A stretch of DNA of 64,000 nt from Ferrimonas futtsuensis DSM 18154 (GTDB taxonomy: Bacteria; Pseudomonadota; Gammaproteobacteria; Enterobacterales; Shewanellaceae): positions 1 to 64,000 of the forward strand of contig NZ_AUGL01000008.1 of NCBI RefSeq assembly GCF_000422645.1, in the 5' to 3' direction. The notes beneath the pieces were generated by a model. That model worked only from the letters and a program-made list of their open reading frames with translations. It did not search any database and was not told the origin of the DNA. The position numbers and the translations under genes are program-made. Positions 1 through 64,000 of the stretch are shown piece after piece (positions within the stretch are counted from its first letter, which is position 1; every line of letters begins with the position of its first letter).

Positions 1-2
1 GG

Positions 3-10
3 CTTTTTTG
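3..10. repeat. Left 8-bp target site duplication of the IS element
   Basis: The octamer CTTTTTTG lies directly before the left inverted repeat and recurs exactly at 1034-1041 directly after the right inverted repeat. An 8-bp duplication is the usual size for IS1595-family insertions. The target is a T-run such as is found at the end of a terminator, but the upstream sequence lies outside the window. Confidence 0.85.
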
Positions 11-1033
11 GGCTGTGTTTTAGTTAGCTGTTGAAGGCGTATACTTAAGGTACCTCTCCGCTTTGGGAGTTCAGGTATGAAACAGCAGCAATTCACACAG
101 TTGCTTCACCATATTGAGGAGCTGTCGCCAAGCCAGCGCGAACAGCTACTCAATCTTCTTTGCTTTGATGGCGCCTCTGCCAGCGCATTTCTCATAGAGA
201 ATCATCCAGATAGTTGTCCCCATTGCCACTCTGTTGAGTTGCGTCCTTGGGGCTCAAGCCACGGTCTTCCTCGATATCGTTGCAAGTCCTGTAGCAAAAC
301 CTTCAACCCATTAACTGGCACTCCCTTGGCTCGCTTGCGGAAAAAGGAGCATTGGCTGGCGTATGCTCAGTGTTTGATTGATGGCTTCACCGTCCGGCGC
401 TCTGCAAAAGAGTGCCGAATAAACAAGAACACGGCCTTTCTCTGGCGCCACCGGTTTCTCAAGTTCATTGCCAACAAACAAGCTACCCAAGAGCATGGTA
501 TCGTTGAAGCCGATGAAACCTTCTTTCTGAAGTCGAACAAAGGCCAGAAAACGTTAGAGCGACCTGCCCGCGTCCGCGGCGGAGTAAGTAAAACCAAAGG
601 TGGAGGAAGCGAAGACCAGGTTTCTGTTCTCATTGTGCGAGACAGGTCTGGGCAAACTGCGGATTTCATGCTGGAAAGACTTGATGCAAAACATGTCGGT
701 GCCGCCCTGAGTTCGGTGTTATCGATGGATGCTTGTCTATGTACCGACAGGGCATCGGTCTACGCTGCGTACGCGAAAAGAGCGGGAATAAAGCATGAAA
801 CGATTAAGGCATCAGGGCCGAGAAAGCGAGGGCCATTCCACATACAGAATGTGAACGCCTACGACAGTCGATTGAAAAGTTGGATGGTGCGATTTCGAGG
901 TGTAGCGACTAAATATCTGCACAACTACTTGGGATGGCACCGAATGCTGGACCGCTACCGGTACCAATTGAATCAAAGGCAGTGTCTTAGCGAAGTTGCT
1001 GGGTGGGGTGCAACAGTTACATAAGACACAGCC
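11..1033 (+). mobile_element. Complete IS1595-family insertion sequence
   Basis: A 1023-bp element carries one transposase gene (77-1024). Its imperfect terminal inverted repeats lie at 11-33 and 1011-1033, and 19 of 23 positions match when one end is reverse complemented; both outer ends begin GGCTGTGT. It is flanked by a perfect 8-bp direct repeat (3-10 and 1034-1041). Intact ends, intact gene and identical duplications suggest a recent insertion. The family is assigned from the ISXO2-like transposase and the duplication size; the subgroup is not certain. Confidence 0.88.
77..1024 (+). CDS. IS1595-family transposase (ISXO2-like domain)
   Basis: This 315-residue transposase is the only gene of the IS element and should catalyse its movement. 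The N-terminal region has a zinc-ribbon pattern with Cys47, Cys50, Cys69 and Cys72, typical of this family. A helix-turn-helix-like stretch follows at about 90-130, then the ISXO2-like catalytic domain with acidic residues in EADET (Asp146) and CTDRA (Asp224). The family's conserved C-terminal block has HIQNVNAYDSRLK followed by FRGVATKYLHNYLGWHR. The gene is full length with no frameshift, and its stop codon lies inside the right inverted repeat. The start at 77 is preceded by GGGAGTTCAGGT, an acceptable ribosome site. No passenger gene is present. Confidence 0.9.
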   Translation: MKQQQFTQLLHHIEELSPSQREQLLNLLCFDGASASAFLIENHPDSCPHCHSVELRPWGSSHGLPRYRCKSCSKTFNPLTGTPLARLRKKEHWLAYAQCLIDGFTVRRSAKECRINKNTAFLWRHRFLKFIANKQATQEHGIVEADETFFLKSNKGQKTLERPARVRGGVSKTKGGGSEDQVSVLIVRDRSGQTADFMLERLDAKHVGAALSSVLSMDACLCTDRASVYAAYAKRAGIKHETIKASGPRKRGPFHIQNVNAYDSRLKSWMVRFRGVATKYLHNYLGWHRMLDRYRYQLNQRQCLSEVAGWGATVT

Positions 1034-1041
1034 CTTTTTTG
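1034..1041. repeat. Right 8-bp target site duplication of the IS element
   Basis: CTTTTTTG follows the right inverted repeat immediately and is identical to 3-10. Confidence 0.85.
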
Positions 1042-1161
1042 TGCCTTGGGAAAGCGAATTCGCGTTCGGGATCAAAGATCTGTGCTTCCCCTAAGCGTCG
1101 TTCCGGCCAAGGGGGGCGTGCCATGGTAGGCTTGCGCCACTGCAAGATTTGAGGTGTGACA

Positions 1162-1812
1162 ATGAAGTATCAGGTGCTACAGGTAAGCTCCTACCGAACC
1201 AACTGCTCCCTGCTCTGGTGTCGCCAGACCAACAGGGCGGCCATCATCGATCCCGGCGGCGATGCCGAGCTGTTGCTCAATGCCATCGAAGAGAGGGGGC
1301 TCACCCTGGAGCGGGTGCTGCTGACCCACGGTCACATCGATCATGTTGGGGCGGCGTGCGTGTTGGCCGAGCGACTGGGCGTGCCGGTTGAGGGGCCGCA
1401 TCGGGATGACCAGTTCCTGCTGGACATGTTGCCCGAGGAGGCGCGCACCTATGGCTTTCCCATGGTCGAGGCCTTTGTGCCCGAGCGCTACCTAGAACAG
1501 GGGGATCGCATTCAGGTGGGCAGCGTGACCCTGGAGGTGTTGCACACGCCGGGCCACACCCCAGGCCACCTGGTGTTCCATAATCGCGAACAGGGCATCG
1601 CCTTTGTTGGCGATCTGATCTTCGCCGGCTCCGTGGGGCGTACCGACTTTGAGGGGGGGAATCACACTGATCTGATTCGCTCCATCACCCAGGTGCTCTG
1701 GCCCCTGGGGGAACAGACGGAGTTTGTGCCAGGCCATGGCCCCAACTCCACCATTGCCCGCGAGCGTCGCCTCAATCCCTATGTGGCGGACAGCCGCTTC
1801 AAGGGTGAATGA
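1162..1812 (+). CDS. gloC: GloC/YcbL-type hydroxyacylglutathione hydrolase (metallo-beta-lactamase fold)
   Basis: A 216-residue single-domain metallo-beta-lactamase protein, the size of E. coli YcbL (GloC), a type II glyoxalase that hydrolyses S-lactoylglutathione in the cytosol. The metal motif THGHIDHVG (HxHxDH) is present, as are TPGHTPGHLVF, GDLIFAGSVGRTDF and the late PGHGP, which supply the remaining metal ligands. The N-terminal block NCSLLWC and the DPGGDAE motif also match YcbL. I start at ATG 1162 rather than GTG 1156, because GAGG at 1151-1154 is then well spaced. The gene stands alone and ends at a strong hairpin terminator. Glyoxalase activity is inferred from the family; another thioester substrate is possible. 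Confidence 0.85.
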   Translation: MKYQVLQVSSYRTNCSLLWCRQTNRAAIIDPGGDAELLLNAIEERGLTLERVLLTHGHIDHVGAACVLAERLGVPVEGPHRDDQFLLDMLPEEARTYGFPMVEAFVPERYLEQGDRIQVGSVTLEVLHTPGHTPGHLVFHNREQGIAFVGDLIFAGSVGRTDFEGGNHTDLIRSITQVLWPLGEQTEFVPGHGPNSTIARERRLNPYVADSRFKGE

Positions 1813-1823
1813 CGGAAACGGAA

Positions 1824-1850
1824 AAACCGGCCTCAGGGCCGGTTTTTTTT
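1824..1850 (+). terminator. Rho-independent terminator of gloC
   Basis: The arms ACCGGCC and GGCCGGT flank a short loop and are followed by a run of T. The minus-strand small ORF (1833-1994) reads into this hairpin. Confidence 0.85.
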
Positions 1851-1994
1851 CGTCTGCATCTGCCACAGCCTGGGTTGGCGGTCGATGCTGATGATGTCGT
1901 ACATCAGGTAGGCCAGCAGCGGCAGCCCTGCCAGGAAAGCCAGCTTCACAAACTCCATGGAGGCGGGATTGCCCAGTACAGTCAAGTCGGTCAT
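1833..1994 (-). CDS. Small single-pass membrane protein, 53 aa, function unknown
   Basis: A 53-residue reading frame, MTDLTVLGNPASMEFVKLAF at its start, then a hydrophobic segment (about residues 16-36, with LAGLPLLAYLMYDIIS) and a short basic tail. A strong ribosome site, AAGAGGAGAT, stands six bases before the ATG. It lies downstream of mtrB, but the mtrB terminator (2145-2174) separates the two, so it probably has its own promoter. Its last codons run through the convergent gloC terminator. I do not recognise the family. The start signal and the membrane segment are seen; expression is inferred. Confidence 0.6.
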   Translation of the reverse strand: MTDLTVLGNPASMEFVKLAFLAGLPLLAYLMYDIISIDRQPRLWQMQTKKNRP

Positions 1995-2144
1995 GGTGTA
2001 TCTCCTCTTAGGGGGTGAGAAGGTCCACTCCTTGGCCCAGATTAGGACGCCTCAGCGCCAGCCAGGGCAGAATACCGATGGGGCCGGCTTTGCTCAAGAA
2101 ATCGCCAAAACTATCGGGAGTTGGTTCAGAAGGGGTTCAGAGGC

Positions 2145-2174
2145 AAAAAAAAGGCCGGTCAGTGACCGGCCTTT
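2145..2174 (-). terminator. Terminator of the mtrCAB operon
   Basis: On the minus strand the arms AAGGCCGGTCA and TGACCGGCCTT form a stem followed by eight T residues. It lies 18 bp after the mtrB stop codon. Confidence 0.9.
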
Positions 2175-2191
2175 CTGATTCAGGGACTGGG

Positions 2192-4147
2192 TTACAGCTT
2201 ATAGTTGACGGACAACATCACCATGTGGGCGTTGTAGTCACTGTTGAGATCACCCAGGGTCACCAGATTGGGCAGGGTATCCTGCTCAATGGCGGCGTAG
2301 TCCGCGTCCTCGTAGCGCTCGTAGCGGTAGTCCAGCCTCAGGGAGAGGGCAGTGTTCACCGCGTAGGTGCCGTAGAGGTTCAGGTTGTAGCTGGTGGCGA
2401 AGTAGCCGTCGTACTCACTGAAGCCTGAGGTGGTGTCGCTGTTGGAGTCGGCGTAGACATAGTCGCCGCCCAGTACCAGCTTCTCTGCCATCAGGCCGCT
2501 GTAGGTGAAGCCCAGGCCGAAGTGCTCAAACTCATCCTCAACTTTGGCATCCCAGCTGGCGGGACCGGACACCGAGCCGGACTGCTCGGAGAAGATCCAC
2601 TGTTTGCCGAAGAACAGGTGAGTGTTGAAACGCTCGGTGTGCTGGAACGCCAGGGTGGCGTCAAAGCCATAATCCTCGGCTTCGGTCAGGCCCACTTCGG
2701 ACTTGTCGTAGTCATCCAGGGCGTAGTAGCCGCTGAAGTCTACGGTCAAACGGTCCAGAGGGGTGTGGCTGACGCGCAGTTCCACTTCGCTGCGATCCCG
2801 GTCCGCCACGTTGTAGCGGCGCATCAGGTCGTTGTTGTCGCCGGTGACGCGGTAGGTGGAACCGTCGCGGCTGGAGAAGCCACCCTTCAGGGCGATGTCC
2901 CAGGCGTCGAAGGCGGTCACACGAACACGACCCCAGACGGCATCGTCGGTGGTGTCTTCACGATCCTGGGCGCTGCGGGTTACCTCCTTGCGGTCGTAAC
3001 CCAGATCCACCCGGTAGCCGCGGGCGATGCGGTAGCTTGCACCCAGCTTGTAGGTGGTGCGATCCACGTCGTAGGCCTGGTACTCGGCGGCGTCGCCGGA
3101 GTTGGGATCCAGAGCCAGTTCGGTCACCAGGATGTCAGAGGAGTTGTCACGCTCGCTGTAGTCCACGGAGGCGGTCAGGCGCAGGGCGTTGGTCGCCATG
3201 GAGGTCAGCTTCAGGTTGGCATCCAGAGTCTCGATCTTGCCGTCGAAACCGGCGATGCCGTTGTTGACCACCAGCAGGTCCTGATCCTGAGTCATCTCAC
3301 CAGAGGCGACGCGGCCAGAAACCTGGGTGCGGCCAAAGCTGTAGAAGCCATTGGCCATCACCTGGTAGGCGTCGTTGTCCGGGGCATCCTGATAGGCACC
3401 CTGAACCGCGCCAAATTTCAGCACGTCCACCTTGTTGTCGTAACTGGAGGCCAGGTAAGCCAGCTGGGTAAACCACTGCTCACCCTGCAGCTTGACCCCG
3501 GCTTCCCAGGTGTCGGTGCTGCTGTCTACCGGCTTGGCGACGTTGGTGGGGGTTCCACCCCAGATGGAGGCTTTCTGGAGGCCGCTCTTATCTTCGCGAC
3601 GGAAGTTGGCATAGGTCTGCCACATCTCGCCACCGAAGCTCAACTCGGCACCATAGCGCTCGCGCTCGGTTTCCAGAGTCTGCTCCTGCAGATCGCCTGC
3701 GACCCAGGTGTTGCCAACGACGGAGTAGTTGGACTGGGCGTGGTCGTTCTTCACGGTCACCAGTTTGCCGTACTCTACCGCCACGTTCCAGGTGTCGCCG
3801 TGACCGGCAGCCAGGCGGGCTTCGCCATTGTCCATGCCCAGGTTACGGGCTTCCAGTGAAGCGCCATAGCCGGACTCTGAGGTGTATTTCAGGTCAGAGT
3901 TAAAGGCACCGAAGGCGCCGTCTTCTGCCCCGAAGTAGTTGGCAGAGCGCTCGTTCTCACTGTCCACCGCACCGGCGGCGACGCCAACACTGCCCTGAGC
4001 ACCGTACTCGACGACGCAACGCTTACAGGACCATTTGTCGGTGTTGACCTTGTCCAGGTTGGCTTCCTGGATACTGTAACCACCCGCCATTGCCATGCCG
4101 GAAACGCCGGCCAGGGCCAGGGTGATCAGGTTATATCTGAATCTCAT
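2192..4147 (-). CDS. mtrB: MtrB-type outer membrane beta-barrel of the decaheme conduit
   Basis: MtrB is the outer-membrane porin that sheathes the decaheme MtrA and lets electrons cross the outer membrane to MtrC. This 651-residue protein has a signal peptide (cleavage near Ala21, MAMA-GG), then the CKRC pair at Cys41/Cys44 that is diagnostic for MtrB. The rest is a long run of alternating amphipathic strands rich in Asp, Tyr and Ser, ending in VMLSVNYKL as outer-membrane barrels do. It is slightly shorter than Shewanella MtrB (about 697). It is the last gene of mtrC-mtrA-mtrB, 12 bp after mtrA, and is followed by a strong terminator. A DmsF-type role is the main alternative, but the neighbouring mtrC favours metal reduction. 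Confidence 0.92.
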   Translation of the reverse strand: MRFRYNLITLALAGVSGMAMAGGYSIQEANLDKVNTDKWSCKRCVVEYGAQGSVGVAAGAVDSENERSANYFGAEDGAFGAFNSDLKYTSESGYGASLEARNLGMDNGEARLAAGHGDTWNVAVEYGKLVTVKNDHAQSNYSVVGNTWVAGDLQEQTLETERERYGAELSFGGEMWQTYANFRREDKSGLQKASIWGGTPTNVAKPVDSSTDTWEAGVKLQGEQWFTQLAYLASSYDNKVDVLKFGAVQGAYQDAPDNDAYQVMANGFYSFGRTQVSGRVASGEMTQDQDLLVVNNGIAGFDGKIETLDANLKLTSMATNALRLTASVDYSERDNSSDILVTELALDPNSGDAAEYQAYDVDRTTYKLGASYRIARGYRVDLGYDRKEVTRSAQDREDTTDDAVWGRVRVTAFDAWDIALKGGFSSRDGSTYRVTGDNNDLMRRYNVADRDRSEVELRVSHTPLDRLTVDFSGYYALDDYDKSEVGLTEAEDYGFDATLAFQHTERFNTHLFFGKQWIFSEQSGSVSGPASWDAKVEDEFEHFGLGFTYSGLMAEKLVLGGDYVYADSNSDTTSGFSEYDGYFATSYNLNLYGTYAVNTALSLRLDYRYERYEDADYAAIEQDTLPNLVTLGDLNSDYNAHMVMLSVNYKL

Positions 4148-4159
4148 GCTTCCCTCTCC

Positions 4160-5101
4160 TTAGCGCTGCAGCGCTTTGCCGGCAGGGTGGTTAGACCCGT
4201 GAATCTGGCTGTGGCAGTTCAAACAGCTTTGACCGGAGGTAAACACGCTGGGCTTACCGTTGATGCTGTTGCCACTGTGAGGGTTGGTGTGACACTGCTG
4301 ACAGAGCTGAGGAGCACGGTTGGTCAGCATGCCTTCATTAACACTGCCGTGAGGGTTGTGACACAGAGAGCAATCCTCGGTCACAGGAGCGTGCTCCCAC
4401 AGGAAAGGGCCGCGCTTCTCGGCGTGACACTGGTAGCAGTTGTCGTTGACAGAGACCTGGTTCAGAGCCGCTTCGGACATGGAACCGTGCGGATTGTGAC
4501 AGTCGGTGCAGCTCATGTCCGCCCACTTCAGTGGGTGAGAGGAGCGCTTGTTCATGTCCGCTTTCTGACGGCTGTGGCAAGCGGTGCAGGTGTCCACTTC
4601 GGTATGACGATCCAGGATGGGATCCTTGTCGGTGTGTACCTTGTGGCAGGAGGCGCAGGCGACCTCTTCCAGGTTGTGGGTGGAGGAGTGCCAGGCCATG
4701 CGTTCGCCATCCTGGTGACAGGAGAGGCAGACGCTGTTCTGTTTGGCTGCAGGGATGGGGGCGTCGGCACCGAACTGGATCATCGGCTCCTTACCACCTT
4801 TGTTGTGTTTGCCCTGGGGACCGTGACAGGCTTCGCACTGCAGGCCGGCCATCGGGCTCTTGCTGCTGTTGGTGCTGCCGTGAACGCCGTCGAAGATCGC
4901 CATCACCTGGTCACTCTTCTTGTGGCACATCAGACAGCCGTCGGCGCCCTTCTTGGAGTATTTACCCTCGGCAAACTTGGTGTCCAGGATCTGCTCCACT
5001 TCCGCGTCGGGCATCTTGTCCCAGGGCGCGGCGGTTGCACCCAGACCGGTGAGCAGGGCGAGGCCGGCTACCAGGGGGGTTAACCATTTCATCTGTTTCA
5101 T
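4160..5101 (-). CDS. mtrA: MtrA/DmsE-family periplasmic decaheme cytochrome c
   Basis: A 313-residue protein with an N-terminal signal peptide ([13 protein letters not shown]) and exactly ten CXXCH heme sites: CLMCH, CEACH, CLSCH, CASCH, CTACH, CTDCH, CYQCH, CSLCH, CQQCH and CLNCH. MtrA sits inside the MtrB barrel and carries electrons from periplasmic cytochromes to MtrC outside. Its length and heme count match the family (Shewanella MtrA about 333). The gene is between mtrC and mtrB in the standard order. A hairpin at 5131-5150 lies just upstream, between mtrC and mtrA, and may set the relative amounts of the two messages. Confidence 0.93.
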
Positions 5102-5130
5102 AACGTATTCCTAACTGTGATCCGAACAGG

Positions 5131-5150
5131 GGGAGGGCTTGAGCCCTCCC
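5131..5150 (-). other. Intercistronic hairpin between mtrC and mtrA
   Basis: GGGAGGGC and GCCCTCCC form a perfect 8-bp stem with a 4-nt loop in the 56-bp gap. No T-run follows on the minus strand, so it is more likely an RNA-stability or processing element than a full terminator. Confidence 0.55.
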
Positions 5151-5157
5151 CAACGCC

Positions 5158-7152
5158 TTAGAACTTGACGTTGCCGTGGTTCACCACTTCGGGAGCGTGG
5201 CAGACCAGGCAGTTCTCAGCGGACACGGCCAGCTGGGCATCCGCCTTCTCACCGTTGTATACGCCGTTGCCGAAGGTGCCGCCGGTCATGTGGCTGATGG
5301 CGCCCTCATAATCGTGACAGCTGGCGCAGGTGGCGGTGATCGGGGTGCCGTAGCGGGCGTCGGCGGGGTTGAAGCCGCTGCCGCCATCAACGATGCCGGT
5401 GTTGATCACGTCCTTCTTCTTGAAGGAGTCCAGGTTGAAGCTGGTGTGGCACTGGGCACAGTCACCAACGATGGCCTTGCCTTTGTGGGTCACGTGCAGC
5501 TTCTGCTCGAAGGCGCCCTGGTTGGCGTAGGAGTAGGTGCCTTCAGGGGTGTGGCAGCTTACACAACCGTCCAGGCCTTCAACAAGGTCACCCATGACGA
5601 AACCAGGGTGGTGGGTACCTTTGTGAATCTGGAAGTTCTCGTTGTGGCAGCCTTCACACTTGGCGAAGTCCAGGGAGTCGGTGTGACGCATGGAGGCAGC
5701 CTCACCGGACTTGGTGACGAAGGCCAGGTTGGCTTTCATACCAGTGAAGTTCTCATCCAGAGAGTGTCCAGTGTCGTCCAGAGGCAGGCCTTCACAGCTG
5801 ATGATCTGGCCATCTTTGGAGCAGGCGGAGAGACCAACAAAGGTAAAGGCGGTGTCAGCGTCGCCGCTGCCGAACGCCAAGGTTCCGGTGTTGGCAACAA
5901 TGCTGCCCTCAACAATGGTGGCGCCATTGGCCAGTTCACCCTGTTCAACCGCATTAAAGCCACTCTTCTGGCCGTAGCCCAGAACTGGGAAGTTGGGGCC
6001 GATGTTGGTGGTCAGTTCCAGGCGCTCGATGCTGGTCAGCACTTCGGAGGCATCCAGTTTGGTGCCTGCGGAGTCCAGGATGGAGACGGTAACGTTGACG
6101 CTGTCGTCTGCAGCCACGTAGCTCATCTGAACATCGGTGCCCCACTGGGCAATCACCTTGGCGGCGTCGTTCCACTCACCCAGGTGGGCGTCGATGGTGC
6201 CGGCCACTACGCCGGTGCCTTCTGCGGTATGGCAGGTGGCACAGGTGGAGCTGTCAGGCTGCTCGGTGATGTGAGCATTATTGGTGTGGCAGCTGGAGCA
6301 GGTCTCTTTGGTGGGGACCATGGACCAGTTGCCCCATTCGGTCAGGGCCAGGTCGGCCTCTGGCTCGGAGGTCAGGTGACAGACGTTACAGGCGGCGCGG
6401 TCGGTGGGGTATTCACCGGCTTCGGCGGCAACCTGGTGCACATCGTGAACCAGAACGGTCAGGCTGCGGCTGGTGCGGCCACCGTCTGCCTTCATGCCGT
6501 CGTGGCAGGTGGCACAGGTCTGTGGATTGGTGTAGCTGTGCTTAATCGCCATGCCTTCGCCGTGACAGGTGGCACAGGAGTCGATGGCTACGATGTTGCG
6601 GGTGTAGTCGGCGGCGGCGCCGGCTGCATTGTAATCAAAGGCCACTTCCGCTTGGGGAACTGTAGTGGTGCCGTCTACCAGAGTGCCGGCAGGAACGATC
6701 ACGTTCAGGCGGCGAGTAAAGTCAGGATCCAGCTGAGCCTTTTCCAGGGCGGAGAAGGTGACGCTGTAGTAGCCGTTCTTCTCGTCGACGATCTCGGCAG
6801 CACCGTACTTGCTGTCGTGACCGGCAACCTGCCACATGGTGCTGTCACCAACGGTCTTGTGACCGGCGGGCAGCAGCTGAGCTACGTTGATCTTCATGCC
6901 CTGCAGACCGACAACGGACTCATCCTCTTCGTTGGTGGCCAGCACCTTGAAGACAGGAAGGCCATTGTCGAAGCTGACTTCGGTAACGGACAGGTTCAGT
7001 TGGTTGACTTCGGTGGCTGGCTCACCGCCGGGACGACCGGGGTTGCCATCATTGCCATCATTACCGTCGGAGCCGCCACAGGCGGACAGCGCTGCACTGA
7101 CTACCGCTGCGGTAGCCATCAGGCGCCAGTTGGGGGTTTTCATCATCATCAT
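5158..7152 (-). CDS. mtrC: MtrC/OmcA-family outer-membrane decaheme lipoprotein (MtrC-like)
   Basis: This extracellular electron-transfer cytochrome should accept electrons from MtrA/MtrB and pass them to minerals, electrodes or shuttles. It has a lipoprotein signal ending in LSACGG, then a Gly-X-Y tract (G-SD-G-ND-G-ND-G-NP-G-RP-G), beta-rich domains, and two groups of five CXXCH sites: CATCH, CATCH, CNVCH, CSSCH, CATCH, then CEGCH, CVSCH, CAQCH, CASCH, CLVCH. At 664 residues it matches Shewanella MtrC (about 671). I start at ATG 7152, giving MMMMK, because AGGG is then about eight bases upstream; ATG 7158 is too close to it. It is the first gene of the mtrCAB operon. Paralogous to the next gene upstream. 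Confidence 0.92.
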   Translation of the reverse strand: MMMMKTPNWRLMATAAVVSAALSACGGSDGNDGNDGNPGRPGGEPATEVNQLNLSVTEVSFDNGLPVFKVLATNEEDESVVGLQGMKINVAQLLPAGHKTVGDSTMWQVAGHDSKYGAAEIVDEKNGYYSVTFSALEKAQLDPDFTRRLNVIVPAGTLVDGTTTVPQAEVAFDYNAAGAAADYTRNIVAIDSCATCHGEGMAIKHSYTNPQTCATCHDGMKADGGRTSRSLTVLVHDVHQVAAEAGEYPTDRAACNVCHLTSEPEADLALTEWGNWSMVPTKETCSSCHTNNAHITEQPDSSTCATCHTAEGTGVVAGTIDAHLGEWNDAAKVIAQWGTDVQMSYVAADDSVNVTVSILDSAGTKLDASEVLTSIERLELTTNIGPNFPVLGYGQKSGFNAVEQGELANGATIVEGSIVANTGTLAFGSGDADTAFTFVGLSACSKDGQIISCEGLPLDDTGHSLDENFTGMKANLAFVTKSGEAASMRHTDSLDFAKCEGCHNENFQIHKGTHHPGFVMGDLVEGLDGCVSCHTPEGTYSYANQGAFEQKLHVTHKGKAIVGDCAQCHTSFNLDSFKKKDVINTGIVDGGSGFNPADARYGTPITATCASCHDYEGAISHMTGGTFGNGVYNGEKADAQLAVSAENCLVCHAPEVVNHGNVKF

Positions 7153-7216
7153 TATCATTTCCCTGCTTTTGGAGATGGTTTTTTGTTAACCACCTTACCA
7201 AGTGACGCTTACTGCC

Positions 7217-7230
7217 TTGATTAAGATTCA
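7217..7230. promoter_or_regulatory. FNR/EtrA-like site upstream of mtrC
   Basis: TTGATTAAGATTCA matches the FNR consensus TTGAT-N4-ATCAA at 8 of 10 fixed positions. It is 65-78 bp before the mtrC start. Confidence 0.35.
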
Positions 7231-7279
7231 GTTGTGCGCCTATTCAATGCAATTTATATCAACTTCCTCTCATAAATAC

Positions 7280-7295
7280 TGTGACTTGCATCAGC
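7280..7295. promoter_or_regulatory. CRP-like site upstream of mtrC
   Basis: TGTGACTTGCATCAGC matches TGTGA-N6-TCACA at 8 of 10 positions. CRP is known to be needed for mtr expression in Shewanella; binding here is inferred. Confidence 0.4.
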
Positions 7296-7323
7296 GATTT
7301 ACATTGCTCTACCCAGAAAGGAG

Positions 7324-7343
7324 TAAGTGAAAAATTTCACTTA
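7324..7343. promoter_or_regulatory. Perfect palindrome, candidate operator upstream of mtrC
   Basis: Arms TAAGTGAAA and TTTCACTTA are exact inverted repeats separated by two A residues. It lies about 170-190 bp before mtrC. I do not recognise the regulator. Confidence 0.45.
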
Positions 7344-7553
7344 GGCAATAACTTAGTTGCAAAAAAGGGAAATGTGAACGGCGTTTACAGCCGGTTCAGT
7401 CGGGGTTCAGCGAAAAGCCTGGGCAGGTCTGCTTTTAAGTCTGAAAAACCGAGTTTAAAGAGCGGCATTCCCAATAAAATTTGGTCAATCTTTCCCTTTT
7501 TGTCGATCTTTACAGACATTTTGAAACAATTTCGCCCGGCAGAAATTGACCGC

Positions 7554-7582
7554 AAAAAAAAAGCGGCCCAGGGGGCCGCTTC
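7554..7582 (-). terminator. Terminator of the omcA-like gene
   Basis: On the minus strand GAAGCGGCCC and GGGCCGCTT form a stem followed by nine T residues, 19 bp after the stop codon. Confidence 0.9.
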
Positions 7583-7600
7583 AACGTTAGGGTCTATGCC

Positions 7601-9838
7601 TTAGTGGCTGGAGCTCCAGTTGGCGTGAGCTTCCAGGACCTGGCTGTCGCTGTGACAGGTAGAGCAGGTCTCTTCAACCTGAGCTGGGTAGCTGCTGGAT
7701 GGCACGCCGATGGTATTGATGTCACCGTCGTGGTCAATCACGCCGCCCATCGCCTTGATGTGAGCCACGGTGGAGTCGCTCAGGCCGTATGGAGGCAGGT
7801 GACAGCTCACGCAGGCCGCGGTCTGCGGCGACACCAGCAGTTGCTCGTTGGTGGCCGGGTCGAAGCGGCCGCCGTCGGTGGTTCCGAACGCTACTGGTGC
7901 AGCACTGGCGGGGATCAGGCTCAGGGAGAAGCCGGAGTCACCGTGACAGGTGGCACAGTCGGTCTTCTTGAAGAAGCCGCCGATGTAGTGCTTGCTGTGT
8001 ACGATGTATGCCAGGTTGGAGGACCCGGTGCCCTTCTTGTCACGAGTGCCGTTGTGACAGGTGGCGCAGCCATCCATGTCGTTGGTGTAACGGTGCTTGA
8101 TGGCGGTGGTGTGACAATCCTGACAGGCGGTCATCTCGGCATGCTGGATGCGCGGGGTGTCGGCCACGGCAGCGCCGTCCTGCTGGAAGTAGAAGGTGTC
8201 GCTCACCAGGTAGGGCGCTTCCTGTCCGTCCAGGTTGCCTTCCGCGTCGACCACACAGTCTTCACGCTTGCCCTTGCTGCCGAAGCAGACGTGGATCTGG
8301 CTGCTCAGGGCGATGGTGGCGCCGGCGTCGACCAGTTCTTTCACTGCAAAGTCCGCATCGCTGATGACTGACTGGATGCGACCGTCACCCAACTGAGTGA
8401 AGGTATCGAATCCGACCTTCTGGTAGTTCACCAGGAAGTCGTCACCCAGTACGCCGTTCAGCACGATGGCGCTGGTAAAGCCGCCGTACTTGTAGGGGCG
8501 CGGATCGATCTGGCTCAGAGGCACCATATCCTCACCATCCATGATCTTGAAGATGGTGGTAATGGAGGAGCCGTCGACGGCCACGGTCATGGAGTCAAAG
8601 CTTACCTTCAACTCGGTAGAGCGGGCGTTGGCGTTGGCGTCGTAGTGGGCCGCTTCGGCGCCACGGGCACCCTGACCATGACAGGAGACACAGTTCTGGT
8701 AGTTTTCACCGATCTGGCTGTTTTCCGCGTCCCAGTGCCAGCTGGGCACGCCGTACTGGCTGTCGTGACAGTTCAGACAGGTGGCGGTGTCCTTGTCGGC
8801 GGTCCAGGCATCCGCATTGGCCACAGCTTCATCAGCCTGGTGACAGGTCTGACAGTTGGCGGCGTTCTGAGGATAGAGGCCATCGTCGGCGAAGAAGGAG
8901 TGGCTGTGGAACTCGTGGGCGATGCCCTTGATGGAGCCATCGTGCTTGCCGATGACATTGCCGTCATCGTCTTTGGTCTGGTACTCGTTGAACTCCACGT
9001 GACAGAAGGTACAGGAGTCCATCAGGGTGTGTTTGCCCGGGTGGTGCATGTTACCCAGGTTGCCGTCATGACCGGGGCGGTGACAGCTTTCACAGGTCTC
9101 ATTGGCAATCACGTGCTTGGGACGTTCTGCTACTGTGTCGGCGCTGGGCAGCCAGTAGTAGAAGCCGGCAGTGTTGAGATAGTCACCATTAGGCAGGTGG
9201 ATCTCGCTGGCGTCGTCGTTACGTACCTTGATGGCCATGTAGACACCATGGGTGACGTCGGTCTTGACGCTGTAGAGATCGTTGGTGTTGATGGCCACCT
9301 CGTAGGCGGAGCCGTCGGGCTTGGTGCCCTTGGTCACCAGGGTGTAGGTACCGTCGTTGTTGTCGGTCAGACAGTCGGTACAGTTCACATCACCACGATA
9401 GGAGAGTCCGGAGAAGTAACCGGACCCTGCGAACAGGGTTTCGCCGTCAAACTCACCCTTGGTCTTGGTGTAGTAGCTCAGCCACACATCGCGGGGCTCG
9501 CCCTCGATGTCGGTGGATCCGATCTCATCTTCGTTACCGATACGGCCCAGAGAGACACCGGCGATATCGATATCTTTCAAGCCGTAGAGGGCGACTCCGT
9601 TGGCGTCAGCCAAGGAGAAGTTAAGGGTCAGAATGCCGGCATCATCAAAGCTGGCACCTGTGATAGTGCTTACAACAGCGGAGGCGGAGGAGACAGGTTT
9701 GCCGACGGGGCCGGGCTGACCATCTTCACCATTGGATCCATCGGAACCGTCGCTGCCGCAACCACTCAGGGCTACGGCACCCAGGCCAGCAAAGGCCATG
9801 GCGCGCCATAGGGCGTTGGGTTTCATCATCATCATCAT
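7601..9838 (-). CDS. omcA: OmcA-like outer-membrane decaheme lipoprotein
   Basis: A second MtrC/OmcA-family cytochrome, 745 residues, close to Shewanella OmcA (about 735). It has lipobox LSGCGS, a collagen-like Gly-X-Y stretch of about seven triplets, and ten CXXCH sites: CESCH, CTFCH, CQTCH, CLNCH, CVSCH, then CQDCH, CATCH, CATCH, CVSCH, CSTCH. An extra CTDC pair without His occurs before the first heme group. The start at 9838 is the first of five tandem ATG codons, with AGGG about eight bases upstream; a longer reading frame up to 10057 has no signal peptide and was not used. Its own terminator separates it from mtrC, so it is a separate transcript. It probably acts as a terminal reductase at the cell surface. 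Confidence 0.9.
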   Translation of the reverse strand: MMMMMKPNALWRAMAFAGLGAVALSGCGSDGSDGSNGEDGQPGPVGKPVSSASAVVSTITGASFDDAGILTLNFSLADANGVALYGLKDIDIAGVSLGRIGNEDEIGSTDIEGEPRDVWLSYYTKTKGEFDGETLFAGSGYFSGLSYRGDVNCTDCLTDNNDGTYTLVTKGTKPDGSAYEVAINTNDLYSVKTDVTHGVYMAIKVRNDDASEIHLPNGDYLNTAGFYYWLPSADTVAERPKHVIANETCESCHRPGHDGNLGNMHHPGKHTLMDSCTFCHVEFNEYQTKDDDGNVIGKHDGSIKGIAHEFHSHSFFADDGLYPQNAANCQTCHQADEAVANADAWTADKDTATCLNCHDSQYGVPSWHWDAENSQIGENYQNCVSCHGQGARGAEAAHYDANANARSTELKVSFDSMTVAVDGSSITTIFKIMDGEDMVPLSQIDPRPYKYGGFTSAIVLNGVLGDDFLVNYQKVGFDTFTQLGDGRIQSVISDADFAVKELVDAGATIALSSQIHVCFGSKGKREDCVVDAEGNLDGQEAPYLVSDTFYFQQDGAAVADTPRIQHAEMTACQDCHTTAIKHRYTNDMDGCATCHNGTRDKKGTGSSNLAYIVHSKHYIGGFFKKTDCATCHGDSGFSLSLIPASAAPVAFGTTDGGRFDPATNEQLLVSPQTAACVSCHLPPYGLSDSTVAHIKAMGGVIDHDGDINTIGVPSSSYPAQVEETCSTCHSDSQVLEAHANWSSSH

Positions 9839-9937
9839 TACTTTTTCCCTGCAATGTTTAGGTTGTTCATGCATATACCTAAATTTGGGTATGCATAATG
9901 AACACCACGAAGATACCCCAGACTTCCAGTTACCCGT

Positions 9938-9953
9938 CGTGATCAACGTCAAC
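9938..9953. promoter_or_regulatory. Weak CRP/FNR-like site upstream of omcA
   Basis: CGTGATCAACGTCAAC. The core GTGAT-CAAC-GTCAA fits the FNR pattern at 8 of 10 positions and the CRP pattern at 7 of 10. It lies about 100 bp before omcA. Confidence 0.3.
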
Positions 9954-9954
9954 A

Positions 9955-9985
9955 ATTGCAAAAGTTTAAACTTGATATTGCAAAA
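9955..9985. repeat. Direct repeats ATTGCAAAA flanking a palindrome
   Basis: ATTGCAAAA occurs at 9955-9963 and again at 9977-9985, 22 bp apart. The palindrome AAGTTTAAACTT lies between, at 9962-9973. The spacing is about two helical turns, as expected for cooperative binding of a regulator. Confidence 0.4.
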
Positions 9986-10182
9986 ACAGTGAGTGCAGTT
10001 CAGTTCGCCGTCAGTAATGTTAAAAAATACTGACATTGAACCCGACTCATTCAACATTAGGTACTGATTTGAAAAAGATAAAGCCTAGGTCTGGTTTCGG
10101 TCGTGCCGAGCAGTTGGCGGCCGGTCCAAAAGATGACCGGGATCTCAGGCTGTGAGGCGAACGCTATTCCAGGTGGTTATTC

Positions 10183-10198
10183 TGTGATTTCGGTCATT
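10183..10198. promoter_or_regulatory. CRP-like site upstream of cymA
   Basis: TGTGATTTCGGTCATT matches TGTGA-N6-TCACA at 8 of 10 positions, about 92-107 bp before the cymA start. Confidence 0.38.
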
Positions 10199-10289
10199 AT
10201 GTTGCATTTTTACCCTCATTAAAATCGCCTCACACAGATTTTGTCTTGCCGCTTCCCTTTGACGCGGCTTGTTTTTTTGAGGATGAGAG

Positions 10290-10862
10290 ATGAACAACAA
10301 CCAACAAGAATCCGGTTGGTCCAAACTGTGGAAGCAGCCTAAATCCAAATGGTTACTGGGTATTCCCCTGGGTGCCTTCCTGGCGGTGGCCGTCGGCGCC
10401 GTCGGAACCGTGGGTTTCAATACCGTTTTGCACGCCACCAGCAGTGACGCCTTCTGCGTGAACTGTCACGTGCCCTCCTTTGCCGCCGAAGAGGTGGCGA
10501 TGAGTAAGCACGGCACCAGTGCCTCAGGCATGGTGGTCAACTGCGCCGATTGCCACGTCTCCAAGGAGTTCGTGCCTAAGATGATCCGCAAGATCTCCGC
10601 CATGAAGGAGGTTTACCTGGAGCTTAAGGGGGAGATCACCACCAAGGATGAGTTCCTCGCCTACAAGAAAGATGGTGCCGCCCGCATCATCGCCGAGATG
10701 AAAGCCAACGATTCTCGTGAGTGTCGCACCTGCCACGATGTAGAGCGGATGAACTTCGGCAAACAGAAGAAGGTCGCCGCCAAGATGCACCAGAAGATGG
10801 ACAAGATGGGCAAGACCTGCATCGATTGCCATAAGTACAAGGTGGCCCACAAGAAGCCTTAA
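10290..10862 (+). CDS. cymA: CymA-type NapC/NirT tetraheme cytochrome c (quinol dehydrogenase)
   Basis: CymA oxidises menaquinol at the inner membrane and hands electrons to periplasmic cytochromes and reductases. This 190-residue protein matches the length of Shewanella CymA (about 187). It has a short basic N-terminus, one transmembrane anchor (about 21-45, LLGIPLGAFLAVAVGAVGTVGF), then a periplasmic domain with four heme sites: CVNCH, CADCH, CRTCH and CIDCH. The first heme lies in SDAFCVNCHVPSF, typical of NapC/NirT proteins. A GAGGA ribosome site precedes ATG 10290. It is divergent from omcA-mtrCAB and ends at its own terminator. NapC or NirT service to another reductase is possible, but the mtr neighbours favour CymA. 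Confidence 0.9.
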   Translation: MNNNQQESGWSKLWKQPKSKWLLGIPLGAFLAVAVGAVGTVGFNTVLHATSSDAFCVNCHVPSFAAEEVAMSKHGTSASGMVVNCADCHVSKEFVPKMIRKISAMKEVYLELKGEITTKDEFLAYKKDGAARIIAEMKANDSRECRTCHDVERMNFGKQKKVAAKMHQKMDKMGKTCIDCHKYKVAHKKP

Positions 10863-10881
10863 CCCCTGGTATTACCGCACT

Positions 10882-10912
10882 AAAGCGCCGGCATCCGCCG
10901 GCGCTTTTTTTT
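10882..10912 (+). terminator. Terminator of cymA
   Basis: AAAGCGCCGGC and GCCGGCGCTTT flank a 4-nt loop and are followed by T residues. Confidence 0.9.
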
Positions 10913-10959
10913 GCCTGCGGCCTGCGCAGGCTCCCACTTTTTCCCTCCCCAACGCCATC

Positions 10960-10975
10960 TGTCATCCAGCCGACA
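10960..10975. promoter_or_regulatory. CooA-type CO-regulator site upstream of hypA-cooFSC
   Basis: TGTCATCCAGCCGACA fits the CooA inverted repeat TGTC(A/G)-N6-(C/T)GACA known from Rhodospirillum rubrum. A possible -10, TTTCAT (10997-11002), lies about 32 bp from the centre of the site, the spacing expected when the activator overlaps the -35 region. The first gene, hypA, starts at 11038. cooA itself is in this locus. Confidence 0.8.
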
Positions 10976-11037
10976 GTAATCCCCTTTCCCCTGGGGTTTC
11001 ATGCCTGTGAACCCAACGTTGTTCAGGAGACACGGCA

Positions 11038-11376
11038 ATGCATGAAGCGGCTTTAACCCAAGGGCTGGTGAAGATACTGCTGAGCCGAACTTCAGAGCTT
11101 GGGGTGGGCTCGGTCAGCCGGGTCACCCTCAAGGTGGGTCGATTAAAGGCGGTGGAACCCCACTCTTTGCGTTTCTGCTTCGAGATGTTTGTCAGGGACA
11201 CGGTACTGGAGGGGGCGGAACTGGTGATCGACACCGTGGAGGCCCGGGCCACCTGCCTCGAGTGTTCTGAGTCGTTCGAGGTGCGGCGGTTCTGTTTCCG
11301 CTGCCCCGGCTGTGACAGTGCGTCACTGCAACTGACTCAGGGCGAGGAGCTGTTCATTGAGAGCTTTGAGATCTGA
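11038..11376 (+). CDS. hypA: HypA nickel metallochaperone
   Basis: HypA delivers nickel with HypB during [NiFe] hydrogenase maturation. The 112-residue protein begins MHEAALTQG, so His2 and Glu3 of the nickel site are present. A zinc site of two Cys pairs follows: CLEC (about 78-81) and CPGC (about 94-97). The length is typical. The ATG at 11038 has CAGGAGAC upstream. It is the first gene of the CO-responsive operon, 14 bp before cooF, which suggests a version dedicated to the CooH hydrogenase (and perhaps CooS). The remaining hyp genes (hypC, D, E, F) are not in this window. Confidence 0.92.
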   Translation: MHEAALTQGLVKILLSRTSELGVGSVSRVTLKVGRLKAVEPHSLRFCFEMFVRDTVLEGAELVIDTVEARATCLECSESFEVRRFCFRCPGCDSASLQLTQGEELFIESFEI

Positions 11377-11390
11377 AGAAGGCGAAAGCT

Positions 11391-11966
11391 ATGAGAGAAA
11401 CGGAAAACGTCATCATCTATGCCGACGCAGAGCGCTGCCTGGGTTGTCATAGCTGTGAGCTTGCCTGTGCGGTGGCCCACGGTGGCGGGAGTCTGCTGGA
11501 GGCGGTGCGCGAGCGCAAGCCTCTCCATTCCCGCACCAAGGTGGTGGTCAGCGACGAGGTGATGATGCCGATGCAGTGTCGTCAATGTGAAAACGCCCCC
11601 TGCACCATGGTGTGTCCCACCGGCGCCTGTCGTCAGCAGGATGGTCAGGTACAGATCACCGAGGAGAGCTGTGTCGGCTGCAAGCTGTGCGTCATGGTCT
11701 GTCCTTTCGGTGCCATCACGGTGCGTCGCGACGGTCATCGGCAGGCCGACGGCAGCAACAATCAGGGAGTGGCACTCAAGTGCGATCTCTGCCGTGACTG
11801 GCGGGCAGAGACCGGCAAGAGTGACCCCGCCTGTGTCGAAGCCTGTCCCACCAAGGCGATCCGTCTGGTGGAGATGAAAGCCTACCGGGCGGCGCTGATC
11901 CAGGCCCGTGCCAAAGAGCTGGCCCAATCCCAGAAACACATGACCCTGACACTGAGGAAACCCTGA
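11391..11966 (+). CDS. cooF: CooF, four-cluster ferredoxin-like partner of CO dehydrogenase
   Basis: CooF carries electrons from CooS to the membrane hydrogenase. The 191-residue protein has four Cys groups for [4Fe-4S] clusters in the DmsB/HycB arrangement: CLGCHSCELAC near the start, CRQCENAPC with CPTGAC, CVGCKLCVMVCP, and CDLC with CVEACP. No signal peptide or membrane segment is seen, so it should be cytoplasmic or peripheral at the membrane. Its stop codon overlaps the cooS start by one base, a sign of translational coupling that suits a stable CooF-CooS pair. Confidence 0.93.
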   Translation: MRETENVIIYADAERCLGCHSCELACAVAHGGGSLLEAVRERKPLHSRTKVVVSDEVMMPMQCRQCENAPCTMVCPTGACRQQDGQVQITEESCVGCKLCVMVCPFGAITVRRDGHRQADGSNNQGVALKCDLCRDWRAETGKSDPACVEACPTKAIRLVEMKAYRAALIQARAKELAQSQKHMTLTLRKP

Positions 11967-13876
11967 TGGAAATTAAAGTGAAATCTGTAGATCAGGCGGT
12001 TGCCGCCCTCTGCCCCGTGGCCGAGCGAGAGGGGATCGCCACCGTATTCGACCGCCATCAGGCGCAGCAGCCTCAGTGTGGCTTTGGCTCTCTGGGTCTG
12101 TGTTGCCGGGTGTGCTGGAAGGGGCCCTGCCGCATCGATCCCTTCGGTGACGGACCCAGCGAGGGGATCTGCGGCGCCAACCGCGACACCATCGCCGCCC
12201 GCAACGTGGTGCGGATGATGGCCGCCGGTGCCGCCGCTCACTCAGAGCACGGCCGTCATATCGCCCTGGCGATGCAGCGGGTCGGTAAGGGGGAGTTGCC
12301 CGCCTACTCCATCCGCGACCCTAAGAAACTGGACGCCCTGGCCCAGCGGCTGGGCATCGACACCACCGGTCGCGACACCCTCTCCCTGGCCCACGAAGTG
12401 GCCACCCTGACCCTGGAGGATTATCAGAACCAGGATCACCACACCCCATGTCGCTGGATCCGAGCCAGCCTGCCACCCAAGCGGCTGCAGAAGCTGGAGT
12501 CCCTGCACGCATTGCCCCACAACATCGATGCCACCGTGGCCCAGATCATGGCCCGCACCCACATCGGTTGCGACGCCGACCCCACCAACCTGTTCCTGGG
12601 CGGGGTAAAAGGCGCCCTGGCGGACTTCAACGGCATGACCCTGGCCACCGAGCTCTCCGACGCCATGTTCGGCACGCCCTCTCCGGTGGTGACCGAAGCC
12701 AACATCGGTGTGATCGACGCCTCCGCAGTCAACATCGCCGTCAACGGTCACAACCCCCTGCTCAGTGAGGTGATCTGCGAGATGGCCGACGAGCTGAACC
12801 AGGAAGCGATCGCCGCCGGTGCCCCCCAGGGGATCAACATCGTCGGCATCTGCTGCACCGGCAACGAGGTGATGATGCGCCACGGTGTGCCTTTGGCCAC
12901 CAATTACCTCAGCCAGGAGATGGCGATCCTCACCGGCGCCCTGGACGCCATGGTGGTGGACGTGCAGTGCATCATGCCGTCATTGCCCCAGGTGGGCGAC
13001 TGTTTCCACACCGAGGTGATCACCACCATGGGGGACAACAAGATGCAGGGGGCCCGCCATGTGCCCTTCCGCGAGGAGGACGCCAGAGAGAACGCCTCCC
13101 AGGTGATTCGTCTGGCCATCGACGCCTTCCGTCGCCGGGATCCGAAGAAGATCAACATTCCGAACATCAAGCGTACCGCCGTGGTGGGCTTCTCTGCCGA
13201 GGCGGTGGTGGAGGCGCTTGCCAAGGTGGACGCCGAGGATCCACTCAAGCCGCTGCTGGACAACCTTACCAACGGCAATATCCAGGGGATCGCCCTGTTC
13301 GCCGGTTGCAACAACACCCAGAGCGTTCAGGACGACAGCTACCAGAAAATTGCCAAGAAGCTGGCCGCCAACAACGTGCTGCTGCTGGCTACAGGCTGCG
13401 GCGCCGGCGCCTTTGCCAAAAACGGCCTGATGAACCAGCAGGCCACCGAAACCTACGCCGGAGACGGCCTCAAGGCAGTGTTAACCGCCATCGGCGAAGC
13501 CGCCGGTCTGGGCGGGCCTCTGCCCCTGGTGCTGCACATGGGCTCCTGTGTGGACAACAGCCGTGCCGTCACCCTGGCCACCGCCCTGGCGAAACGCCTG
13601 GATCTGGACCTGAGCGATCTGCCTCTGGTGGCCTCGGCGCCGGAAGCGATGTCGGAGAAGGCGGTGGCCATCGCCTCCTGGTCGGTGGCTCTGGGGCTGC
13701 CGACTCATCTGGGCACCATGCCCCAGGTGACCGGCTCTCAGGTGGTCACCGATCTCATGACCCAGGGCGCCGAGCAGCTGTTTGGTGGCTACTTCTTGGT
13801 AGAGACCGACCCGGACGCCGCCGGTGACAAGCTGGTGGAGGTGATCCGCCGTAAGCGCGCCGCACTGGGACTGTAA
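11966..13876 (+). CDS. cooS: CooS, Ni-Fe carbon monoxide dehydrogenase catalytic subunit
   Basis: CooS oxidises CO with water to CO2, releasing two electrons. At 636 residues it has the normal length. N-terminal cluster ligands are Cys38, Cys46, Cys47, Cys50, Cys55 and Cys69, the same spacing as the D and B cluster ligands of Carboxydothermus CODH-II. The C-cluster ligand set also appears: His262 (in GHNP), Cys297 or Cys296 (in ICCTGNE), Cys335 (VQCIMP), Cys448 (AGCNN), Cys478 (ATGCGAG) and Cys528 (MGSCVDN). The catalytic Lys565 (SEKAV) and the His-rich HSEHGRH near 92-98 are present. No acetyl-CoA synthase gene is nearby, so this is a monofunctional, energy-yielding enzyme. A strong hairpin follows it before cooC. 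Confidence 0.97.
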   Translation: MEIKVKSVDQAVAALCPVAEREGIATVFDRHQAQQPQCGFGSLGLCCRVCWKGPCRIDPFGDGPSEGICGANRDTIAARNVVRMMAAGAAAHSEHGRHIALAMQRVGKGELPAYSIRDPKKLDALAQRLGIDTTGRDTLSLAHEVATLTLEDYQNQDHHTPCRWIRASLPPKRLQKLESLHALPHNIDATVAQIMARTHIGCDADPTNLFLGGVKGALADFNGMTLATELSDAMFGTPSPVVTEANIGVIDASAVNIAVNGHNPLLSEVICEMADELNQEAIAAGAPQGINIVGICCTGNEVMMRHGVPLATNYLSQEMAILTGALDAMVVDVQCIMPSLPQVGDCFHTEVITTMGDNKMQGARHVPFREEDARENASQVIRLAIDAFRRRDPKKINIPNIKRTAVVGFSAEAVVEALAKVDAEDPLKPLLDNLTNGNIQGIALFAGCNNTQSVQDDSYQKIAKKLAANNVLLLATGCGAGAFAKNGLMNQQATETYAGDGLKAVLTAIGEAAGLGGPLPLVLHMGSCVDNSRAVTLATALAKRLDLDLSDLPLVASAPEAMSEKAVAIASWSVALGLPTHLGTMPQVTGSQVVTDLMTQGAEQLFGGYFLVETDPDAAGDKLVEVIRRKRAALGL

Positions 13877-13884
13877 TCCGAGAT

Positions 13885-13906
13885 AGGGGGAGGCGTGCCT
13901 CCCCCT
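13885..13906 (+). other. Intercistronic hairpin between cooS and cooC
   Basis: AGGGGGAGGC and GCCTCCCCCT are exact inverted repeats two bases apart, followed by the cooC ribosome site AAGGAGAG. There is no T-run. It probably protects the cooS message or lowers read-through so that the enzyme is made in excess over its chaperones. Confidence 0.6.
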
Positions 13907-13919
13907 AAGGAGAGAAGCG

Positions 13920-14696
13920 ATGAAAATTGCCATAACGGGCAAAGGTGGGGTGGGGAAGACCACCCTGGCGGGCCTACTGGCCAGGGGCCTGGCCAGGCAG
14001 GGGATCAAGGTATTGGCGGTGGACGCCGACCCGGACGCCAACCTGGCCGGGGCCATCGGCCTCCCGGCGGAACGGGCGGCCGAACTGGTGCCCTTTTCCC
14101 AGATGAAATCCCTGGCCAAGGAGCGAACCGGTGCCAACGGCAGCGGCCTGTTCAAGCTCAACCCGTCGGTGGCGGATCTGCCGGAGCGTTTTGCCCTGGA
14201 GCATCAGGGGGTGAAGCTGCTGAAGATGGGCAGTGTCGAGCAGGCTGGCGGCGGCTGCGTCTGTCCGGAGCACACCCTGCTGCGCGCTTTGATGCGCCAG
14301 TTGCTGGTGAAGGGCGACGAGTGGGTGGTGATGGACATGGAGGCGGGCATCGAACACCTGGGGCGGGGCACCGCCGAGGCGGTGGACATGCTGTTGGTGG
14401 TGGTGGAGCCGGGTCAGCGCAGCCTGCAGACCGCAGAGCAGGCGGAAACCCTGGCCAGGGAGCTGGGCATTGCCCGGGTGGCCTTCGTGGCGGGCAAGGT
14501 CCAGGGCGAGGAGGATCTGGCCTTTATCCGCCAGCGGCTGGGGCCCGGGCGCAAGCTGCTGGGTCACCTCAGCTGGAGCGAGGCCCTGCGCGCCGCCGAC
14601 CGCCAGGGATTGGCCCCTTTCGATTGCCAGGGCCCCTTTGTGGCCCAGGCCGCCGCCATCCAATCTCAACTGCAACAGGAGCTGATCCATGTGTAA
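13920..14696 (+). CDS. cooC: CooC, nickel-insertion ATPase for CO dehydrogenase
   Basis: CooC is a MinD/NifH-type ATPase needed to load nickel into the CooS C-cluster. The 258-residue protein starts MKIAITGKGGVGKTT, a deviant Walker A with the signature Lys. DADPDANLAGAIG follows. The dimer-interface CXC that binds metal is present as Cys113-Val-Cys115. A DMEAGIEHLGRG block corresponds to the switch region. It lies between cooS and cooT and overlaps cooT by eight bases. AAGGAGAG gives a strong ribosome site despite the hairpin just upstream. Confidence 0.94.
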   Translation: MKIAITGKGGVGKTTLAGLLARGLARQGIKVLAVDADPDANLAGAIGLPAERAAELVPFSQMKSLAKERTGANGSGLFKLNPSVADLPERFALEHQGVKLLKMGSVEQAGGGCVCPEHTLLRALMRQLLVKGDEWVVMDMEAGIEHLGRGTAEAVDMLLVVVEPGQRSLQTAEQAETLARELGIARVAFVAGKVQGEEDLAFIRQRLGPGRKLLGHLSWSEALRAADRQGLAPFDCQGPFVAQAAAIQSQLQQELIHV

Positions 14697-14886
14697 CTTC
14701 ACCGCCCGAATCAAACACGCCCATGGTTGGGAGGAGGTCTCCCAGGTAAGCCGGGTGGAGGTGATTCCCCCTGGCCTCAGCCTGGAGACCCTGTTTGACG
14801 CCCCCAGGACACTGGCGGGCTACCGCATCACCCTGCTGGACATGATGCAGGGTCAGATTCACTTAGAGCCGGTGGAGGCCCCATGA
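14689..14886 (+). CDS. cooT: CooT, small nickel-binding CODH accessory protein
   Basis: A 65-residue protein starting MCNFTARIK. CooT of Rhodospirillum rubrum is about the same size and binds nickel through Cys2, which is present here. The sequence continues as a small beta-rich fold (VSRVEVIPPG, ITLLDMMQGQIHLEP). It overlaps cooC by eight bases and the next gene by four, so translation is probably coupled. The call rests on position in cooS-C-T order, on length and on Cys2. A HypC-like protein also starts MC, but the HypC core motif is not seen. Confidence 0.85.
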   Translation: MCNFTARIKHAHGWEEVSQVSRVEVIPPGLSLETLFDAPRTLAGYRITLLDMMQGQIHLEPVEAP

Positions 14887-15137
14887 ACCCGCAGCAACAA
14901 CAACTTATTCAGCGCATCCGCACCCTGTTGCCCCACTGGGAGGAGCACAACCAGGCCCACATCAGTGAGATGGAGCGCTGGCGAGAGCAGCTGATTCGCC
15001 TCGAGTTGGCGGAACTGGCGGACTCTCTGTTGGAGGTGGTGGAGCAGATGCGCTGCACTGGCGAAGCCCTGAACCGCACCCTGGCGCGGGTGCCTCAACA
15101 TACCGACCAACATCGAGGAGGTAGCCATGTGCAATAA
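14883..15137 (+). CDS. CooJ-like small coiled-coil protein, candidate nickel chaperone
   Basis: An 84-residue protein in the position held by cooJ in Rhodospirillum rubrum (after cooT). It is mostly helical and heptad-like, with a histidine group H18-W-E-E-H22-N-Q-A-H26 and a short tail with three His (PQHTDQHRGGSH) and one Cys (Cys58). As I recall, CooJ proteins combine a dimeric coiled coil bearing a compact His/Trp nickel site with a variable His-rich tail; R. rubrum CooJ has a much longer His tail. This gene could be a reduced CooJ. It overlaps cooT by four bases and hypB by eleven. Function is inferred from place and residue pattern, not from clear sequence identity. Confidence 0.5.
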   Translation: MNPQQQQLIQRIRTLLPHWEEHNQAHISEMERWREQLIRLELAELADSLLEVVEQMRCTGEALNRTLARVPQHTDQHRGGSHVQ

Positions 15138-15861
15138 CTGCGGCTGTAACCTGACACCGGGCAATCAACACCTGGTGGAACCCGGCGGCCACCTGCATCA
15201 GCCCGGCGATGCGGTGCAGCTTCTCACCGGCCTGCTGGATGAGAACGATCATCAGGCGGCCCATAACCGGGAGCACCTGCAGCGCCACAACATCCTGGCC
15301 ATCAATCTGATGTCCTCCCCGGGTAGCGGCAAGACCCGGCTGTTGGAGGAGACCCTGGAACGGCTCAAGGCGCTGGGGATTCGCGCCGGGGTGATAGAGG
15401 GGGATCTGGAAACGGAGAACGACGCCCGGCGCATCGCCGCCAAAGGGGTGCCTGTGGTGCAGATCACCACCGGGATGGCCTGTCACCTGGATGCCCACAT
15501 GGTGCACGACGCCCTGCACAGCCTGCCCCTGGATGAGCTGGATCTGCTGTTTATCGAAAACGTCGGCAACCTGGTGTGCCCGGCGGGGTTTGATCTGGGG
15601 CAGCACCTCAACCTGGTGCTGCTGTCGGTCACCGAAGGGGAGGATAAACCGGCCAAGTACCCGGTGATGTTCCGGGCGGCGGATCTGGTGCTGATCACCA
15701 AGCTGGACCTGCTGGCCCATTTCGATGATTTCAGCCTTCAGGGGGCCGAGCACTACCTGAAGACCCTGGGGCTGGAGGAGCAGACCCTGCCCATCTCCGC
15801 CAAAAGCGGCGAAGGGATGGCCGCCTGGCTGAGCTGGCTGCAGCAGCGGCTGACACCCTGA
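15127..15861 (+). CDS. hypB: HypB, GTPase for nickel delivery
   Basis: HypB hydrolyses GTP while passing nickel to [NiFe] hydrogenase with HypA. The 244-residue protein begins MCNNCGC, the N-terminal high-affinity nickel motif of E. coli HypB. A moderate histidine content follows (HLVEPGGHLHQPGD, then HNREHLQRHN). The GTPase parts are clear: SSPGSGKT (P-loop), EGDLETENDA, ENVGNLVCP and ITKLDLL. Internal metal-site residues in GMACHLDAH are present. It is the last gene of the hypA-cooF operon, overlaps the CooJ-like gene, and is followed by a terminator. Pairing hypA and hypB around the coo genes suggests one nickel supply for both CooS and CooH. Confidence 0.94.
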   Translation: MCNNCGCNLTPGNQHLVEPGGHLHQPGDAVQLLTGLLDENDHQAAHNREHLQRHNILAINLMSSPGSGKTRLLEETLERLKALGIRAGVIEGDLETENDARRIAAKGVPVVQITTGMACHLDAHMVHDALHSLPLDELDLLFIENVGNLVCPAGFDLGQHLNLVLLSVTEGEDKPAKYPVMFRAADLVLITKLDLLAHFDDFSLQGAEHYLKTLGLEEQTLPISAKSGEGMAAWLSWLQQRLTP

Positions 15862-15863
15862 AC

Positions 15864-15889
15864 CGGGGCGCAGAGGCGCCCCTTTTTTT
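15864..15889 (+). terminator. Terminator after hypB
   Basis: GGGGCGC and GCGCCCC form the stem, followed by seven T residues. Confidence 0.88.
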
Positions 15890-15937
15890 CACCCAAAGAG
15901 TGATGGGCGCAACGTTTTCTGAATTGGGGTCGCCCCC

Positions 15938-15953
15938 TGTCAGCCCGCTGACA
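15938..15953. promoter_or_regulatory. CooA-type CO-regulator site upstream of cooM
   Basis: TGTCAGCCCGCTGACA is an inverted repeat with perfect TGTCA/TGACA arms that extends inward (AGC/GCT). A -10-like TAGAGT at 15975-15980 lies about 32 bp from its centre. cooM starts at 16014. This fits CooA activation from a site overlapping the -35 region. Confidence 0.85.
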
Positions 15954-16013
15954 GAAGGGGGGGCCGCCCGGGCCTAGAGTGGGCCTGACAACGACAACAA
16001 GATGAGGATGACC

Positions 16014-19000
16014 ATGGGAGAGTTTTCCATTCTGGCCTGGCTGGGTGCCGGGCTGCTGTTGCTCGGGGAGCTGTGGGCCCTGCGCAACCGAGCCAGCCTT
16101 GGCAGGCTGCTGCTCTACGCCACCGCCGCCGAGCTGGGCTACCTGATCATGGGCCTGGGGCTGGGCGAGCCCTTGGCGCAGACTGGCGCCTGGTTCCATC
16201 TGGCCCTGCAGGCGGTGATGCGACTGCTGGTGATCCTGGCGGCATGGCGGCTGATCCGCGCCGCCGGCAGCGACCGCCTGGACCGGGTGGCTGAGGTGGC
16301 GCCCCAGATGCCACTGAGCCGGCTGATGTTCGGCTTTGGGCTGTTCTCGGTGATGGGGCTCTCCCCCTTCAAGGGGGCTTTCAGCAAATTCATCATCCTG
16401 TACGCCGCCGTGGACCAGGGGCACTGGGCTCTGGCGGTGACCGCCACCCTGGCGGGGATAGTGGCGGCCATCTACACGCTGACGGTGATCCACAAAATCT
16501 GTTTCGGTGCGCCGGCCAGCCGTCCGGTGCTGAGCGAGGCGGGGCAGGGGGCGGCCAGTTTGTTGCTGATGCTGCTGGCGGCCCTGACTACGGTAGGGCT
16601 CAGCCTGGATCCCGAGCCGTTGCTGCACTGGGTGGGGGCCCTCAATGGCCTGACTGAGGGCCATGGCATGCCCAGGTTCGAGTCCCCCTGGCAGGCTCTG
16701 GTGCTGCTGCCCTACCTGAGTGGCTTCGGGGTGTTCCTGCTGGGGCACTTCAGCCCCAGATTGCGGGATCTGATGGTGCAGGCGGTGGCCGCCGTCACCC
16801 TGGTGATGGCCTGGCAGCTGCCCATGGCCGATGGCCTCTCCTGGCTGTTCGCCGTGATCATCGCCCTGGTGATGCTGGTGGTCTGCGTCTACTCCGGCCC
16901 CTATATGCGCAAAGACCCCAGGGCCAACCTCTACTACTTCTTCCTGCTGCTGATGCTCGGTTCCCTGCTGGGGGTGGTCACCGCAACGGATCTGGGTAAC
17001 TTCTACCTGTTCTGGGAGCTGATGACCTGGACCTCCTATCTGCTGGTGATCCACCCCCGCACACCCAAGGCTCTGCGGGCGGGACGTAAGTACTTTCTGA
17101 TGTGCGCCGGCGGCGCCTACATCATGCATTTCGGCATCCTGCTGCTGCACGCCAATCTGGGCAGTTTCGAATTTGCCCATCTTGCTGCGGCGGCCGGGCA
17201 GCTGCCCACCGGGGACGCTCTGGTGATCCTCGCCTGCTTCCTGGTAGGACTTGGGGTCAAGGCCGGGCTGTGGCCCGTCCATGGCTGGCTGCCGGATGCC
17301 CACCCTGTGGCGCCCTCCTCCATCTCCGCACCCATGTCAGCCATCCTCACCAAGGTGGGCCTGTACGGCATCCTGAAGCTGCTGTTTCTGGTGTTCGGGT
17401 CCGCCGCCCTATCGCGGTTGACGGGGGAGGGGGCCCTCTCCATCCCGCTGGTGATCACCCTGCTCGGCGCGGTGACCTTGATCTACGGCGAACTGGCGGC
17501 CCTGCGCGAGCCGGATCTCAAGCGGATGCTGGCGTTCTCCACCCTGGCCCAGGTGGGGGAGATCACCGCGGTACTGGGGCTGGGTAGCTATCTGGCCCTG
17601 GCCGCAGGCCTGGCCCATCTGGTGAATCACGCCATCTTCAAAAGCCTGCTGTTTCTCTGTGCCGGCTCCATCATCTACCGCTACGGCAGTAAGACCCTGA
17701 CCGAGCTGGCTGGCGCCGGACGACGGATGCCCATCACCGGCGTCTGTCTGGCCACCGGTTTGCTGGCGATCATGGGGCTTCCGCCATTCAGCGGTTTCTT
17801 CTCCAAGTACCTGATGATCTTTGCCGCCGTCGACCAGGGCAACCTGGTGCTGCCGGTGGTGATCCTGGTGGGCAGCCTGATAGGCGCTGTCTACTACCTG
17901 CGCATCTTCCGGGTGCTGTTCTTCACCCCGGCTCAGGGGCAGGCGACGGAAGCCCCTGTGGGGATGCTGTTGCCGCAACTGCTGCTGGCGGCTCTGGTGC
18001 TGGCGGCGGGGCTGTTTCCCAACGCGGTGCTGGGCCTGGTTCAGCCGGTGGTGGCACAGCTCTCCCCTGCGGGGGGCGAGCTTCCCTCTCTGGCACTGGA
18101 GTGGTCCTGGGCGGCCCTGGTGGCCTGCATCGGTGCCCCGACGGTGTATCTGCTGGGCAAGCGGGTGCCCGCCCTGGCGGTGCCTGTTGCCCTGACGGTG
18201 ATGGCGCTGTCTCTGATGCTGGTGCTGCAGCAATCCCAGCAGTTTGACCCGCTCTCCTGGTGGTTCGCCCTGCTGATCGCCGCCGTGGGACTGCTGAGCC
18301 TGGCCTACTCCAAGGGCTACATGGCCCACGGTCACAGCCTGCCCAGGTTCCTGATGTTCTTCCTGCTGATGATTGGCGGCCTGCTGGGGATCTGTGCCAG
18401 CCGCGATCTGTTCAACTTCTTCCTGTTCTGGGAGGTGATGAGCAGCTGGGCCCTGTACTTCGCCATCGTTCATGAGGAGAGCGACGATGCCCTGGACGAG
18501 GGGTTCAAGTACCTGATGTTCAATCTGGCCGGGGCCAGCTGCCTGTTCCTGGGAACAGTGATGCTGGCGGCCCCCTCAGGCGAGCTGGCGTTCGAGGGCC
18601 TGGGGCAGAGGCTGGAGGCGATGCCCCAGGCCTGGAGCGCATCGGCGCTGGTGCTGGTGCTGGCGGGGCTGCTGATGAAGGCTGCCCAGCTGCCACTGCG
18701 CATCGATGTACAGATGCACCCACCGACGGCGCCCACGCCGGTCAGTGGCTACATCTCGGCGGTTCTGCTGAAAAGCGGCCCCTTCGGCATGCTGAAATTC
18801 TTTGCAGCCATCGGCATCACCACCCTGGCGGCCCGCTTCGGCGAGGTTCAGGGGTTGCCCTGGCCCGCCTTCCTGGTGGCCCTGGTGGCGGTGTTGACCC
18901 TGCTGGGGGCCGGGGCGATGGCGATGATCCAGACCGGCATCAAGCGGCTGCTGATCTACAGCACCGTCAGCCAGCTGGCCTATGTGCTGCTGGGCCTGGC

Positions 19001-19763
19001 ACTGTTGACTCCCCTGGGTGTCAGCGCCGGCCTGCTGCATTTTGTGAACCACATGCTGCTGAAGAACCTGCTGTTTATGGGTGCCGGGGTGATTCTGGCC
19101 CAGGCGCACCTGCACAGCCTGGATGACCTGGGCGGGCTGGGACGACAGATGCCACTGACCTTCGGCCTGTTCCTGTTCGCCGGGCTTTCCCTGGCGGGGA
19201 TACCGCCGCTCAATGGCTTTGCTTCCAAGTGGCTTATCTACCAGGCCAGCCTGCAATCCGGCCACTACCTGTTTGCCCTGGCCACCCTGATGTCCAGCCT
19301 GTTCACCCTGGCGGCGGTGCTCAAGTTTGCCCATGTGGCCTTCCTCGGACGGCCTTCACCCAGACTGAGCCACCTGACCGACGCCCCGACCTCCATGGCC
19401 TGGCCCATGGTGCTGACCGCCGTTGCCTGTTTGGGGCTGGGTCTGTTCCCCGGCCTGGCGCTGGTGCCCATCGCCGTCATCGTCACCTCCCTGGGGATGA
19501 CTGCCCCAGAGGTGAGCCTGTGGGGGCCGCTGCCCGGTGGCTGGTCCTCCTGGCTGCTGACCCTGACTCTGCTGCTGCCGGCTTTGGCCTGCTGGGGGTT
19601 CTACCGCCTCAGTGCACCCCAGCGAGTGGCGATTCACCATCACGCCTGTGGGGTGGACGACCTGAGTGATGCCGACAGCCACATGGGCGCCGCCGCCCTT
19701 TACGAGTCCCCGAAGGCGCTGCTGCGCGTTCTGGCCAGCCCTTTTAAACGGAGAGAATCATGA
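16014..19763 (+). CDS. cooM: CooM, giant ion-translocating subunit of the CO-induced hydrogenase
   Basis: CooM is the large Mrp/NuoL-like membrane subunit that should pump ions as CooH makes H2. The 1249-residue chain is almost wholly transmembrane and contains a partial antiporter module (about 1-170, with SVMGLSPFKGAFSKF) followed by two complete ones. The first complete module has LFWELMTWTSY and KAGLWPVHGWLPDAHP; the second has LFWEVMSSWALY and KAAQLPLRIDVQMHPP. These carry the conserved Glu and Lys positions of the ion path. I start at ATG 16014 because GAGG lies six bases upstream; ATG 16002 has no ribosome site. It overlaps cooK by four bases. Similar fused CooM proteins are known from Rhodospirillum rubrum. 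Confidence 0.92.
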   Translation: MGEFSILAWLGAGLLLLGELWALRNRASLGRLLLYATAAELGYLIMGLGLGEPLAQTGAWFHLALQAVMRLLVILAAWRLIRAAGSDRLDRVAEVAPQMPLSRLMFGFGLFSVMGLSPFKGAFSKFIILYAAVDQGHWALAVTATLAGIVAAIYTLTVIHKICFGAPASRPVLSEAGQGAASLLLMLLAALTTVGLSLDPEPLLHWVGALNGLTEGHGMPRFESPWQALVLLPYLSGFGVFLLGHFSPRLRDLMVQAVAAVTLVMAWQLPMADGLSWLFAVIIALVMLVVCVYSGPYMRKDPRANLYYFFLLLMLGSLLGVVTATDLGNFYLFWELMTWTSYLLVIHPRTPKALRAGRKYFLMCAGGAYIMHFGILLLHANLGSFEFAHLAAAAGQLPTGDALVILACFLVGLGVKAGLWPVHGWLPDAHPVAPSSISAPMSAILTKVGLYGILKLLFLVFGSAALSRLTGEGALSIPLVITLLGAVTLIYGELAALREPDLKRMLAFSTLAQVGEITAVLGLGSYLALAAGLAHLVNHAIFKSLLFLCAGSIIYRYGSKTLTELAGAGRRMPITGVCLATGLLAIMGLPPFSGFFSKYLMIFAAVDQGNLVLPVVILVGSLIGAVYYLRIFRVLFFTPAQGQATEAPVGMLLPQLLLAALVLAAGLFPNAVLGLVQPVVAQLSPAGGELPSLALEWSWAALVACIGAPTVYLLGKRVPALAVPVALTVMALSLMLVLQQSQQFDPLSWWFALLIAAVGLLSLAYSKGYMAHGHSLPRFLMFFLLMIGGLLGICASRDLFNFFLFWEVMSSWALYFAIVHEESDDALDEGFKYLMFNLAGASCLFLGTVMLAAPSGELAFEGLGQRLEAMPQAWSASALVLVLAGLLMKAAQLPLRIDVQMHPPTAPTPVSGYISAVLLKSGPFGMLKFFAAIGITTLAARFGEVQGLPWPAFLVALVAVLTLLGAGAMAMIQTGIKRLLIYSTVSQLAYVLLGLALLTPLGVSAGLLHFVNHMLLKNLLFMGAGVILAQAHLHSLDDLGGLGRQMPLTFGLFLFAGLSLAGIPPLNGFASKWLIYQASLQSGHYLFALATLMSSLFTLAAVLKFAHVAFLGRPSPRLSHLTDAPTSMAWPMVLTAVACLGLGLFPGLALVPIAVIVTSLGMTAPEVSLWGPLPGGWSSWLLTLTLLLPALACWGFYRLSAPQRVAIHHHACGVDDLSDADSHMGAAALYESPKALLRVLASPFKRRES

Positions 19764-20728
19764 ATCAATTTGAGTCCCTGCTGATCCCCATCTGGGTGAT
19801 GGTGGTGGCGCTGTCTGGCCTGGCCATTGGACTGCTGGCCAAGGGGGCGGACCGCATCCTGCTGGCCCGGTTGCAGCGGCGCATAGGACCTCCGCTGCTG
19901 CAGCCCTTTTTTGACGTCGCCAAGTTGATGCGTAAGCACTCCATGGTGCCCGAGGGCAGTTTTGCCGCCCTGTTCCTCTACCTGCCTGCCGCCGGCGTCT
20001 GCGCCATGGCGGTGGCCCTGGCGCTGGTGCCTGTGCCCGGCTGGTATCAGCCGCCAGCCGCGCTGGGGGACATGTTGGTGCTGCTCTACCTGCTGGCGGT
20101 GCCTGCGGTGGTGATCATGCTCAGCGGCTCGGTCTCCGGTTCCACCTTCGGTGCCATCGGCTTCTCACGGGAGATGAGCATGATGCTGGCCTACGAGGGG
20201 CCGCTGTTGCTGGTGCTGCTGAGTGTGGCCATCCACGTCGGCGTTGCCCAGGGTGGGGTCATCTGCCTCAGCCTGACCGAGATCATCGCCTGGCAGCAGG
20301 TCAACGGCAGCCTGGTGACCAACCCCTGGCTGTGGCCGGCGCTGCTGGCGTTTCTCAGTGTCATCCCCGCCAACCTCGGGGTGCCGCCTTTCGATGTGCC
20401 TGAGGCGGAGTCTGAACTGCTCGAGGGGCCGCTGCTGGAGTACTCCGGGCCGGCCCTGGCGATGTTCAAGCTGATGTCCACCCTCAAGTCCGTGGTGGTG
20501 TTCAGTCTGGCGGTGGTGCTGTTCTGGCCCGGTGCCCTGAGCGGCATCGCCGCCCTGGCCGCCCACCTGCTCAAGTGCCTGGTGCTGTTCCTGCTGGCCA
20601 GGGCCCTGCTTCGGGCCTCGGTGGGGCGAATGCGCATCGACCAGGCGTTCCTGTTCTATTTCAAGTGGCCCGAGCTGCTCGGTGTACTGAGTCTGGCTCT
20701 GGTGCTGCTCGGCTCTCTAAGGGGGTAA
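19760..20728 (+). CDS. cooK: CooK, NuoH/HycD-type membrane subunit
   Basis: CooK anchors the hydrogenase peripheral arm to the membrane, the role of NuoH in complex I and HycD/HyfC in formate hydrogenlyases. The 322-residue protein has about eight hydrophobic segments. The family motif near the first loop is LQRRIGPPLLQPFFDVAKL. The acidic loop DVPEAESELLEGPLLEYSG corresponds to the conserved NuoH glutamates near the quinone-side chamber. It overlaps cooM by four bases and ends two bases before cooL. Confidence 0.93.
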   Translation: MNQFESLLIPIWVMVVALSGLAIGLLAKGADRILLARLQRRIGPPLLQPFFDVAKLMRKHSMVPEGSFAALFLYLPAAGVCAMAVALALVPVPGWYQPPAALGDMLVLLYLLAVPAVVIMLSGSVSGSTFGAIGFSREMSMMLAYEGPLLLVLLSVAIHVGVAQGGVICLSLTEIIAWQQVNGSLVTNPWLWPALLAFLSVIPANLGVPPFDVPEAESELLEGPLLEYSGPALAMFKLMSTLKSVVVFSLAVVLFWPGALSGIAALAAHLLKCLVLFLLARALLRASVGRMRIDQAFLFYFKWPELLGVLSLALVLLGSLRG

Positions 20729-20730
20729 TC

Positions 20731-21171
20731 ATGGCTCTGTTTTCCAACGTGGCGGCCCGCTCGCCCTGGCTGTACCGGATCAATGCCGGCTCCTGCAACG
20801 GCTGTGATGTGGAGCTGGCGACCACCGCCTGCATCCCCAGGTTCGATGTGGAGCGCCTCGGCTGCCAGTACTGCGGCAGTCCCAAGCACGCGGACATCGT
20901 GCTGATCACCGGGCCCCTCACCGCCCGGGTCAAAGAGAAGGTGCTCAGGGTGTATCAGGAGATCCCCGATCCCAAGGTGACGGTGGCAGTGGGGATCTGC
21001 CCCATCAGTGGCGGGGTGTTTCGCGACAGCTACGCCATCGAGGGACCCATCGACCGTTACTTCGATGTGGACGTGAACATCCCCGGCTGTCCACCCCGGC
21101 CCCAGGCGATCCTCGAGGGGGTGGCCCAGGCCATTGAGATCTGGAAACAGCGGCTGCAGGAGGCGTCATGA
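20731..21171 (+). CDS. cooL: CooL, [NiFe] hydrogenase small subunit (NuoB-like)
   Basis: CooL carries the proximal [4Fe-4S] cluster next to the [NiFe] site. The 146-residue form starts at ATG 20731; a longer reading frame back to 20575 overlaps cooK and was rejected. Cluster ligands Cys22 and Cys25 (SCNGCDVE), Cys90 (GICPISGG) and Cys120 (PGCPPRP) are all present. As in other group 4 hydrogenases it lacks the extra C-terminal cluster domain of periplasmic uptake enzymes. It overlaps cooX by four bases. Confidence 0.94.
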   Translation: MALFSNVAARSPWLYRINAGSCNGCDVELATTACIPRFDVERLGCQYCGSPKHADIVLITGPLTARVKEKVLRVYQEIPDPKVTVAVGICPISGGVFRDSYAIEGPIDRYFDVDVNIPGCPPRPQAILEGVAQAIEIWKQRLQEAS

Positions 21172-21680
21172 AGATACTGAAACTGCTTTGGCAGAACCTC
21201 AAGAAGGGGCCCTCTACCGATCCCTTCCCCTTCGGTGACACCTTTACCCCGAAAGGGCTGCGCGGACGCATCCGTTTCGACGCCAGCCGCTGCAGTGCCT
21301 GTCGCATGTGCGAACACGTCTGTGCCGGTGGGGCGATTCGTTTCGAGGAGACCGAGGAGGGCACCACCTTTACCGTCTGGCATAACAGCTGCACCTTCTG
21401 CGGCCTGTGCCAGCACTACTGCATTCCCGGGGCGATTCGGCTGACCGAGGACTGGCATCTGGCTCACCCTCAGTCGCAGAAATACACCATGGTGGAGCAC
21501 GACCTGATCCCCCTTCTGCCCTGTGGCGAGTGCGGCAGGAAGATCACCCGGACCACCACCAGCCTGCTGGGGCGGGCCTACGCCGGCAGCAACGGGGATA
21601 TCCGCACCCTGGCCACACTCTGCCCGGACTGCCGCCGCGCGCGCTCCGCCCAACAGCTCACCAAAGGAGAGATGCTATGA
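21168..21680 (+). CDS. cooX: CooX, 2x[4Fe-4S] ferredoxin subunit (NuoI/HycF-like)
   Basis: CooX relays electrons from CooF to CooL. The 170-residue protein has two [4Fe-4S] motifs, Cys42/45/48/52 (CSACRMCEHVC) and Cys75/78/81/85 (CTFCGLCQHYC). The C-terminal part adds two further Cys pairs, CGEC (119-122) and CPDC near 153, which look like a zinc ribbon, as also seen in some HycF/HyfH proteins. The gene overlaps cooL by four bases and its stop overlaps the cooU start by four. Confidence 0.92.
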   Translation: MKILKLLWQNLKKGPSTDPFPFGDTFTPKGLRGRIRFDASRCSACRMCEHVCAGGAIRFEETEEGTTFTVWHNSCTFCGLCQHYCIPGAIRLTEDWHLAHPQSQKYTMVEHDLIPLLPCGECGRKITRTTTSLLGRAYAGSNGDIRTLATLCPDCRRARSAQQLTKGEML

Positions 21681-22189
21681 ACCCGATGTTTCAACGCTTC
21701 GCCGCCAGCCTGGGGAATACCCTGGCGCAGCCGGCGTCCTGGAACCAGACCACGGACGCCAAAGGGGTCAGCGTTGCCTGGGCCAGGCTGGAGCAGGCGG
21801 AGCAGTTGCTGCCTTTCGCCCGGCTGGTGAAGGTGCTGGGGGGGCGGCTGAGCACCATCACTGCCTACCAGGTAGTGCCCAACCTGGAGATCGCCTATCA
21901 CTTCGACCTGGACGGCTCTACGGTGACCGCCACCGTGGTGCTGCCGGATCAGGGAGCAGTGATCCCCTCAATGACGCCGGTGTTCCTCAACGCCGACTGG
22001 AACGAGCGGGAGTTTGTGGAGCTGTACGACATTGAGGTGACCGGGCACCCCAATCCACGGCGGCTGTTTATCGATGAGAGCATCGACCCCGCCGTATTGC
22101 AGCGTTTTATTCCCTATTCGGATCTGGTGAACGCCGCCAGCACCAAGTCCCTGTGGGAGAAGATCATGAACAGTCGAGGAGAGATCTGA
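21677..22189 (+). CDS. cooU: CooU, NuoC-like subunit
   Basis: CooU corresponds to NuoC (30 kDa) and to the N-terminal part of HycE. It is a structural subunit that packs against CooH. The 170-residue form begins at ATG 21677, overlapping the cooX stop. The upstream extension to 21407 only shadows cooX. The conserved NuoC block is visible: PSMTPVFLNADWNEREFVELYDIEVTGHPNPRRL, in which WNEREFVELYDI is the family signature. It contains no metal ligands. The stop overlaps the cooH start by one base. Confidence 0.92.
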   Translation: MNPMFQRFAASLGNTLAQPASWNQTTDAKGVSVAWARLEQAEQLLPFARLVKVLGGRLSTITAYQVVPNLEIAYHFDLDGSTVTATVVLPDQGAVIPSMTPVFLNADWNEREFVELYDIEVTGHPNPRRLFIDESIDPAVLQRFIPYSDLVNAASTKSLWEKIMNSRGEI

Positions 22190-23271
22190 TGAGTGGATAC
22201 AAAGTCCCGGTGGGGCCGCTGCACGTGGCCCTGGAGGAGCCCATGTACTTCAAGGTGGAGGTGGAGGGGGAGACCATCCGTGACCTGGAGATCACCGCCG
22301 GCCATGTCCACCGGGGCCTGGAGTATCTGGCGGTCAAACGCAACTTCTACCAGAACATTACCCTGACCGAGCGGCTCTGCTCCCTGTGCTCCAACAGCCA
22401 CCCCACCACCTACTGCATGGCACTGGAGTCTCTGGCGGGCATCGAGGTGCCGCTGCGGGGCCAGTATCTGAGGGTGATCGCCGACGAGGTGAAGCGGGTG
22501 GCGTCCAACCTGTTCAACGTGGGGATCATGGCCCACATCATCGGCTTTGACTCGCTGTTCATGCATGTGCTGGAGACCCGGGAGGTGATGCAGGACGTCA
22601 AGGAGACCATCTACGGCAACCGCATGGACCTGGGGGCCAACTGCATCGGCGGCGTCAAGTACGACGTGGATGCCGGGCAAACCCAATGGTTGTTGCAGCA
22701 GATCGGCAGGCTGGTGCCGGCGGTGGAGGAGATTCGCGATCTCTACGGATCCAACCATTTCGTGTTGTCGCGCACTCAGGGGGTGGGACTGCTCACCCTG
22801 GAGGATGTGCAGCGTCATGGCCTGGTGGGGCCGGTGGCCAGGGGCTCGGGACTGGCGTACGATGTTCGTGTCCAGGCGCCCTATGCGGTCTACGATCAGC
22901 TGGATATCGAAATCCAGACCCGCACGGGGGGGGACGTCTGGTCCCGGGCCATGGTACGCCTGGATGAGGTGCTGGTGGCCCTGGACCTGATTCGTCAGTG
23001 CCTGGAACGGATGCCTGCCGGGCCCACCGCCATCAGTGGATTGCCGGTGATCCCAGCAGGAGAGGCGATCGCCAAGAGCGAAGCCCCCAGGGGGGAGCTG
23101 ATCTACTACCTCAAGACCGACGGTTCAGACCGGCCCGAGCGGCTGAAATGGCGGGTGCCGAGCTACCCGAACTGGGATGCCCTCAACACCATGATGACCG
23201 GCGAGAAGGTGGGGGATGTCCCGCTGATGGTCAACAGCATCGACCCCTGTATCTCCTGTACGGAAAGATAG
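22189..23271 (+). CDS. cooH: CooH, group 4 [NiFe] hydrogenase large subunit
   Basis: CooH holds the [NiFe] site and reduces protons with electrons from CO. The 360-residue protein has the proximal L1 motif RLCSLCSNSH (Cys64, Cys67, His71) and ends exactly at the L2 motif DPCISCTER (Cys354, Cys357). No residues follow the L2 motif, so no C-terminal peptide has to be clipped off; the same is known for R. rubrum CooH. The rest resembles NuoD. ATG 22189 overlaps the cooU stop, and the longer reading frame from 22153 was not used. Maturation still needs nickel from HypA/HypB and Fe(CN)2CO from hyp genes elsewhere. Confidence 0.95.
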   Translation: MSGYKVPVGPLHVALEEPMYFKVEVEGETIRDLEITAGHVHRGLEYLAVKRNFYQNITLTERLCSLCSNSHPTTYCMALESLAGIEVPLRGQYLRVIADEVKRVASNLFNVGIMAHIIGFDSLFMHVLETREVMQDVKETIYGNRMDLGANCIGGVKYDVDAGQTQWLLQQIGRLVPAVEEIRDLYGSNHFVLSRTQGVGLLTLEDVQRHGLVGPVARGSGLAYDVRVQAPYAVYDQLDIEIQTRTGGDVWSRAMVRLDEVLVALDLIRQCLERMPAGPTAISGLPVIPAGEAIAKSEAPRGELIYYLKTDGSDRPERLKWRVPSYPNWDALNTMMTGEKVGDVPLMVNSIDPCISCTER

Positions 23272-23306
23272 CCGGGGATCTCAACCCTATACAGAGGAAG
23301 GGCCGG

Positions 23307-23975
23307 ATGTACTCCAAGATGAAACTGTCCCGGTTCAATATGATTGAGCTGCTGAAAAAGCCCAAATATGAGGGGTTTCTTTCGGGTTTTCATTGTCGTC
23401 AGCTGGCGCGGGGTCGCCTGCTGGATCAGGCCTGCCACGAGGAAAGTGAGGTGTTTGTGCTGGTGTCCGGCCGGCTTCGGCTGTATCTCTCCTACGAAGG
23501 CAGGGAGTTCACCCTCTCCTTCCTGGAGCCGGGAGACATCTTCAGCACCCACAGCCGGATGCTGATTCAGGCGGCCCGGGAGAGCACCATACTGGCCATC
23601 AGTGTTTCTCGCTTTCGCCAGGAAGTGGTGCGTTTTCCGGAAGTCTCTCTGGTGATGACCGGCATCCTGGGGCAGGTGTTGGCCGGGACTCTCGACGTGA
23701 TTGAGGGGATCATCTTCCACGATGTGCAGTATCGGCTGGTGGAATTCCTGCTGGCTCTGGCGAAGGAGCGGGGCAGGGACACCCATGAGGGGGTCCTGTT
23801 TGAGTGTGACCTCAATATGGAGGAGATCTCCCTGCTTATCGGCACCACCCGTCAGACCGCCTCATCACTGCTCAACAATCTGATTAAGGAGGGGATGCTG
23901 GAACGCCGCAGCCGTCGTGAATTTGTGATACCGGATACGGAGGCCATGGAGACCCTGCTCAGTCAGCAGCCATAA
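23307..23975 (+). CDS. cooA: CooA, heme CO sensor of the CRP/FNR family
   Basis: CooA binds CO at a heme and activates the coo promoters. The 222-residue protein matches R. rubrum CooA in length. The N-terminal arm (MYSKMKLSRFN) would supply the N-terminal heme ligand. The other heme ligand, a histidine, is His82 in GDIFSTHSR. The Cys that ligates ferric heme in R. rubrum CooA is Ser80 here. The C-helix has the dimer and CO-pocket region (GILGQVLAGTLDVIEGIIF). The recognition helix is IGTTRQTASSLLNNL. Start 23307 has GAGGAAGGG upstream. It lies 35 bp after cooH, so CO may boost its own sensor by read-through. A terminator follows. Confidence 0.93.
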   Translation: MYSKMKLSRFNMIELLKKPKYEGFLSGFHCRQLARGRLLDQACHEESEVFVLVSGRLRLYLSYEGREFTLSFLEPGDIFSTHSRMLIQAARESTILAISVSRFRQEVVRFPEVSLVMTGILGQVLAGTLDVIEGIIFHDVQYRLVEFLLALAKERGRDTHEGVLFECDLNMEEISLLIGTTRQTASSLLNNLIKEGMLERRSRREFVIPDTEAMETLLSQQP

Positions 23976-23979
23976 ACAG

Positions 23980-24008
23980 AAAAAGCCGCCCATGGGGCGG
24001 CTTTTTTT
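23980..24008. terminator. Bidirectional terminator between cooA and satP
   Basis: AAAAAGCCGCCC and GGGCGGCTTTTT form a stem, with A-run and T-run on either side. It can end cooA (plus) and satP (minus). Confidence 0.88.
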
Positions 24009-24023
24009 ACGTCGGGGCCAATG

Positions 24024-24626
24024 TTAGGCCAGGGCGGCACGACCGACGGACGCACGGCTTTTCCAGTCGCCGATGGGCAGCACGGTGCGGCCAAATTCGG
24101 CATTGATGATGGTGGCCATGGCCAGGTAGAAGGCGGCGCCACCACAGACGATTCCTTCGTAGCCGGCGATGGTGCCGATCAGGGCACTGCCGGTGAAGTC
24201 ACGGGCAGCCAGCAGGAAGAACAGGACGGTCAGAGAACCGAAGATAAACTGCTTAACCCGGGGGTAGTTGGCCAGGGTTCCGATGAACATGAAGCCGGTA
24301 AACAGGCCCCACAGGCTCAGATACCAGCCCATGAAGTGGTGAGGGCTGGCCGCAACACCCACATCCATATTAGGCAACATGATCAGGGCAACCAGGGTCA
24401 GCCAGAAGGAGCCATAAGCGGTGAAGGCGGTGGTACCAAAGGTATTGCCGTTCCGGTACTCCATGATGCCGGCGATGATCTGGGCGATGCCGCCAAAGAA
24501 GATACCCATACCCAGAATCATGCCATCGATGGGGAAGAACCCGGCGTTGTGGATGTTCAGCAGTATGGTGGTCATGCCGAATCCCATCAGACCCAGTGGC
24601 GCGGGATTTGCGTGAGCGCGGTTCAT
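24024..24626 (-). CDS. satP: SatP/YaaH-family acetate-succinate transporter
   Basis: A 200-residue inner-membrane protein of the GPR1/FUN34/YaaH family, which moves acetate and succinate with protons. The family signature NPAPLGL is at residues 8-14, and six hydrophobic helices follow, the normal number. MILGMGIFFGGIAQIIAGIMEYRNGNTFG is the second conserved block. It is transcribed alone. The upstream region has a perfect CRP palindrome (24710-24725) and a -10-like AATAAT at 24682-24687 at class II spacing, so catabolite activation is likely, as reported for E. coli satP. It converges with cooA. Confidence 0.88.
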   Translation of the reverse strand: MNRAHANPAPLGLMGFGMTTILLNIHNAGFFPIDGMILGMGIFFGGIAQIIAGIMEYRNGNTFGTTAFTAYGSFWLTLVALIMLPNMDVGVAASPHHFMGWYLSLWGLFTGFMFIGTLANYPRVKQFIFGSLTVLFFLLAARDFTGSALIGTIAGYEGIVCGGAAFYLAMATIINAEFGRTVLPIGDWKSRASVGRAALA

Positions 24627-24709
24627 AATTTCACCTAATTTTTGTTAATAAGATGTAGAGTAAACGATTGAAAACGCGGGGATTATTGATCGGGTTGCTG
24701 TGGCGCTAA

Positions 24710-24725
24710 TGTGAACGGAATCACA
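24710..24725. promoter_or_regulatory. CRP site of satP
   Basis: TGTGAACGGAATCACA matches all ten fixed positions of TGTGA-N6-TCACA. Its centre is about 42 bp upstream of the start predicted from the -10 AATAAT (read on the minus strand), a class II arrangement. Confidence 0.8.
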
Positions 24726-24967
24726 TTCAGGTCAGTAAATTCAGGGGATTAGAAAAACTTTGAACCCCATTTGAGTGTTATTTACTTAGGTGTGACCCAG
24801 CTCCACAAAAAATTGCTGCAAATCCCGTCATAACGGGCTTCTGGCCCGTTTTATGGGTGACCCGGATTCAAGATGGGCGGCAAAACAGGAACTATTTCCA
24901 TTTGAGGTGAAAAACGGCGAACTAGGTCAAGGATTTTTCGGGAAGGTTGTGTATACTTAAGTGCAAA

Positions 24968-24982
24968 TGATAGCAATTCCCA
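24968..24982. promoter_or_regulatory. Fur-like box at the feoAB promoter
   Basis: TGATAGCAATTCCCA matches 10 of 14 fixed positions of the 7-1-7 Fur pattern TGATAAT-N-ATTATCA. It begins about 11 bp after the -10-like TATACT, where binding would block transcription of feoAB. Confidence 0.5.
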
Positions 24983-25001
24983 TTTAGAAACAGGTAGCGC
25001 A

Positions 25002-25232
25002 ATGGTTTTATCAGAGTTGGGTCTGGGACAAAGTTGCAGTGTGGTTCGTTTAGGCGACCAATCCATGTCACTCTCTCTTAAGCGTCGTCTGATGGCGCTT
25101 GGCTTCACCCGAGGCAGTGAAGTCAGAATGGTTCGCTCTGCTCCCCTGGGTGGTGCTGTCCAGCTGAAGGTGCGAGGTGCAAGCCTCTGTTTGAATAATC
25201 GCCTGGCTGCACAGATCCACGTAGAGGTTTAA
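25002..25232 (+). CDS. feoA: FeoA, accessory protein of ferrous iron uptake
   Basis: A 76-residue SH3-like protein with the FeoA pattern: LGLGQSCSV at the start, LKRRLMALGFTRGSEVRMVRSAPLGG in the middle and LRGAS-like VRGASLCLN towards the end. FeoA is needed for efficient Fe(II) uptake by FeoB. The gene ends just before feoB (three bases between the stop and ATG 25236). A Fur-like box precedes it. In a metal reducer the Feo system would collect Fe(II) made outside the cell. Confidence 0.93.
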   Translation: MVLSELGLGQSCSVVRLGDQSMSLSLKRRLMALGFTRGSEVRMVRSAPLGGAVQLKVRGASLCLNNRLAAQIHVEV

Positions 25233-25235
25233 TTG

Positions 25236-27488
25236 ATGTCCCAACAAGTAGTACGCTGTGTTGCCGTAGGTAATCCCAACTCCGGCAAATCCACCCTGTT
25301 TAATGCTCTCACCGGTAACAACGTCTCTGTCGGCAACTGGGCCGGCGTCACCGTCGATAAGAAAATTGGCAAGATCGAGTTGGATGGTCGCAGTGTGGAG
25401 ATCACCGATCTGCCTGGCCTGTACGATCTCGAGGCCGCCGACGGCGAGGGCTTTATCGATGAGAAGATCAGCCGCGAATACCTGCTGGGCCAGGAGATTG
25501 ACCTGCTGATCAACGTGGTGGATGTCTCTCAACTGGAGCGCAACCTCTACCTGACCACCCAGCTGCGCGAACTGAATGTTCCCATGCTGCTGGTGCTGAA
25601 TAAGGGGGACGTGACCGAGCGCCGCGGGGTGCAGGTCAACATCGAAGCCCTGAGCCAGCGCCTGGGCTGCCGCGTCATTCAGATCAGCGCCAAAACGGAA
25701 AACGGCCCTCAAGCGGTCAAGGATGCCATTGCCGAGATGGCCAGGGCGGGCAATCACAGCCAGACCCTGGATATTCATCTGGGGACAGAGGTGGAGCAGT
25801 CGCTGCAGGAGATGGGCGGCAGTCGTGCCAGTGCCATTACCCGGTTGCTCTCCCAAAGTGATGATGCCGCGATTCAGGCGTCTAACAAGCTGATGGCTCA
25901 GGATATCTCCCCCGCAGAATACATCGCCGACTGCCGCTATCAGTTTATCGGCGATCTGGTCAAAGCCGTCGTGTCCAAGCCCTCGGTCATCGATTCCATG
26001 ACCGAAAAGCTGGACCATTACGCCTTGAGCCCCATGACCGGGGTGCCCATCTTCCTGGGCATGATGTACCTGACCTTTATGTTTGCCATCAACGTTGGCG
26101 CCTCCTTCATCGATTTCTTCGATATCGTGGCCGGAGCCCTCTTTGTTGATGGCTCAGCCCTGCTGCTGAACGCTGCGGGCATGCCTGACTGGGTTGGCGC
26201 CATCCTTTCTGACGGTGTGGGCGCCGGCATCCAGACCGTGGCGACCTTCATCCCTGTGGTGGCTTTCCTCTATATCGCCCTGAGCATCCTCGAGGTGTCC
26301 GGTTACCTGGCCCGTGCAGGTTTCGTCATCGAAGGGGTGATGCAGAGGATTGGTCTGCCCGGTAAAGCCTTCGTTCCCTTGATCGTTGGCTTTGGTTGTA
26401 ACGTACCTGCGGTGACCGCCACCCGCACCCTGGACACCAAGCGTGAGCGCATCGTCACTGCCATGATGGCCCCCTTCATGTCCTGCGGTGCCCGCTTGCC
26501 TGTATACGCCCTGTTCGTGGCGGCGTTCTTCCCGGAAAATGGCCAGAACCTGGTGTTTGCCCTCTACCTCATTGGTATTGTGGCGGCCATTCTCACCGGT
26601 CTGCTGCTGCGCCACACCCTGCTGCCCGGTGATGCCAGCCAGGGCTTTATGGAGCTGCCTGACTACGAGATGCCCACTCTGGGGGCCATTGGCCGTCGCA
26701 CCTGGCAACGCACCAAGCAGTTTGTGTTGGGTGCCGGTAAGACCATCGTTATCGTGGTGACCATCCTGAGTTTCTTCAACTCCATGGGCACCGACGGCAG
26801 CTTTGGCAACCAGGATTCCGAAAAGTCGGTGCTCTCCGCTGCCGCCCAGATTGTGACTCCGGTGTTTGACCCCATGGGAGTGAAAGAGGAGAACTGGCCT
26901 GCCACCGTTGGGGTGATCACCGGTATCTTCGCCAAGGAGGCGGTCGTCGGCACCCTCAACAGCCTCTACAGCCAGTCTGGCGAAGAGGACGCGGGCGAAT
27001 TCAGCCTGCTCGGCGCGGTAAACGAAGGCCTGGCCACCATTCCCGAGAACATGTTTGGCATCGCCTGGGACGATCCCCTGGGTCTGAACATCGGTGATGT
27101 TCAGGATGTGAATAGCATGGGTGAAGAGTTTGGTTTTGAAGCGGCCACCCTGAAGAACCTCAAGTCTCAGTTTGGAACCGGTGCGGCTGCGTTTGCCTAC
27201 CTGCTGTTTATCCTGATGTACACTCCCTGTGCTGCGGTACTGGGCGCCATGGCCGGCGAATTCGGCGGTCGCTGGGCCAGCTTCAGCGCCATGTACACCT
27301 TTGTCGTGGCCTACGCCACTGCCACCCTGTTCTACCAGGCTTCACGCCTGACCGTGGAGCCGGCTCACGCCCTGATGCACATTGGCATCATCGCGGTGAT
27401 CCTGGTGGCCGGCATCGCCTACCTGAGGCGGGTCGGCAAGCGGAATCAGATGGGCGTGGGCGACATTCCGGTGGCCATCAAAGAGTAA
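25236..27488 (+). CDS. feoB: FeoB, GTP-gated ferrous iron transporter
   Basis: FeoB is the inner-membrane Fe(II) permease. The 750-residue protein has an N-terminal GTPase (GNPNSGKS at 12-19, G3 DLPGLYDL, G4 NKGD), a helical linker, then about ten membrane segments including the two Gate motifs with Cys (GFGCNVPA and FMSCGARLP), and late VVGTLNSLY and YTPCAAVLG. I start at ATG 25236; TTG 25233 is also in frame but less likely. No feoC follows. A hairpin terminator lies about 30 bp after the stop codon. Confidence 0.95.
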   Translation: MSQQVVRCVAVGNPNSGKSTLFNALTGNNVSVGNWAGVTVDKKIGKIELDGRSVEITDLPGLYDLEAADGEGFIDEKISREYLLGQEIDLLINVVDVSQLERNLYLTTQLRELNVPMLLVLNKGDVTERRGVQVNIEALSQRLGCRVIQISAKTENGPQAVKDAIAEMARAGNHSQTLDIHLGTEVEQSLQEMGGSRASAITRLLSQSDDAAIQASNKLMAQDISPAEYIADCRYQFIGDLVKAVVSKPSVIDSMTEKLDHYALSPMTGVPIFLGMMYLTFMFAINVGASFIDFFDIVAGALFVDGSALLLNAAGMPDWVGAILSDGVGAGIQTVATFIPVVAFLYIALSILEVSGYLARAGFVIEGVMQRIGLPGKAFVPLIVGFGCNVPAVTATRTLDTKRERIVTAMMAPFMSCGARLPVYALFVAAFFPENGQNLVFALYLIGIVAAILTGLLLRHTLLPGDASQGFMELPDYEMPTLGAIGRRTWQRTKQFVLGAGKTIVIVVTILSFFNSMGTDGSFGNQDSEKSVLSAAAQIVTPVFDPMGVKEENWPATVGVITGIFAKEAVVGTLNSLYSQSGEEDAGEFSLLGAVNEGLATIPENMFGIAWDDPLGLNIGDVQDVNSMGEEFGFEAATLKNLKSQFGTGAAAFAYLLFILMYTPCAAVLGAMAGEFGGRWASFSAMYTFVVAYATATLFYQASRLTVEPAHALMHIGIIAVILVAGIAYLRRVGKRNQMGVGDIPVAIKE

Positions 27489-27517
27489 GATTCGCTTTCA
27501 TTTTCCCTAAGCGATTC

Positions 27518-27545
27518 AAGGCAGCCTTCGGGCTGCCTTTCTCTA
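27518..27545 (+). terminator. Terminator of feoAB
   Basis: AAGGCAGCC-TTCG-GGCTGCCTT followed by TCTCTATTTTT; the stem is strong and the T-run is broken. Confidence 0.8.
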
Positions 27546-27719
27546 TTTTTGACCTGGTAAATCGGTTGGGCTAAACCTCAGAGGAGGCGGGAAGGGCGGA
27601 TTCCGCTAAAAAATCCAGAAAACTCCTGTTGGTATCGGTGATTGGGTCTTGCTCCCACCCCGGTGATAGTGGATCATTAGCCGTTTACAGTTTTTAGTTG
27701 AAGTGAGTCGAGGGCAATC

Positions 27720-29393
27720 ATGACCCAGCCGGACAACGAGGTTCGTCCAAGCAACTTTATTCGCAATATTATCGATGCCGATCTGGCCTCAGGTAAGCAC
27801 AGCGCAGTGCAAACCCGATTTCCCCCTGAGCCTAACGGGTATCTCCATATCGGTCATGCCAAGTCCATCTGCCTGAATTTCGGCATTGCCCAGGATTACC
27901 AGGGCAAGTGCAACCTGCGTTTTGATGACACCAACCCCGAGAAGGAAGATGTCGAATACGTAGAGTCCATCAAGGAAGACGTTCGCTGGCTTGGGTTCCA
28001 GTGGGATGGTGACATCCACTATTCGTCCGACTACTTTGATCTGCTGTATGGCTATGCCATCGAGCTGATCGAGAAGGGACTGGCTTACGTGGATGAGCTG
28101 ACTCCCGAGGAGATCCGTGAGTACCGAGGCACCCTGACCGAGCCGGGTAAGCCGAGTCCCTTCCGCGACCGTGGTGTCGAGGAGAACCTGGCGCTGTTTG
28201 AGAAGATGCGCAACGGCGAGTTCCCTGAAGGCAAGGTGTGTTTGCGCGCTAAGATCGACATGGCCTCATCCTTTATGGTGATGCGGGATCCCGTACTCTA
28301 CCGGGTGAAGTTTGCCCACCACCACCAGACCGGTGACAAGTGGTGCATCTACCCCATGTACGACTTTACCCACTGCATCTCCGATGCCCTGGAGAGCATC
28401 ACCCACTCCCTGTGTACTCTGGAGTTCCAGGACAACCGTCGCCTGTACGACTGGGTGCTGGAGAACATCAGCATCGAGTGTCAGCCCCGTCAGTATGAGT
28501 TCAGCCGTCTGAACCTGGAATACACCGTGATGTCCAAGCGTAAGCTGAACGCCCTGGTGAATGACAAGCTGGTTGATGGCTGGAATGATCCGCGTATGCC
28601 GACCATCTCCGGTCTGCGTCGTCGTGGTTACACCCCGGCGTCCATCCGTGAGTTCTGTAAGCGCATCGGCGTCACCAAGCAGGAGAACACCATCGAGATG
28701 GGCTCGCTGGAGTCCTGCATCCGCGATGACCTGAACGTCAATGCGCCCCGTGCCATGGCGGTGCTGGATCCTGTAAAGGTGGTGCTGGAAAACTACCCTG
28801 AAGATCAGGTGGAAATCCTGAACCTGGCCAACCACCCTTCCGATGAGTCCATGGGCAACCGTGACGTGCCGTTTTCCCGGGAGATCTGGATCGAAGCGGA
28901 AGATTTCCGTGAAGAGGCCAACAAGAAGTTCAAGCGCCTGGTTCTGGGCAAGAAGGTTCGTTTGCGCGGTGCCTATGTGATCACCGCTGAGCGGGTAGAG
29001 AAGGACGCGGATGGCAAGGTCACCGCCATCTACTGCTCTGTGGACCTGGACACCTTGGGCGTGGATCCGGCTGACGGTGTTAAACCCAAAGGGGTGATTC
29101 ACTGGGTGTCTGCCCAGGCTGGTGTGCCTGCCGAGTTTCGTCTCTATGACCGCCTGTTTACCGTCGAAAATCCCGGCTCGGCTGAGGACTTCGAAGCGGT
29201 GATCAACTCACAATCCCTGGTGGTGCGTAACGGTTTCGTTGAGCCCAGCCTGACCGCTGCCGAGGCGGAGAAGGCGTTCCAGTTCGAGCGTACCGGCTAC
29301 TTCTGTGCCGACAGCGTCGACAGCAAGGCGGACGCACTGGTGTTTAACCGCACCGTAGGGCTGCGGGACACCTGGGCCAAGATGGGCGGCTGA
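27720..29393 (+). CDS. glnS: Glutaminyl-tRNA synthetase
   Basis: Cytosolic enzyme that charges tRNA-Gln with glutamine. The 557-residue length is normal. The class I HIGH motif is in [12 protein letters not shown] and the KMSKS equivalent is VMSKRKL. The acceptor-binding and two C-terminal beta-barrel domains are complete (the last with [13 protein letters not shown]). It is a single gene between feoAB and the convergent fur, with a strong terminator that can serve both. Confidence 0.97.
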
Positions 29394-29404
29394 TCGCCCA
29401 TCCA

Positions 29405-29438
29405 TAAAAAAAGCGGAGCCTTGGCTCCGCTTTTTTTA
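29405..29438. terminator. Bidirectional terminator between glnS and fur
   Basis: AAAAAAAGCGGAGCC and GGCTCCGCTTTTTTT form a long symmetric stem. Confidence 0.9.
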
Positions 29439-29454
29439 TGCCTGTTGCGACGGG

Positions 29455-29877
29455 TCAGTGGTTACACTTGCCGTCGGTGCTGACGCCGTACAGATAGAGG
29501 CTGTGGTTGGTCAGCTTAATGTTGTGCTTTTGCGCGATCTCGTGCTGACGCTGCTCAATCACCTCATCACTGAACTCCACCACTTTGCCGCAGTCGAGGC
29601 AAACCAGGTGGTCGTGATGATGTTGAGTCGCCAATTCAAACACCGCCTTACCGCTTTCGAAATGGTGGCGGGTCACGATACCGGCATCGTCAAACTGGTT
29701 GAGAACCCGGTAGACCGTTGCCAAGCCGATCTCCTCTCCCTGGTCCAGCAGAAGCTTGTAAAGGTCTTCTGCGCTGATGTGTTGATTGCCTGGGTGCTGC
29801 AACAACTCCAGAATCTTAACTCTGGGCAGGGTGACCTTCAGTCCAGCTTTCTTTAGTGCTTGGTTTTCGTCCGTCAT
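29455..29877 (-). CDS. fur: Fur, ferric uptake regulator
   Basis: A 140-residue iron-responsive repressor. The N-terminal winged helix has GLKVTLPRVKILELL and ATVYRVLNQF. The C-terminal dimer and metal domain has HHHDH, CLDCGKVVEF and the late His residues. Only the first zinc CXXC is conserved, plus a late Cys (GKCNH), which is common in gammaproteobacteria. It would control feoAB and other iron genes. It is transcribed alone, convergent with glnS. Confidence 0.96.
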   Translation of the reverse strand: MTDENQALKKAGLKVTLPRVKILELLQHPGNQHISAEDLYKLLLDQGEEIGLATVYRVLNQFDDAGIVTRHHFESGKAVFELATQHHHDHLVCLDCGKVVEFSDEVIEQRQHEIAQKHNIKLTNHSLYLYGVSTDGKCNH

Positions 29878-30148
29878 AGCATTCTCTTGCTTGAAGTCAG
29901 TGGGCTGACATTTACTAATTAGACCATTATAGGTAGCTTGCCTTCAACATTAAACCTTCGATAATGCAGGTATTTGCGAATATCCGGTGGTTATGGCAAA
30001 AAGAGCCGCTGGAAAAAGTAAATAACACTCCGAAAAGGGGTGAAATTTTCTCCAAACTGGAATATGGAGCACCGACAAGGTAAAAAGGGAGTGAGAGCTG
30101 GCTCACTTCCTGATTCCAGCTCCACTGTGTCACCTCAGGGAAGACAGG

Positions 30149-30880
30149 ATGTATAAAAAGATAGTGGTACTTACCGGAGCGGGCATCTCCGCCGAGTCCG
30201 GCCTCAAGACCTTTCGTGCCGAAGATGGTCTTTGGGAGCAGCACAATATCGAGGATGTGGCCACCCCCGAGGGGTATGAGCGCAACCCGGCTCTGGTGCG
30301 CGCCTTCTACAACGCCCGCTGGGAGCAGCTGAGAAATGGCAAGGTCGAACCCAATCCGGCCCACCTGGCGCTCTCCGAACTGGAGGCCCTGGAGGGGGTG
30401 GAGTTGACCCTGATCACCCAGAATATCGACAACCTGCATGAGCGGGCCGGCAGTCGCCGGGTGATCCACATGCATGGCGAACTGGCCAAGGCAAGGTGTC
30501 CCCGCAGTCAGCAAGTGTTTCCCATGGCGCAGCCCTTCGCCGAAGAGAACTGTTGCACCTGTTGCATCCCGGGTGAGCCGTTGCGCCCGCACGTGGTGTG
30601 GTTTGGCGAGATGCCCCTGCAACTGAATCGCATCTACCAGTCCCTGTCAGATTGTGATCTCTTTATCTCCATCGGCACTTCCGGCACTGTCTACCCTGCC
30701 GCAGGGTTTGTGGAGATGGCCAGTCAGGCCCATGCGCAAACCATTGAGGTGAACCTCGAACCTTCTGAGGTCCACAGTCAGTTTCAATATCATATGCAGG
30801 GCAGAGCCGGCGAGATGGTGCCCAGGCTGGTGTCGGCCATCAGCAATGGCAGCAGTCTGGAGCAACTGCTGGGGCGCTGA
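30149..30880 (+). CDS. cobB: CobB, NAD-dependent protein deacylase (sirtuin)
   Basis: Sirtuin that removes acetyl and succinyl groups from lysines. The 243-residue protein has GAGISAESG (10-18), TQNIDNLHERAG, the catalytic His in HMHGEL, a zinc ribbon with Cys in ARCPRS and CCTCC, and GTSGTVYPAAGF. Tyr54 and Arg57 (FYNAR) are the pair that marks class III sirtuins with desuccinylase activity. The first half of the zinc ribbon lacks a second Cys, as in E. coli CobB. A GACAGG stretch stands six bases before the start. A symmetric hairpin follows and separates it from pepE. Confidence 0.93.
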   Translation: MYKKIVVLTGAGISAESGLKTFRAEDGLWEQHNIEDVATPEGYERNPALVRAFYNARWEQLRNGKVEPNPAHLALSELEALEGVELTLITQNIDNLHERAGSRRVIHMHGELAKARCPRSQQVFPMAQPFAEENCCTCCIPGEPLRPHVVWFGEMPLQLNRIYQSLSDCDLFISIGTSGTVYPAAGFVEMASQAHAQTIEVNLEPSEVHSQFQYHMQGRAGEMVPRLVSAISNGSSLEQLLGR

Positions 30881-30904
30881 CCCCTCAGGCAGCCACACAC
30901 AGCA

Positions 30905-30931
30905 AAGAGGGCTCGCGATGAGCCCTCTTGT
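30905..30931. terminator. Bidirectional terminator between cobB and pepE
   Basis: AAGAGGGCT and AGCCCTCTT form the stem; a broken T-run follows on the plus strand (TTGTTGTTT). Confidence 0.7.
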
Positions 30932-30944
30932 TGTTTGAGGCGGG

Positions 30945-31652
30945 TTACAGCAGGAAGCTGATGTCGCTGCCCGGTTCTATGGGCTGCTTCTGGGTGGTGC
31001 CTTCAAACAGGTAGGCTTCCAGTTCACCCTGAAGCACCAAGGCATCCCCCTGGCGGCGGATGGCGCTGCCTTCACAGATTCCCACCACAGGGGAGAGGGG
31101 GTCCACACAGGTGAACTCCCGCAGGCGATCGGCTCGGGTCTCACCATTGTGGCCAGGAGGCTGGTAGTCAGTGTAGTGAGGGTTCACCTGGAAGGGGACC
31201 AGGTTCAATGCCTCGAAGCTGGGCGGCTCGATAATGGGCATGTCGTTGGTGGTGCGGATCGATTTGCCCGCCACATTGGAGCCTGCGCTCCAGCCAATGT
31301 AGGGCATGCCGTTGTTCACCTTGTCACGAATCGCCTCCACCAGGCCATGGCGGTAGAGTTCATGGAGCAGGTGGAAGGTGTTGCCGCCGCCGACAATGAC
31401 GCCATCGACCTCTTCCAGGGCGATGACCGGGTCCGGGGTCTCATGGGCGCTGACCAGCTGGCAGCCGAGGCCACCCAAGGCTTCCACCACCTTCTGGTGA
31501 TAATCATCGTAGCTGATGCTGACGCCAGCATAGGGGATAAACAACCAGCGACTGCCGGGGTTCATTATCTTTTCCAGCATGGGCAGGGCGTGGCTCAGGT
31601 AGGGGGTGTCCCCGGCTCGGGAGCTGCTCAGCAGCAGGATGGACTGACTCAT
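30945..31652 (-). CDS. pepE: PepE, alpha-aspartyl dipeptidase
   Basis: Cytosolic serine peptidase that splits Asp-X dipeptides. The 235-residue protein has the nucleophile Ser122 in GWSAGSN, the glycine loop [20 protein letters not shown] with the catalytic His, and GICEGSAI. Length is normal for PepE. It is transcribed alone towards cobB. The upstream region is gene-free and contains a candidate small RNA on the opposite strand. Confidence 0.92.
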
Positions 31653-31878
31653 GAAGCTGATTCCTTAATTGGCGCTATCCACCTGATAATAAAGCCAAAA
31701 CCGCAAGATGTCTGCAACAATTCCAGAAAGATTAAAAACGTTTAGGGATCAAAAGGATAGGGCAGGATGCCAAGCTGCCGGCAACATGAGAACCAATTGT
31801 TATATAAATATAGACCAAAAGTTAGGTTGTGGCGCATCTTGTGGTTGAACAATGAGTTCTGTGGCATATACTGTATTT

Positions 31879-31938
31879 CGATACGATTTGGTTTCCCAAA
31901 CCACTGTCAAAAGCCACCGCCCCCAACGGTGGCTTTTT
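31879..31938 (+). ncRNA. Candidate small RNA with its own promoter and terminator
   Basis: A -35-like TTGAAC (31845-31850) and -10-like TATACT (31867-31872), 16 bp apart, predict a start near 31879. The 60-nt transcript would hold a stem-loop TTTGG-TTTC-CCAAA and end in a strong terminator (AAAAGCCACCG/CGGTGGCTTTTT, 31909-31937). It has no reading frame of note. It could instead be a short decoy or antisense-free leader. Expression is inferred. Confidence 0.4.
31909..31938 (+). terminator. Strong isolated terminator upstream of htpX
   Basis: AAAAGCCACCG, a 7-nt loop and CGGTGGCTTTTT. No gene precedes it on the plus strand, since cobB already ends at its own hairpin; see the small RNA candidate. 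Confidence 0.85.
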
Positions 31939-32067
31939 CTTGTCTGGCCGTTGGGGAGTGACAGCCGCGGTTCAGCCAGTTTCCTATATGCTGTCATTTT
32001 CATGGCTAAGACGCTAAAGTTTCGGCTATATCGAGCATTTGGTGTGACTTTTCCGTAGAGACAAGGC

Positions 32068-32096
32068 CTTGAAGCGGGCCGCCTTAGCCCCCAAAT
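32068..32096 (+). promoter_or_regulatory. Heat-shock (sigma-32) type promoter of htpX
   Basis: CTTGAA at 32068-32073 and CCCCCAAAT at 32088-32096 are 14 bp apart. This fits the sigma-32 consensus CTTGAA-N11-16-CCCCATNT closely. htpX starts 62 bp downstream and is a known heat-shock gene in E. coli. Confidence 0.7.
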
Positions 32097-32157
32097 AGTG
32101 TCTATACAGGGGTGGCCGGAGTGGCCACCTTTGAACCTTGTGTTTTTAGGAGAATCA

Positions 32158-33036
32158 ATGAAACGCATATTGTTGTTCCTGGCGACTAACCTGGCTGTGG
32201 TGCTGGTGTTGGGTATTGTTCTGTCCGTGCTGACGTCGGCACTGGGGATTGAGTTCCACAGCATGGGCGGCATCCTGATGCTGGCTCTGGTGTTCGGCTT
32301 CGGTGGTTCCCTTCTGTCTCTGCAGATGTCCAAGTGGATTGCCAAGCGCTCCATGGGTCTGCAGGTGATTGAGCAGGCCAGGGATGAGACCGAAGCCTGG
32401 TTGCTGGATACCGTGGCCGATCAGGCTCGTCGCAGCGGCATCAAAATGCCTGAAGTGGCGGTCTACTCGTCGCCGGACATGAACGCCTTTGCCACTGGCC
32501 CAAGCCGCAACAACTCTCTGGTGGCGGTGTCCACCGGACTGCTTTATGGCATGAACCGCGATGAGGTGGAGGCGGTACTGGCTCACGAGGTCAGCCACGT
32601 CGCCAACGGAGACATGGTCACCATGGCGCTGATCCAGGGGGTGGTGAACACCTTTGTGATCTTCATCGCCCGCTTGATTGCCGGTACCGTCAGCAACGTG
32701 ATTGGCGGAGACGAAGAGGGCAGTGGTGAGGAAGCCAGCTACATGACTTACTTCCTGGTCTCCATGGTGCTGGAGATGGTGTTTGGCATTCTGGCCTCCT
32801 TCATCGTGATGTACTATTCACGTCAGCGTGAATATCGCGCCGATGCCGGAGGTGCCGCCCTGGCCGGTCGTCATAAGATGATTGCCGCCCTGGAGAGGTT
32901 GCGCGGTGGCCAGGAAAGCCAGATGCCGGCGACCATGGCGGCCTTTGGTATCAGTGGTAAAAAGAGCATGAGCGAACTGCTGATGAGTCATCCGCCACTG
33001 GAGAAGCGCATCGCAGAGCTGCAGGCTTCTGCGTAA
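32158..33036 (+). CDS. htpX: HtpX, membrane zinc metalloprotease
   Basis: HtpX degrades damaged membrane proteins together with FtsH. The 292-residue protein has two N-terminal membrane helices ([23 protein letters not shown] and a second near 40-56), the M48 zinc motif HEVSH at 143-147, two more hydrophobic stretches, and the third ligand region [18 protein letters not shown] 32158 has AGGAGA upstream; the longer frame from 32098 runs through the leader and was rejected. A sigma-32-like promoter suggests induction by heat or misfolded protein. Confidence 0.95.
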
Positions 33037-33057
33037 AAAAAGTCATAATCCGACGCG

Positions 33058-33084
33058 ACAGGCGGCCCAGAGGCCGCCTGTTTT
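33058..33084 (+). terminator. Terminator of htpX
   Basis: ACAGGCGGCC and GGCCGCCTGT with loop CAGA, then TTTT. Confidence 0.85.
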
Positions 33085-33215
33085 CATTCTATGAGCTAAA
33101 TAGAATTAGTTTTTAAATTTAGACACCTGCAACAAATTCTCCCCTCTTTTTTTGATCTGAGCGGCATTTTCCATGGGGCTTAGCTGATAAAGTTAGCGCG
33201 CCTCCGATTGCAGGG

Positions 33216-33229
33216 TTGATATTGATCAA
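33216..33229. promoter_or_regulatory. Perfect FNR/EtrA box upstream of the small tetraheme cytochrome gene
   Basis: TTGATATTGATCAA matches the FNR consensus TTGAT-N4-ATCAA at every fixed position. It lies 70 bp before the start codon at 33300, a distance that allows a start near 33264 with the box at about -41. Confidence 0.85.
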
Positions 33230-33299
33230 CTAGCTTAGTTGGGGACAAGAAAAAAAACTGGCGGTCTGACCGCCTTTAATGCGTGTGAGGATGAGAATA

Positions 33300-33617
33300 A
33301 TGTTTAAACAACTGCTGTGCGCCATGTTTGGCATGGGGCTGGCCTTCAGTGCCGCCGCTGCCGACGTACTGGCCGATATGCATGCCGAAATGTCCGGCTG
33401 CGAAACCTGCCATGCTGATGGTGCGCCTTCTGAAGATGGTGCCCACGAAGCTGCTGCCTGTGCCGATTGTCACGGTGGCCTGGCGGATATGGAAGCTCCC
33501 CACCCTGCCCACGACGGCATGCTGGAGTGTACCGACTGTCACATGATGCACGAAGATGAAGTGGGCTCCCGTCCTGCTTGTGATGCCTGTCATGATGACG
33601 GCCGCACCGCTGGTTAA
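33300..33617 (+). CDS. cctA: Small tetraheme cytochrome c (STC/CctA type)
   Basis: A periplasmic shuttle that takes electrons from CymA to MtrA and other acceptors. The 105-residue precursor has a signal peptide (cleavage after SAAAA or nearby) and four heme sites: CETCH, CADCH, CTDCH and CDACH. The mature part is very close in layout to Shewanella STC, including the ending CDACHDDGRT. I start at ATG 33300; the two upstream in-frame starts lack a proper ribosome site. A perfect FNR box upstream points to induction without oxygen. It is transcribed alone and is about 22 kb from the mtr genes. The symbol follows Shewanella usage. Confidence 0.92.
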   Translation: MFKQLLCAMFGMGLAFSAAAADVLADMHAEMSGCETCHADGAPSEDGAHEAAACADCHGGLADMEAPHPAHDGMLECTDCHMMHEDEVGSRPACDACHDDGRTAG

Positions 33618-33634
33618 TCAGTGGCGCCAGTCAG

Positions 33635-33663
33635 AAAAAACCCGCCGGTCGGCGGGTTTTTTT
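33635..33663. terminator. Bidirectional terminator between cctA and bcp
   Basis: AAAAAACCCGCC, loop GGTC, GGCGGGTTTTTTT. Confidence 0.9.
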
Positions 33664-33673
33664 ATGGTTGATC

Positions 33674-34141
33674 CTAGAGACCGTTGAGGTAGTTCAGTAC
33701 CACTTCGTGATGGTCCTTGGTTTTGAACTTATCAAACCTGTGGGCCACGTTGCCCTGCTCATCGATGAGGAAGCTGAGGCGGTGAATGCCATCGTATTCG
33801 CGTCCCATAAACTTCTTGGGGCCCCAGACGCCAAACAGGTCGGCCACCGCGTGGTCTTCGTCGGAGAGCAGATCGAAGTTGAGGTTGTCTCTCTCGATAA
33901 ACTTGGTCAGGCGTTTCACCGGGTCCGGACTGATCCCCAGGACCACTGTATTGAGGGCTTCCAGCTCTGCCTTGGTGTCTCTCAGGCTGCAGGCCTGCAC
34001 GGTGCAGCCAGGGGTCATCGCCTTGGGATAGAAGTACACCAATACCCGCTTGCCGCGAAGGCTCGCCAGGCTGATCGCTTCATTGTTCTGGTTTTGCAAA
34101 GTGAAATCGGGTGCCTGGGCACCGGCTTGAAGTGGTTGCAT
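33674..34141 (-). CDS. bcp: Bcp-type thioredoxin-dependent peroxiredoxin
   Basis: Cytosolic peroxidase that reduces H2O2 and organic peroxides with thioredoxin. The 155-residue form starts at ATG 34141 (MQPLQAG). The peroxidatic Cys46 is in YPKAMTPGCTVQAC and the resolving Cys51 is five residues on, the atypical two-Cys pattern of E. coli Bcp (Cys45/Cys50). A reading frame to 34210 runs into gcvR and was rejected. It is read just after gcvR with a 7-bp gap, so the two may share a transcript, as in related bacteria. Confidence 0.94.
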   Translation of the reverse strand: MQPLQAGAQAPDFTLQNQNNEAISLASLRGKRVLVYFYPKAMTPGCTVQACSLRDTKAELEALNTVVLGISPDPVKRLTKFIERDNLNFDLLSDEDHAVADLFGVWGPKKFMGREYDGIHRLSFLIDEQGNVAHRFDKFKTKDHHEVVLNYLNGL

Positions 34142-34148
34142 AACGTCC

Positions 34149-34691
34149 CTAGTTGGTGTTTTCGTTGAGATCCATTCGCCGTATACGGCATTCCAGGCCG
34201 ATCTGATCACCCAGCTCCCTCAGCTGCACTTCCAGGTGGTCGGTATCTGTGCCTTCTGGGATGTTGATGAACAGTTCCAACTGCTGCAGGGCAGTCCCAT
34301 TCTCGTCTGCGTCCGCATGAGTCCGCATTCCGGCCAGATCCTGGCCCAGATCTTCGAGGCTCTGGGTGATCAGCTTCATGGTTCCGCGGCGGTTTTCACC
34401 GGAGTACTCAACGGCCAGACGGGCAATATGGTTTTGTGGAACGTGTTCACTGGTTCGCTTGGTGATGGTGAGCAGATCCAGTTCCGCCGCCTTGGCGGGT
34501 AACTGGTTTTCCATCAGAGTAATGGCAGTGTGACTGCCCGCTACCAGCATAATCAGGTTGAACTCGTTGCCGTAAGTCGCCATGCGGCTGTCGATGATGT
34601 CGCAGTCACAACTGGCGGTGAGCTTGGCCAACTGATTTACTATGCCAGGACGGTCGGTCCCCATAGCCGTTACCGCAAGATACTGGGTCAT
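34149..34691 (-). CDS. gcvR: GcvR, glycine cleavage system regulator
   Basis: A 180-residue protein with two ACT domains (about 5-80, DRPGIVNQLAKLTASCDCDIIDSRMA, and 90-170). GcvR binds glycine and antagonises the activator GcvA. It lies between bcp and the divergent dapA, the order gcvR-bcp beside dapA seen in enterobacteria and relatives. It lacks a DNA-binding motif, as expected. Confidence 0.9.
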   Translation of the reverse strand: MTQYLAVTAMGTDRPGIVNQLAKLTASCDCDIIDSRMATYGNEFNLIMLVAGSHTAITLMENQLPAKAAELDLLTITKRTSEHVPQNHIARLAVEYSGENRRGTMKLITQSLEDLGQDLAGMRTHADADENGTALQQLELFINIPEGTDTDHLEVQLRELGDQIGLECRIRRMDLNENTN

Positions 34692-34920
34692 GGTGGTCCT
34701 TACTTGGCAGGTAATAACTTGTTATTGTTTTTATATCGGTCAATCATCCTAGCACAGTTGTTTCTCTCCAATCATGAGAAAAACTTATCAATAAAGGTTA
34801 TGAGTTAACCTCATTGGCCTAAGCCCTGGGAGCCAGGGCCTGCCCGGCCTGTCCATAACCTTGTCAATGTCCCTGGCCACAAGTACCATAGCTTGCTCTA
34901 TGGTCTAGGGAATTCGGAAG

Positions 34921-35799
34921 ATGTTTAGCGGAAGTATTGTTGCCTTGGTCACCCCATTTAATGAGGATGGCTCCGTCGATTTCAATGCCTTAAACGCATT
35001 GGTTGAGTTTCATATCGAGCAGGGAACCGATGCCATCGTGGCGGTGGGTACCACGGGTGAGTCCGCGACTCTGAACCCCAAGGAACATATAGAGGTGGTG
35101 GAAGCGGTAGTCAAAGCCGTGGCTGGCCGAGTCAAGGTGATCGGCGGTGCCGGTGCCAATGCCACTCAGGAAGCGATCGAACTTACCCTGGCCTGTGAGG
35201 CTGCGGGTGTGGATGGCACCCTGTCTGTGACCCCTTACTACAACAAGCCTACTCAGGCTGGCCTGATTGCCCATTACACCGCCATTGCCGATGTGGCGGC
35301 CAAGCCCGTCATCCTCTACAACGTTCCTGGCCGAACCTGTTGTGACCTTTTGCCGGAAACCGCAGCAGAGCTGTCGAAACTTCCTGGGATTATTGGAATC
35401 AAAGAGGCTACTGGAGACCTGTCCAGGGTGGCGACGCTCAAGGAACTCTGCCGCGACGAGTTTCTGCTGCTCAGTGGCGATGACGCGACGGCCATGGAGT
35501 TTATCCTCCTCGGTGGCCACGGGGTGATCTCTGTGACCAACAATGTGGTCCCCGGTGTATTCAAGGCGATGTGCGTCGCCGCCGCCGCGGGTGACCGTGC
35601 TGCAGCCGCCGAGCAAAATGACAAGATGACTGGTCTGTACGGTGCTCTGTTTGCGGAAGCTAACCCCATCCCTGTTAAGTGGGCTTTGGCCGAAATGGGT
35701 AAGATGCCCCTGGCGGACCTGCGTCTGCCACTGACAACATTGTCCGAAGCGCACCACGACAAGGTGCGCCAAGCACTGGCCCAGGCCGGTGCCTTATAA
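34921..35799 (+). CDS. dapA: DapA, 4-hydroxy-tetrahydrodipicolinate synthase
   Basis: First committed step of lysine and diaminopimelate synthesis. It condenses pyruvate with aspartate semialdehyde. At 292 residues it matches E. coli DapA residue for residue at key positions: Lys161 (IGIKEATGD, Schiff base), Tyr133 (LYNVPGRT) and GTTGES at 43-48. It is followed after 13 bp by bamC, the usual dapA-bamC pair. Confidence 0.97.
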
Positions 35800-35812
35800 A
35801 AAGGAAAAAAGA

Positions 35813-36898
35813 ATGAAGCGAGTTTTATTGGGGGTGCTGGTGGTATCGGCACTGGCCGGATGTTCCACTCCACTCGAGCGGCGTCAGGCCGAGGGCAACT
35901 ACAACTACCTTGAGCAGCCTGAGCCGGTGCCTCTGGTGGTGCCCGAAGGGCTGAATCCCCCCAAGGTGAGCAGCGAATTCGTAATTCCTGCTTCTGCAAC
36001 TGGTGACAAGATTCTTGGCGACAGAGTCGATGTTCGTTCCCCACTTCAGGTGTTGCCTCTGGGCGAAGGGGTCAGGCTGCAGGAGGGCGCCGACAGCGTA
36101 ACCGTATTGATTGAAAACCAGCGGGATGAGGTCAATCTGAAAGATCAGATCATGGCCAACCTGACTGAGTTCCTCGACCACAAGAAGATCGGAATCGACA
36201 GCCGGGATGACGTTCAGGGCAAAGTTGACACCGATTGGATCGAGGTGGTTGAGGAGCTGGGCGGTTCCTGGTGGAGTAAAGAGCAGTACAAGCTGCGTCA
36301 ACGCTATGGATTCGAGGTACAGGTTCGTGACAACGGCCATACCGGCTCCCTGACCATTGAACTGCTGGATCATGAAGAGTTCGTTGACCAGCAGGACCAG
36401 GATATCGCCCTGACCGATTCGGATAAGCGTCGCTACACCATCGACATGCTGAATAACGCCATCTCCTACATGAATTTCAAGCAGACCCAGCAGAACAAGT
36501 TACGGGACCTGGAGCGAGCCGAGGGGATGGCCCTGAGCCTGGCCACGGACGCCGACGGTAATACCGCGTTTGAGACTGAGGCGGGCTTCGAGCGGGTGTG
36601 GAACCGTCTGGATCGGGTCCTGCCGGTCCTTGGTTTTACCGTAAAGGACCTGGATAAGAGCCAGGGCACCTACTACGTGGATTATGATCCTAACGAAGGC
36701 TTCTGGGCCAACCTGTGGGGCAATAACGACATCCTGGCGCTGGCCTCTGGGGCGTACCGCGTCAAGCTGACTGAAGTGGAGCTGGGCACTCAGATTCTGT
36801 TGCAGGATGCCGATGGCGTTGCCCTGGACAGCGAGCTGATGACCTCATTGTATGAGCAGTTCTCCGACTATATGCAGCGCAACGTAAGATCGTTGTAA
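35813..36898 (+). CDS. bamC: BamC, outer-membrane assembly lipoprotein
   Basis: Lipoprotein of the BAM complex that folds outer-membrane barrels such as MtrB. The 361-residue protein has a lipoprotein signal (VLVVSALAGCST), the unstructured BamD-binding N-terminus (ERRQAEGNYNYLEQPEP), then two helix-grip domains. ATG 35813 has an AAAAAGGAAAA ribosome site; the longer frame from 35789 overlaps dapA. It is read with dapA and ends at a terminator. Confidence 0.93.
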   Translation: MKRVLLGVLVVSALAGCSTPLERRQAEGNYNYLEQPEPVPLVVPEGLNPPKVSSEFVIPASATGDKILGDRVDVRSPLQVLPLGEGVRLQEGADSVTVLIENQRDEVNLKDQIMANLTEFLDHKKIGIDSRDDVQGKVDTDWIEVVEELGGSWWSKEQYKLRQRYGFEVQVRDNGHTGSLTIELLDHEEFVDQQDQDIALTDSDKRRYTIDMLNNAISYMNFKQTQQNKLRDLERAEGMALSLATDADGNTAFETEAGFERVWNRLDRVLPVLGFTVKDLDKSQGTYYVDYDPNEGFWANLWGNNDILALASGAYRVKLTEVELGTQILLQDADGVALDSELMTSLYEQFSDYMQRNVRSL

Positions 36899-36914
36899 AT
36901 TACCAGTTAATAGC

Positions 36915-36942
36915 AATCCCCGCTTCGGCGGGGATTTTTTTT
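36915..36942 (+). terminator. Terminator of dapA-bamC
   Basis: AATCCCCGC-TTCG-GCGGGGATT followed by T residues. Confidence 0.92.
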
Positions 36943-37636
36943 GCTTCTGCGTCTTGAGTGGAGACAAAAGGGCATTCTCAGTGCCTGTTGGTTAATGGTT
37001 TGATTTGTAACGATACCGATCCTTTTTTGTTGCTCTCTGAGGGCGAAATCGACCCGTATCCGCCGAATTGCCTGAAAGCTAAGCAGGCAGTCCGCATGAG
37101 TAATAAAAGGATTATGCGAGATGTCATAATTGTGATCTCTGGCAAGATAATTTGGGTTTGCCCGCTGAAGATCACATTTAACTTCTGGTTGACTCCCTTT
37201 TGAGCTACCCGTTTTCCTCAATCCTCCCCCCTTTTTCGAACCAGATCATCCACTGCTAATTTTCGTGATCCATTTCAAGTAAAAAAAGAGCCTTCGTTAC
37301 AATTGGGCTACATGGATTTGGGCTAATTCATTGATATACATTCGATTATAGGCACAATCTATCACTAACTAACTTTTGGTTATATTGGTCGTTAATCAAA
37401 TTTATCCAACTGATATTTAAGGGATAAAAATGTCTGATTTAGGTATTTGGCCCTTTGAGTGAATCTGCGTCGATAAAGTTTTGGTGAAATTAGAGCCTGA
37501 ATTCCACTGTTTGATTTGCAGAATGCGTCTAACTAGAATTCGACGACAACGAAAATGAAATGTAAGCCGACTGTTGCGGAATTAGTGGTCAGCCATTTCT
37601 CCAGCTAACTGTTGGATTAATCCCCAGAGGTTATCG
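36943..37636. other. AT-rich gene-free gap before the DUF3360-like gene
   Basis: Nearly 700 bp clearly richer in A and T than the neighbouring genes. I see no gene I can support. Two CRP-like half sites form a widely spaced inverted repeat, TGTGATCT (37131-37138) and AGATCACA (37169-37176). The part nearest 37637 should hold the promoter of the next gene, which has GAGG 8-9 bases before its start. The rest may be a decayed insertion or a long leader. Confidence 0.5.
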
Positions 37637-39088
37637 ATGTCAACACAAACTGCTTCCTATAAGGATCGCCATAAGCCGGCCAGTTCCTTCGAGAATCGTC
37701 AGAGCTATCTCGAAAACGAACTGACCATCATGAACTTCCGGCGCTGGCGTGTGCACTTGCCGTTTCGCGATTTCGGCATTGAGTTCGAAGATCTGATCCC
37801 GGCGCTCGCGGCGACCATCGGAAAGGTGGTGATGGTGACCGCCATGGCGGCGGCTTTTGCTGCCCAGTTCGGTCTGTCTCCCGAGTTCATTGCCGAAAAC
37901 GTTCGTTACGAACTGCTGATTGCGGGTGTCCTGTTCGCAGTCGTCTTCTCAGCCATCCTGAACCCCAATACCAACCTGGCCGGTACCCACGGCCCGATGA
38001 TTCCGCTGATTCCTTTGATTGCTGCTGCCGGTGGTCACCCGCTGGCGTTGGGGATCATGGTGGGGGTCTTTGGCCTGTTGCTCAGCTGGAGTAAGGGGGG
38101 ATCCCGACTGGTGACCATGACCGGCGAGGGTGTGAAGGGCGGCCTGCTCATCTACCTCGGTGCTATCGGCCTGGTCGGCCAGATCACCAAGCTGGAAGCC
38201 TGGTCTTCCGGCATCGGCATGGGCTATGTCTCCTTCGGGGTGATTTTTGCCACCGTGGTGATCTACGCCTACCTGGCTCGTGTGAAGATGCGTTGGCTGG
38301 CGATTCCTCTGTGTTCCTTCCTGGCCGGCGCCGTGGCCTGGGCCATGGGCACGCCTTTCGAGTTCGTGACCGAACCCGGTCTGCCGCCTCTGAGCCCCTT
38401 CTTCTGGTGGGGTGAAAACACCGGCTGGCAGATGGGCTGGCCTGAGCTGAGCCACTTCGTCGCGGTAATTCCTTTTGCCATCCTGGCGGTTGCCATGTGG
38501 TCCCCTGACTTCCTGGGCCACCGCGTATTCCAGGAGCTGAACTATCCCAAGAAGGCCAAAGGCGTTCTGATGAACGTGGACGACACCATGACCGTGTGCT
38601 CCATCCGTCAGATCGTAGGTTCTGTTCTGGGCGGCGGTAACCTGGCCTCCTCCTGGGGTACCTACATGATTCCGGCGGCCATCGCCAAGCGTCCTATTCC
38701 TGGTGGCGCCCTGCTGACCGGTGTGATGTGTGTACTGGCCGCAGTTCTGGGTTACCCCATGGATCTGGCCATGTGGGAGCCGGTACTGCGTGTGGCCCTG
38801 CTGGTGGGTGTATTCCTGCCGCTGCTGGAAGCGGGCATGCAGATGGTACGTGACAACCAGAGCGCCCAGAGCGCCGGTGTGTGCATGTTCTCCTGTGCCT
38901 TCGTCAACCCGGTATTTGGTTGGGCCCTGACCATGCTGCTGGACAACCTGGGCCTGATCGGTGACAAGGAGCGCTCCGCTCAGCTGTCCACCGCAGACCG
39001 TCTGGTTATCCCGCTGATCGCCTTCATCATCTGTGTAGGCGCCCTGGCCCTGGTGGGTCAGCTGCCTGGTATTCCAGCCCTGCTGTAA
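37637..39088 (+). CDS. DUF3360-like multi-pass membrane protein, putative transporter
   Basis: A 483-residue inner-membrane protein with about 12 hydrophobic segments after a soluble N-terminus of roughly 50 residues. I believe it belongs to the DUF3360 family known from Vibrio and Shewanella, whose substrate is not established; the layout recalls SulP and NCS2 permeases (NTNLAGTHGPMIPLIP as a possible substrate loop, and a glycine-rich block SVLGGGNLASSWGTY). It is transcribed alone, with a long AT-rich region upstream and a strong terminator downstream. The transporter role is inferred from the fold, the family name from memory. Confidence 0.7.
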   Translation: MSTQTASYKDRHKPASSFENRQSYLENELTIMNFRRWRVHLPFRDFGIEFEDLIPALAATIGKVVMVTAMAAAFAAQFGLSPEFIAENVRYELLIAGVLFAVVFSAILNPNTNLAGTHGPMIPLIPLIAAAGGHPLALGIMVGVFGLLLSWSKGGSRLVTMTGEGVKGGLLIYLGAIGLVGQITKLEAWSSGIGMGYVSFGVIFATVVIYAYLARVKMRWLAIPLCSFLAGAVAWAMGTPFEFVTEPGLPPLSPFFWWGENTGWQMGWPELSHFVAVIPFAILAVAMWSPDFLGHRVFQELNYPKKAKGVLMNVDDTMTVCSIRQIVGSVLGGGNLASSWGTYMIPAAIAKRPIPGGALLTGVMCVLAAVLGYPMDLAMWEPVLRVALLVGVFLPLLEAGMQMVRDNQSAQSAGVCMFSCAFVNPVFGWALTMLLDNLGLIGDKERSAQLSTADRLVIPLIAFIICVGALALVGQLPGIPALL

Positions 39089-39111
39089 TGCCTTAGGGAA
39101 TTGAGAGAGAG

Positions 39112-39141
39112 AAAAAGCGGCCCCATCGGGGCCGCTTTTTT
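39112..39141 (+). terminator. Terminator of the DUF3360-like gene
   Basis: AAAAAGCGGCCCC and GGGGCCGCTTTTTT with a 3-nt loop. Confidence 0.92.
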
Positions 39142-39264
39142 GTGTCTGCAGCCCAGAATACCCCTGAGCGGCAGGGTAGGGGCAGCGAAGGGCAACACCG
39201 CCCCTGTGGCACAGAGAGGTGCCAGCAAAGGCACTGGGCTCCTTCCGGGGCCCAGAATCAAGGG

Positions 39265-40605
39265 TTATCCCCGCTGGAAGGGGTAGACGCTGCCCAGCTT
39301 CAGCAGCTGGGTCAGCTCATCCAGGGCGGTGAGGGATTCGTTCAGCAGCGACGGGTCACGCAGATCATCCAGGGTCAGCTGGTCGCGATAGTGCTTACTG
39401 ACCCAGGCGCGCAGGCTGGCGTGGCTGGTGTCATTGATCAGGGTGGCCTGATTCACCCCGGCCAGTTCCTGCTCGTTCATCGCCACCCTCAGGCGCAGGC
39501 AGGCGGGGCCACCCCCATTTTGCATGCTCTGCTTGACGTTGAAGAAGTGTACCTTGGCGATGGGGTTGTCGTCGGCCACCAGGCTCTGCAGGTAGGCGGC
39601 CACCTGGGCATTCTCCTGGCACTCTGTGGGGGCGATGATCACCATCTCTCCGCTGGGCAGGGTAAGGATCTGGGTATTGAACAGGTAGCTTCTTACCGCA
39701 TTGTCGATGCTGACCGCCTCGGTGGGCACCCGGATGAAATGCAGTTCACCCTCGCCAAACTTACGGCGCACCTCTTCCAGCTTGGACGCTGTCTCCAGGA
39801 AAGCCTGCTCATGGTAGAACAGCACGTTGTGGTTGCCTACGGCGATCACATCGTTGTGGAATACCCCCTGGTCGATGACATCGGGGTTCTGCTGGATAAA
39901 GACGGTGTTGTCGTCAGTCAGCCGGTGCAGCCTCGCCACCGCCTGGCTGGCTTCCAGGGTCTGACGGGCGGGATAGAGGCTGGGCTTGGGGGCGGTGGCA
40001 TCCGAACCGTGCTGACCATAGACAAACAGCTGCACCCCTGGCTGGCCATAATCCCGGCACAGGCGGGTGTGGTTGGCGGCGCCCTCGTCGCCGAACATCT
40101 CGTGGCAGGGCAGGGCATCGTGATGGGCAAACCTCTGTGGGTCGGCAAAGGTGGCCCTGAGGATGCGTCCGGTGACCCCATGCTCGATGGCGCGGTGGAA
40201 CTTGTTCACCAGATTCGCCGGTGTGAAGTGCACCTTGCCGTCGGCGCTGTCGGCGCTGGGGGAGACGGTGGCGGCGTTGGCGGTCCACATGCTGGAGGCG
40301 GAGTAGCAGGCCATCAGCAGGTGTGGCGCCGTGTCGAAGGCTTTTTGCAGGATCTCCCCGTCACTGCCGGAGAAGCCTAACTGCTTCAGGGTGTGGATGT
40401 CGGGGCGCTGCTGGGGCGCCAGCACCCCTTGCACCATGCCCAGCTGCTGGACAGAGAGCATCTTGTCCAGTCCCTGCAGGGCTGCGGCCCTGGGATTTGA
40501 AACCGCCTGAGCGTTGGACTGGGAGGCAACGTTGCCAAAGGAGAGGCCGGCATAGTTGTGGGTGGGGCCTACCAGGCCATCGAAGTTGGCTTCAAAAGCG
40601 CGCAT
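39265..40605 (-). CDS. astB: AstB, N-succinylarginine dihydrolase
   Basis: Second step of the arginine succinyltransferase (AST) pathway; it hydrolyses N2-succinylarginine to succinylornithine, CO2 and ammonia. The 446-residue length and the start ([18 protein letters not shown]) are typical. Also seen are [15 protein letters not shown] and [12 protein letters not shown], conserved in this amidinotransferase-fold family, the latter around the catalytic Cys. The gene stands alone; astA, astD and astE are not adjacent, unlike in E. coli but as in Shewanella-type genomes. Confidence 0.93.
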
Positions 40606-40950
40606 GAAAATTCCTTTACTTATTTATAGTTAAACCTCTCTGCCTGGTCTCCGGGGAGGGCTGAACAAGCAGATGAAGAAAGTCAACAGTATAAGGCGCA
40701 AACTGTGATGGACAAGGGGGGAACTGTCGCCCGAAAGTAACATTTGCATAACTATTACTTGCGTTGCCTCTCTCATTGCATTAGTAATTTTTTTATATGC
40801 GAATCTAGTCCCAAAAATTTTCTCGATTGGACAAATTTCGACTAACTGATGGCTTCCTTGGGGCTCAAGGCTTGAAACTGACAGGTCTTCCCTCTATATA
40901 TGGAGCCACTTTGTATAAACCGCTTGCAGACAGGTGTCCTAACCCCCGCC
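40606..40950. promoter_or_regulatory. Divergent region between astB and topA
   Basis: 345 bp without a gene, AT-rich in its middle (around 40740-40830). It should hold both promoters. I find no site I would name with confidence. The topA start has no close Shine-Dalgarno sequence. Confidence 0.5.
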
Positions 40951-43611
40951 ATGGCTAAATCACTGGTAATTGTGGAGTCGCCCGCCAAGGCGAAGACCAT
41001 TAACAAATATCTCGGCAAAGACTTCATCGTGAAATCCTCGGTGGGGCACATCCGTGACCTGCCCACCTCTGCCAGTCAATCTGAGTCAGCAGCCCCGGCC
41101 AAGAGTGCCGCGGAAGTGCGTAAGATGGCCCCAGAGGCCAAAGCCGCCTATAAGCGCGAGCGAGAGTATCAGGGACTGATTGCCCGCATGGGCATCGACC
41201 CCGAACACGACTGGAAGGCCAACTACCAGGTCCTGCCTGGCAAGGAGAAGGTGGTCAAAGAGCTTCAGACCCTGGCCGCCAAGGCGGACCACGTCTATCT
41301 CGCAACGGATTTGGACCGCGAAGGGGAAGCGATCGCCTGGCACCTGCAGCAGGTGATTGGCGGTGATGACAGCCGCTACCGTCGGGTGGTGTTCAACGAG
41401 ATCACCAAGGGCGCCATCAAGGAAGCCTTTGCCCACCCACTGGAGTTGAACCAGGCCAGGGTCAACGCTCAGCAGGCCCGTCGTTTCCTCGACCGGGTGG
41501 TGGGCTTCATGGTGTCGCCTCTGCTGTGGAAGAAGATTGGCCGAGGCCTGTCTGCCGGCCGGGTTCAGTCCGTGGCGGTGCGCCTGCTGGTGGAGCGTGA
41601 GCGTGAGATTCGCGCCTTCGTTCCCGAGGAGTTCTGGGACCTGCACGCCGACTTGAGCTCCGCCTCCGGCGATGCCCTGCGGATGCAGGTGGCCCGTTTC
41701 CAGGGCAACAAGCTGGAGCTGGGCAACGAGACTGAGGCGATGACCGCCGTGGCGGCCCTGAAGGCGGCGGGTTACACCGTGGCCGGCCGTGAGGACAAGC
41801 CCAGCAAGAGCCGTCCCCAGGCACCCTTTATCACCTCCACCCTGCAGCAGGCGGCCAGCACCCGCCTGGGCTTCGGGGTGAAGAAGACCATGACCCTGGC
41901 TCAGCGCCTGTATGAAGCCGGTTACATCACTTACATGCGTACCGACTCCACCAACCTCTCCAAGGAGGCGGTGGCCAACTGCCGTGATTACATCCAGCAA
42001 TGGCACGGCGACGCCTACCTGCCCGAAGCCCCCAAGGTGTACGGCAGCAAGGAGGGCGCCCAGGAGGCGCACGAGGCGATTCGCCCCTCCGACGTCACCG
42101 TCAAGGCTGACGGCCTCTCCAGCATGGAGCGCGACGCAGAACGTCTGTATGACCTTATCTGGCGCCAGTTTGTCGCCTGTCAGATGACCGAGGCCCGCTA
42201 CGACGCCACCACCCTGACGGTGACCGCCGGTGACTATGAGCTCAAGGCCAAGGGCCGCATCATGCGTTTCGACGGTTGGACCGCGGTTCAGCCGCCGCTG
42301 CGACGCAAGGGCGAAGAGGACCTGATCCTGCCCCCGGTCAAGGTGGGGGACAGCCTCAGCCTGAAGGAGCTGGACCCGCGTCAGCACTTCACCAAGCCAC
42401 CGGCGCGCTTCAACGAAGCCTCTCTGGTGAAGGAGCTGGAGAAGCGCGGCATCGGCCGTCCCTCCACCTACGCTTCCATCATCTCCACCATCGTGGACCG
42501 GGGTTATGTGAAGGTGGAGAACCGCCGGTTCTTCGCCGAGAAGATGGGCGAGATCGTTACCGACCGTCTGGTGCAGAACTTCACCGACCTGCTCAACTAC
42601 GACTTTACCGCGGAGATGGAGCAGACCCTGGATAAGATTGCCGACGACCAGCGCGACTGGAAACAGGTGCTCAACGAGTTCTACGGCGGCTTTACCCAGC
42701 GCCTGGACCAGGCCGGCCTGCCCGCCGACGAGGGCGGCATGGTGGGCAACGAGATGGTGCTGACCGACATCCCCTGTCCCACCTGTGAGCGTCCCATGGG
42801 CATTCGTACCGCCACCACAGGCGTGTTCCTGGGGTGCAGCGGCTACAGCTTGCCGCCCAAAGAGCGTTGTAAGACCACCATCAACCTCACTCCCGGTGAG
42901 GAGGCGGTGGCGGTGCTCGAAGGCGAGGACCTGGAAACCGAAGCCCTGCGTCACAAGCGTCGTTGCCCCAAGTGTGGCACCGCCATGGACAGCTACCTCA
43001 TCGACGAACAGCGTAAGCTGCACGTGTGTGGTAACAACCCAAGCTGCAGCGGCTACGAGGTGGAGAAGGGCAGCTTCAAGATCAAGGGCTACGACGGCCC
43101 CATCATCGAGTGTGACCGCTGCGGTGCCGACATGGAGCTGAAGAACGGCCGTTTCGGCAAGTACTTCGCCTGCACCAACACCGAGAACTGCAAGAACACC
43201 CGTAAGCTGCTCAAGAGTGGTGAGGTGGCGCCGCCGAAAGAGGATCCGGTGCAGCTGCCCGAGCTGGCTTGCGAGAAGTCCGACGCTCACTTCGTGCTGC
43301 GTGACGGCGCCGCCGGACTGTTCCTCGCGGCCAGCACCTTCCCCAAGAGCCGTGAAACCCGTGCGCCCAAGGTGGAGGAGCTGGTTCGCTTCAAAGAGCG
43401 CATCTCACCCAAGTTCCACTACCTGACCGAGGCTCCCGCCAAAGATGGCGACGGTAACCTGGCGGTGGTGAAGTTCAGCCGTAAGACCAAGGAGCAGTAC
43501 GTGGCCACCGAGGTCAACGGCAAGGCCACCGGCTGGACCGCCAAGTACATCGATGGCAAATGGGTCGAGGAGCAGGCCAAAAAGCGTGCGACCGCCAAGA
43601 AGAAGGCCTGA
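40951..43611 (+). CDS. topA: DNA topoisomerase I
   Basis: Type IA topoisomerase that relaxes negative supercoils. The 886-residue form starts at [17 protein letters not shown], the Toprim domain; the longer frame from 40900 adds an unrelated leader. The active-site Tyr lies in [10 protein letters not shown]. Three C-terminal zinc-finger units are present: CPTCERP..., [10 protein letters not shown]... and [10 protein letters not shown]..., followed by a zinc-ribbon-like tail and a Lys-rich end. Length matches E. coli TopA (865). A bidirectional terminator follows. Confidence 0.96.
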
Positions 43612-43636
43612 ACACCGCGTTAATCAACGAGAAATG

Positions 43637-43667
43637 AAAAAGCCCGCTGCAGTCAGCGGGCTTTTTT
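43637..43667. terminator. Bidirectional terminator between topA and ribB
   Basis: AAAAAGCCCGCTG and CAGCGGGCTTTTTT. Confidence 0.9.
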
Positions 43668-43694
43668 GTGTCTGAAAGCGCCTCAGAGGCATTC

Positions 43695-44342
43695 TCAGGC
43701 GCTTTGACGTTCCTGTTGGAGTCTGTATGCCACCAAATCCTCAATGGTCAGCAGAGGCATCTGACGGGCTTTGGCGAACTCGGCCAGGGCCGGCAGGCGC
43801 ATCATCTCGCCATCGTCGTGGTTCAGTTCGCAGATCACCGCCGCCGGTGACAGGCCGGCCAGACGGGCCAGGTCCACCGAGCCCTCGGTGTGGCCGCGGC
43901 GGGAGAGGACGCCTCCCGGTTGGGCACGCAGGGGGAACACATGCCCTGGACGGGCCAGGTCTTCGGGGCGGGCGCCGTCTGCGACCGCGGTGCGCACCGT
44001 GACCGCCCGGTCGGAGGCGGAGACGCCGGTGCTCACGCCGACCTTGGCCTCGATGGAAACGGTGAAGGCGGTCTGGTTGCGGCTGTTGTTGTCCGTCACC
44101 ATCGCCGGCAGGGCCAGTTGCTCAACCCGTTCCGGGGTCAGGCACAGGCAGACAATGCCGGAGCCGTGGCGGATAAGCAGAGCCATCTGCTCCTTGGTGA
44201 TGGTTTCGGCGGCGAAGATGACATCGCCTTCGTTCTCCCTGTCCTCATCATCCACCAGGATGATGCCCTGGCCCTGTTTCAGCGCGTCAATGGCCGCTTC
44301 CACACGGGAGTGGGGAGTTCCGATAAGTAGAGACTGATTCAT
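43695..44342 (-). CDS. ribB: RibB, 3,4-dihydroxy-2-butanone 4-phosphate synthase
   Basis: Makes the four-carbon unit of riboflavin from ribulose 5-phosphate. The 215-residue single-domain protein has [10 protein letters not shown] (metal and substrate acidic loop), [15 protein letters not shown] and [14 protein letters not shown]. No GTP cyclohydrolase II domain is fused. It is read from a long leader that holds an FMN riboswitch, so flavin supply controls it. Flavin demand is high in Shewanella-type metal reducers, which secrete flavins as shuttles; that link is inference here. Confidence 0.96.
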
Positions 44343-44478
44343 GGTAGGTCCTTAAAAATACGTTAGTTACCAGAATCAGGGCATCAGGATTAGGTCGTGG
44401 CAAGCGGCCACGACCCGGCAGGCAGTGGAACCACCGCCGTGCGGACGTACTGTCCCTATGAAAGGGCTGTTACGCCTA
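44343..44478 (-). promoter_or_regulatory. Expression platform of the ribB riboswitch
   Basis: Structured leader between aptamer and ribB. An ATGAAAG at the aptamer's 3' edge (plus strand 44483-44489) is complementary to CTTTCAT just downstream (plus 44458-44464). Two hairpins follow: GGCGGTGG/CCACTGCC (about 44421-44440) and a perfect 9-bp stem GGTCGTGGC/GCCACGACC (44393-44415). The last stem lacks a T-run. AAGGA lies just before the ATG. Confidence 0.55.
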
Positions 44479-44614
44479 TCCTCTTTCATCCGGACTGTCA
44501 CCGTCGGCTCTGGCGTCTCACCAGATCTGCTGACCCTGCCTAATGGCAGGCGCTCGCGGGCTCATCCCTGCAAGGGACATACCGCCGGTGGGGAATTTCA
44601 CCCCGCCCTGAGAA
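44479..44614 (-). ncRNA. FMN riboswitch (RFN element) aptamer
   Basis: Read on the minus strand it has the conserved RFN blocks in order: TCAGGGCGGGGTGAAATTCC, CCACCGGCGGTA, AGCCCGCGAGCG, GTCAGCAGATCTGGTGAGA, CCAGAGCCGACGGT and ACAGTCCGGATGAAAGAGG. FMN binding is expected to lower ribB expression. Confidence 0.95.
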
Positions 44615-44716
44615 TAGTTGCCCGAAGGCAGGGCCATGCTACTCCCGGGGCTGGCTACCGGCAAGGAGGGGTGATGATTTTGGAATGGGGATCCCAATCT
44701 GGAATCGGGGGGGAAG

Positions 44717-44742
44717 AGAAAAGGGCCCCGCAGGGCCCCGTC
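44717..44742 (-). terminator. Terminator of the 251-residue membrane-anchored protein gene
   Basis: On the minus strand GGGCCC-TGCG-GGGCCC followed by TTTTCTCTT, directly after the stop codon. It may also keep the riboswitch transcript separate. Confidence 0.7.
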
Positions 44743-45498
44743 TTACCATTTCTTCTTCGGCTGGAACAGCTCGTCAAGGTCATCCTTGGGCTTGTTCTGC
44801 TTGCTGAGATCCTCCCTGGAGCCCTCAATCACCTGCAGCAGCTCATTGGTCTTTGCCAGCATGCGCGCCCGGTAGTCCGGGCCGGCCAACACCTGGTTGT
44901 TCAGGGCCAGGGTGATCTTGGAGAGCAGCATCTTGGCGGAACCATGCTGGCGGGCATTGACCAGATTGCGGGCCCGGTTCATCAACACTTCGATGTGGAT
45001 GCGAAGCTGCAGCTTGTCTACCTTGAGTTCTTCATCGGTAAACACCTCTGCGGCCATGCGTCCCTTGTTGTGCTCATTGCGCAACACGGGTTTCAGCTTC
45101 TTCAGTGTCTGGATCAGCACCAGGGTCTGCTTTTCGTTGCTGGGCAACTGGAACAGGTCGATGCTCTCCTGGCCCAGCTGGCCCGCTTCCAGGGCGGAAA
45201 GCTGGGCAACGGTGTGGCTGATGCGGGAGTCAAACTCACTGCTGCCGCCAGCCAGTTGTTTGGACTGGTTCAGGGCATCGAGGATCCGGGTATTCAGGGT
45301 CTGCAGCAGGGCGTTGCTCATGGGGATGAGGGCAGCCTGGGAGAGGATCTCTTCGGTCTCTTCAATGACGGCGCGCTGTCTCGCCAGCTCCTTGCGTCGC
45401 TGGGCTTCTTTGGCTTCGTGATGTTGATAAACCAGATTGATGGCGATGATCACCAGCAGGGCAACCACGACCATAACGACGACGGCGAAAAATGACAT
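44743..45498 (-). CDS. Membrane-anchored coiled-coil protein, function unknown
   Basis: A 251-residue protein with one N-terminal membrane helix (about 2-24, FFAVVVMVVVALLVIIAINLV), then a basic stretch (HHEAKEAQRRKELARQR) and a long helical, coiled-coil-prone region up to a Lys-rich end (LFQPKKKW). No catalytic motif is seen. It is transcribed alone between the ribB riboswitch and the divergent cysB. I recognise similar proteins only as conserved hypotheticals of Shewanella-type genomes and give no function. Confidence 0.75.
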   Translation of the reverse strand: MSFFAVVVMVVVALLVIIAINLVYQHHEAKEAQRRKELARQRAVIEETEEILSQAALIPMSNALLQTLNTRILDALNQSKQLAGGSSEFDSRISHTVAQLSALEAGQLGQESIDLFQLPSNEKQTLVLIQTLKKLKPVLRNEHNKGRMAAEVFTDEELKVDKLQLRIHIEVLMNRARNLVNARQHGSAKMLLSKITLALNNQVLAGPDYRARMLAKTNELLQVIEGSREDLSKQNKPKDDLDELFQPKKKW

Positions 45499-45631
45499 GC
45501 TTTAGCAGAGAGTTAGAATTTTTGTCAATCCTACACTATTGTCGATTGATGTGCATCCCGTCATGGGAGGTCACACCATATTCCGATTGATGTCAAAAAG
45601 CCTTTTGGCTATAACTAATAGGAATTAATAG

Positions 45632-46627
<996 letters not shown>

Positions 46628-46689
46628 TTCCGAGCAATTGCCGGAGAACACCTCGGCCAGGTCGATGTCAAACTCCTCGGCAGGCCAAA

Positions 46690-46720
46690 GAAAAAAAGCA
46701 GCCAACTGGCTGCTTTTTTT
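46690..46720. terminator. Bidirectional terminator between cysB and queD
   Basis: AAAAAAAGCAGCCA and TGGCTGCTTTTTTT. Confidence 0.9.
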
Positions 46721-46725
46721 GTGGG

Positions 46726-47088
46726 TTACTCTCCCCGGTAGCGGCAACCTGCGGTGCAGGTCTCCTTAATCTCCACCATGGAGAGCTCCGGAAGAGTGGG
46801 CTTGAGCTCCTCCCAGATCCAGCGGGCCAAGACTTCGCTGGTGGGGTTCTCAAGCCCAGGGATATCGTTCAGGTAGTGGTGATCCAGGCGATCGTAGATG
46901 GGCTTAAAGGCCGCTTTCAGATCGCCGAAGTCCATGATCCAGCCGGTGTGGGCGTCCACGTCTCCCTGGATATAGATCCTGGCCAGGAAAGAATGGCCAT
47001 GCAGCCTGCCACATTTATGGCCCTCAGGCACATGGGGCAGCCTATGGGCCGCTTCAAAGTAGAACTCTTTGTAGATCTCTGTTGACAT
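46726..47088 (-). CDS. queD: QueD, 6-carboxy-5,6,7,8-tetrahydropterin synthase
   Basis: Second step of queuosine (7-deazaguanine) synthesis. The 120-residue protein has the zinc histidines in EAAHRLPH and GRLHGHSF, the catalytic Cys in HKCGRLHG, and DFGDLK and LDHHYLND downstream. The length is that of E. coli QueD. It is transcribed alone. No preQ1 riboswitch was recognised upstream. Confidence 0.93.
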
Positions 47089-47243
47089 AATGGACTCCTA
47101 AAATTGCGGGCGGAAGTTTGGCACGGTGATGGCGGTGATGCAACCGCAGTCAGCGAGGGTCTTGAGACGGTGCCCAGCCGGTCAACTTTGACGTACTATG
47201 GTTGAGGGTCAGTGACGACCAATACTGGAAAAGGAAAACTGCT

Positions 47244-47456
47244 ATGCGACTTGGATTTTTGGGATTATGTGGTGTGTTGTTGCTCAGTGGCTGTGGACAA
47301 CCCGATGCCACCTGGGTGCACGACACCAAGGACAGCCAGGCCTTTATGGCCGATCGGGACAGATGTAACAGCCGTACCGATGACAGTCAGGCAAATTTCA
47401 ATGATCGCTTTGCCATCTGCATGCAATCAGCTGGCTGGCGCCTGGAAGCCCACTAG
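47244..47456 (+). CDS. Small lipoprotein, 70 aa, function unknown
   Basis: The 70-residue protein has a lipoprotein signal, MRLGFLGLCGVLLLSGCGQ, with the lipidated Cys at 18, then a mature part of about 53 residues with two more Cys (DRCNSR and AICMQSAGW) that may form a disulfide. ATG 47244 is preceded by GGAAAAGGAAAA. The longer frame from 47202 would place extra charged residues before the signal and was rejected. It lies 35 bp before msrBA. I do not know the family. Confidence 0.7.
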   Translation: MRLGFLGLCGVLLLSGCGQPDATWVHDTKDSQAFMADRDRCNSRTDDSQANFNDRFAICMQSAGWRLEAH

Positions 47457-47491
47457 GGCGCGGTGATCTTTGCTGAATCTTAGGAGAGTCT

Positions 47492-48394
47492 ATGCCCAAG
47501 CGTCCTCTGACCTCGGATGAACAGCAGGTGCTTCACCATAAGGGGACCGAGGCCCCCTTCAGTGGCCGGTTTCTCAATCACAGCAGTGACGGGCATTACC
47601 TGTGCCGAGATTGTGGGGCTCGCCTCTACCACAGCGACGGTAAGTTTGATGCCGGGTGTGGCTGGCCGGCGTTTGAGACCCCGGTGACCGGGGCGGTGAC
47701 CGAGCAGGTGGATGCCGATGGCCGGCGCACCGAGATACTCTGCAGCGCCTGCGGCGGGCATCTGGGCCATGTCTTTCGCGGAGAGAGGCTGACCCCAGCC
47801 AACGAGCGTCACTGTGTCAACTCCCTGAGCCTGGCCTTCGAGCCTCAACAGGCATCCGGCATCGACACCCTCACCCTGGGTGGAGGCTGTTTTTGGTGCA
47901 TCGAAGCGGTGTTTCGTCGGGTCAATGGCGTCCTCTCGGTTCAGAGCGGCTACGCCGGTGGTCAGAGTGAGAACCCCAGCTATCAGGCGGTGTGCGGTGG
48001 CGGCACCGGTCACGCCGAGGTGGTGCGCATCCGCTATGACACTGCCCTGGTGGATCTGGATTCCCTGCTGGAGCTGTTTTTTGCCGCCCACGACCCCACC
48101 ACACTGAATCGTCAGGGCGCGGATGTGGGTACCCAGTACCGCTCCATTGTGCTGTGCAATGATCCGACGCAGAGGCAAAAGGTCGAGGCCTTTGTCGGTC
48201 GGCTGGATGCGTCCGGCCTGTTCGCCGCCCCCATAGTGACCGAAATCACCGATGATGCGCCCTTCTATGCCGCCGAGGAGGGGCATCAGGAGTATTACGA
48301 ACGTCACGGCGGTCAGCCCTATTGCCAGGTGGTGATCTCTCCTAAAGTTGCCTCTATTTATCAGCGCTTTGCGGATAGGCTTAAGGAAGAGTAA
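47492..48394 (+). CDS. msrBA: MsrB-MsrA fusion, methionine sulfoxide reductase
   Basis: Repairs both epimers of oxidised methionine. The 300-residue protein has MsrB first (about 1-118): zinc Cys38/41 and Cys84/87, GCGWPAF, and catalytic Cys108 in RHCVNSLSL. MsrA follows: GGGCFWC with catalytic Cys133, SGYAGG, GHAEVV and EEGHQEYY. No signal peptide is present, so it acts in the cytosol. Fusions of this kind are known in both orders; here MsrB precedes MsrA. It is followed by the H-NOX pair, 47 bp away. Confidence 0.95.
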   Translation: MPKRPLTSDEQQVLHHKGTEAPFSGRFLNHSSDGHYLCRDCGARLYHSDGKFDAGCGWPAFETPVTGAVTEQVDADGRRTEILCSACGGHLGHVFRGERLTPANERHCVNSLSLAFEPQQASGIDTLTLGGGCFWCIEAVFRRVNGVLSVQSGYAGGQSENPSYQAVCGGGTGHAEVVRIRYDTALVDLDSLLELFFAAHDPTTLNRQGADVGTQYRSIVLCNDPTQRQKVEAFVGRLDASGLFAAPIVTEITDDAPFYAAEEGHQEYYERHGGQPYCQVVISPKVASIYQRFADRLKEE

Positions 48395-48441
48395 TGGTCT
48401 AAGCTTATTTTCAGAGCCTATCTCCATGCCAGGGAGGCAAG

Positions 48442-48990
48442 ATGCAAGGTATTATTTTTACGGAGTTTTTGGACCTAGTCGACAACGCTTTCGGCCCGGA
48501 CGTTACCGAAGCGATGCTGGAGCGGGTTTCGCCTGCCAGCGGCGGGGCCTACACCCGCGTAGGCAATTATGACCACCAGGAGATGGTGCAGCTGGTGGTG
48601 ACCCTCAGCGACCTGGTGGGCAAGCCCGTCCCCGAACTGCTCTATACCTACGGTTATCACCTCTTCCCCCGATTGGTGACCCTCTACCCACAGCGACTGG
48701 CGGATTGTCACGAGAGTTTTGAGTTTCTTCAGGTGGTGGAGAACGAGATCCACACCCAGGTAAAAAAGATCCACGCCCATGCACAGGTACCTACCTTCGA
48801 GTTTCCCCACACCGACAGCGGTTACATGGAAGTGATCTACAACTCTGAGCGAGGCCTGGCCGACGTAGCCCACGGTCTGATTGCCCACTGTTGTGATCAC
48901 TTCAAGGAGCGGGTGGAGATAGAGATGGAAGATCTCAGTGGTGAACGTAAGACACGGGTCGCCTTCAGGCTAACCAAGCAGGTGAACTGA
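48442..48990 (+). CDS. hnoX: H-NOX heme nitric oxide sensor
   Basis: A 182-residue H-NOX (HNOB) domain protein that binds NO at a ferrous heme and signals to a partner kinase. The proximal His is His104 (NEIHTQVKK), and the heme propionate-binding YxSxR is Tyr133-Asn-Ser135-Glu-Arg137. The start MQGIIFTEFLDLV is typical. Gly-free hydrophobic distal residues are in keeping with a sensor that discriminates against O2, though I cannot test this. Cys150/Cys151 lie where zinc-binding Cys occur in relatives. It overlaps the kinase gene by one base (ATGA junction), so the two proteins are a pair. Confidence 0.93.
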   Translation: MQGIIFTEFLDLVDNAFGPDVTEAMLERVSPASGGAYTRVGNYDHQEMVQLVVTLSDLVGKPVPELLYTYGYHLFPRLVTLYPQRLADCHESFEFLQVVENEIHTQVKKIHAHAQVPTFEFPHTDSGYMEVIYNSERGLADVAHGLIAHCCDHFKERVEIEMEDLSGERKTRVAFRLTKQVN

Positions 48991-50648
48991 TGTCGGAGAT
49001 CTGGCAGAAACGCTATCAGAGGGAGCGCCAGGCCCGAGAGGAGGCGGAGGCGTTGCTGGAAAGCAAGAGTCTGGAGCTCTATCAGGCCAATCAGCGACTG
49101 GAGGCGGTGAATCAGCAGCAGGCCGGTGAGATTCGCCTGCGGCAGAGGTATGACACCTACCTGCTCGGCGTCAGCCGGGAGTTGCTAGGCTGTAACGTCG
49201 TGGCCCCTTTCGATGCCATCCGAGAGTGTCTCAATCGCCTGGGTCTTTTGCTCGATGCCCAGTGGGTGGGGCTGGAGTGGGGCCGCGGCCGTACTCTGGG
49301 GTGGCCCAGTCTGTACAACGGCCCCTGGCCCAAGCGTCAGAGCGGCCCCCTGGCCAGTGGCGAGGCGATGCTCCGAGAGTCCGGTTACCTTCGTGGCCAT
49401 CAGTCGGTGGACACCGGGGTACGCCTGGTGGTGCTTTTTGACGGTGAATTGAGCTGGCAGGAGATTCAGCAGTCTCTGTTGCGGGATTTGTGTTCTTTGC
49501 TCAACGCCTTCTATGACAACTGGCTGGCTTTTACCCAGTTGAAACTGGCGGAGCAGGAGACCCACAGGATGTCCAACCTGCGCTCCCGGTTCCTGGCCAT
49601 GGTGACCCATGAGCTGCGCACCCCGATGAACGGGGTATTGGGGTGTGCCGACCTGTTGGCTTCCACCAATCTGGAGAGTGAACAGCGCCAATTACTCCGG
49701 GTTCTGACTCAGTCCGGTCAGAGTCTGCTGGCCCTTATCAACGATGTTCTGGACTACAACAAGATCGAATCCGACCAGTTCTGTCTGAACGATAAGGCCA
49801 CCGACCTGCATCAGTTGTGCCGGGATACTCTGGAGATTGTCCGGCCCCTGGCGGCGGATAAGGGCTTGGAGCTGGATTACCGCCTGGAGGGCAGGCTGCC
49901 CGAGTCGGTCAAACTCGATCCCAGCCGCTATCGGCAGGTGTTACTCAATCTGCTGGGTAACGCCATCAACCATACCGAGTCCGGCGGCGTGATCCTTGGA
50001 CTCAAGGGGGCCTTGTCCGACTCGGGGGCTGAGGTGACCACCTCGGTGACTGACAGCGGGCCCGGGATCAACGCCGAATTCATGGGGCGGCTGTTTGAAC
50101 CCTTCTCCCAGCAGAAGGGGGAGGGCAGTGGCACCGGCCTGGGGCTGTCCATCAGCCAAAAGCTGGTGAGGCGTCTCGGTGGTGAACTGCAGGTGGAGAG
50201 CCACCCGGGGGAGGGCTGCCGTTTCCACTTCACTCTGAATCTGGAGAGCTGCCCGCGGCAGAGCACCGAGCGTGAGCAGCAGTCCATTCACAAAAGCGGC
50301 AACATCCTGGTGGCCGAAGACACCAAGGCCAATCAACTGGTCGTGCGGATGATGCTGGAGCGTCAGGGGTGTCGAGTGACCATAGTGGAAAACGGCAGGG
50401 AGGCGCTCAAGCAGGCCAGTGCCCACTCATTTGACCTGATTCTGATGGATTGCAGTATGCCGGAGATGGATGGGTATTCCGCCACCGAGGCGCTGCGCCG
50501 CAGAGGATGCCGGATGCCGATTCTGGCACTGACCGCCACCACCACCGCCGAGGCGCACCGCATGTGCCTGGATGCGGGCATGGATGCGGTGCTGCACAAA
50601 CCGATCCACAGGGAAGCCCTGGTGAATGCCCTGAATCAATGGCTGTAA
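48990..50648 (+). CDS. hnoK: H-NOX-associated hybrid histidine kinase (HnoK type)
   Basis: A 552-residue soluble kinase translated with the H-NOX. An N-terminal coiled coil (about 5-55) leads to a small sensor-like domain. The dimerisation domain has His207 in MVTHELRTPMNG. The ATPase has NLLGNAINHT, DSGPGI and GTGLGLSISQKL. A receiver domain at the C-terminus has Asp487 in LILMDCSMPEMDG. In Shewanella and Vibrio, NO-bound H-NOX inhibits HnoK, which controls c-di-GMP regulators by phosphotransfer. Here the fused receiver would take the phosphate first. The downstream response regulators are not in this window. Confidence 0.9.
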   Translation: MSEIWQKRYQRERQAREEAEALLESKSLELYQANQRLEAVNQQQAGEIRLRQRYDTYLLGVSRELLGCNVVAPFDAIRECLNRLGLLLDAQWVGLEWGRGRTLGWPSLYNGPWPKRQSGPLASGEAMLRESGYLRGHQSVDTGVRLVVLFDGELSWQEIQQSLLRDLCSLLNAFYDNWLAFTQLKLAEQETHRMSNLRSRFLAMVTHELRTPMNGVLGCADLLASTNLESEQRQLLRVLTQSGQSLLALINDVLDYNKIESDQFCLNDKATDLHQLCRDTLEIVRPLAADKGLELDYRLEGRLPESVKLDPSRYRQVLLNLLGNAINHTESGGVILGLKGALSDSGAEVTTSVTDSGPGINAEFMGRLFEPFSQQKGEGSGTGLGLSISQKLVRRLGGELQVESHPGEGCRFHFTLNLESCPRQSTEREQQSIHKSGNILVAEDTKANQLVVRMMLERQGCRVTIVENGREALKQASAHSFDLILMDCSMPEMDGYSATEALRRRGCRMPILALTATTTAEAHRMCLDAGMDAVLHKPIHREALVNALNQWL

Positions 50649-50747
50649 GCCCCACCTGGGTAGGAGGGCGTACGCTACCCCTAAATAGGCAGTGGCCAGC
50701 AGTTCTCTGGTCTATGCTTGATGAACATTGGCCATTTGGAGTCTCCC

Positions 50748-51200
50748 ATGTTGAAGCTGTTTGCCCCTCTGTTACTGTCTCTGCTCTGCGTATGCTCACC
50801 GGCCCAGGCGATGGATGATCTGCTGGGCCTGGTGACCTCCCAACTGGGGGTCTCTCAAGAGCAGGCCAGTGGCGGAATCGGTGCCCTGTTGGCCACTGCT
50901 GAACCCAACCTGGCGCCGGAAACCCTGGGTCAGCTGTCTCAGGTGCTGCCCGGAATGGATGGCCTGATGCAAGTGGGGGGCGATCTGCTGTCAAAGGCGG
51001 GGGAGGGCAACGGAACCTCGGGTTTGCTCGGCACGGTTCTGGGGCAGAGCGGTGGTGCCCTGATGGGACTGAATGATGCCTTCGCCTCCCTGGGACTTTC
51101 GCCGGAGATGGTAGCCAGTTTCAGCCAGATACTGCTCGATTACGTCGATCAACAGGGCGGAGAGGGGCTGATGAAACAGCTTCAGACCGCACTGATTTAG
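50748..51200 (+). CDS. Secreted DUF2780-family protein
   Basis: A 150-residue protein with a signal peptide (MLKLFAPLLLSLLCVCSPAQA) and a mature part rich in Gly, Leu and Gln with two similar helical units (LGLVTSQLGVSQEQASGGIGALLATA and LMGLNDAFASLGLSPEMVASF). This fits DUF2780 proteins of the Vibrio/Shewanella group, whose function is not known to me. ATG 50748 has GGAG seven bases upstream. It follows hnoK by 99 bp and may be separate from it. Confidence 0.75.
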   Translation: MLKLFAPLLLSLLCVCSPAQAMDDLLGLVTSQLGVSQEQASGGIGALLATAEPNLAPETLGQLSQVLPGMDGLMQVGGDLLSKAGEGNGTSGLLGTVLGQSGGALMGLNDAFASLGLSPEMVASFSQILLDYVDQQGGEGLMKQLQTALI

Positions 51201-51392
51201 TGAGTTGAACTCGTTTGATTTTCAGTGTGATCTTCCTAACAGAACCCGGGGTGCAGGCGGCCAAAATTTATTCGGCAGCCTCTCAAAACAGGAGTGCCCC
51301 CACAACTGGTGAAAATCCTCTTTGCAGATATTGAAATATTGTCTCCAGCTATATTAGATGTACCTTAACTAGAAGGTTGGCTGGAGCCCCTG

Positions 51393-53462
51393 ATGACCCT
51401 CACCATTCGCTGGAAATTGGCCATTCTCATTGCCGGAGTGCTGTTGGCTGTCAGCAGCTTCTTCGGTGCCAACCTGTATTGGATTGAATCCAAAGTGCTG
51501 GATCAGCAGCAGCAGCAGGTCTCCGCACGGGTCGAGGGGCTGATTCGGGATAATCTGGCGGGACAGGTGGAGACTCTGGTCCGGGGGGTGGGAGTTGCCT
51601 ACCGGGCTACGGAAGAGCAGGAGATTCGGCAGGCCCTGGCCAGGGAACTGGCGTCGGTGCGTGACTCGGTGGAAAGGATGTATGAAAACAACCTGACCGA
51701 CGATGAGATGATGCTGCTCTATACCTTCATCAATGAGTACCGCTGGGGAGAGGGTCGTTACCTCTTTGCCTACGATGCAGACTCTTTGGCCAACGAAGCC
51801 TCGGGAAATGGCGAGGTGGCGGTGGGCAACTCGAGGGATGCCCAGGATGAGAAGGGCAACTTTTACGCCCGAGACATCGTGGCATCCGCACGCAGCAGTA
51901 AGATTGGATTTGCCAGCTACTTCTTTACCAATCCGGCCACCGGCCTGGTGGAGGAGAAGCTGTCCGCCTCCTTCTACTTTGAACCCCTGAATTTGGTGAT
52001 AGGCACCGGCGAATATCTGAGCACCCTGAAAACCTCGGCCAGAGAGTCGGTGTTGACCGCGGTGGCGGAGTCCAGGTTCGGGGAGTTCGGTTATTTCTGG
52101 ATTCAGGATCGTGAGGGGAAGATTCTCGCCCATCCGGATCCGGCCCTGGTGGGGGCGGTATCCCCGGCAACCCAGGCGGTGACTCAGGCACTGACCGGTC
52201 GCGCAGAAACGGTACTCAAGACCCTGGAACCCAACCCTTCAACGGGCGAGCGTGAACCTCGCATTACCTATGCCCGGTCGGTGTTCCCCCGTTGGGACTG
52301 GATCATCGTCACCGGCGCGTTCGAGCATGAGGTGACCGACATCGAGCAGGGGCTGAGCGGGGCGATGGCGGAACTGTTCAGTGCCGAGGTGCTAAAGAGC
52401 ATCAGCTATTCTCTGGTACTGCTGGTGTTGACCATGGCGCTGTCGGTGTTTCTGCTGAACAAGATCATCGCTGAGATGCGGGATCTCCAGGCCAGAATCG
52501 AAAACCTGTGTACCGGAGATGCGGACTTGACCGCCAGGCTGGAGGTCAAGACCGAAGATGAGCTTGGGGCCATTCGCAAGGCGTTCAATCAGTTTGTGGA
52601 AAATCTGCAGGGGATGATGCTGCAGGTGAAACAGACCAGTGATCACATCACCCAATCCCTGGCTGAGCTGGACAACCAGACCCAGCGTAACAGCCAGGCG
52701 CTGGAGCGCCATGCCAGGGAGACCTCCCTGGCGGCCACCGCCATCACCCAGGTCAGTGCCAGTGCCGATACCGTGGCTGAGGGAGCGGCAGACACCTCTG
52801 CCATGACCCGTTCGGCCACAGGTCAGGCTCAGGAGTCCCGGACGACCGTCAAGCAGGCCTCGGACAGCGTCAGGGCGCTGATAGGGGAGATGGAACAGGC
52901 GGCGGGCGGCATTGACTCCATGAACCAGGATACCCAGAAGATCGCCTCGGTACTGGGGGTGATAGGCGAGATCGCTGAGCAGACCAACCTGCTGGCGCTC
53001 AATGCGGCCATCGAAGCGGCCAGGGCGGGGGAGCAGGGACGGGGATTTGCCGTGGTGGCCGATGAGGTGCGTAACCTGGCTTCCCGAACCCAGGGAAGCA
53101 CCGCCGAGATCAATCAGATCATCACCCAGCTGACTCGGAGTGCCGGCGATGCGGTCGCCATGGTTCACAACACCCGGCACAGCTGCACCCTGGTGGCGGA
53201 AAACACCGAACGGGTGACTCTCAGCCTGGAACAGATGGGCAATGTCATTGGCGATATCGACCAGTTCAGTGGCCGCATCGATCAGGCGGCACGCCAGCAG
53301 AGCGCCGTCAGCGACGAGATCAGCAAAAATGTGCACTCCCTCCAGTCCATGGCCATGGAGCTCAGTGACAATGGTGAAATGGTGGCCAACAGCGCCCGCA
53401 ACCTGGCCTCGGCCAACCAGCAGCTGAGCGGCCTGGTAGACAGATTCAAGCTTCAATCCTGA
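51393..53462 (+). CDS. Methyl-accepting chemotaxis protein with Cache-type sensor
   Basis: A 689-residue chemoreceptor. Membrane helix 1 is at about 7-26; the periplasmic part (about 30-325) looks like two Cache units ([10 protein letters not shown] and [20 protein letters not shown]). Membrane helix 2 is near 335-358; a HAMP domain follows. The signalling hairpin tip is highly conserved: [38 protein letters not shown]. Cache ligands are often small carboxylates or amino acids, but the ligand cannot be read from sequence. It ends in a terminator. No C-terminal CheR pentapeptide is seen. Confidence 0.93.
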
Positions 53463-53473
53463 CCCTGGAGCCA

Positions 53474-53508
53474 GGGGGTGTCTGACTTCGGTCAGATGCC
53501 CCCTTTTT
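53474..53508 (+). terminator. Terminator after the chemoreceptor gene
   Basis: GGGGGTGTCTGAC-TTCG-GTCAGATGCCCCC, with one internal mismatch pair, then TTTTT. Confidence 0.85.
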
Positions 53509-53541
53509 CCCGCGCATTATCAGTAAACTAGGGGTAAGCTG

Positions 53542-53571
53542 CCGACAACACCAGACAACAGGGACTATACT
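53542..53571 (+). promoter_or_regulatory. Promoter of the 36-aa membrane protein gene
   Basis: CCGACA (53542-53547) and TATACT (53566-53571) are 18 bp apart. The leader to the start at 53655 is about 78 nt. Confidence 0.5.
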
Positions 53572-53654
53572 TAAAGGGCCAACTCCACAGTGCAAGGGGG
53601 CGTCCGACGAGTTGGTCAACCTCCCTCCCTGCCTTCTCTGTACAGGAGGTACTC

Positions 53655-53765
53655 ATGGACTGGTATTACATCACTCATGTCTTATTCACCCAGGATATCT
53701 TGGGGCAGCTGCTGCTGATCGTTCCCATCGTCGCATTCGTCTACTGGACCGCGACCCGGACCTGA
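53655..53765 (+). CDS. Small membrane protein, 36 aa, function unknown
   Basis: The reading frame MDWYYITHVLFTQDILGQLL continues with a hydrophobic helix LIVPIVAFVYW and ends TATRT. A perfect AGGAGGT lies five bases before the ATG, and a promoter-like pair lies upstream. The strong start signals and single membrane helix support a real gene, although it is far below usual annotation limits. I do not recognise it. A second small membrane protein follows at 53984. Confidence 0.55.
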   Translation: MDWYYITHVLFTQDILGQLLLIVPIVAFVYWTATRT

Positions 53766-53983
53766 ATCGGGCCAGCACCGCCATCGACCAGGCATTCTGG
53801 CCCATTTCAGCGCGGGCAACGTCAGGGGTGAACAATAATTAGGCGGAAATGCCTAAAATTTCGGATTACCCTCTAGGTATGAAGCAATGGGCCTGTGCAG
53901 CAGGTCTTCTGCCGGCCGGACTCAATGGGGTCGGGGAGAATACCCTGCTGCGGGGCAAGGTCATCGATACTGGAGAGGTGGTC

Positions 53984-54148
53984 ATGTCTGTATCTTCAAC
54001 CCTTGTTACCGCAATCATCCATTTTATCCTGACACTGGTTTTCGTATTGGCTCTGGCTCTGGGGTGGGTGTGGCTGGTCCGCTGGCGCTTCGATGTGCCC
54101 GGATCGATCACCGATGAAGAGATCGATGCGGATCTGCATTTTCACTGA
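53984..54148 (+). CDS. Small membrane protein, 54 aa, function unknown
   Basis: MSVSSTLVTAIIHFILTLVF and onward gives one membrane helix (about 8-32), then a short cytoplasmic tail rich in acidic residues (ITDEEIDADLHFH). GAGAGGTG lies just before ATG 53984. The same frame is open from ATG 53849 (99 residues), but that start is poor and the extra part has no features, so I prefer the short form. It might be read with the 36-aa gene 218 bp upstream. Confidence 0.5.
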   Translation: MSVSSTLVTAIIHFILTLVFVLALALGWVWLVRWRFDVPGSITDEEIDADLHFH

Positions 54149-54243
54149 GTGGGGCTGAACTGGTGCCGCTTAGCGGACTCGCCGTCTTTTCGGGCTTCTG
54201 ATAGGCTGAGGTCGTTACCGCAGATTCGACTTAGATAAGCCTT

Positions 54244-54699
54244 ATGAATTACAAAACTGTTTCCTCTGTACTTTTTGTCTGCCTTGGCAACATTTGCCGC
54301 TCCCCAACGGCGGAGGCGGTGTTCCGCCACCGGTTTGAGTCCGCTGGCTTGCCGCTGGTGCTGGATTCCGCCGGAACCGATGCCTACCACGCCGGAGAGC
54401 AGCCGGACAGGCGCTCTGCCGCCGCCGGGCGACAGCGAGGCTATAACTTCTCAGGCATGCGTGCACGGCGGGTCACCGACGAGGATTTCGAGCAGTTTGA
54501 CCTGATTTTGGCCGCCGATGGCAGCAACATGCGGGATCTGAAGGCTCGCTGCCCGGCCCATCTAACCTACAAACTGGCCATGATCGTCCAGTCCGGGGAG
54601 GTGCCGGACCCCTATTACGGCGGTAGCGATGGCTTCGAACTGGTGCTCGACCTGCTGGAGCAGGCGGCGGACAGCTGGATAGCGCGGCTGGCCCGCTAA
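54244..54699 (+). CDS. Low-molecular-weight protein tyrosine phosphatase
   Basis: A 151-residue cytosolic phosphatase. The P-loop CLGNICRS (Cys13, Arg19) and the general acid in VPDPYYGG are intact, as is LDSAGTDAYHAGEQPD. It is of the stand-alone type rather than the Wzb type tied to a capsule cluster; no polysaccharide genes are near. The biological substrate is unknown. It ends at a bidirectional terminator shared with the next gene. Confidence 0.9.
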   Translation: MNYKTVSSVLFVCLGNICRSPTAEAVFRHRFESAGLPLVLDSAGTDAYHAGEQPDRRSAAAGRQRGYNFSGMRARRVTDEDFEQFDLILAADGSNMRDLKARCPAHLTYKLAMIVQSGEVPDPYYGGSDGFELVLDLLEQAADSWIARLAR

Positions 54700-54728
54700 C
54701 TCCCTGGCTTAAGGGGGCATAAAGCATG

Positions 54729-54757
54729 AAAAAGCCGGCTCTCAGAGCCGGCTTTTT
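54729..54757. terminator. Bidirectional terminator after the phosphatase gene
   Basis: AAAAAGCCGGCTCT and AGAGCCGGCTTTTT, symmetric on both strands. Confidence 0.9.
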
Positions 54758-54785
54758 GGTGTCGGGTCGAAAGGCCATCACGCCC

Positions 54786-56165
54786 TTACGCTTGTTTCCG
54801 CTCCCAGCGGCGCTTGATGGGCACGATGACGGCGGTGACCAGTATGGCCACCAGAATCATGCCGATGGCCACCACCGGGCTCTGAAGTGCGTTGGGGTTG
54901 ACCGCCAGGGTACCGCCCAGGGAGAGCATCATCACGCCGGACATCAGCTTCAGGGTCTGGCCCTCCTTCTCGGTCAGCTTGCGCTTGCCCATGGTCAGGG
55001 CGAACACGGTCACAATGGCCGCCAGAGGGATCACATACACCACGTTGTACATCACCAGGTACATGTAGCGGGTGCTCTCAGCCATATCGTGCATGGAGAG
55101 CACGCTGGTGTAGATCATCGGGAAACCGGCAGTGCACAGCAGTTCGTAGGCATTGGCCAGGATCGCCAGTACGGTGGAGCCGACGATCATCGCCGCCAGG
55201 CTGGACGCACTGGAAAGTTTGCCCATGCGTTTGATCAGGCCGGTTCGGTTCTCTGCTGACATGGAGAGGGAGATCTCTCCACGCTGCAGGAAGAACTCCT
55301 TGACGTTGATGACGCCGGCCACAATGGCCAGTATCCCCGCCGCCAGAATGATCCAGCCGCCGTCGGAACCATCGCCCAGCAGTTGGAACAGGTTGAGCCA
55401 AGCGGTCATGAACAGGAAGTAGATCAGCCCTGAGAAGAAGACGAAGATGCCGCCAACAATCAGCATGCGGCCGCGGCTCTTGGCATTCACCATTACGCTC
55501 AGCAGGAACAGCAACACAAAGAAGGCGCAGGGGTTGAAGGCATCCACACCGGCCAGCACCACGGTCAGGGCGGGCAGAGAGAGTTTCTCAGGATTGACCA
55601 CCCCGATGAAGGGCAACTCGACAGGCTGAACCGCAGGGGCATTCATGTCGGTGATGCCACAGGTACCATCCTCGCCATCGCCACACTGGGCGCCCAGGTC
55701 GAGCGGGGCGTTCATGTCGACGCTGTCGCTGGCCACTGGGGCAATGCCGCTGAGGCTGCCACCCAAGCGCTGGTAACAGGCACGCAATTGGTTTTCCAGG
55801 AACTGGCCCGTGGTCTGCTCGCTGGTGTAGCCGACAATGGGGGTGCCACACACCGCCATAAAGGGCACCGAAGTGGGCTCGGTGCCGGTCAGCTTGGCCA
55901 CCTTCTGCCAGTGGCTGCGGGTGCCTGCATCCTGGACTTTGTAGTCCTTGAGATCGATCCAGGGGTACTGAGCCAGCAGTTTATCTTCGATGAAGGGGTG
56001 GGCTTCGGCGCAGTGAGGGCAGGTTTCAGACCAGAAGAAGTAGAGGGTGACTCTGGGCTCCCCGGCACTGTCATGGGTAAACCAGTCCGCATCGGCGGCC
56101 TGGCTCAGAGGAGAGAGGAAAATAAGTAGCAGACCTAAAAGCAGGCCTCTGATGGGATTCATCAA
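54786..56165 (-). CDS. Thioredoxin domain fused to a CcdA/DsbD-like membrane domain
   Basis: A 459-residue protein. A signal sequence (about 1-24) is followed by a periplasmic thioredoxin-like domain with Cys49-Pro-His-Cys52 (SETCPHCAEAHPF) and a cis-Pro region (SVPFMAVCG). A linker with extra Cys (AQCGDGEDGTCG) leads to six or seven membrane helices with NPCAFFVLLFLLS and CTAGFP, the Cys positions typical of DsbD/CcdA electron carriers. It probably moves reductant across the inner membrane to periplasmic thiols, which cytochrome c maturation needs. Here the thioredoxin domain is N-terminal, the reverse of the usual DsbD end. The exact partner is unknown. Confidence 0.72.
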   Translation of the reverse strand: MMNPIRGLLLGLLLIFLSPLSQAADADWFTHDSAGEPRVTLYFFWSETCPHCAEAHPFIEDKLLAQYPWIDLKDYKVQDAGTRSHWQKVAKLTGTEPTSVPFMAVCGTPIVGYTSEQTTGQFLENQLRACYQRLGGSLSGIAPVASDSVDMNAPLDLGAQCGDGEDGTCGITDMNAPAVQPVELPFIGVVNPEKLSLPALTVVLAGVDAFNPCAFFVLLFLLSVMVNAKSRGRMLIVGGIFVFFSGLIYFLFMTAWLNLFQLLGDGSDGGWIILAAGILAIVAGVINVKEFFLQRGEISLSMSAENRTGLIKRMGKLSSASSLAAMIVGSTVLAILANAYELLCTAGFPMIYTSVLSMHDMAESTRYMYLVMYNVVYVIPLAAIVTVFALTMGKRKLTEKEGQTLKLMSGVMMLSLGGTLAVNPNALQSPVVAIGMILVAILVTAVIVPIKRRWERKQA

Positions 56166-56343
56166 GAATCACTCCTAAAACCGGTTAACTACCTTGTTAG
56201 TATTCACTCTAATAGCCTAAGTTCAGTGCTCGTAAAGGATTTTTATCAGGATGTTACCCACGGCACATTTTGGCCCCGATTCCTGATAAAAAGCGGCAGA
56301 GGCGCACACACTCCCGGCCCGGTGAACGATTCGGTACGGGCAT

Positions 56344-56375
56344 AAAAAAACCGGCAGACTGGGCTGCCGGTTTTT
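56344..56375 (-). terminator. Terminator of rne
   Basis: On the minus strand AACCGGCAG and CTGCCGGTT enclose a 6-nt loop, followed by seven T residues. Confidence 0.9.
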
Positions 56376-56388
56376 CTTGTCGCTTCGC

Positions 56389-59300
56389 TTACTCTGCGTC
56401 GGTCGGCTTGGTCATGCCGGCGTTGGAGGAGAAGCGGTAGCGGCTTTGAGCAAAGTCGTTCGGCTTGGCTTCCACCTTGGCCTCTTCACTCTTAGGCACA
56501 ACCACAGGTTCAAATTCCGGAACCTCAACCTCTGGGGTGGCGGCCTGCGAGAACGCAGCTTTGGCAAAGCGGCTGCCAGCAGTCTTAGGCTCGGCGGCTT
56601 GGGCTTCCACCGCCTTGGGCTCGGCGGCTTGGGCTTCCACGGCCTTGGGCTCGGCGGCTTGGGCTTCCACCGCCTTAGGCTCGGCGGCTTTGGCGTCTAC
56701 GGCCTTAGGCTTAGGCTTAGGCTCGGCGGCTTGGGCTTCCACCGCCTTGGGCTCGGCGGCTTGGGCTTCCACGGCCTTGGGCTCGGCGGCTTTGGCGTCT
56801 ACGGCCTTGGGCTCGGCGGCTTTGGCGTCTACGGCCTTGGGCTCGGCGGCTTGGGCGTCTACGGCCTTAGGCTCGGCGGCTTGGGCGTCTACGGCCTTAG
56901 GCTCGGCGGCTTGGGCGTCTACGGCCTTAGGCTCGGCGGCTTGGGCGTCTACGGCCGTGGGCACGTCGGCTTCCTCAGCCTCTACCGCCTTAGGCTCGGC
57001 AGCTTCGCTGCTCTTGGCTTCGGCCTTGTCGGACTTCGGTTTACGACTGCGAGGTTGACGGCTGCGGCGAGGCTTAGGGGCTTCCGCCTTCTCGTCAGAT
57101 TCGCCTTCCGGAGCGTCTGCCTGGCCGTCGAACATCTCCAGCTGTGTCTCTTCGGCCATCTCAGTGGCTTCCGGGTAGCGGGCGGTCACAGGATCCTTCT
57201 GAGCTTCTGCTTCCAGATCGGCTGAGTCCGCTTCGCCTTCACCATTGTCATCATCGCGCTTGCGACGACGGCGCTGGCCGGCGGCACGCAGGTGGCGTGG
57301 GCTGCGGCGGCTGCGGCGATTGTTTTCACGCTCGCCCTCTTCGTCGTTCTCGCCTTCCTCTGTCTGAACCTCGTCGGCCTTGGCCTCCATGCCTTCCTGA
57401 GCCTTAGGCTTGGCATCGACCTTGGTTTCCGCAGGGACTTCGGTGGCGACGACCTCAGCGACCTGAGCATCAACAACTTTTGGCGCTTCCTCGGCAACCG
57501 GGGCGGTCTCTTCAGCCTTGGCGGCGGGGGCGCTGTCGCGACCTTCGGCGCCCAGGCGAACAGATTTGTCCATCTTGCGGCGTTGACGACGCTCCTTCAC
57601 CACTTCGCGCTCACGCTTCTCCTGCTTGGGAGACTCCTGGGCTTCACCAGCTTCGGCGGCTTCGGTGGCTTCGGGTTCGAGATCCTTGCGGCGACGACGC
57701 TGACGGCTAGGCTGCTCCTGCTTGTCTTCAGAGCGGGCCTGCTGTTCGGACTGACGACGCTCCTGTCTCTCCTGAGACTTCTGCTCGTCGCGACGGTCAT
57801 CACGGCGACGGCGGTCTTTACGCTCGCCACGCTCCTGACGTTCGCCACGCTCCTGACGCTCGCCGCGCTCCTGACGCTCGCCGCGCTCCTGGCGCTCGCC
57901 GCGCTCCTGGCGCTCGCCACGCTCTTTACGGTCGCCACGCTCTTTGCGGTCACCGCGCTCTTTGCGATCACCTCGTTCGCCGCGCTCTTTACGGTCGCCA
58001 CGCTCTTTGCGGTCACCGCGCTCGCCACGACGACGGTCGTTACGGCGGCGGTCACCGCGCTTGCCGTCACGGGATTCCTTCTTGTCTTCCTGCTTCGGTT
58101 GCTCCTCTTCGCCGCCGAACAGGGACTTAAGGGCACCGGCCAGCTTGGTCAGCAGGGAGGGCTTCTCCTCTTCAACCTTAGGCTTTCTGTCCTTCTTAGG
58201 TTGAGGCTTGGCGTTCTCCTGCTTCGCCTTGGACTGCAGCTTCAGCTCTTCAGGCTTAGGCGCCTCCATGGCACGAATGGCGGGACGGTCAGCAACCTGC
58301 TTCTCCAGTTTGCGCGGCTCGTAGAGGACCGGCTCTGGCGCTTCGGCAATCTTGTAACTGGCTTCGGTGATGGTGTCATCCTTACGGTGACGCGCCACGG
58401 TGTAGTGTGGGGTCTCCATGTGAGGATGAGGAATCACGTACACCTCAACCTTGTGACGCTCCTCGATGATGCGAATCGCTTTGCGCTTTTCGTTCAGCAG
58501 GAAGGCGGCCACGTCGGTGGGCACTTGGGCCTCGATCTGGGCGGTGTTGTCCTTGATCGCTTCCTCCTCCATCAGGCGGAGGATGGACAGAGCCAGGGAC
58601 TCGGTGCCGCGCACCACACCCTGTCCGCTACAGCGGGGGCAGATGTGTGCGGAGGACTCACCCAGGGAGGGGCGCAGACGCTGACGGGACATCTCCATCA
58701 GGCCGAAGCGGGAGATGCGACCGATCTGTACGCGGGCGCGGTCCTGACGGACGGCGTCACGCAGGCGGTTTTCCACCTCTCGCTGATGGCGCACTGGGCC
58801 CATGTCGATAAAGTCGATAACCACCAGGCCACCCAGGTCACGCAGGCGCAGCTGGCGGGCGATCTCATCGGCGGCTTCCAGGTTGGTCTGCAGCGCGGTC
58901 TCTTCGATATCGCCACCCTTGGTTGCCCGGGCGGAGTTGATGTCGATGGCGGTCAGTGCCTCGGTTGGATCGATAACGATGGAGCCACCGGAGGGCAGTC
59001 GAACTTCACGCTGGAAGGCAGATTCGATCTGGCTTTCAATCTGGTAGTGGGTAAACAGCGGCACTTCGGCCTTGTACTGTTTAACACGGCTGACGTAGTC
59101 GGGGCGCACCAGGTTGATGTGCTGAATCGCTTCGTCGTAGATGCGGGGGTGATCCACCAGGATTTCACCGATGTCACGGCGCAGGTAGTCACGAATGGCG
59201 CGCACAATCACGTTGCTTTCCTGATGAATCAGGAATGGTGCGGCGCGGGATTGTGAAACCTCCTGGATCTTGTCCCAGTGGTTCAGCAGAACCTTGAGAT

Positions 59301-59847
59301 CCCACTCCAGCTCTTCGGCGGCTTTGCCGACGCCGGCAGTGCGAACGATGAGGCCCATGCCCTGGGGCACGGTCAGCTGGCTCAGGGCATCCTTGAGTTC
59401 GGTCCGCTCATCACCTTCGATGCGGCGGGAGATGCCGCCGGCACGAGGGTTGTTGGGCATCAGAACCAGGTAGCTGCCAGCCAGGCTGATGAAGGTGGTC
59501 AGGGCGGCGCCCTTGCTGCCACGCTCCTCTTTGTCCACCTGAACGATCACTTCCTGACCCTCTTTAATCACCTCTTTGATGTTGGGGCGACCTTGGAAGG
59601 AGTAGCCTTCGGGGAAGTACTCGCGGGCGATCTCTTTCAGGGGGAGGAAGCCGTGACGCTCTGAGCCGTAGTCCACGAAGGCGGCTTCCAGAGAGGGCTC
59701 TACGCGGGTGATTTTACCCTTGTAGATATTGGCTTTTTTCTGCTCGTGGCCTGGTGCTTCAATATCCAGGTCGTATAGACGTTGCCCATCAACCAGGGCA
59801 ACACGCAACTCTTCGGATTGAGTTGCGTTGATCAACATTCTTTTCAT
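56389..59847 (-). CDS. rne: Ribonuclease E with repeat-rich scaffold
   Basis: Endonuclease that starts mRNA decay and matures rRNA and tRNA. The 1152-residue protein has the S1 RNA-binding domain (about 39-119), the catalytic DNase I-like part with metal aspartates near DINSAR and VIDFIDM, and the zinc-link CPRCSGQG. From about residue 520 on is the disordered scaffold. It contains an arginine/glutamate repeat block (RGDRKE and RGERQE hexads) and, near the end, about twelve AEPKAV(D/E)A-type decads. The C-terminus ends [17 protein letters not shown]. The long 5' leader may serve autoregulation as in E. coli. Divergent from rluC, the usual arrangement. Confidence 0.96.
56586..56960 (-). repeat. 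30-bp tandem repeats inside rne ([10 protein letters not shown]-type decads)
   Basis: About twelve tandem 30-bp units encode AEPKAV(D/E)A(Q/K)A. One unit is expanded to [14 protein letters not shown]. Neighbouring units are almost identical in DNA, so unequal recombination could change the number. Confidence 0.9.
57816..58038 (-). repeat. 18-bp tandem repeats inside rne (RGERQE / RGDRKE hexads)
   Basis: Two related groups of hexads, RGDRKE and RGERQE, each repeated five or more times, give an Arg/Glu-rich stretch in the RNA-binding part of the scaffold. Confidence 0.85.
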
Positions 59848-60390
59848 TTTGGGTGGTCCAATTTTCCATTGGTCACCGCTTTCAGGTCGAGCGTCGGCTG
59901 CACCGGCGCCCCAGGATCAATTTTTAGGCAGTCTCACGACTGGTTGACCGGGGCTTTGCCCATCAACACATCCGGTTACTTGGGGGGTTGGCTGCGGGCA
60001 CGCCGCAGATGCTCTGTCTCAACCCCGGTTCACTTTGCTGTGCAGCTTACAACTGCTGCCGCAGCGCCAAAGGGCGTTGCGGCCGAAATTCTATCCCGGT
60101 ACATCACCGGACGGAGGACCTGAAACGGTTTCCGATTTTGCATTCCTGTTTAGGGGTCAACTGCTCGGTTGGAGCTTCACGCCGGTCCTGTGGCAGGAGA
60201 GAGTTCCTCACTGTCCCGGACCTGGCATCGAAGGTCTTATCTATAAAAACCGGTAGCAGGACCAAATCTGTGCAGACGCGCTAAAAATTCATCTTTTAGT
60301 CAAGCTGCAACCGCAAGAATATAGCAACTTCCTCCCCTTGCGGCAATCAACATTCTCCATATTGTCCGCCTGAGTGCGATTAGGTGTACA
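59848..60390. promoter_or_regulatory. Divergent rne-rluC region with long rne leader
   Basis: 543 bp without a supportable gene. In E. coli the rne message has a leader of about 360 nt whose hairpins are recognised by RNase E itself; the length here would allow the same. On the minus strand a GGAAACC-GTTTC element is visible near 60120-60140. AGGTG lies just before the rluC start. The leader role is inferred. Confidence 0.5.
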
Positions 60391-61380
60391 ATGGCGCCCA
60401 TGACTGATTCATCACAGAGTAATTCACCCAAGGTGCAATGGGTGACCGTGGAGCCTGACTACGAAGGCCAGCGGATTGATAACTTTTTGCGCACTTTCCT
60501 CAAAGGGGTTCCTAAAAGCCTTATTTATCGACTGCTTCGTAAAGGTGAGGTCCGGGTCAACAAGAAACGGATCAAGCCGGAGTACAAGTTGCAGGCCGGT
60601 GATCAGCTGAGGATCGCCCCCATTCGTGTTTCTGAAAAGTCTCAACAGGACAACCTGCCCTCCGCCAAGCTGACCAAGGTGGCCCAACTGGAGGAGTGCA
60701 TCGTCTACGAGGACAAACTGATCCTGGTGATCAACAAGCCCTCGGGCATTGCGGTGCATGGCGGCAGCGGGGTGAACTTCGGTGTCATCGAGGCCCTGCG
60801 TGCCCTGAGACCGAAAGAGAAGAACCTGGAACTGGTACACCGGCTGGATCGGGCCACCTCCGGACTGTTGATGCTGGCCAAGCGCCGCAGCGCCCTGAAG
60901 CATATGCAGGACCAACTGCGCAGCAAGACCATGAAGAAGCAGTATCTGGCGCTGGTAAAGGGCAAATGGCAGGACAGAGACCGTGTGGTCAGCGAGCCTC
61001 TGCTGAAAAACACCCTTAACTCCGGCGAGCGCATGGTTCGGGTCAGTGGCGAGGGCAAACCCTCAGAGACCCGTTTCCGGGTACTGGAGCGCTTTGGTGC
61101 CGATGCCACCCTGGTTGAAGCCAGCCCCATTACCGGCCGCACCCACCAGATTCGGGTGCACACCCAGTGCAAGGGACACCCTATCGCCTGTGACGACCGT
61201 TACGGTGATGACAGCTTCGACCGCAGCATGAAGGGCAAAGGACTCAATCGTCTGTTCCTCCATGCCCACAAGCTGCGATTCCTCCATCCGGGGGAGGAGG
61301 TCACCATGGAGCTGGAGGCGCCGCTGGAGCCCAGGCTGCAGAAGCTGATTACGCAGCTGAAGTCGGAGGGGGCCGCATGA
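60391..61380 (+). CDS. rluC: RluC, 23S rRNA pseudouridine synthase
   Basis: Makes pseudouridines 955, 2504 and 2580 of 23S rRNA in E. coli. The 329-residue protein has an N-terminal S4 RNA-binding domain (RIDNFLRTFLKGVPKSLIYRLLRKGEVRVNKKR) and the catalytic Asp in HRLDRATSG, with later GRTHQIRVH. It is divergent from rne, a conserved order. The stop overlaps the next start (ATGA). ATG 60391 has AGGTG upstream; ATG 60400 is an alternative. Confidence 0.95.
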   Translation: MAPMTDSSQSNSPKVQWVTVEPDYEGQRIDNFLRTFLKGVPKSLIYRLLRKGEVRVNKKRIKPEYKLQAGDQLRIAPIRVSEKSQQDNLPSAKLTKVAQLEECIVYEDKLILVINKPSGIAVHGGSGVNFGVIEALRALRPKEKNLELVHRLDRATSGLLMLAKRRSALKHMQDQLRSKTMKKQYLALVKGKWQDRDRVVSEPLLKNTLNSGERMVRVSGEGKPSETRFRVLERFGADATLVEASPITGRTHQIRVHTQCKGHPIACDDRYGDDSFDRSMKGKGLNRLFLHAHKLRFLHPGEEVTMELEAPLEPRLQKLITQLKSEGAA

Positions 61381-62021
61381 GCCAGTGTGATCTGGTGATC
61401 TTCGACTGGGACGGCACCCTGATGGACTCGGTGGACCGCATCGTCGACAGTTGGCAACGCGCCTGTGGTGAGCTGTCCATGGCGGTGAACTGTGCCGAGT
61501 CGGTACGTTCCATCATTGGTCTTTCCATCGAGTCCGCCATCGACACCCTGGTGCCGGAGATGGATCCTCAACGGGTCGAGCCCTTTATCCAGGCCTACCG
61601 CAGCTGGTACCTGGAGCGCTCCGATGTGCCTACCCCGCTGTTTGATGGCGCCGAGGCGCTGCTGCATGAACTCAAGGGGCAGGGGTACCGGTTGGCGGTG
61701 GCAACCGGCAAGGGCCGGCCCGGACTGGAACGGGTACTGGACGCTTCAGGGCTGCGGCCGCTGTTCGATGCCAGCCGCACCCCCACCGAAGCGGCCTCCA
61801 AGCCTCACCCGGAGATGATCCTGCAACTGTGTGGCGAGCTAAACTGCCAGCCGGGCAGGGCGATGATGGTGGGCGATGCCCTGTTCGATCTGGAGATGGC
61901 CAACCGCGCAGGTGCCATCGGTGTGGGGGTGTCTTACGGGGCTGGGTCTGTCGATGTACTGCGCTCTGCTTCGCCGAAGGGGATCATTCATCACCCCATG
62001 GAGCTGCTAGAACTGCTTTGA
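61377..62021 (+). CDS. HAD-superfamily hydrolase (phosphoglycolate phosphatase-like)
   Basis: A 214-residue HAD phosphatase with all four motifs: FDWDGTLMDS (Asp nucleophile), VATGKGR, SKPHPEM (Lys) and MVGDALFDLEMA. The cap is the helical subclass I type. It overlaps rluC by four bases, and this rluC-HAD pair is common in gammaproteobacteria. The substrate cannot be told from sequence; a small phosphorylated metabolite is likely. Confidence 0.88.
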   Translation: MSQCDLVIFDWDGTLMDSVDRIVDSWQRACGELSMAVNCAESVRSIIGLSIESAIDTLVPEMDPQRVEPFIQAYRSWYLERSDVPTPLFDGAEALLHELKGQGYRLAVATGKGRPGLERVLDASGLRPLFDASRTPTEAASKPHPEMILQLCGELNCQPGRAMMVGDALFDLEMANRAGAIGVGVSYGAGSVDVLRSASPKGIIHHPMELLELL

Positions 62022-62123
62022 GTCTGTTAAAAAGGGAGTTGGCACAGGAAATGTGTGGGTATTTTTCGATTGAGGCAATCGAATTCTCCGACAAACAATG
62101 ATGCCGCCGCCGACCCGTCAGAC

Positions 62124-62157
62124 AGAAAAAACCCGGAACCTGGTTCCGGGTTTTTCT
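62124..62157. terminator. Bidirectional terminator between the HAD gene and gltA
   Basis: AAAAAACCCGGAACC and GGTTCCGGGTTTTT. Confidence 0.92.
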
Positions 62158-62176
62158 GTTTTGGGGCGCGTTGACC

Positions 62177-63466
62177 TTAGTCCCGGTCAGACAGCTCGGC
62201 GTAATCACGCTTGTCGGCACCAGTGTAGAGCTGACGGGGCCGGCCAATCTTGTGGCCTGGCTGGCTCAGCATCTCCTGCCAGTGGGCAATCCAGCCCACG
62301 GTGCGGGACAGGGCGAAGATCACAGTGAACATGGAGGTTGGAATCCCAATGGCCTTCATGATGATGCCGGAGTAGAAGTCGACGTTGGGATAGAGTTTCT
62401 TCTCAACGAAGTAGGGGTCTTCCAGCGCAATGCGCTCCAGCTCCATGGCCACGTCCAGCAGTGGATCATTGATGTCCAGCTCTTTGAGCACCTCGTGGCA
62501 GGTCTCACGCATCACGGTCGCACGGGGATCGAAGTTCTTGTACACCCGGTGGCCAAAGCCCATCAGGCGGAACGGATCCTCCTTGTCCTTGGCACGGGCG
62601 ATGAACTCAGGGATACGGTCAACGGTACCGATCTCTGCCAGCATCTCCAGACAGGCTTCATTGGCACCGCCGTGGGCGGGTCCCCACAGCGAGGCCACAC
62701 CGGCCGACACACAGGCGAAGGGGTTGGCACCGGAGGAGCCCGCCAGTCGCACCGTGGAGGTGGAGGCGTTCTGCTCGTGGTCCGCATGCAGGATGAAGAT
62801 GCGGTCCATGGCGCGCTCAACCACAGGGTTCACCTGGTAGTCTTCACAGGGCACAGAGAACATCATGTGCAGGAAGTTACCGGCGAAGGAGAGGTCGTTG
62901 CGTGGATACACGAATGGCTGGCCAAGGTTGAACTTGTAGGCCATGGCCGCCAGGGTCGGCATCTTGGAGATCAGACGGTAGGCGCAGATCTCACGGTGTT
63001 TGGGGTCGTTCACATCCAGGGAGTCGTGGTAGAAGGCGGACAGAGCGCCTACCACACCACAAAGAATCGCCATGGGGTGGGCATCGCGGCGGAAACCTTT
63101 AAAGAAGGTGGAGATCTGTTCGTGAACCATGGTGTGGTAGGTCACTGTTTTCTCGAACTTCTCCAGCTCCGCCTTGCCGGGCAGCTCACCGAACAGCAAT
63201 AGATAGCAAACTTCTATATAACTGGAGCGGGTGGCCAGTTGGTCGATGGGGTAGCCGCGATGCAGCAGCACGCCCTTGGCGCCGTCGATGTATGTGATTG
63301 CAGACTCACAGGAAGCGGTGGCCATAAAGCCAGGGTCAAAAGTGAAGTACCCATGCTTGCCCAGAGTGCTGATGTCGATTACATCAAAGCCCGCGGAGCC
63401 CTGTTTAATGGGCAGTTCCACCGCTTCCTGGCCTGGAACCTGAAGTGTGGCTTTAGATTCAGCCAT
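62177..63466 (-). CDS. gltA: GltA, type II citrate synthase
   Basis: First step of the TCA cycle, acetyl-CoA with oxaloacetate to citrate. The 429-residue length is that of E. coli GltA (427). Catalytic residues lie in [26 protein letters not shown] and [13 protein letters not shown]. It is the NADH-sensitive hexameric type by length. It is divergent from sdhC across a 410-bp region, the classic gltA-sdhCDAB arrangement. Confidence 0.97.
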
Positions 63467-63876
63467 ACCGTGTTCTCCTTACTACATTCTTGTTATCTAT
63501 CCGTAACGTCCGTCCCATTTTAAGAGACAGCAATCACAAAAATCAATTGCCTGGTCGGATGTTTAATCGAAATTGCTTCACTTTCATGCACTTTTGGACG
63601 CTATTCACAGCTCACTGCCGGTTCGGATGGATCTGTGTGGCAAATCTCAGAAATTGGCAAAATGTGATGTTTGTAATCAAAAACAGCGCTATGTATACTG
63701 GGCGCGGGCCGCTGAAAAGAGGCAGTAGAGCGGTGAGGTCCTGCGGAATTACCCAGCAATCACTCGGCTAAAATATTGCCTATTTTCTGTTTAAAACGCC
63801 TACCTAGGAGTAGGGACGGATGTCCCAATTTCGGTGGAAATAACAAAAAGTGCTCAATGGAGCTGAGTGAGCAGCT
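63467..63876. promoter_or_regulatory. Divergent gltA-sdhC control region
   Basis: 410 bp without a gene, AT-rich in the middle. It should hold both promoters and leaders. A weak CRP-like TGTGATGTTTGTAATC (63663-63678, 7 of 10) is present. In E. coli this region is controlled by ArcA, FNR and CRP; I could not place those sites with confidence here. Confidence 0.5.
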
Positions 63877-64000
63877 GTGAATAAGCAAAGACCTGTGTAC
63901 CTGGATCTGAGCCAGATTCAGTTTCCCGCCACGGCGATAGCGTCGATTCTGCATCGTGTCAGTGGTGTCATCACCTTCGTCGCCCTTGCCATCCTGCTAT
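63877..64000 (+). CDS. sdhC: SdhC, succinate dehydrogenase cytochrome b subunit (partial, cut by window end)
   Basis: Only the first 41 codons are inside the window. From GTG 63877 the protein reads VNKQRPVYLDLSQIQFPATA and then ASILHRVSGVITF. The SILHRVSG motif contains the heme-ligand region and Ser/Arg of the quinone site of SdhC. The following ALAILL begins the first membrane helix. GTG is the likely start, as no ATG fits. Its place opposite gltA supports the call. Confidence 0.9.
   Translation, partial: MNKQRPVYLDLSQIQFPATAIASILHRVSGVITFVALAILL

Follow-up and report, generated by a model that had tools for sequence, protein, structure and literature searches.

A coo gene cluster inserted beside the mtr-omcA-cymA locus of Ferrimonas: probably two respiratory modules side by side

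In Ferrimonas futtsuensis DSM 18154, the genes for anaerobic CO oxidation lie directly beside those for extracellular electron transfer, which raises the question of whether electrons from CO leave the cell through the neighbouring cytochromes or whether two systems simply share a site. The window analysed here is a stretch of 64,000 nucleotides (positions 1 to 64,000 of contig NZ_AUGL01000008.1). Its preliminary description reported a full coo system about 175 bp after cymA, divergent from omcA-mtrCAB, and this was borne out, with all the named genes present, open and in their places. The suggestion of a metal reducer able to live on CO holds as a genetic potential read from gene content. We consider it likely that the locus consists of two self-contained respiratory modules side by side, with any coupling most likely via H2. 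Ferrimonas coo clusters are already in print; their adjacency with mtr apparently is not, and literature searches found no paper on the adjacency of coo with mtr or cymA.

The resident part of the locus, mtrB-mtrA-mtrC-omcA, cymA, satP and feoAB, would serve extracellular electron transfer and iron. The MtrCAB set is complete in the window and lies on the minus strand. It comprises mtrB (2192..4147), for the outer-membrane beta-barrel of the Mtr conduit (TIGR03509, 487.6 bits, cut-off 240), mtrA (4160..5101), for a periplasmic decaheme cytochrome with 10 CxxCH motifs (TIGR03508, DmsE-family decaheme, 331.5 bits, cut-off 192.2), and mtrC (5158..7158), for a surface decaheme cytochrome with 10 CxxCH motifs (TIGR03507, 240.6 bits, cut-off 209.3), whose best solved relatives in a structure-database sequence search are MtrC (E 2.5e-136). 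An omcA-like gene (7601..10057, minus strand) encodes another surface decaheme cytochrome with 10 CxxCH motifs; it scores 180 bits with TIGR03507, below the cut-off, its sole solved relative at E 1e-10 is OmcA (4lmh, E 2.1e-30), and its true start is probably downstream of the listed ATG. Divergent from these genes is cymA (10290..10862, plus strand), for a NapC/NirT-type tetraheme quinol dehydrogenase with 4 CxxCH motifs, which scores 172 bits with TIGR02161 (cut-off 310.6) and has no solved relative at E 1e-10. Its putative role is to feed Mtr; the gene adjoins mtr in relatives too, and two related genes are found elsewhere in the genome. A location of mtr genes beside cymA has been described for Ferrimonas balearica and relatives (PMC6295460), and a MtrCAB-CymA cluster of the F. 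balearica type has the same order in much of the genus. To the right of coo follow satP (yaaH; 24024..24626, minus strand, PF01184), the Fe(II) uptake genes feoA-feoB (25002..27488, plus strand; feoA 25002-25232, feoB 25233-27488) and then glnS. An IS1595 transposase gene lies at 77-1024, at the opposite end of the mtr genes from coo.

The coo cluster (11038-23975, plus strand) is made up of two units, hypA-cooFSC-orf84-hypB and then cooMKLXUH-cooA, with a gap of 175 bp between cymA and hypA. The first unit begins with the nickel chaperone gene hypA (11038..11376; TIGR00100, over the cut-off) and cooF (11391..11966), for an Fe-S electron carrier that matches ferredoxin-type Fe-S families and, at 67-75%, the cooF of the Photobacterium and enterobacterial loci L004-L007 and L025. 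The product of cooS (11966..13876) is an anaerobic Ni,Fe-CO dehydrogenase (TIGR01702, 767.5 bits). In its alignment with R. rubrum CODH (1jqk, E 4.9e-285), the His and five Cys at what we take to be the C-cluster ligand positions are conserved. The CODH maturation ATPase gene cooC (13920..14696) matches, at 61-62%, the cooC at the equivalent place in the same five loci; in NCBIfam it finds only other P-loop ATPase families, all below the cut-off. Next is orf84 (14883..15137), for a small His/Glu-rich protein, in what we take to be the cooT/cooJ position. It is a possible nickel protein, with related ORFs in the other four Ferrimonas coo clusters and in L007; it has no match in Pfam or NCBIfam and no clear one in the PDB, and no solved relative was found that would identify it as CooJ. 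The unit ends with the nickel GTPase gene hypB (15127..15861; TIGR00073, over the cut-off).

In the second unit, family searches identify cooM (16002..19763), for a large antiporter-type membrane subunit of 1253 aa, cooK (19760..20728), for a NuoH-like membrane subunit, cooL (20725..21171), for a NuoB-like small subunit, cooX (21168..21680), for a NuoI-like polyferredoxin, and cooH (22189..23271), for the NiFe hydrogenase large subunit. The NuoC-like subunit gene cooU (21677..22189) was scanned as the overlapping ORF 21407-22189. The window thus holds CooF and all six ECH subunits. CooH is related to the FHL large subunit (7z0s, E 1.8e-76) and keeps both CxxC pairs, one near the N-terminus and one at the C-terminus, with the protein ending right after the second. 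The last gene, cooA (23304..23975), encodes a CO-sensing CRP-family activator related to CooA-1 (2fmy, E 8.5e-50) and R. rubrum CooA (1ft9, E 6.7e-41); the aligned heme His is conserved, and where the solved CooAs have a Cys two positions ahead of this His, the protein here has Ser. The predicted activity of this hydrogenogenic CODH/ECH (Coo) system is CO-dependent H2 evolution. Chance or misannotation of the locus was rejected, as its genes are open and nearly all are over, or well within, their families; the exceptions to the cut-offs are the OmcA-like and CymA products. A second CODH in the genome was also rejected, the other Prismane match (L002, a 557-aa frame) being by its length presumably a hybrid-cluster protein.

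The coo systems of R. rubrum and of Carboxydothermus/Carboxydocella share CooS, CooF, CooMKLXUH, CooA and the CooA box with the window. The coo loci of Photobacterium marinum, P. chitinilyticum, Sodalis, Symbiopectobacterium and G465, probably a Shewanella and the only further genome of the family with this CooS, have the same main gene set, with CooS 75-78% identical. In these loci the units are divergent, cooMKLXUH pointing away from hypA-cooFSC, whereas the five Ferrimonas clusters have both units in tandem, head to tail, and end with cooA. The flanks of L004-L007 and L025, covered over 10 kb at most, gave no Mtr match, and neither did the coo loci of C. islandicus (L024) and Carboxydocella (L027), the latter with two ORFs of four CxxCH motifs.

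Within the genus, this CooS is found in five of 14 Ferrimonas genomes (those of the window, G000, of G012, of F. aestuarii, G001, and of the pair F. kyonanensis and F. sediminum, G005/G009), and coo is absent from the rest. All but F. aestuarii carry coo between cymA and satP, so that cooS and mtrC, when their neighbourhoods are compared across relatives, are not unlinked in all of them. The adjacency of cymA and hypA is not due to chance, because the same order recurs in three other genomes of the genus. In F. aestuarii, however, about 280 kb separate coo from the mtr block. The cluster is unlinked in G465 as well, where the closest mtrA-like gene of full length is about 405 kb away and a weak partial match (33%) is found at a distance of about 290 kb. 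Nor does the retained linkage need a functional reason, because these relatives share synteny across the flanking region in any case.

How coo came to lie here can be read from the coo-less close relative G008, which has an empty site between cymA and satP. Resident homology with G008 runs up to 10934 and resumes at 24022, and from 10932 onwards the window is homologous to the unlinked coo of F. aestuarii, which places the left junction near 10932..10934. The coo cluster is therefore a cassette of about 13.1 kb added to a resident locus. Its G+C content is 0.64, versus 0.555-0.585 for the remaining blocks of the window. Relationships were assessed by protein trees with AU tests, since third-position G+C differs between species (glnS 0.62 and cooS 0.67 in F. 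aestuarii, 0.74 and 0.84 in G000) and a synonymous clock is not decisive. In the coo tree, from which cooM, cooA, hypA, hypB and orf84 were excluded, F. aestuarii joins G000/G012, and the alternative is rejected (p 1.3e-6). With flanking markers, a grouping of F. aestuarii with G000/G012/G008 is rejected (p 0.002). For the latter, 19 non-mtr genes were tried and the 8 found in G008, G005, G009 and G001 were used, the other 11 having no match in one or more of these; the outgroups lack 4 of the 8. As the two trees conflict, the cassette has been transferred horizontally among members of the genus.

In the G000/G012 pair and in the G005/G009 pair alike, coo occupies the cymA-satP site, and by path lengths the two coo lineages look older than the split of their hosts. 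The cassette may have been inserted twice, or once, in which case it was lost from G008 and replaced later on. If it arrived here twice independently, this would suggest that the spacer is a hotspot or that selection favours the position. It is possible, though we doubt it, that the cymA-satP spacer simply takes up cargo, with coo as one such load and no function in the placement. The two coo lineages at one site that is empty in G008 would fit this, as would the IS1595 transposase at the other end of the mtr genes and the finding that satP was not seen at the cymA site in G002, G004, G006 and G013; in G002, G004 and G013 feoB and additional cymA-like genes come after a cymA-like gene. However, neither junction has an integrase or transposase gene (the immediate neighbours are cymA, hypA, cooA and satP), a scan of window positions 1-30000 found no tRNA gene, and the apparent repeated arrival could be one insertion followed by cassette replacement through recombination. 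Synonymous sites are equally diverged between G000 and G005 in coo and flanks (pS 0.557 and 0.570), which fits joint vertical descent of that pair, and in G005/G009 divergence of the left intergenic stretch is too great for its junction to be compared with that of the window.

Regulatory signals also separate the two systems. Two sites fit the CooA box consensus TGTCRN6YGACR (PMC6085454), one (10960..10975, plus strand, TGTCA-N6-CGACA) before hypA-cooFSC-hypB and one (15938..15953, plus strand, TGTCA-N6-TGACA) before cooM. The first is also present in G012, G005, G009 and F. aestuarii, and the second in G012, G005 and G009; the strict pattern did not find it before cooM in F. aestuarii. Likewise, both Photobacterium loci and G465 have one box just before each unit, and Sodalis has one before cooM. 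The boxes before hypA and cooM are the only consensus ones within the window's locus, and the mtrC-cymA intergenic region has none, even with two mismatches allowed. Box matches as such are weak evidence, because the window holds 50 with two mismatches against 54.8 expected. Genome-wide there are 16 consensus sites, two of them the coo boxes, versus 7 for a reversed control. The idea that the CooA regulon extends to cymA, mtr or the second hydrogenase was rejected: of the 14 other sites 10 were inspected, and all fall within ORFs of the mechanical list, one of them (C5:228258) near the beginning of a gene. If R is allowed at the last base, sites appear within the mtrC-type genes of G005 and G009; these are taken as chance. 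Between cymA and coo lies a predicted intrinsic terminator of cymA (10882..10907, plus strand; 11-bp stem and T tract, z -3.16), which has the longest stem of the 5 terminator-like sites in this 1.5 kb (1.6 in shuffles). By eye, a similar stem and T run follows cymA in G012, G005, G009 and coo-less G008. With this predicted terminator in between and no consensus CooA box at cymA or mtr, shared regulation of coo with cymA/mtr is not predicted. The proposal that the adjacency signals coupling thus loses ground on several sides: the separate regulatory signals, the junction and trees of a horizontally moving cassette, the distant coo loci of F. aestuarii and G465, and the general synteny of the flanks.

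Could CooF and a membrane Fe-S protein nevertheless deliver CO electrons to menaquinone without H2, with CymA and Mtr as the way out, which would make the neighbourhood functional? The linkage kept in four of the five coo-bearing Ferrimonas would agree with this, and so would a 404-aa NapH-family membrane Fe-S protein (two Fer4_5 stretches, CX3CP motifs, C-terminal Fer4) whose gene F. kyonanensis and F. sediminum carry after hypB and ahead of the second CooA box. G. sulfurreducens, likewise a CO-oxidising metal reducer, grows on CO with fumarate, apparently without H2 as an intermediate; its CO operon is CooS-CooF-FNOR, and the available part of the source names no ECH in it (PMC4703632). The NapH-like gene is a hint of a direct CO-quinone link, but in other species: it is missing from the coo clusters of the window, G012 and F. 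aestuarii, where the nearest relatives lie elsewhere in the genome (39-41% identity in G000/G012, 58% in F. aestuarii), and no quinone-reducing electron entry was recognised in the window's coo cluster. Given also the regulatory separation and a complete ECH as a ready electron sink, we regard a direct link as improbable. An equally long shot is a more elaborate history, in which the spacer was filled by a CO cassette more than once, there joining the quinone-Mtr outlet, with the NapH-type protein of F. kyonanensis and F. sediminum passing CO electrons straight to menaquinone, CymA and minerals, and with the window's species as an earlier or H2-mediated form.

We favour the reading with two neighbouring modules. 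The CODH/ECH cassette would sit between the cymA terminator and satP as a unit of its own: CooS would oxidise CO, electrons would pass via CooF to CooX-CooL-CooH, which would reduce protons to H2, and the membrane subunits CooM and CooK would pump ions. CooA would turn on both coo units via their own two boxes, leaving cymA and mtr outside its control. The coo cassette alone could pass CO electrons to protons. A full-length NiFe hydrogenase large subunit outside coo is found in 14 of 14 Ferrimonas genomes, as is HypD, and in the window's genome it stands beside a small subunit, cytochrome b, HypD and a HypE-like gene. With this second hydrogenase, H2-mediated coupling is possible independently of adjacency, and any CO electrons that reach minerals would most likely travel from H2 through the hydrogenase with its cytochrome b to menaquinone, CymA and Mtr. 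Counting against the two-module reading are the shared site in two pairs, the NapH-like protein in two relatives, the equal pS of G000-G005 and the weak box statistics.

When would coo be used? We give an even chance to a role in scavenging and survival, compatible with two modules, in which CODH/ECH clears trace CO and energises cells once Fe(III), nitrate and other acceptors are gone, so that the modules alternate and coo is active chiefly during a shortage of mineral acceptors. For instance, CODH/ECH of Parageobacillus yields H2 from CO only without other acceptors (PMC13077300), and CooA senses CO at low redox potential, a property discussed for a CO-oxidising Fe(III) reducer (PMC6085454). 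However, Parageobacillus belongs to another phylum and its genomes are without known CO regulators (PMC13077300). In the available account of the thermophile C. thermautotrophica 019, Fe(III) is used in parallel with protons during CO oxidation and no CymA homologue is reported. In the sources available, CO oxidation with mineral reduction comes so far from thermophilic Carboxydocella, and Geobacter growth on CO was shown with fumarate; an Mtr-type metal reducer with CODH/ECH would usefully add to these cases. The relatives, with coo beside mtr, apart from it or absent, and with or without the NapH-like gene, offer a natural comparison for asking which of the two, H2 or the quinone pool, receives the electrons from CO. 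The named Ferrimonas species that carry coo come from sediment and clams (PMC6687684).

The coo gene cluster beside the mtr-cymA genes is a real arrangement, conserved in part of one genus. From sequence comparison, the best reading is a self-regulated, hydrogenogenic CO cassette that moves horizontally and came to rest in a locus for electron export. Translation and profile searches of the window bore out the gene list and coordinates of the preliminary description. Genes for an OmcA-like protein, MtrC, MtrA and MtrB run on the minus strand from 10057 down to 2192, and cymA (10290-10862) diverges from them. As noted there, coo begins 175 bp after cymA. Its gene order is hypA, cooF, cooS (CODH), cooC, orf84, hypB, cooM, cooK, cooL, cooX, cooU, cooH (NiFe hydrogenase large subunit) and cooA (CO sensor), ending at 23975; to its right lie satP, on the opposite strand to coo, and then feoA, feoB and glnS. 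The cluster looks functional: the alignment of CooS with Rhodospirillum rubrum CODH (1jqk) covers residue 9 through the C-terminus, what we take to be the metal-ligand positions are conserved, and CooH, compared with the formate hydrogenlyase large subunit, has both CxxC pairs and ends directly after the second. In alignments of CooA with CooA-1 and its R. rubrum counterpart, the aligned histidine is conserved; both of those solved proteins carry Cys two residues before the His, where the window protein has Ser. The small, His/Glu-rich product of orf84 (14883-15137, between cooC and hypB) had no database match, and related ORFs occur in the other Ferrimonas coo clusters and in one further compared locus (L007); its place is presumably that of cooJ, and it is a possible nickel protein. 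An IS1595 transposase gene (77-1024) lies near the contig start, next to a metallo-hydrolase gene and to the mtrB side of the locus; two hydrolase genes occupy the corresponding place in F. kyonanensis, F. sediminum, Ferrimonas genome G012 and the coo-less relative G008.

Window-type CooS is found in 5 of 14 Ferrimonas genomes (84-100% identity), the others giving weak local matches of 30-36% (six genomes) or none (three). Across the family it occurs in 6/152 genomes, the sixth (G465, 78% identity) probably being a Shewanella, while a sample of 394 genomes from the order gave 11 CooS matches, nine of them outside Ferrimonas and only 34-35% identical. When the described linkage of coo and mtr was compared across the genus, it held in four genomes, where the order mtr-cymA-coo-satP-feo-glnS is shared by F. 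futtsuensis, G012, F. kyonanensis and F. sediminum, but not in F. aestuarii, where coo and mtr lie about 280 kb apart on one contig and satP-feo-glnS on another. In F. aestuarii, mtr (L161), coo (L159-L160) and satP-feo-glnS (L173) form separate blocks; its cymA-like gene at mtr shares only 43% identity with window cymA, and the one that follows feoB only 51%. G008 has mtr-cymA-satP-feo-glnS without coo. Both satP and coo are missing from G002, G004 and G013, where mtr is accompanied by a cymA-like gene and feoB, and from G006, which has mtr and feoB with no cymA-like gene between; feoB was not seen in 20 kb around mtr in G010, and positions in G003, G007 and G011 give mtrA, a cymA-like gene and feoB consecutively. 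Among 80 compared loci, each examined with up to 10 kb of flank and often less, Mtr proteins occur in only two, those of F. kyonanensis (L008) and F. sediminum (L068), and other ORFs with at least three CxxCH motifs in L013, L015, L017, L020, L027 and L052. In the Geomonas loci L013, L015, L017 and L020, a five-CxxCH ORF precedes cooS by several kb in the same orientation, and cooH-type genes are also present. The G465 coo cluster (L230/L231) is divergent, with a 236-aa membrane protein gene (a weak NicO match, below cut-off) between its units and two CooA boxes flanking it; full-length mtrA-like genes lie at least about 405 kb away. F. futtsuensis has additional mtrA-family genes, matching over most of their length, on contigs C4 (64%) and C10 (59%), with weaker matches on C1 and C17. 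A second FeoB (contig C9, 10434-12677; 87% identical) is shared with G012, and no copy near that level was found in the other 12 Ferrimonas genomes.

Among the open-licence papers listed by literature searches, no report of coo-mtr adjacency was found. Passages of PMC6687684 list CODH-ECH clusters in F. futtsuensis, F. kyonanensis, F. sediminum, Shewanella sp. M2 and R106, and Photobacterium marinum, giving growth on CO as not reported for these holders. Excerpts of other papers describe the H2 potential of F. futtsuensis as based solely on genomic analyses (PMC8159138), F. balearica cymA as clustered with mtr-type genes (PMC6295460) and MtrCAB as present in every Ferrimonas assembly then available (PMC8805035); PMC9732548 deals with the mtrCAB and dmsEFAB genes of Ferrimonas.

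Window sequence is homologous to coo-less G008 up to about 10934 and again from 24022, and homology to the unlinked F. aestuarii coo cluster runs from 10932 to 23935, its right end inside cooA. On the left, resident and cassette homology meet within a few bases, so about 10932-24021 is an inserted cassette. The G+C content of the coo block is 0.64 versus 0.555-0.585 for mtr, cymA, satP-glnS and all remaining window sequence, and a scan of positions 1-30000 found no tRNA gene. In a tree of eight Coo proteins (7/7 inner branches starred), F. aestuarii joins F. futtsuensis and G012 in a group that leaves out F. kyonanensis and F. sediminum; a separate 18-row tree agrees, and a topology uniting the four linked genomes to the exclusion of F. 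aestuarii was rejected (p 1.3e-6). With eight flanking markers, F. aestuarii as sister of F. futtsuensis, G012 and G008 was rejected (p 0.002), the outermost of the three lines not being settled; a two-gene tree places it outside (86%), and an mtrA-mtrB tree does not settle its place. Path lengths from F. futtsuensis are 0.033 for coo versus 0.043 for flanks to G012, 0.36 versus 0.27 to F. kyonanensis, and 0.15 versus 0.39 to F. aestuarii. Together, trees and path lengths indicate that the cassette moved between Ferrimonas lineages, and the two coo types at one cymA-satP site may reflect two arrivals, or replacement. Counting against this, synonymous differences between F. futtsuensis and F. 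kyonanensis do not separate coo from flanks (pS 0.557 and 0.570), a measure given less weight because composition differs between species.

Matches to the CooA box consensus TGTCRNNNNNNYGACR, quoted in a passage of PMC6085454, predict sites before hypA (box 1, 10960-10975) and cooM (box 2, 15938-15953). Boxes are likewise predicted before both genes in G012, F. kyonanensis and F. sediminum; F. aestuarii has the first only, by strict pattern, and 40 kb scanned in coo-less G008 held none. With two mismatches allowed, the window gave 50 matches and shuffled sequence 54.8, so weight is given to the consensus sites only; the mtrC-cymA intergenic region contains not one of the 50. A terminator-like site (10882-10907; fold z -3.16) lies between cymA and box 1, with a similar run, judged by eye, 3' of cymA in relatives. 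Boxes and terminator-like site together predict two CooA-controlled coo units, with cymA controlled separately.

The suggestion that electrons from CO leave via CymA and Mtr is testable, and F. kyonanensis and F. sediminum, which have a NapH-like gene, are better suited to this than F. futtsuensis. Each of the 14 Ferrimonas genomes encodes HypD and, apart from any coo cluster, a full-length NiFe hydrogenase large subunit. In F. futtsuensis, the one genome examined, the large-subunit gene is surrounded by genes for a small subunit, a cytochrome b561-type subunit, HypD and a HypE-like protein, which suggests an uptake enzyme. Electrons could then pass from CO to H2, to a quinone we take to be menaquinone, and on to CymA and Mtr, a route for which adjacency would be unnecessary. 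Direct quinone entry was looked for in the window coo cluster and none was recognised. For a step from CO to quinone, the best candidate is a 404-aa NapH-family membrane Fe-S protein encoded between hypB and box 2 in F. kyonanensis (L162, 17948-19162) and F. sediminum (L165), and in no other compared locus, the window included. It contains two Fer4_5 stretches, with a Fer4 domain at the C-terminus; NapH is its closest NCBIfam family (77.9 bits, below the cut-off of 213), and its sole solved match is weak. Relatives elsewhere in the genome are 58-68% identical in F. aestuarii, G006, G010 and G013 and just 39-41% in F. futtsuensis and G012. The family may serve other reductases, since its member adjoins a flavoprotein gene in G013 and, by eye, in G010.
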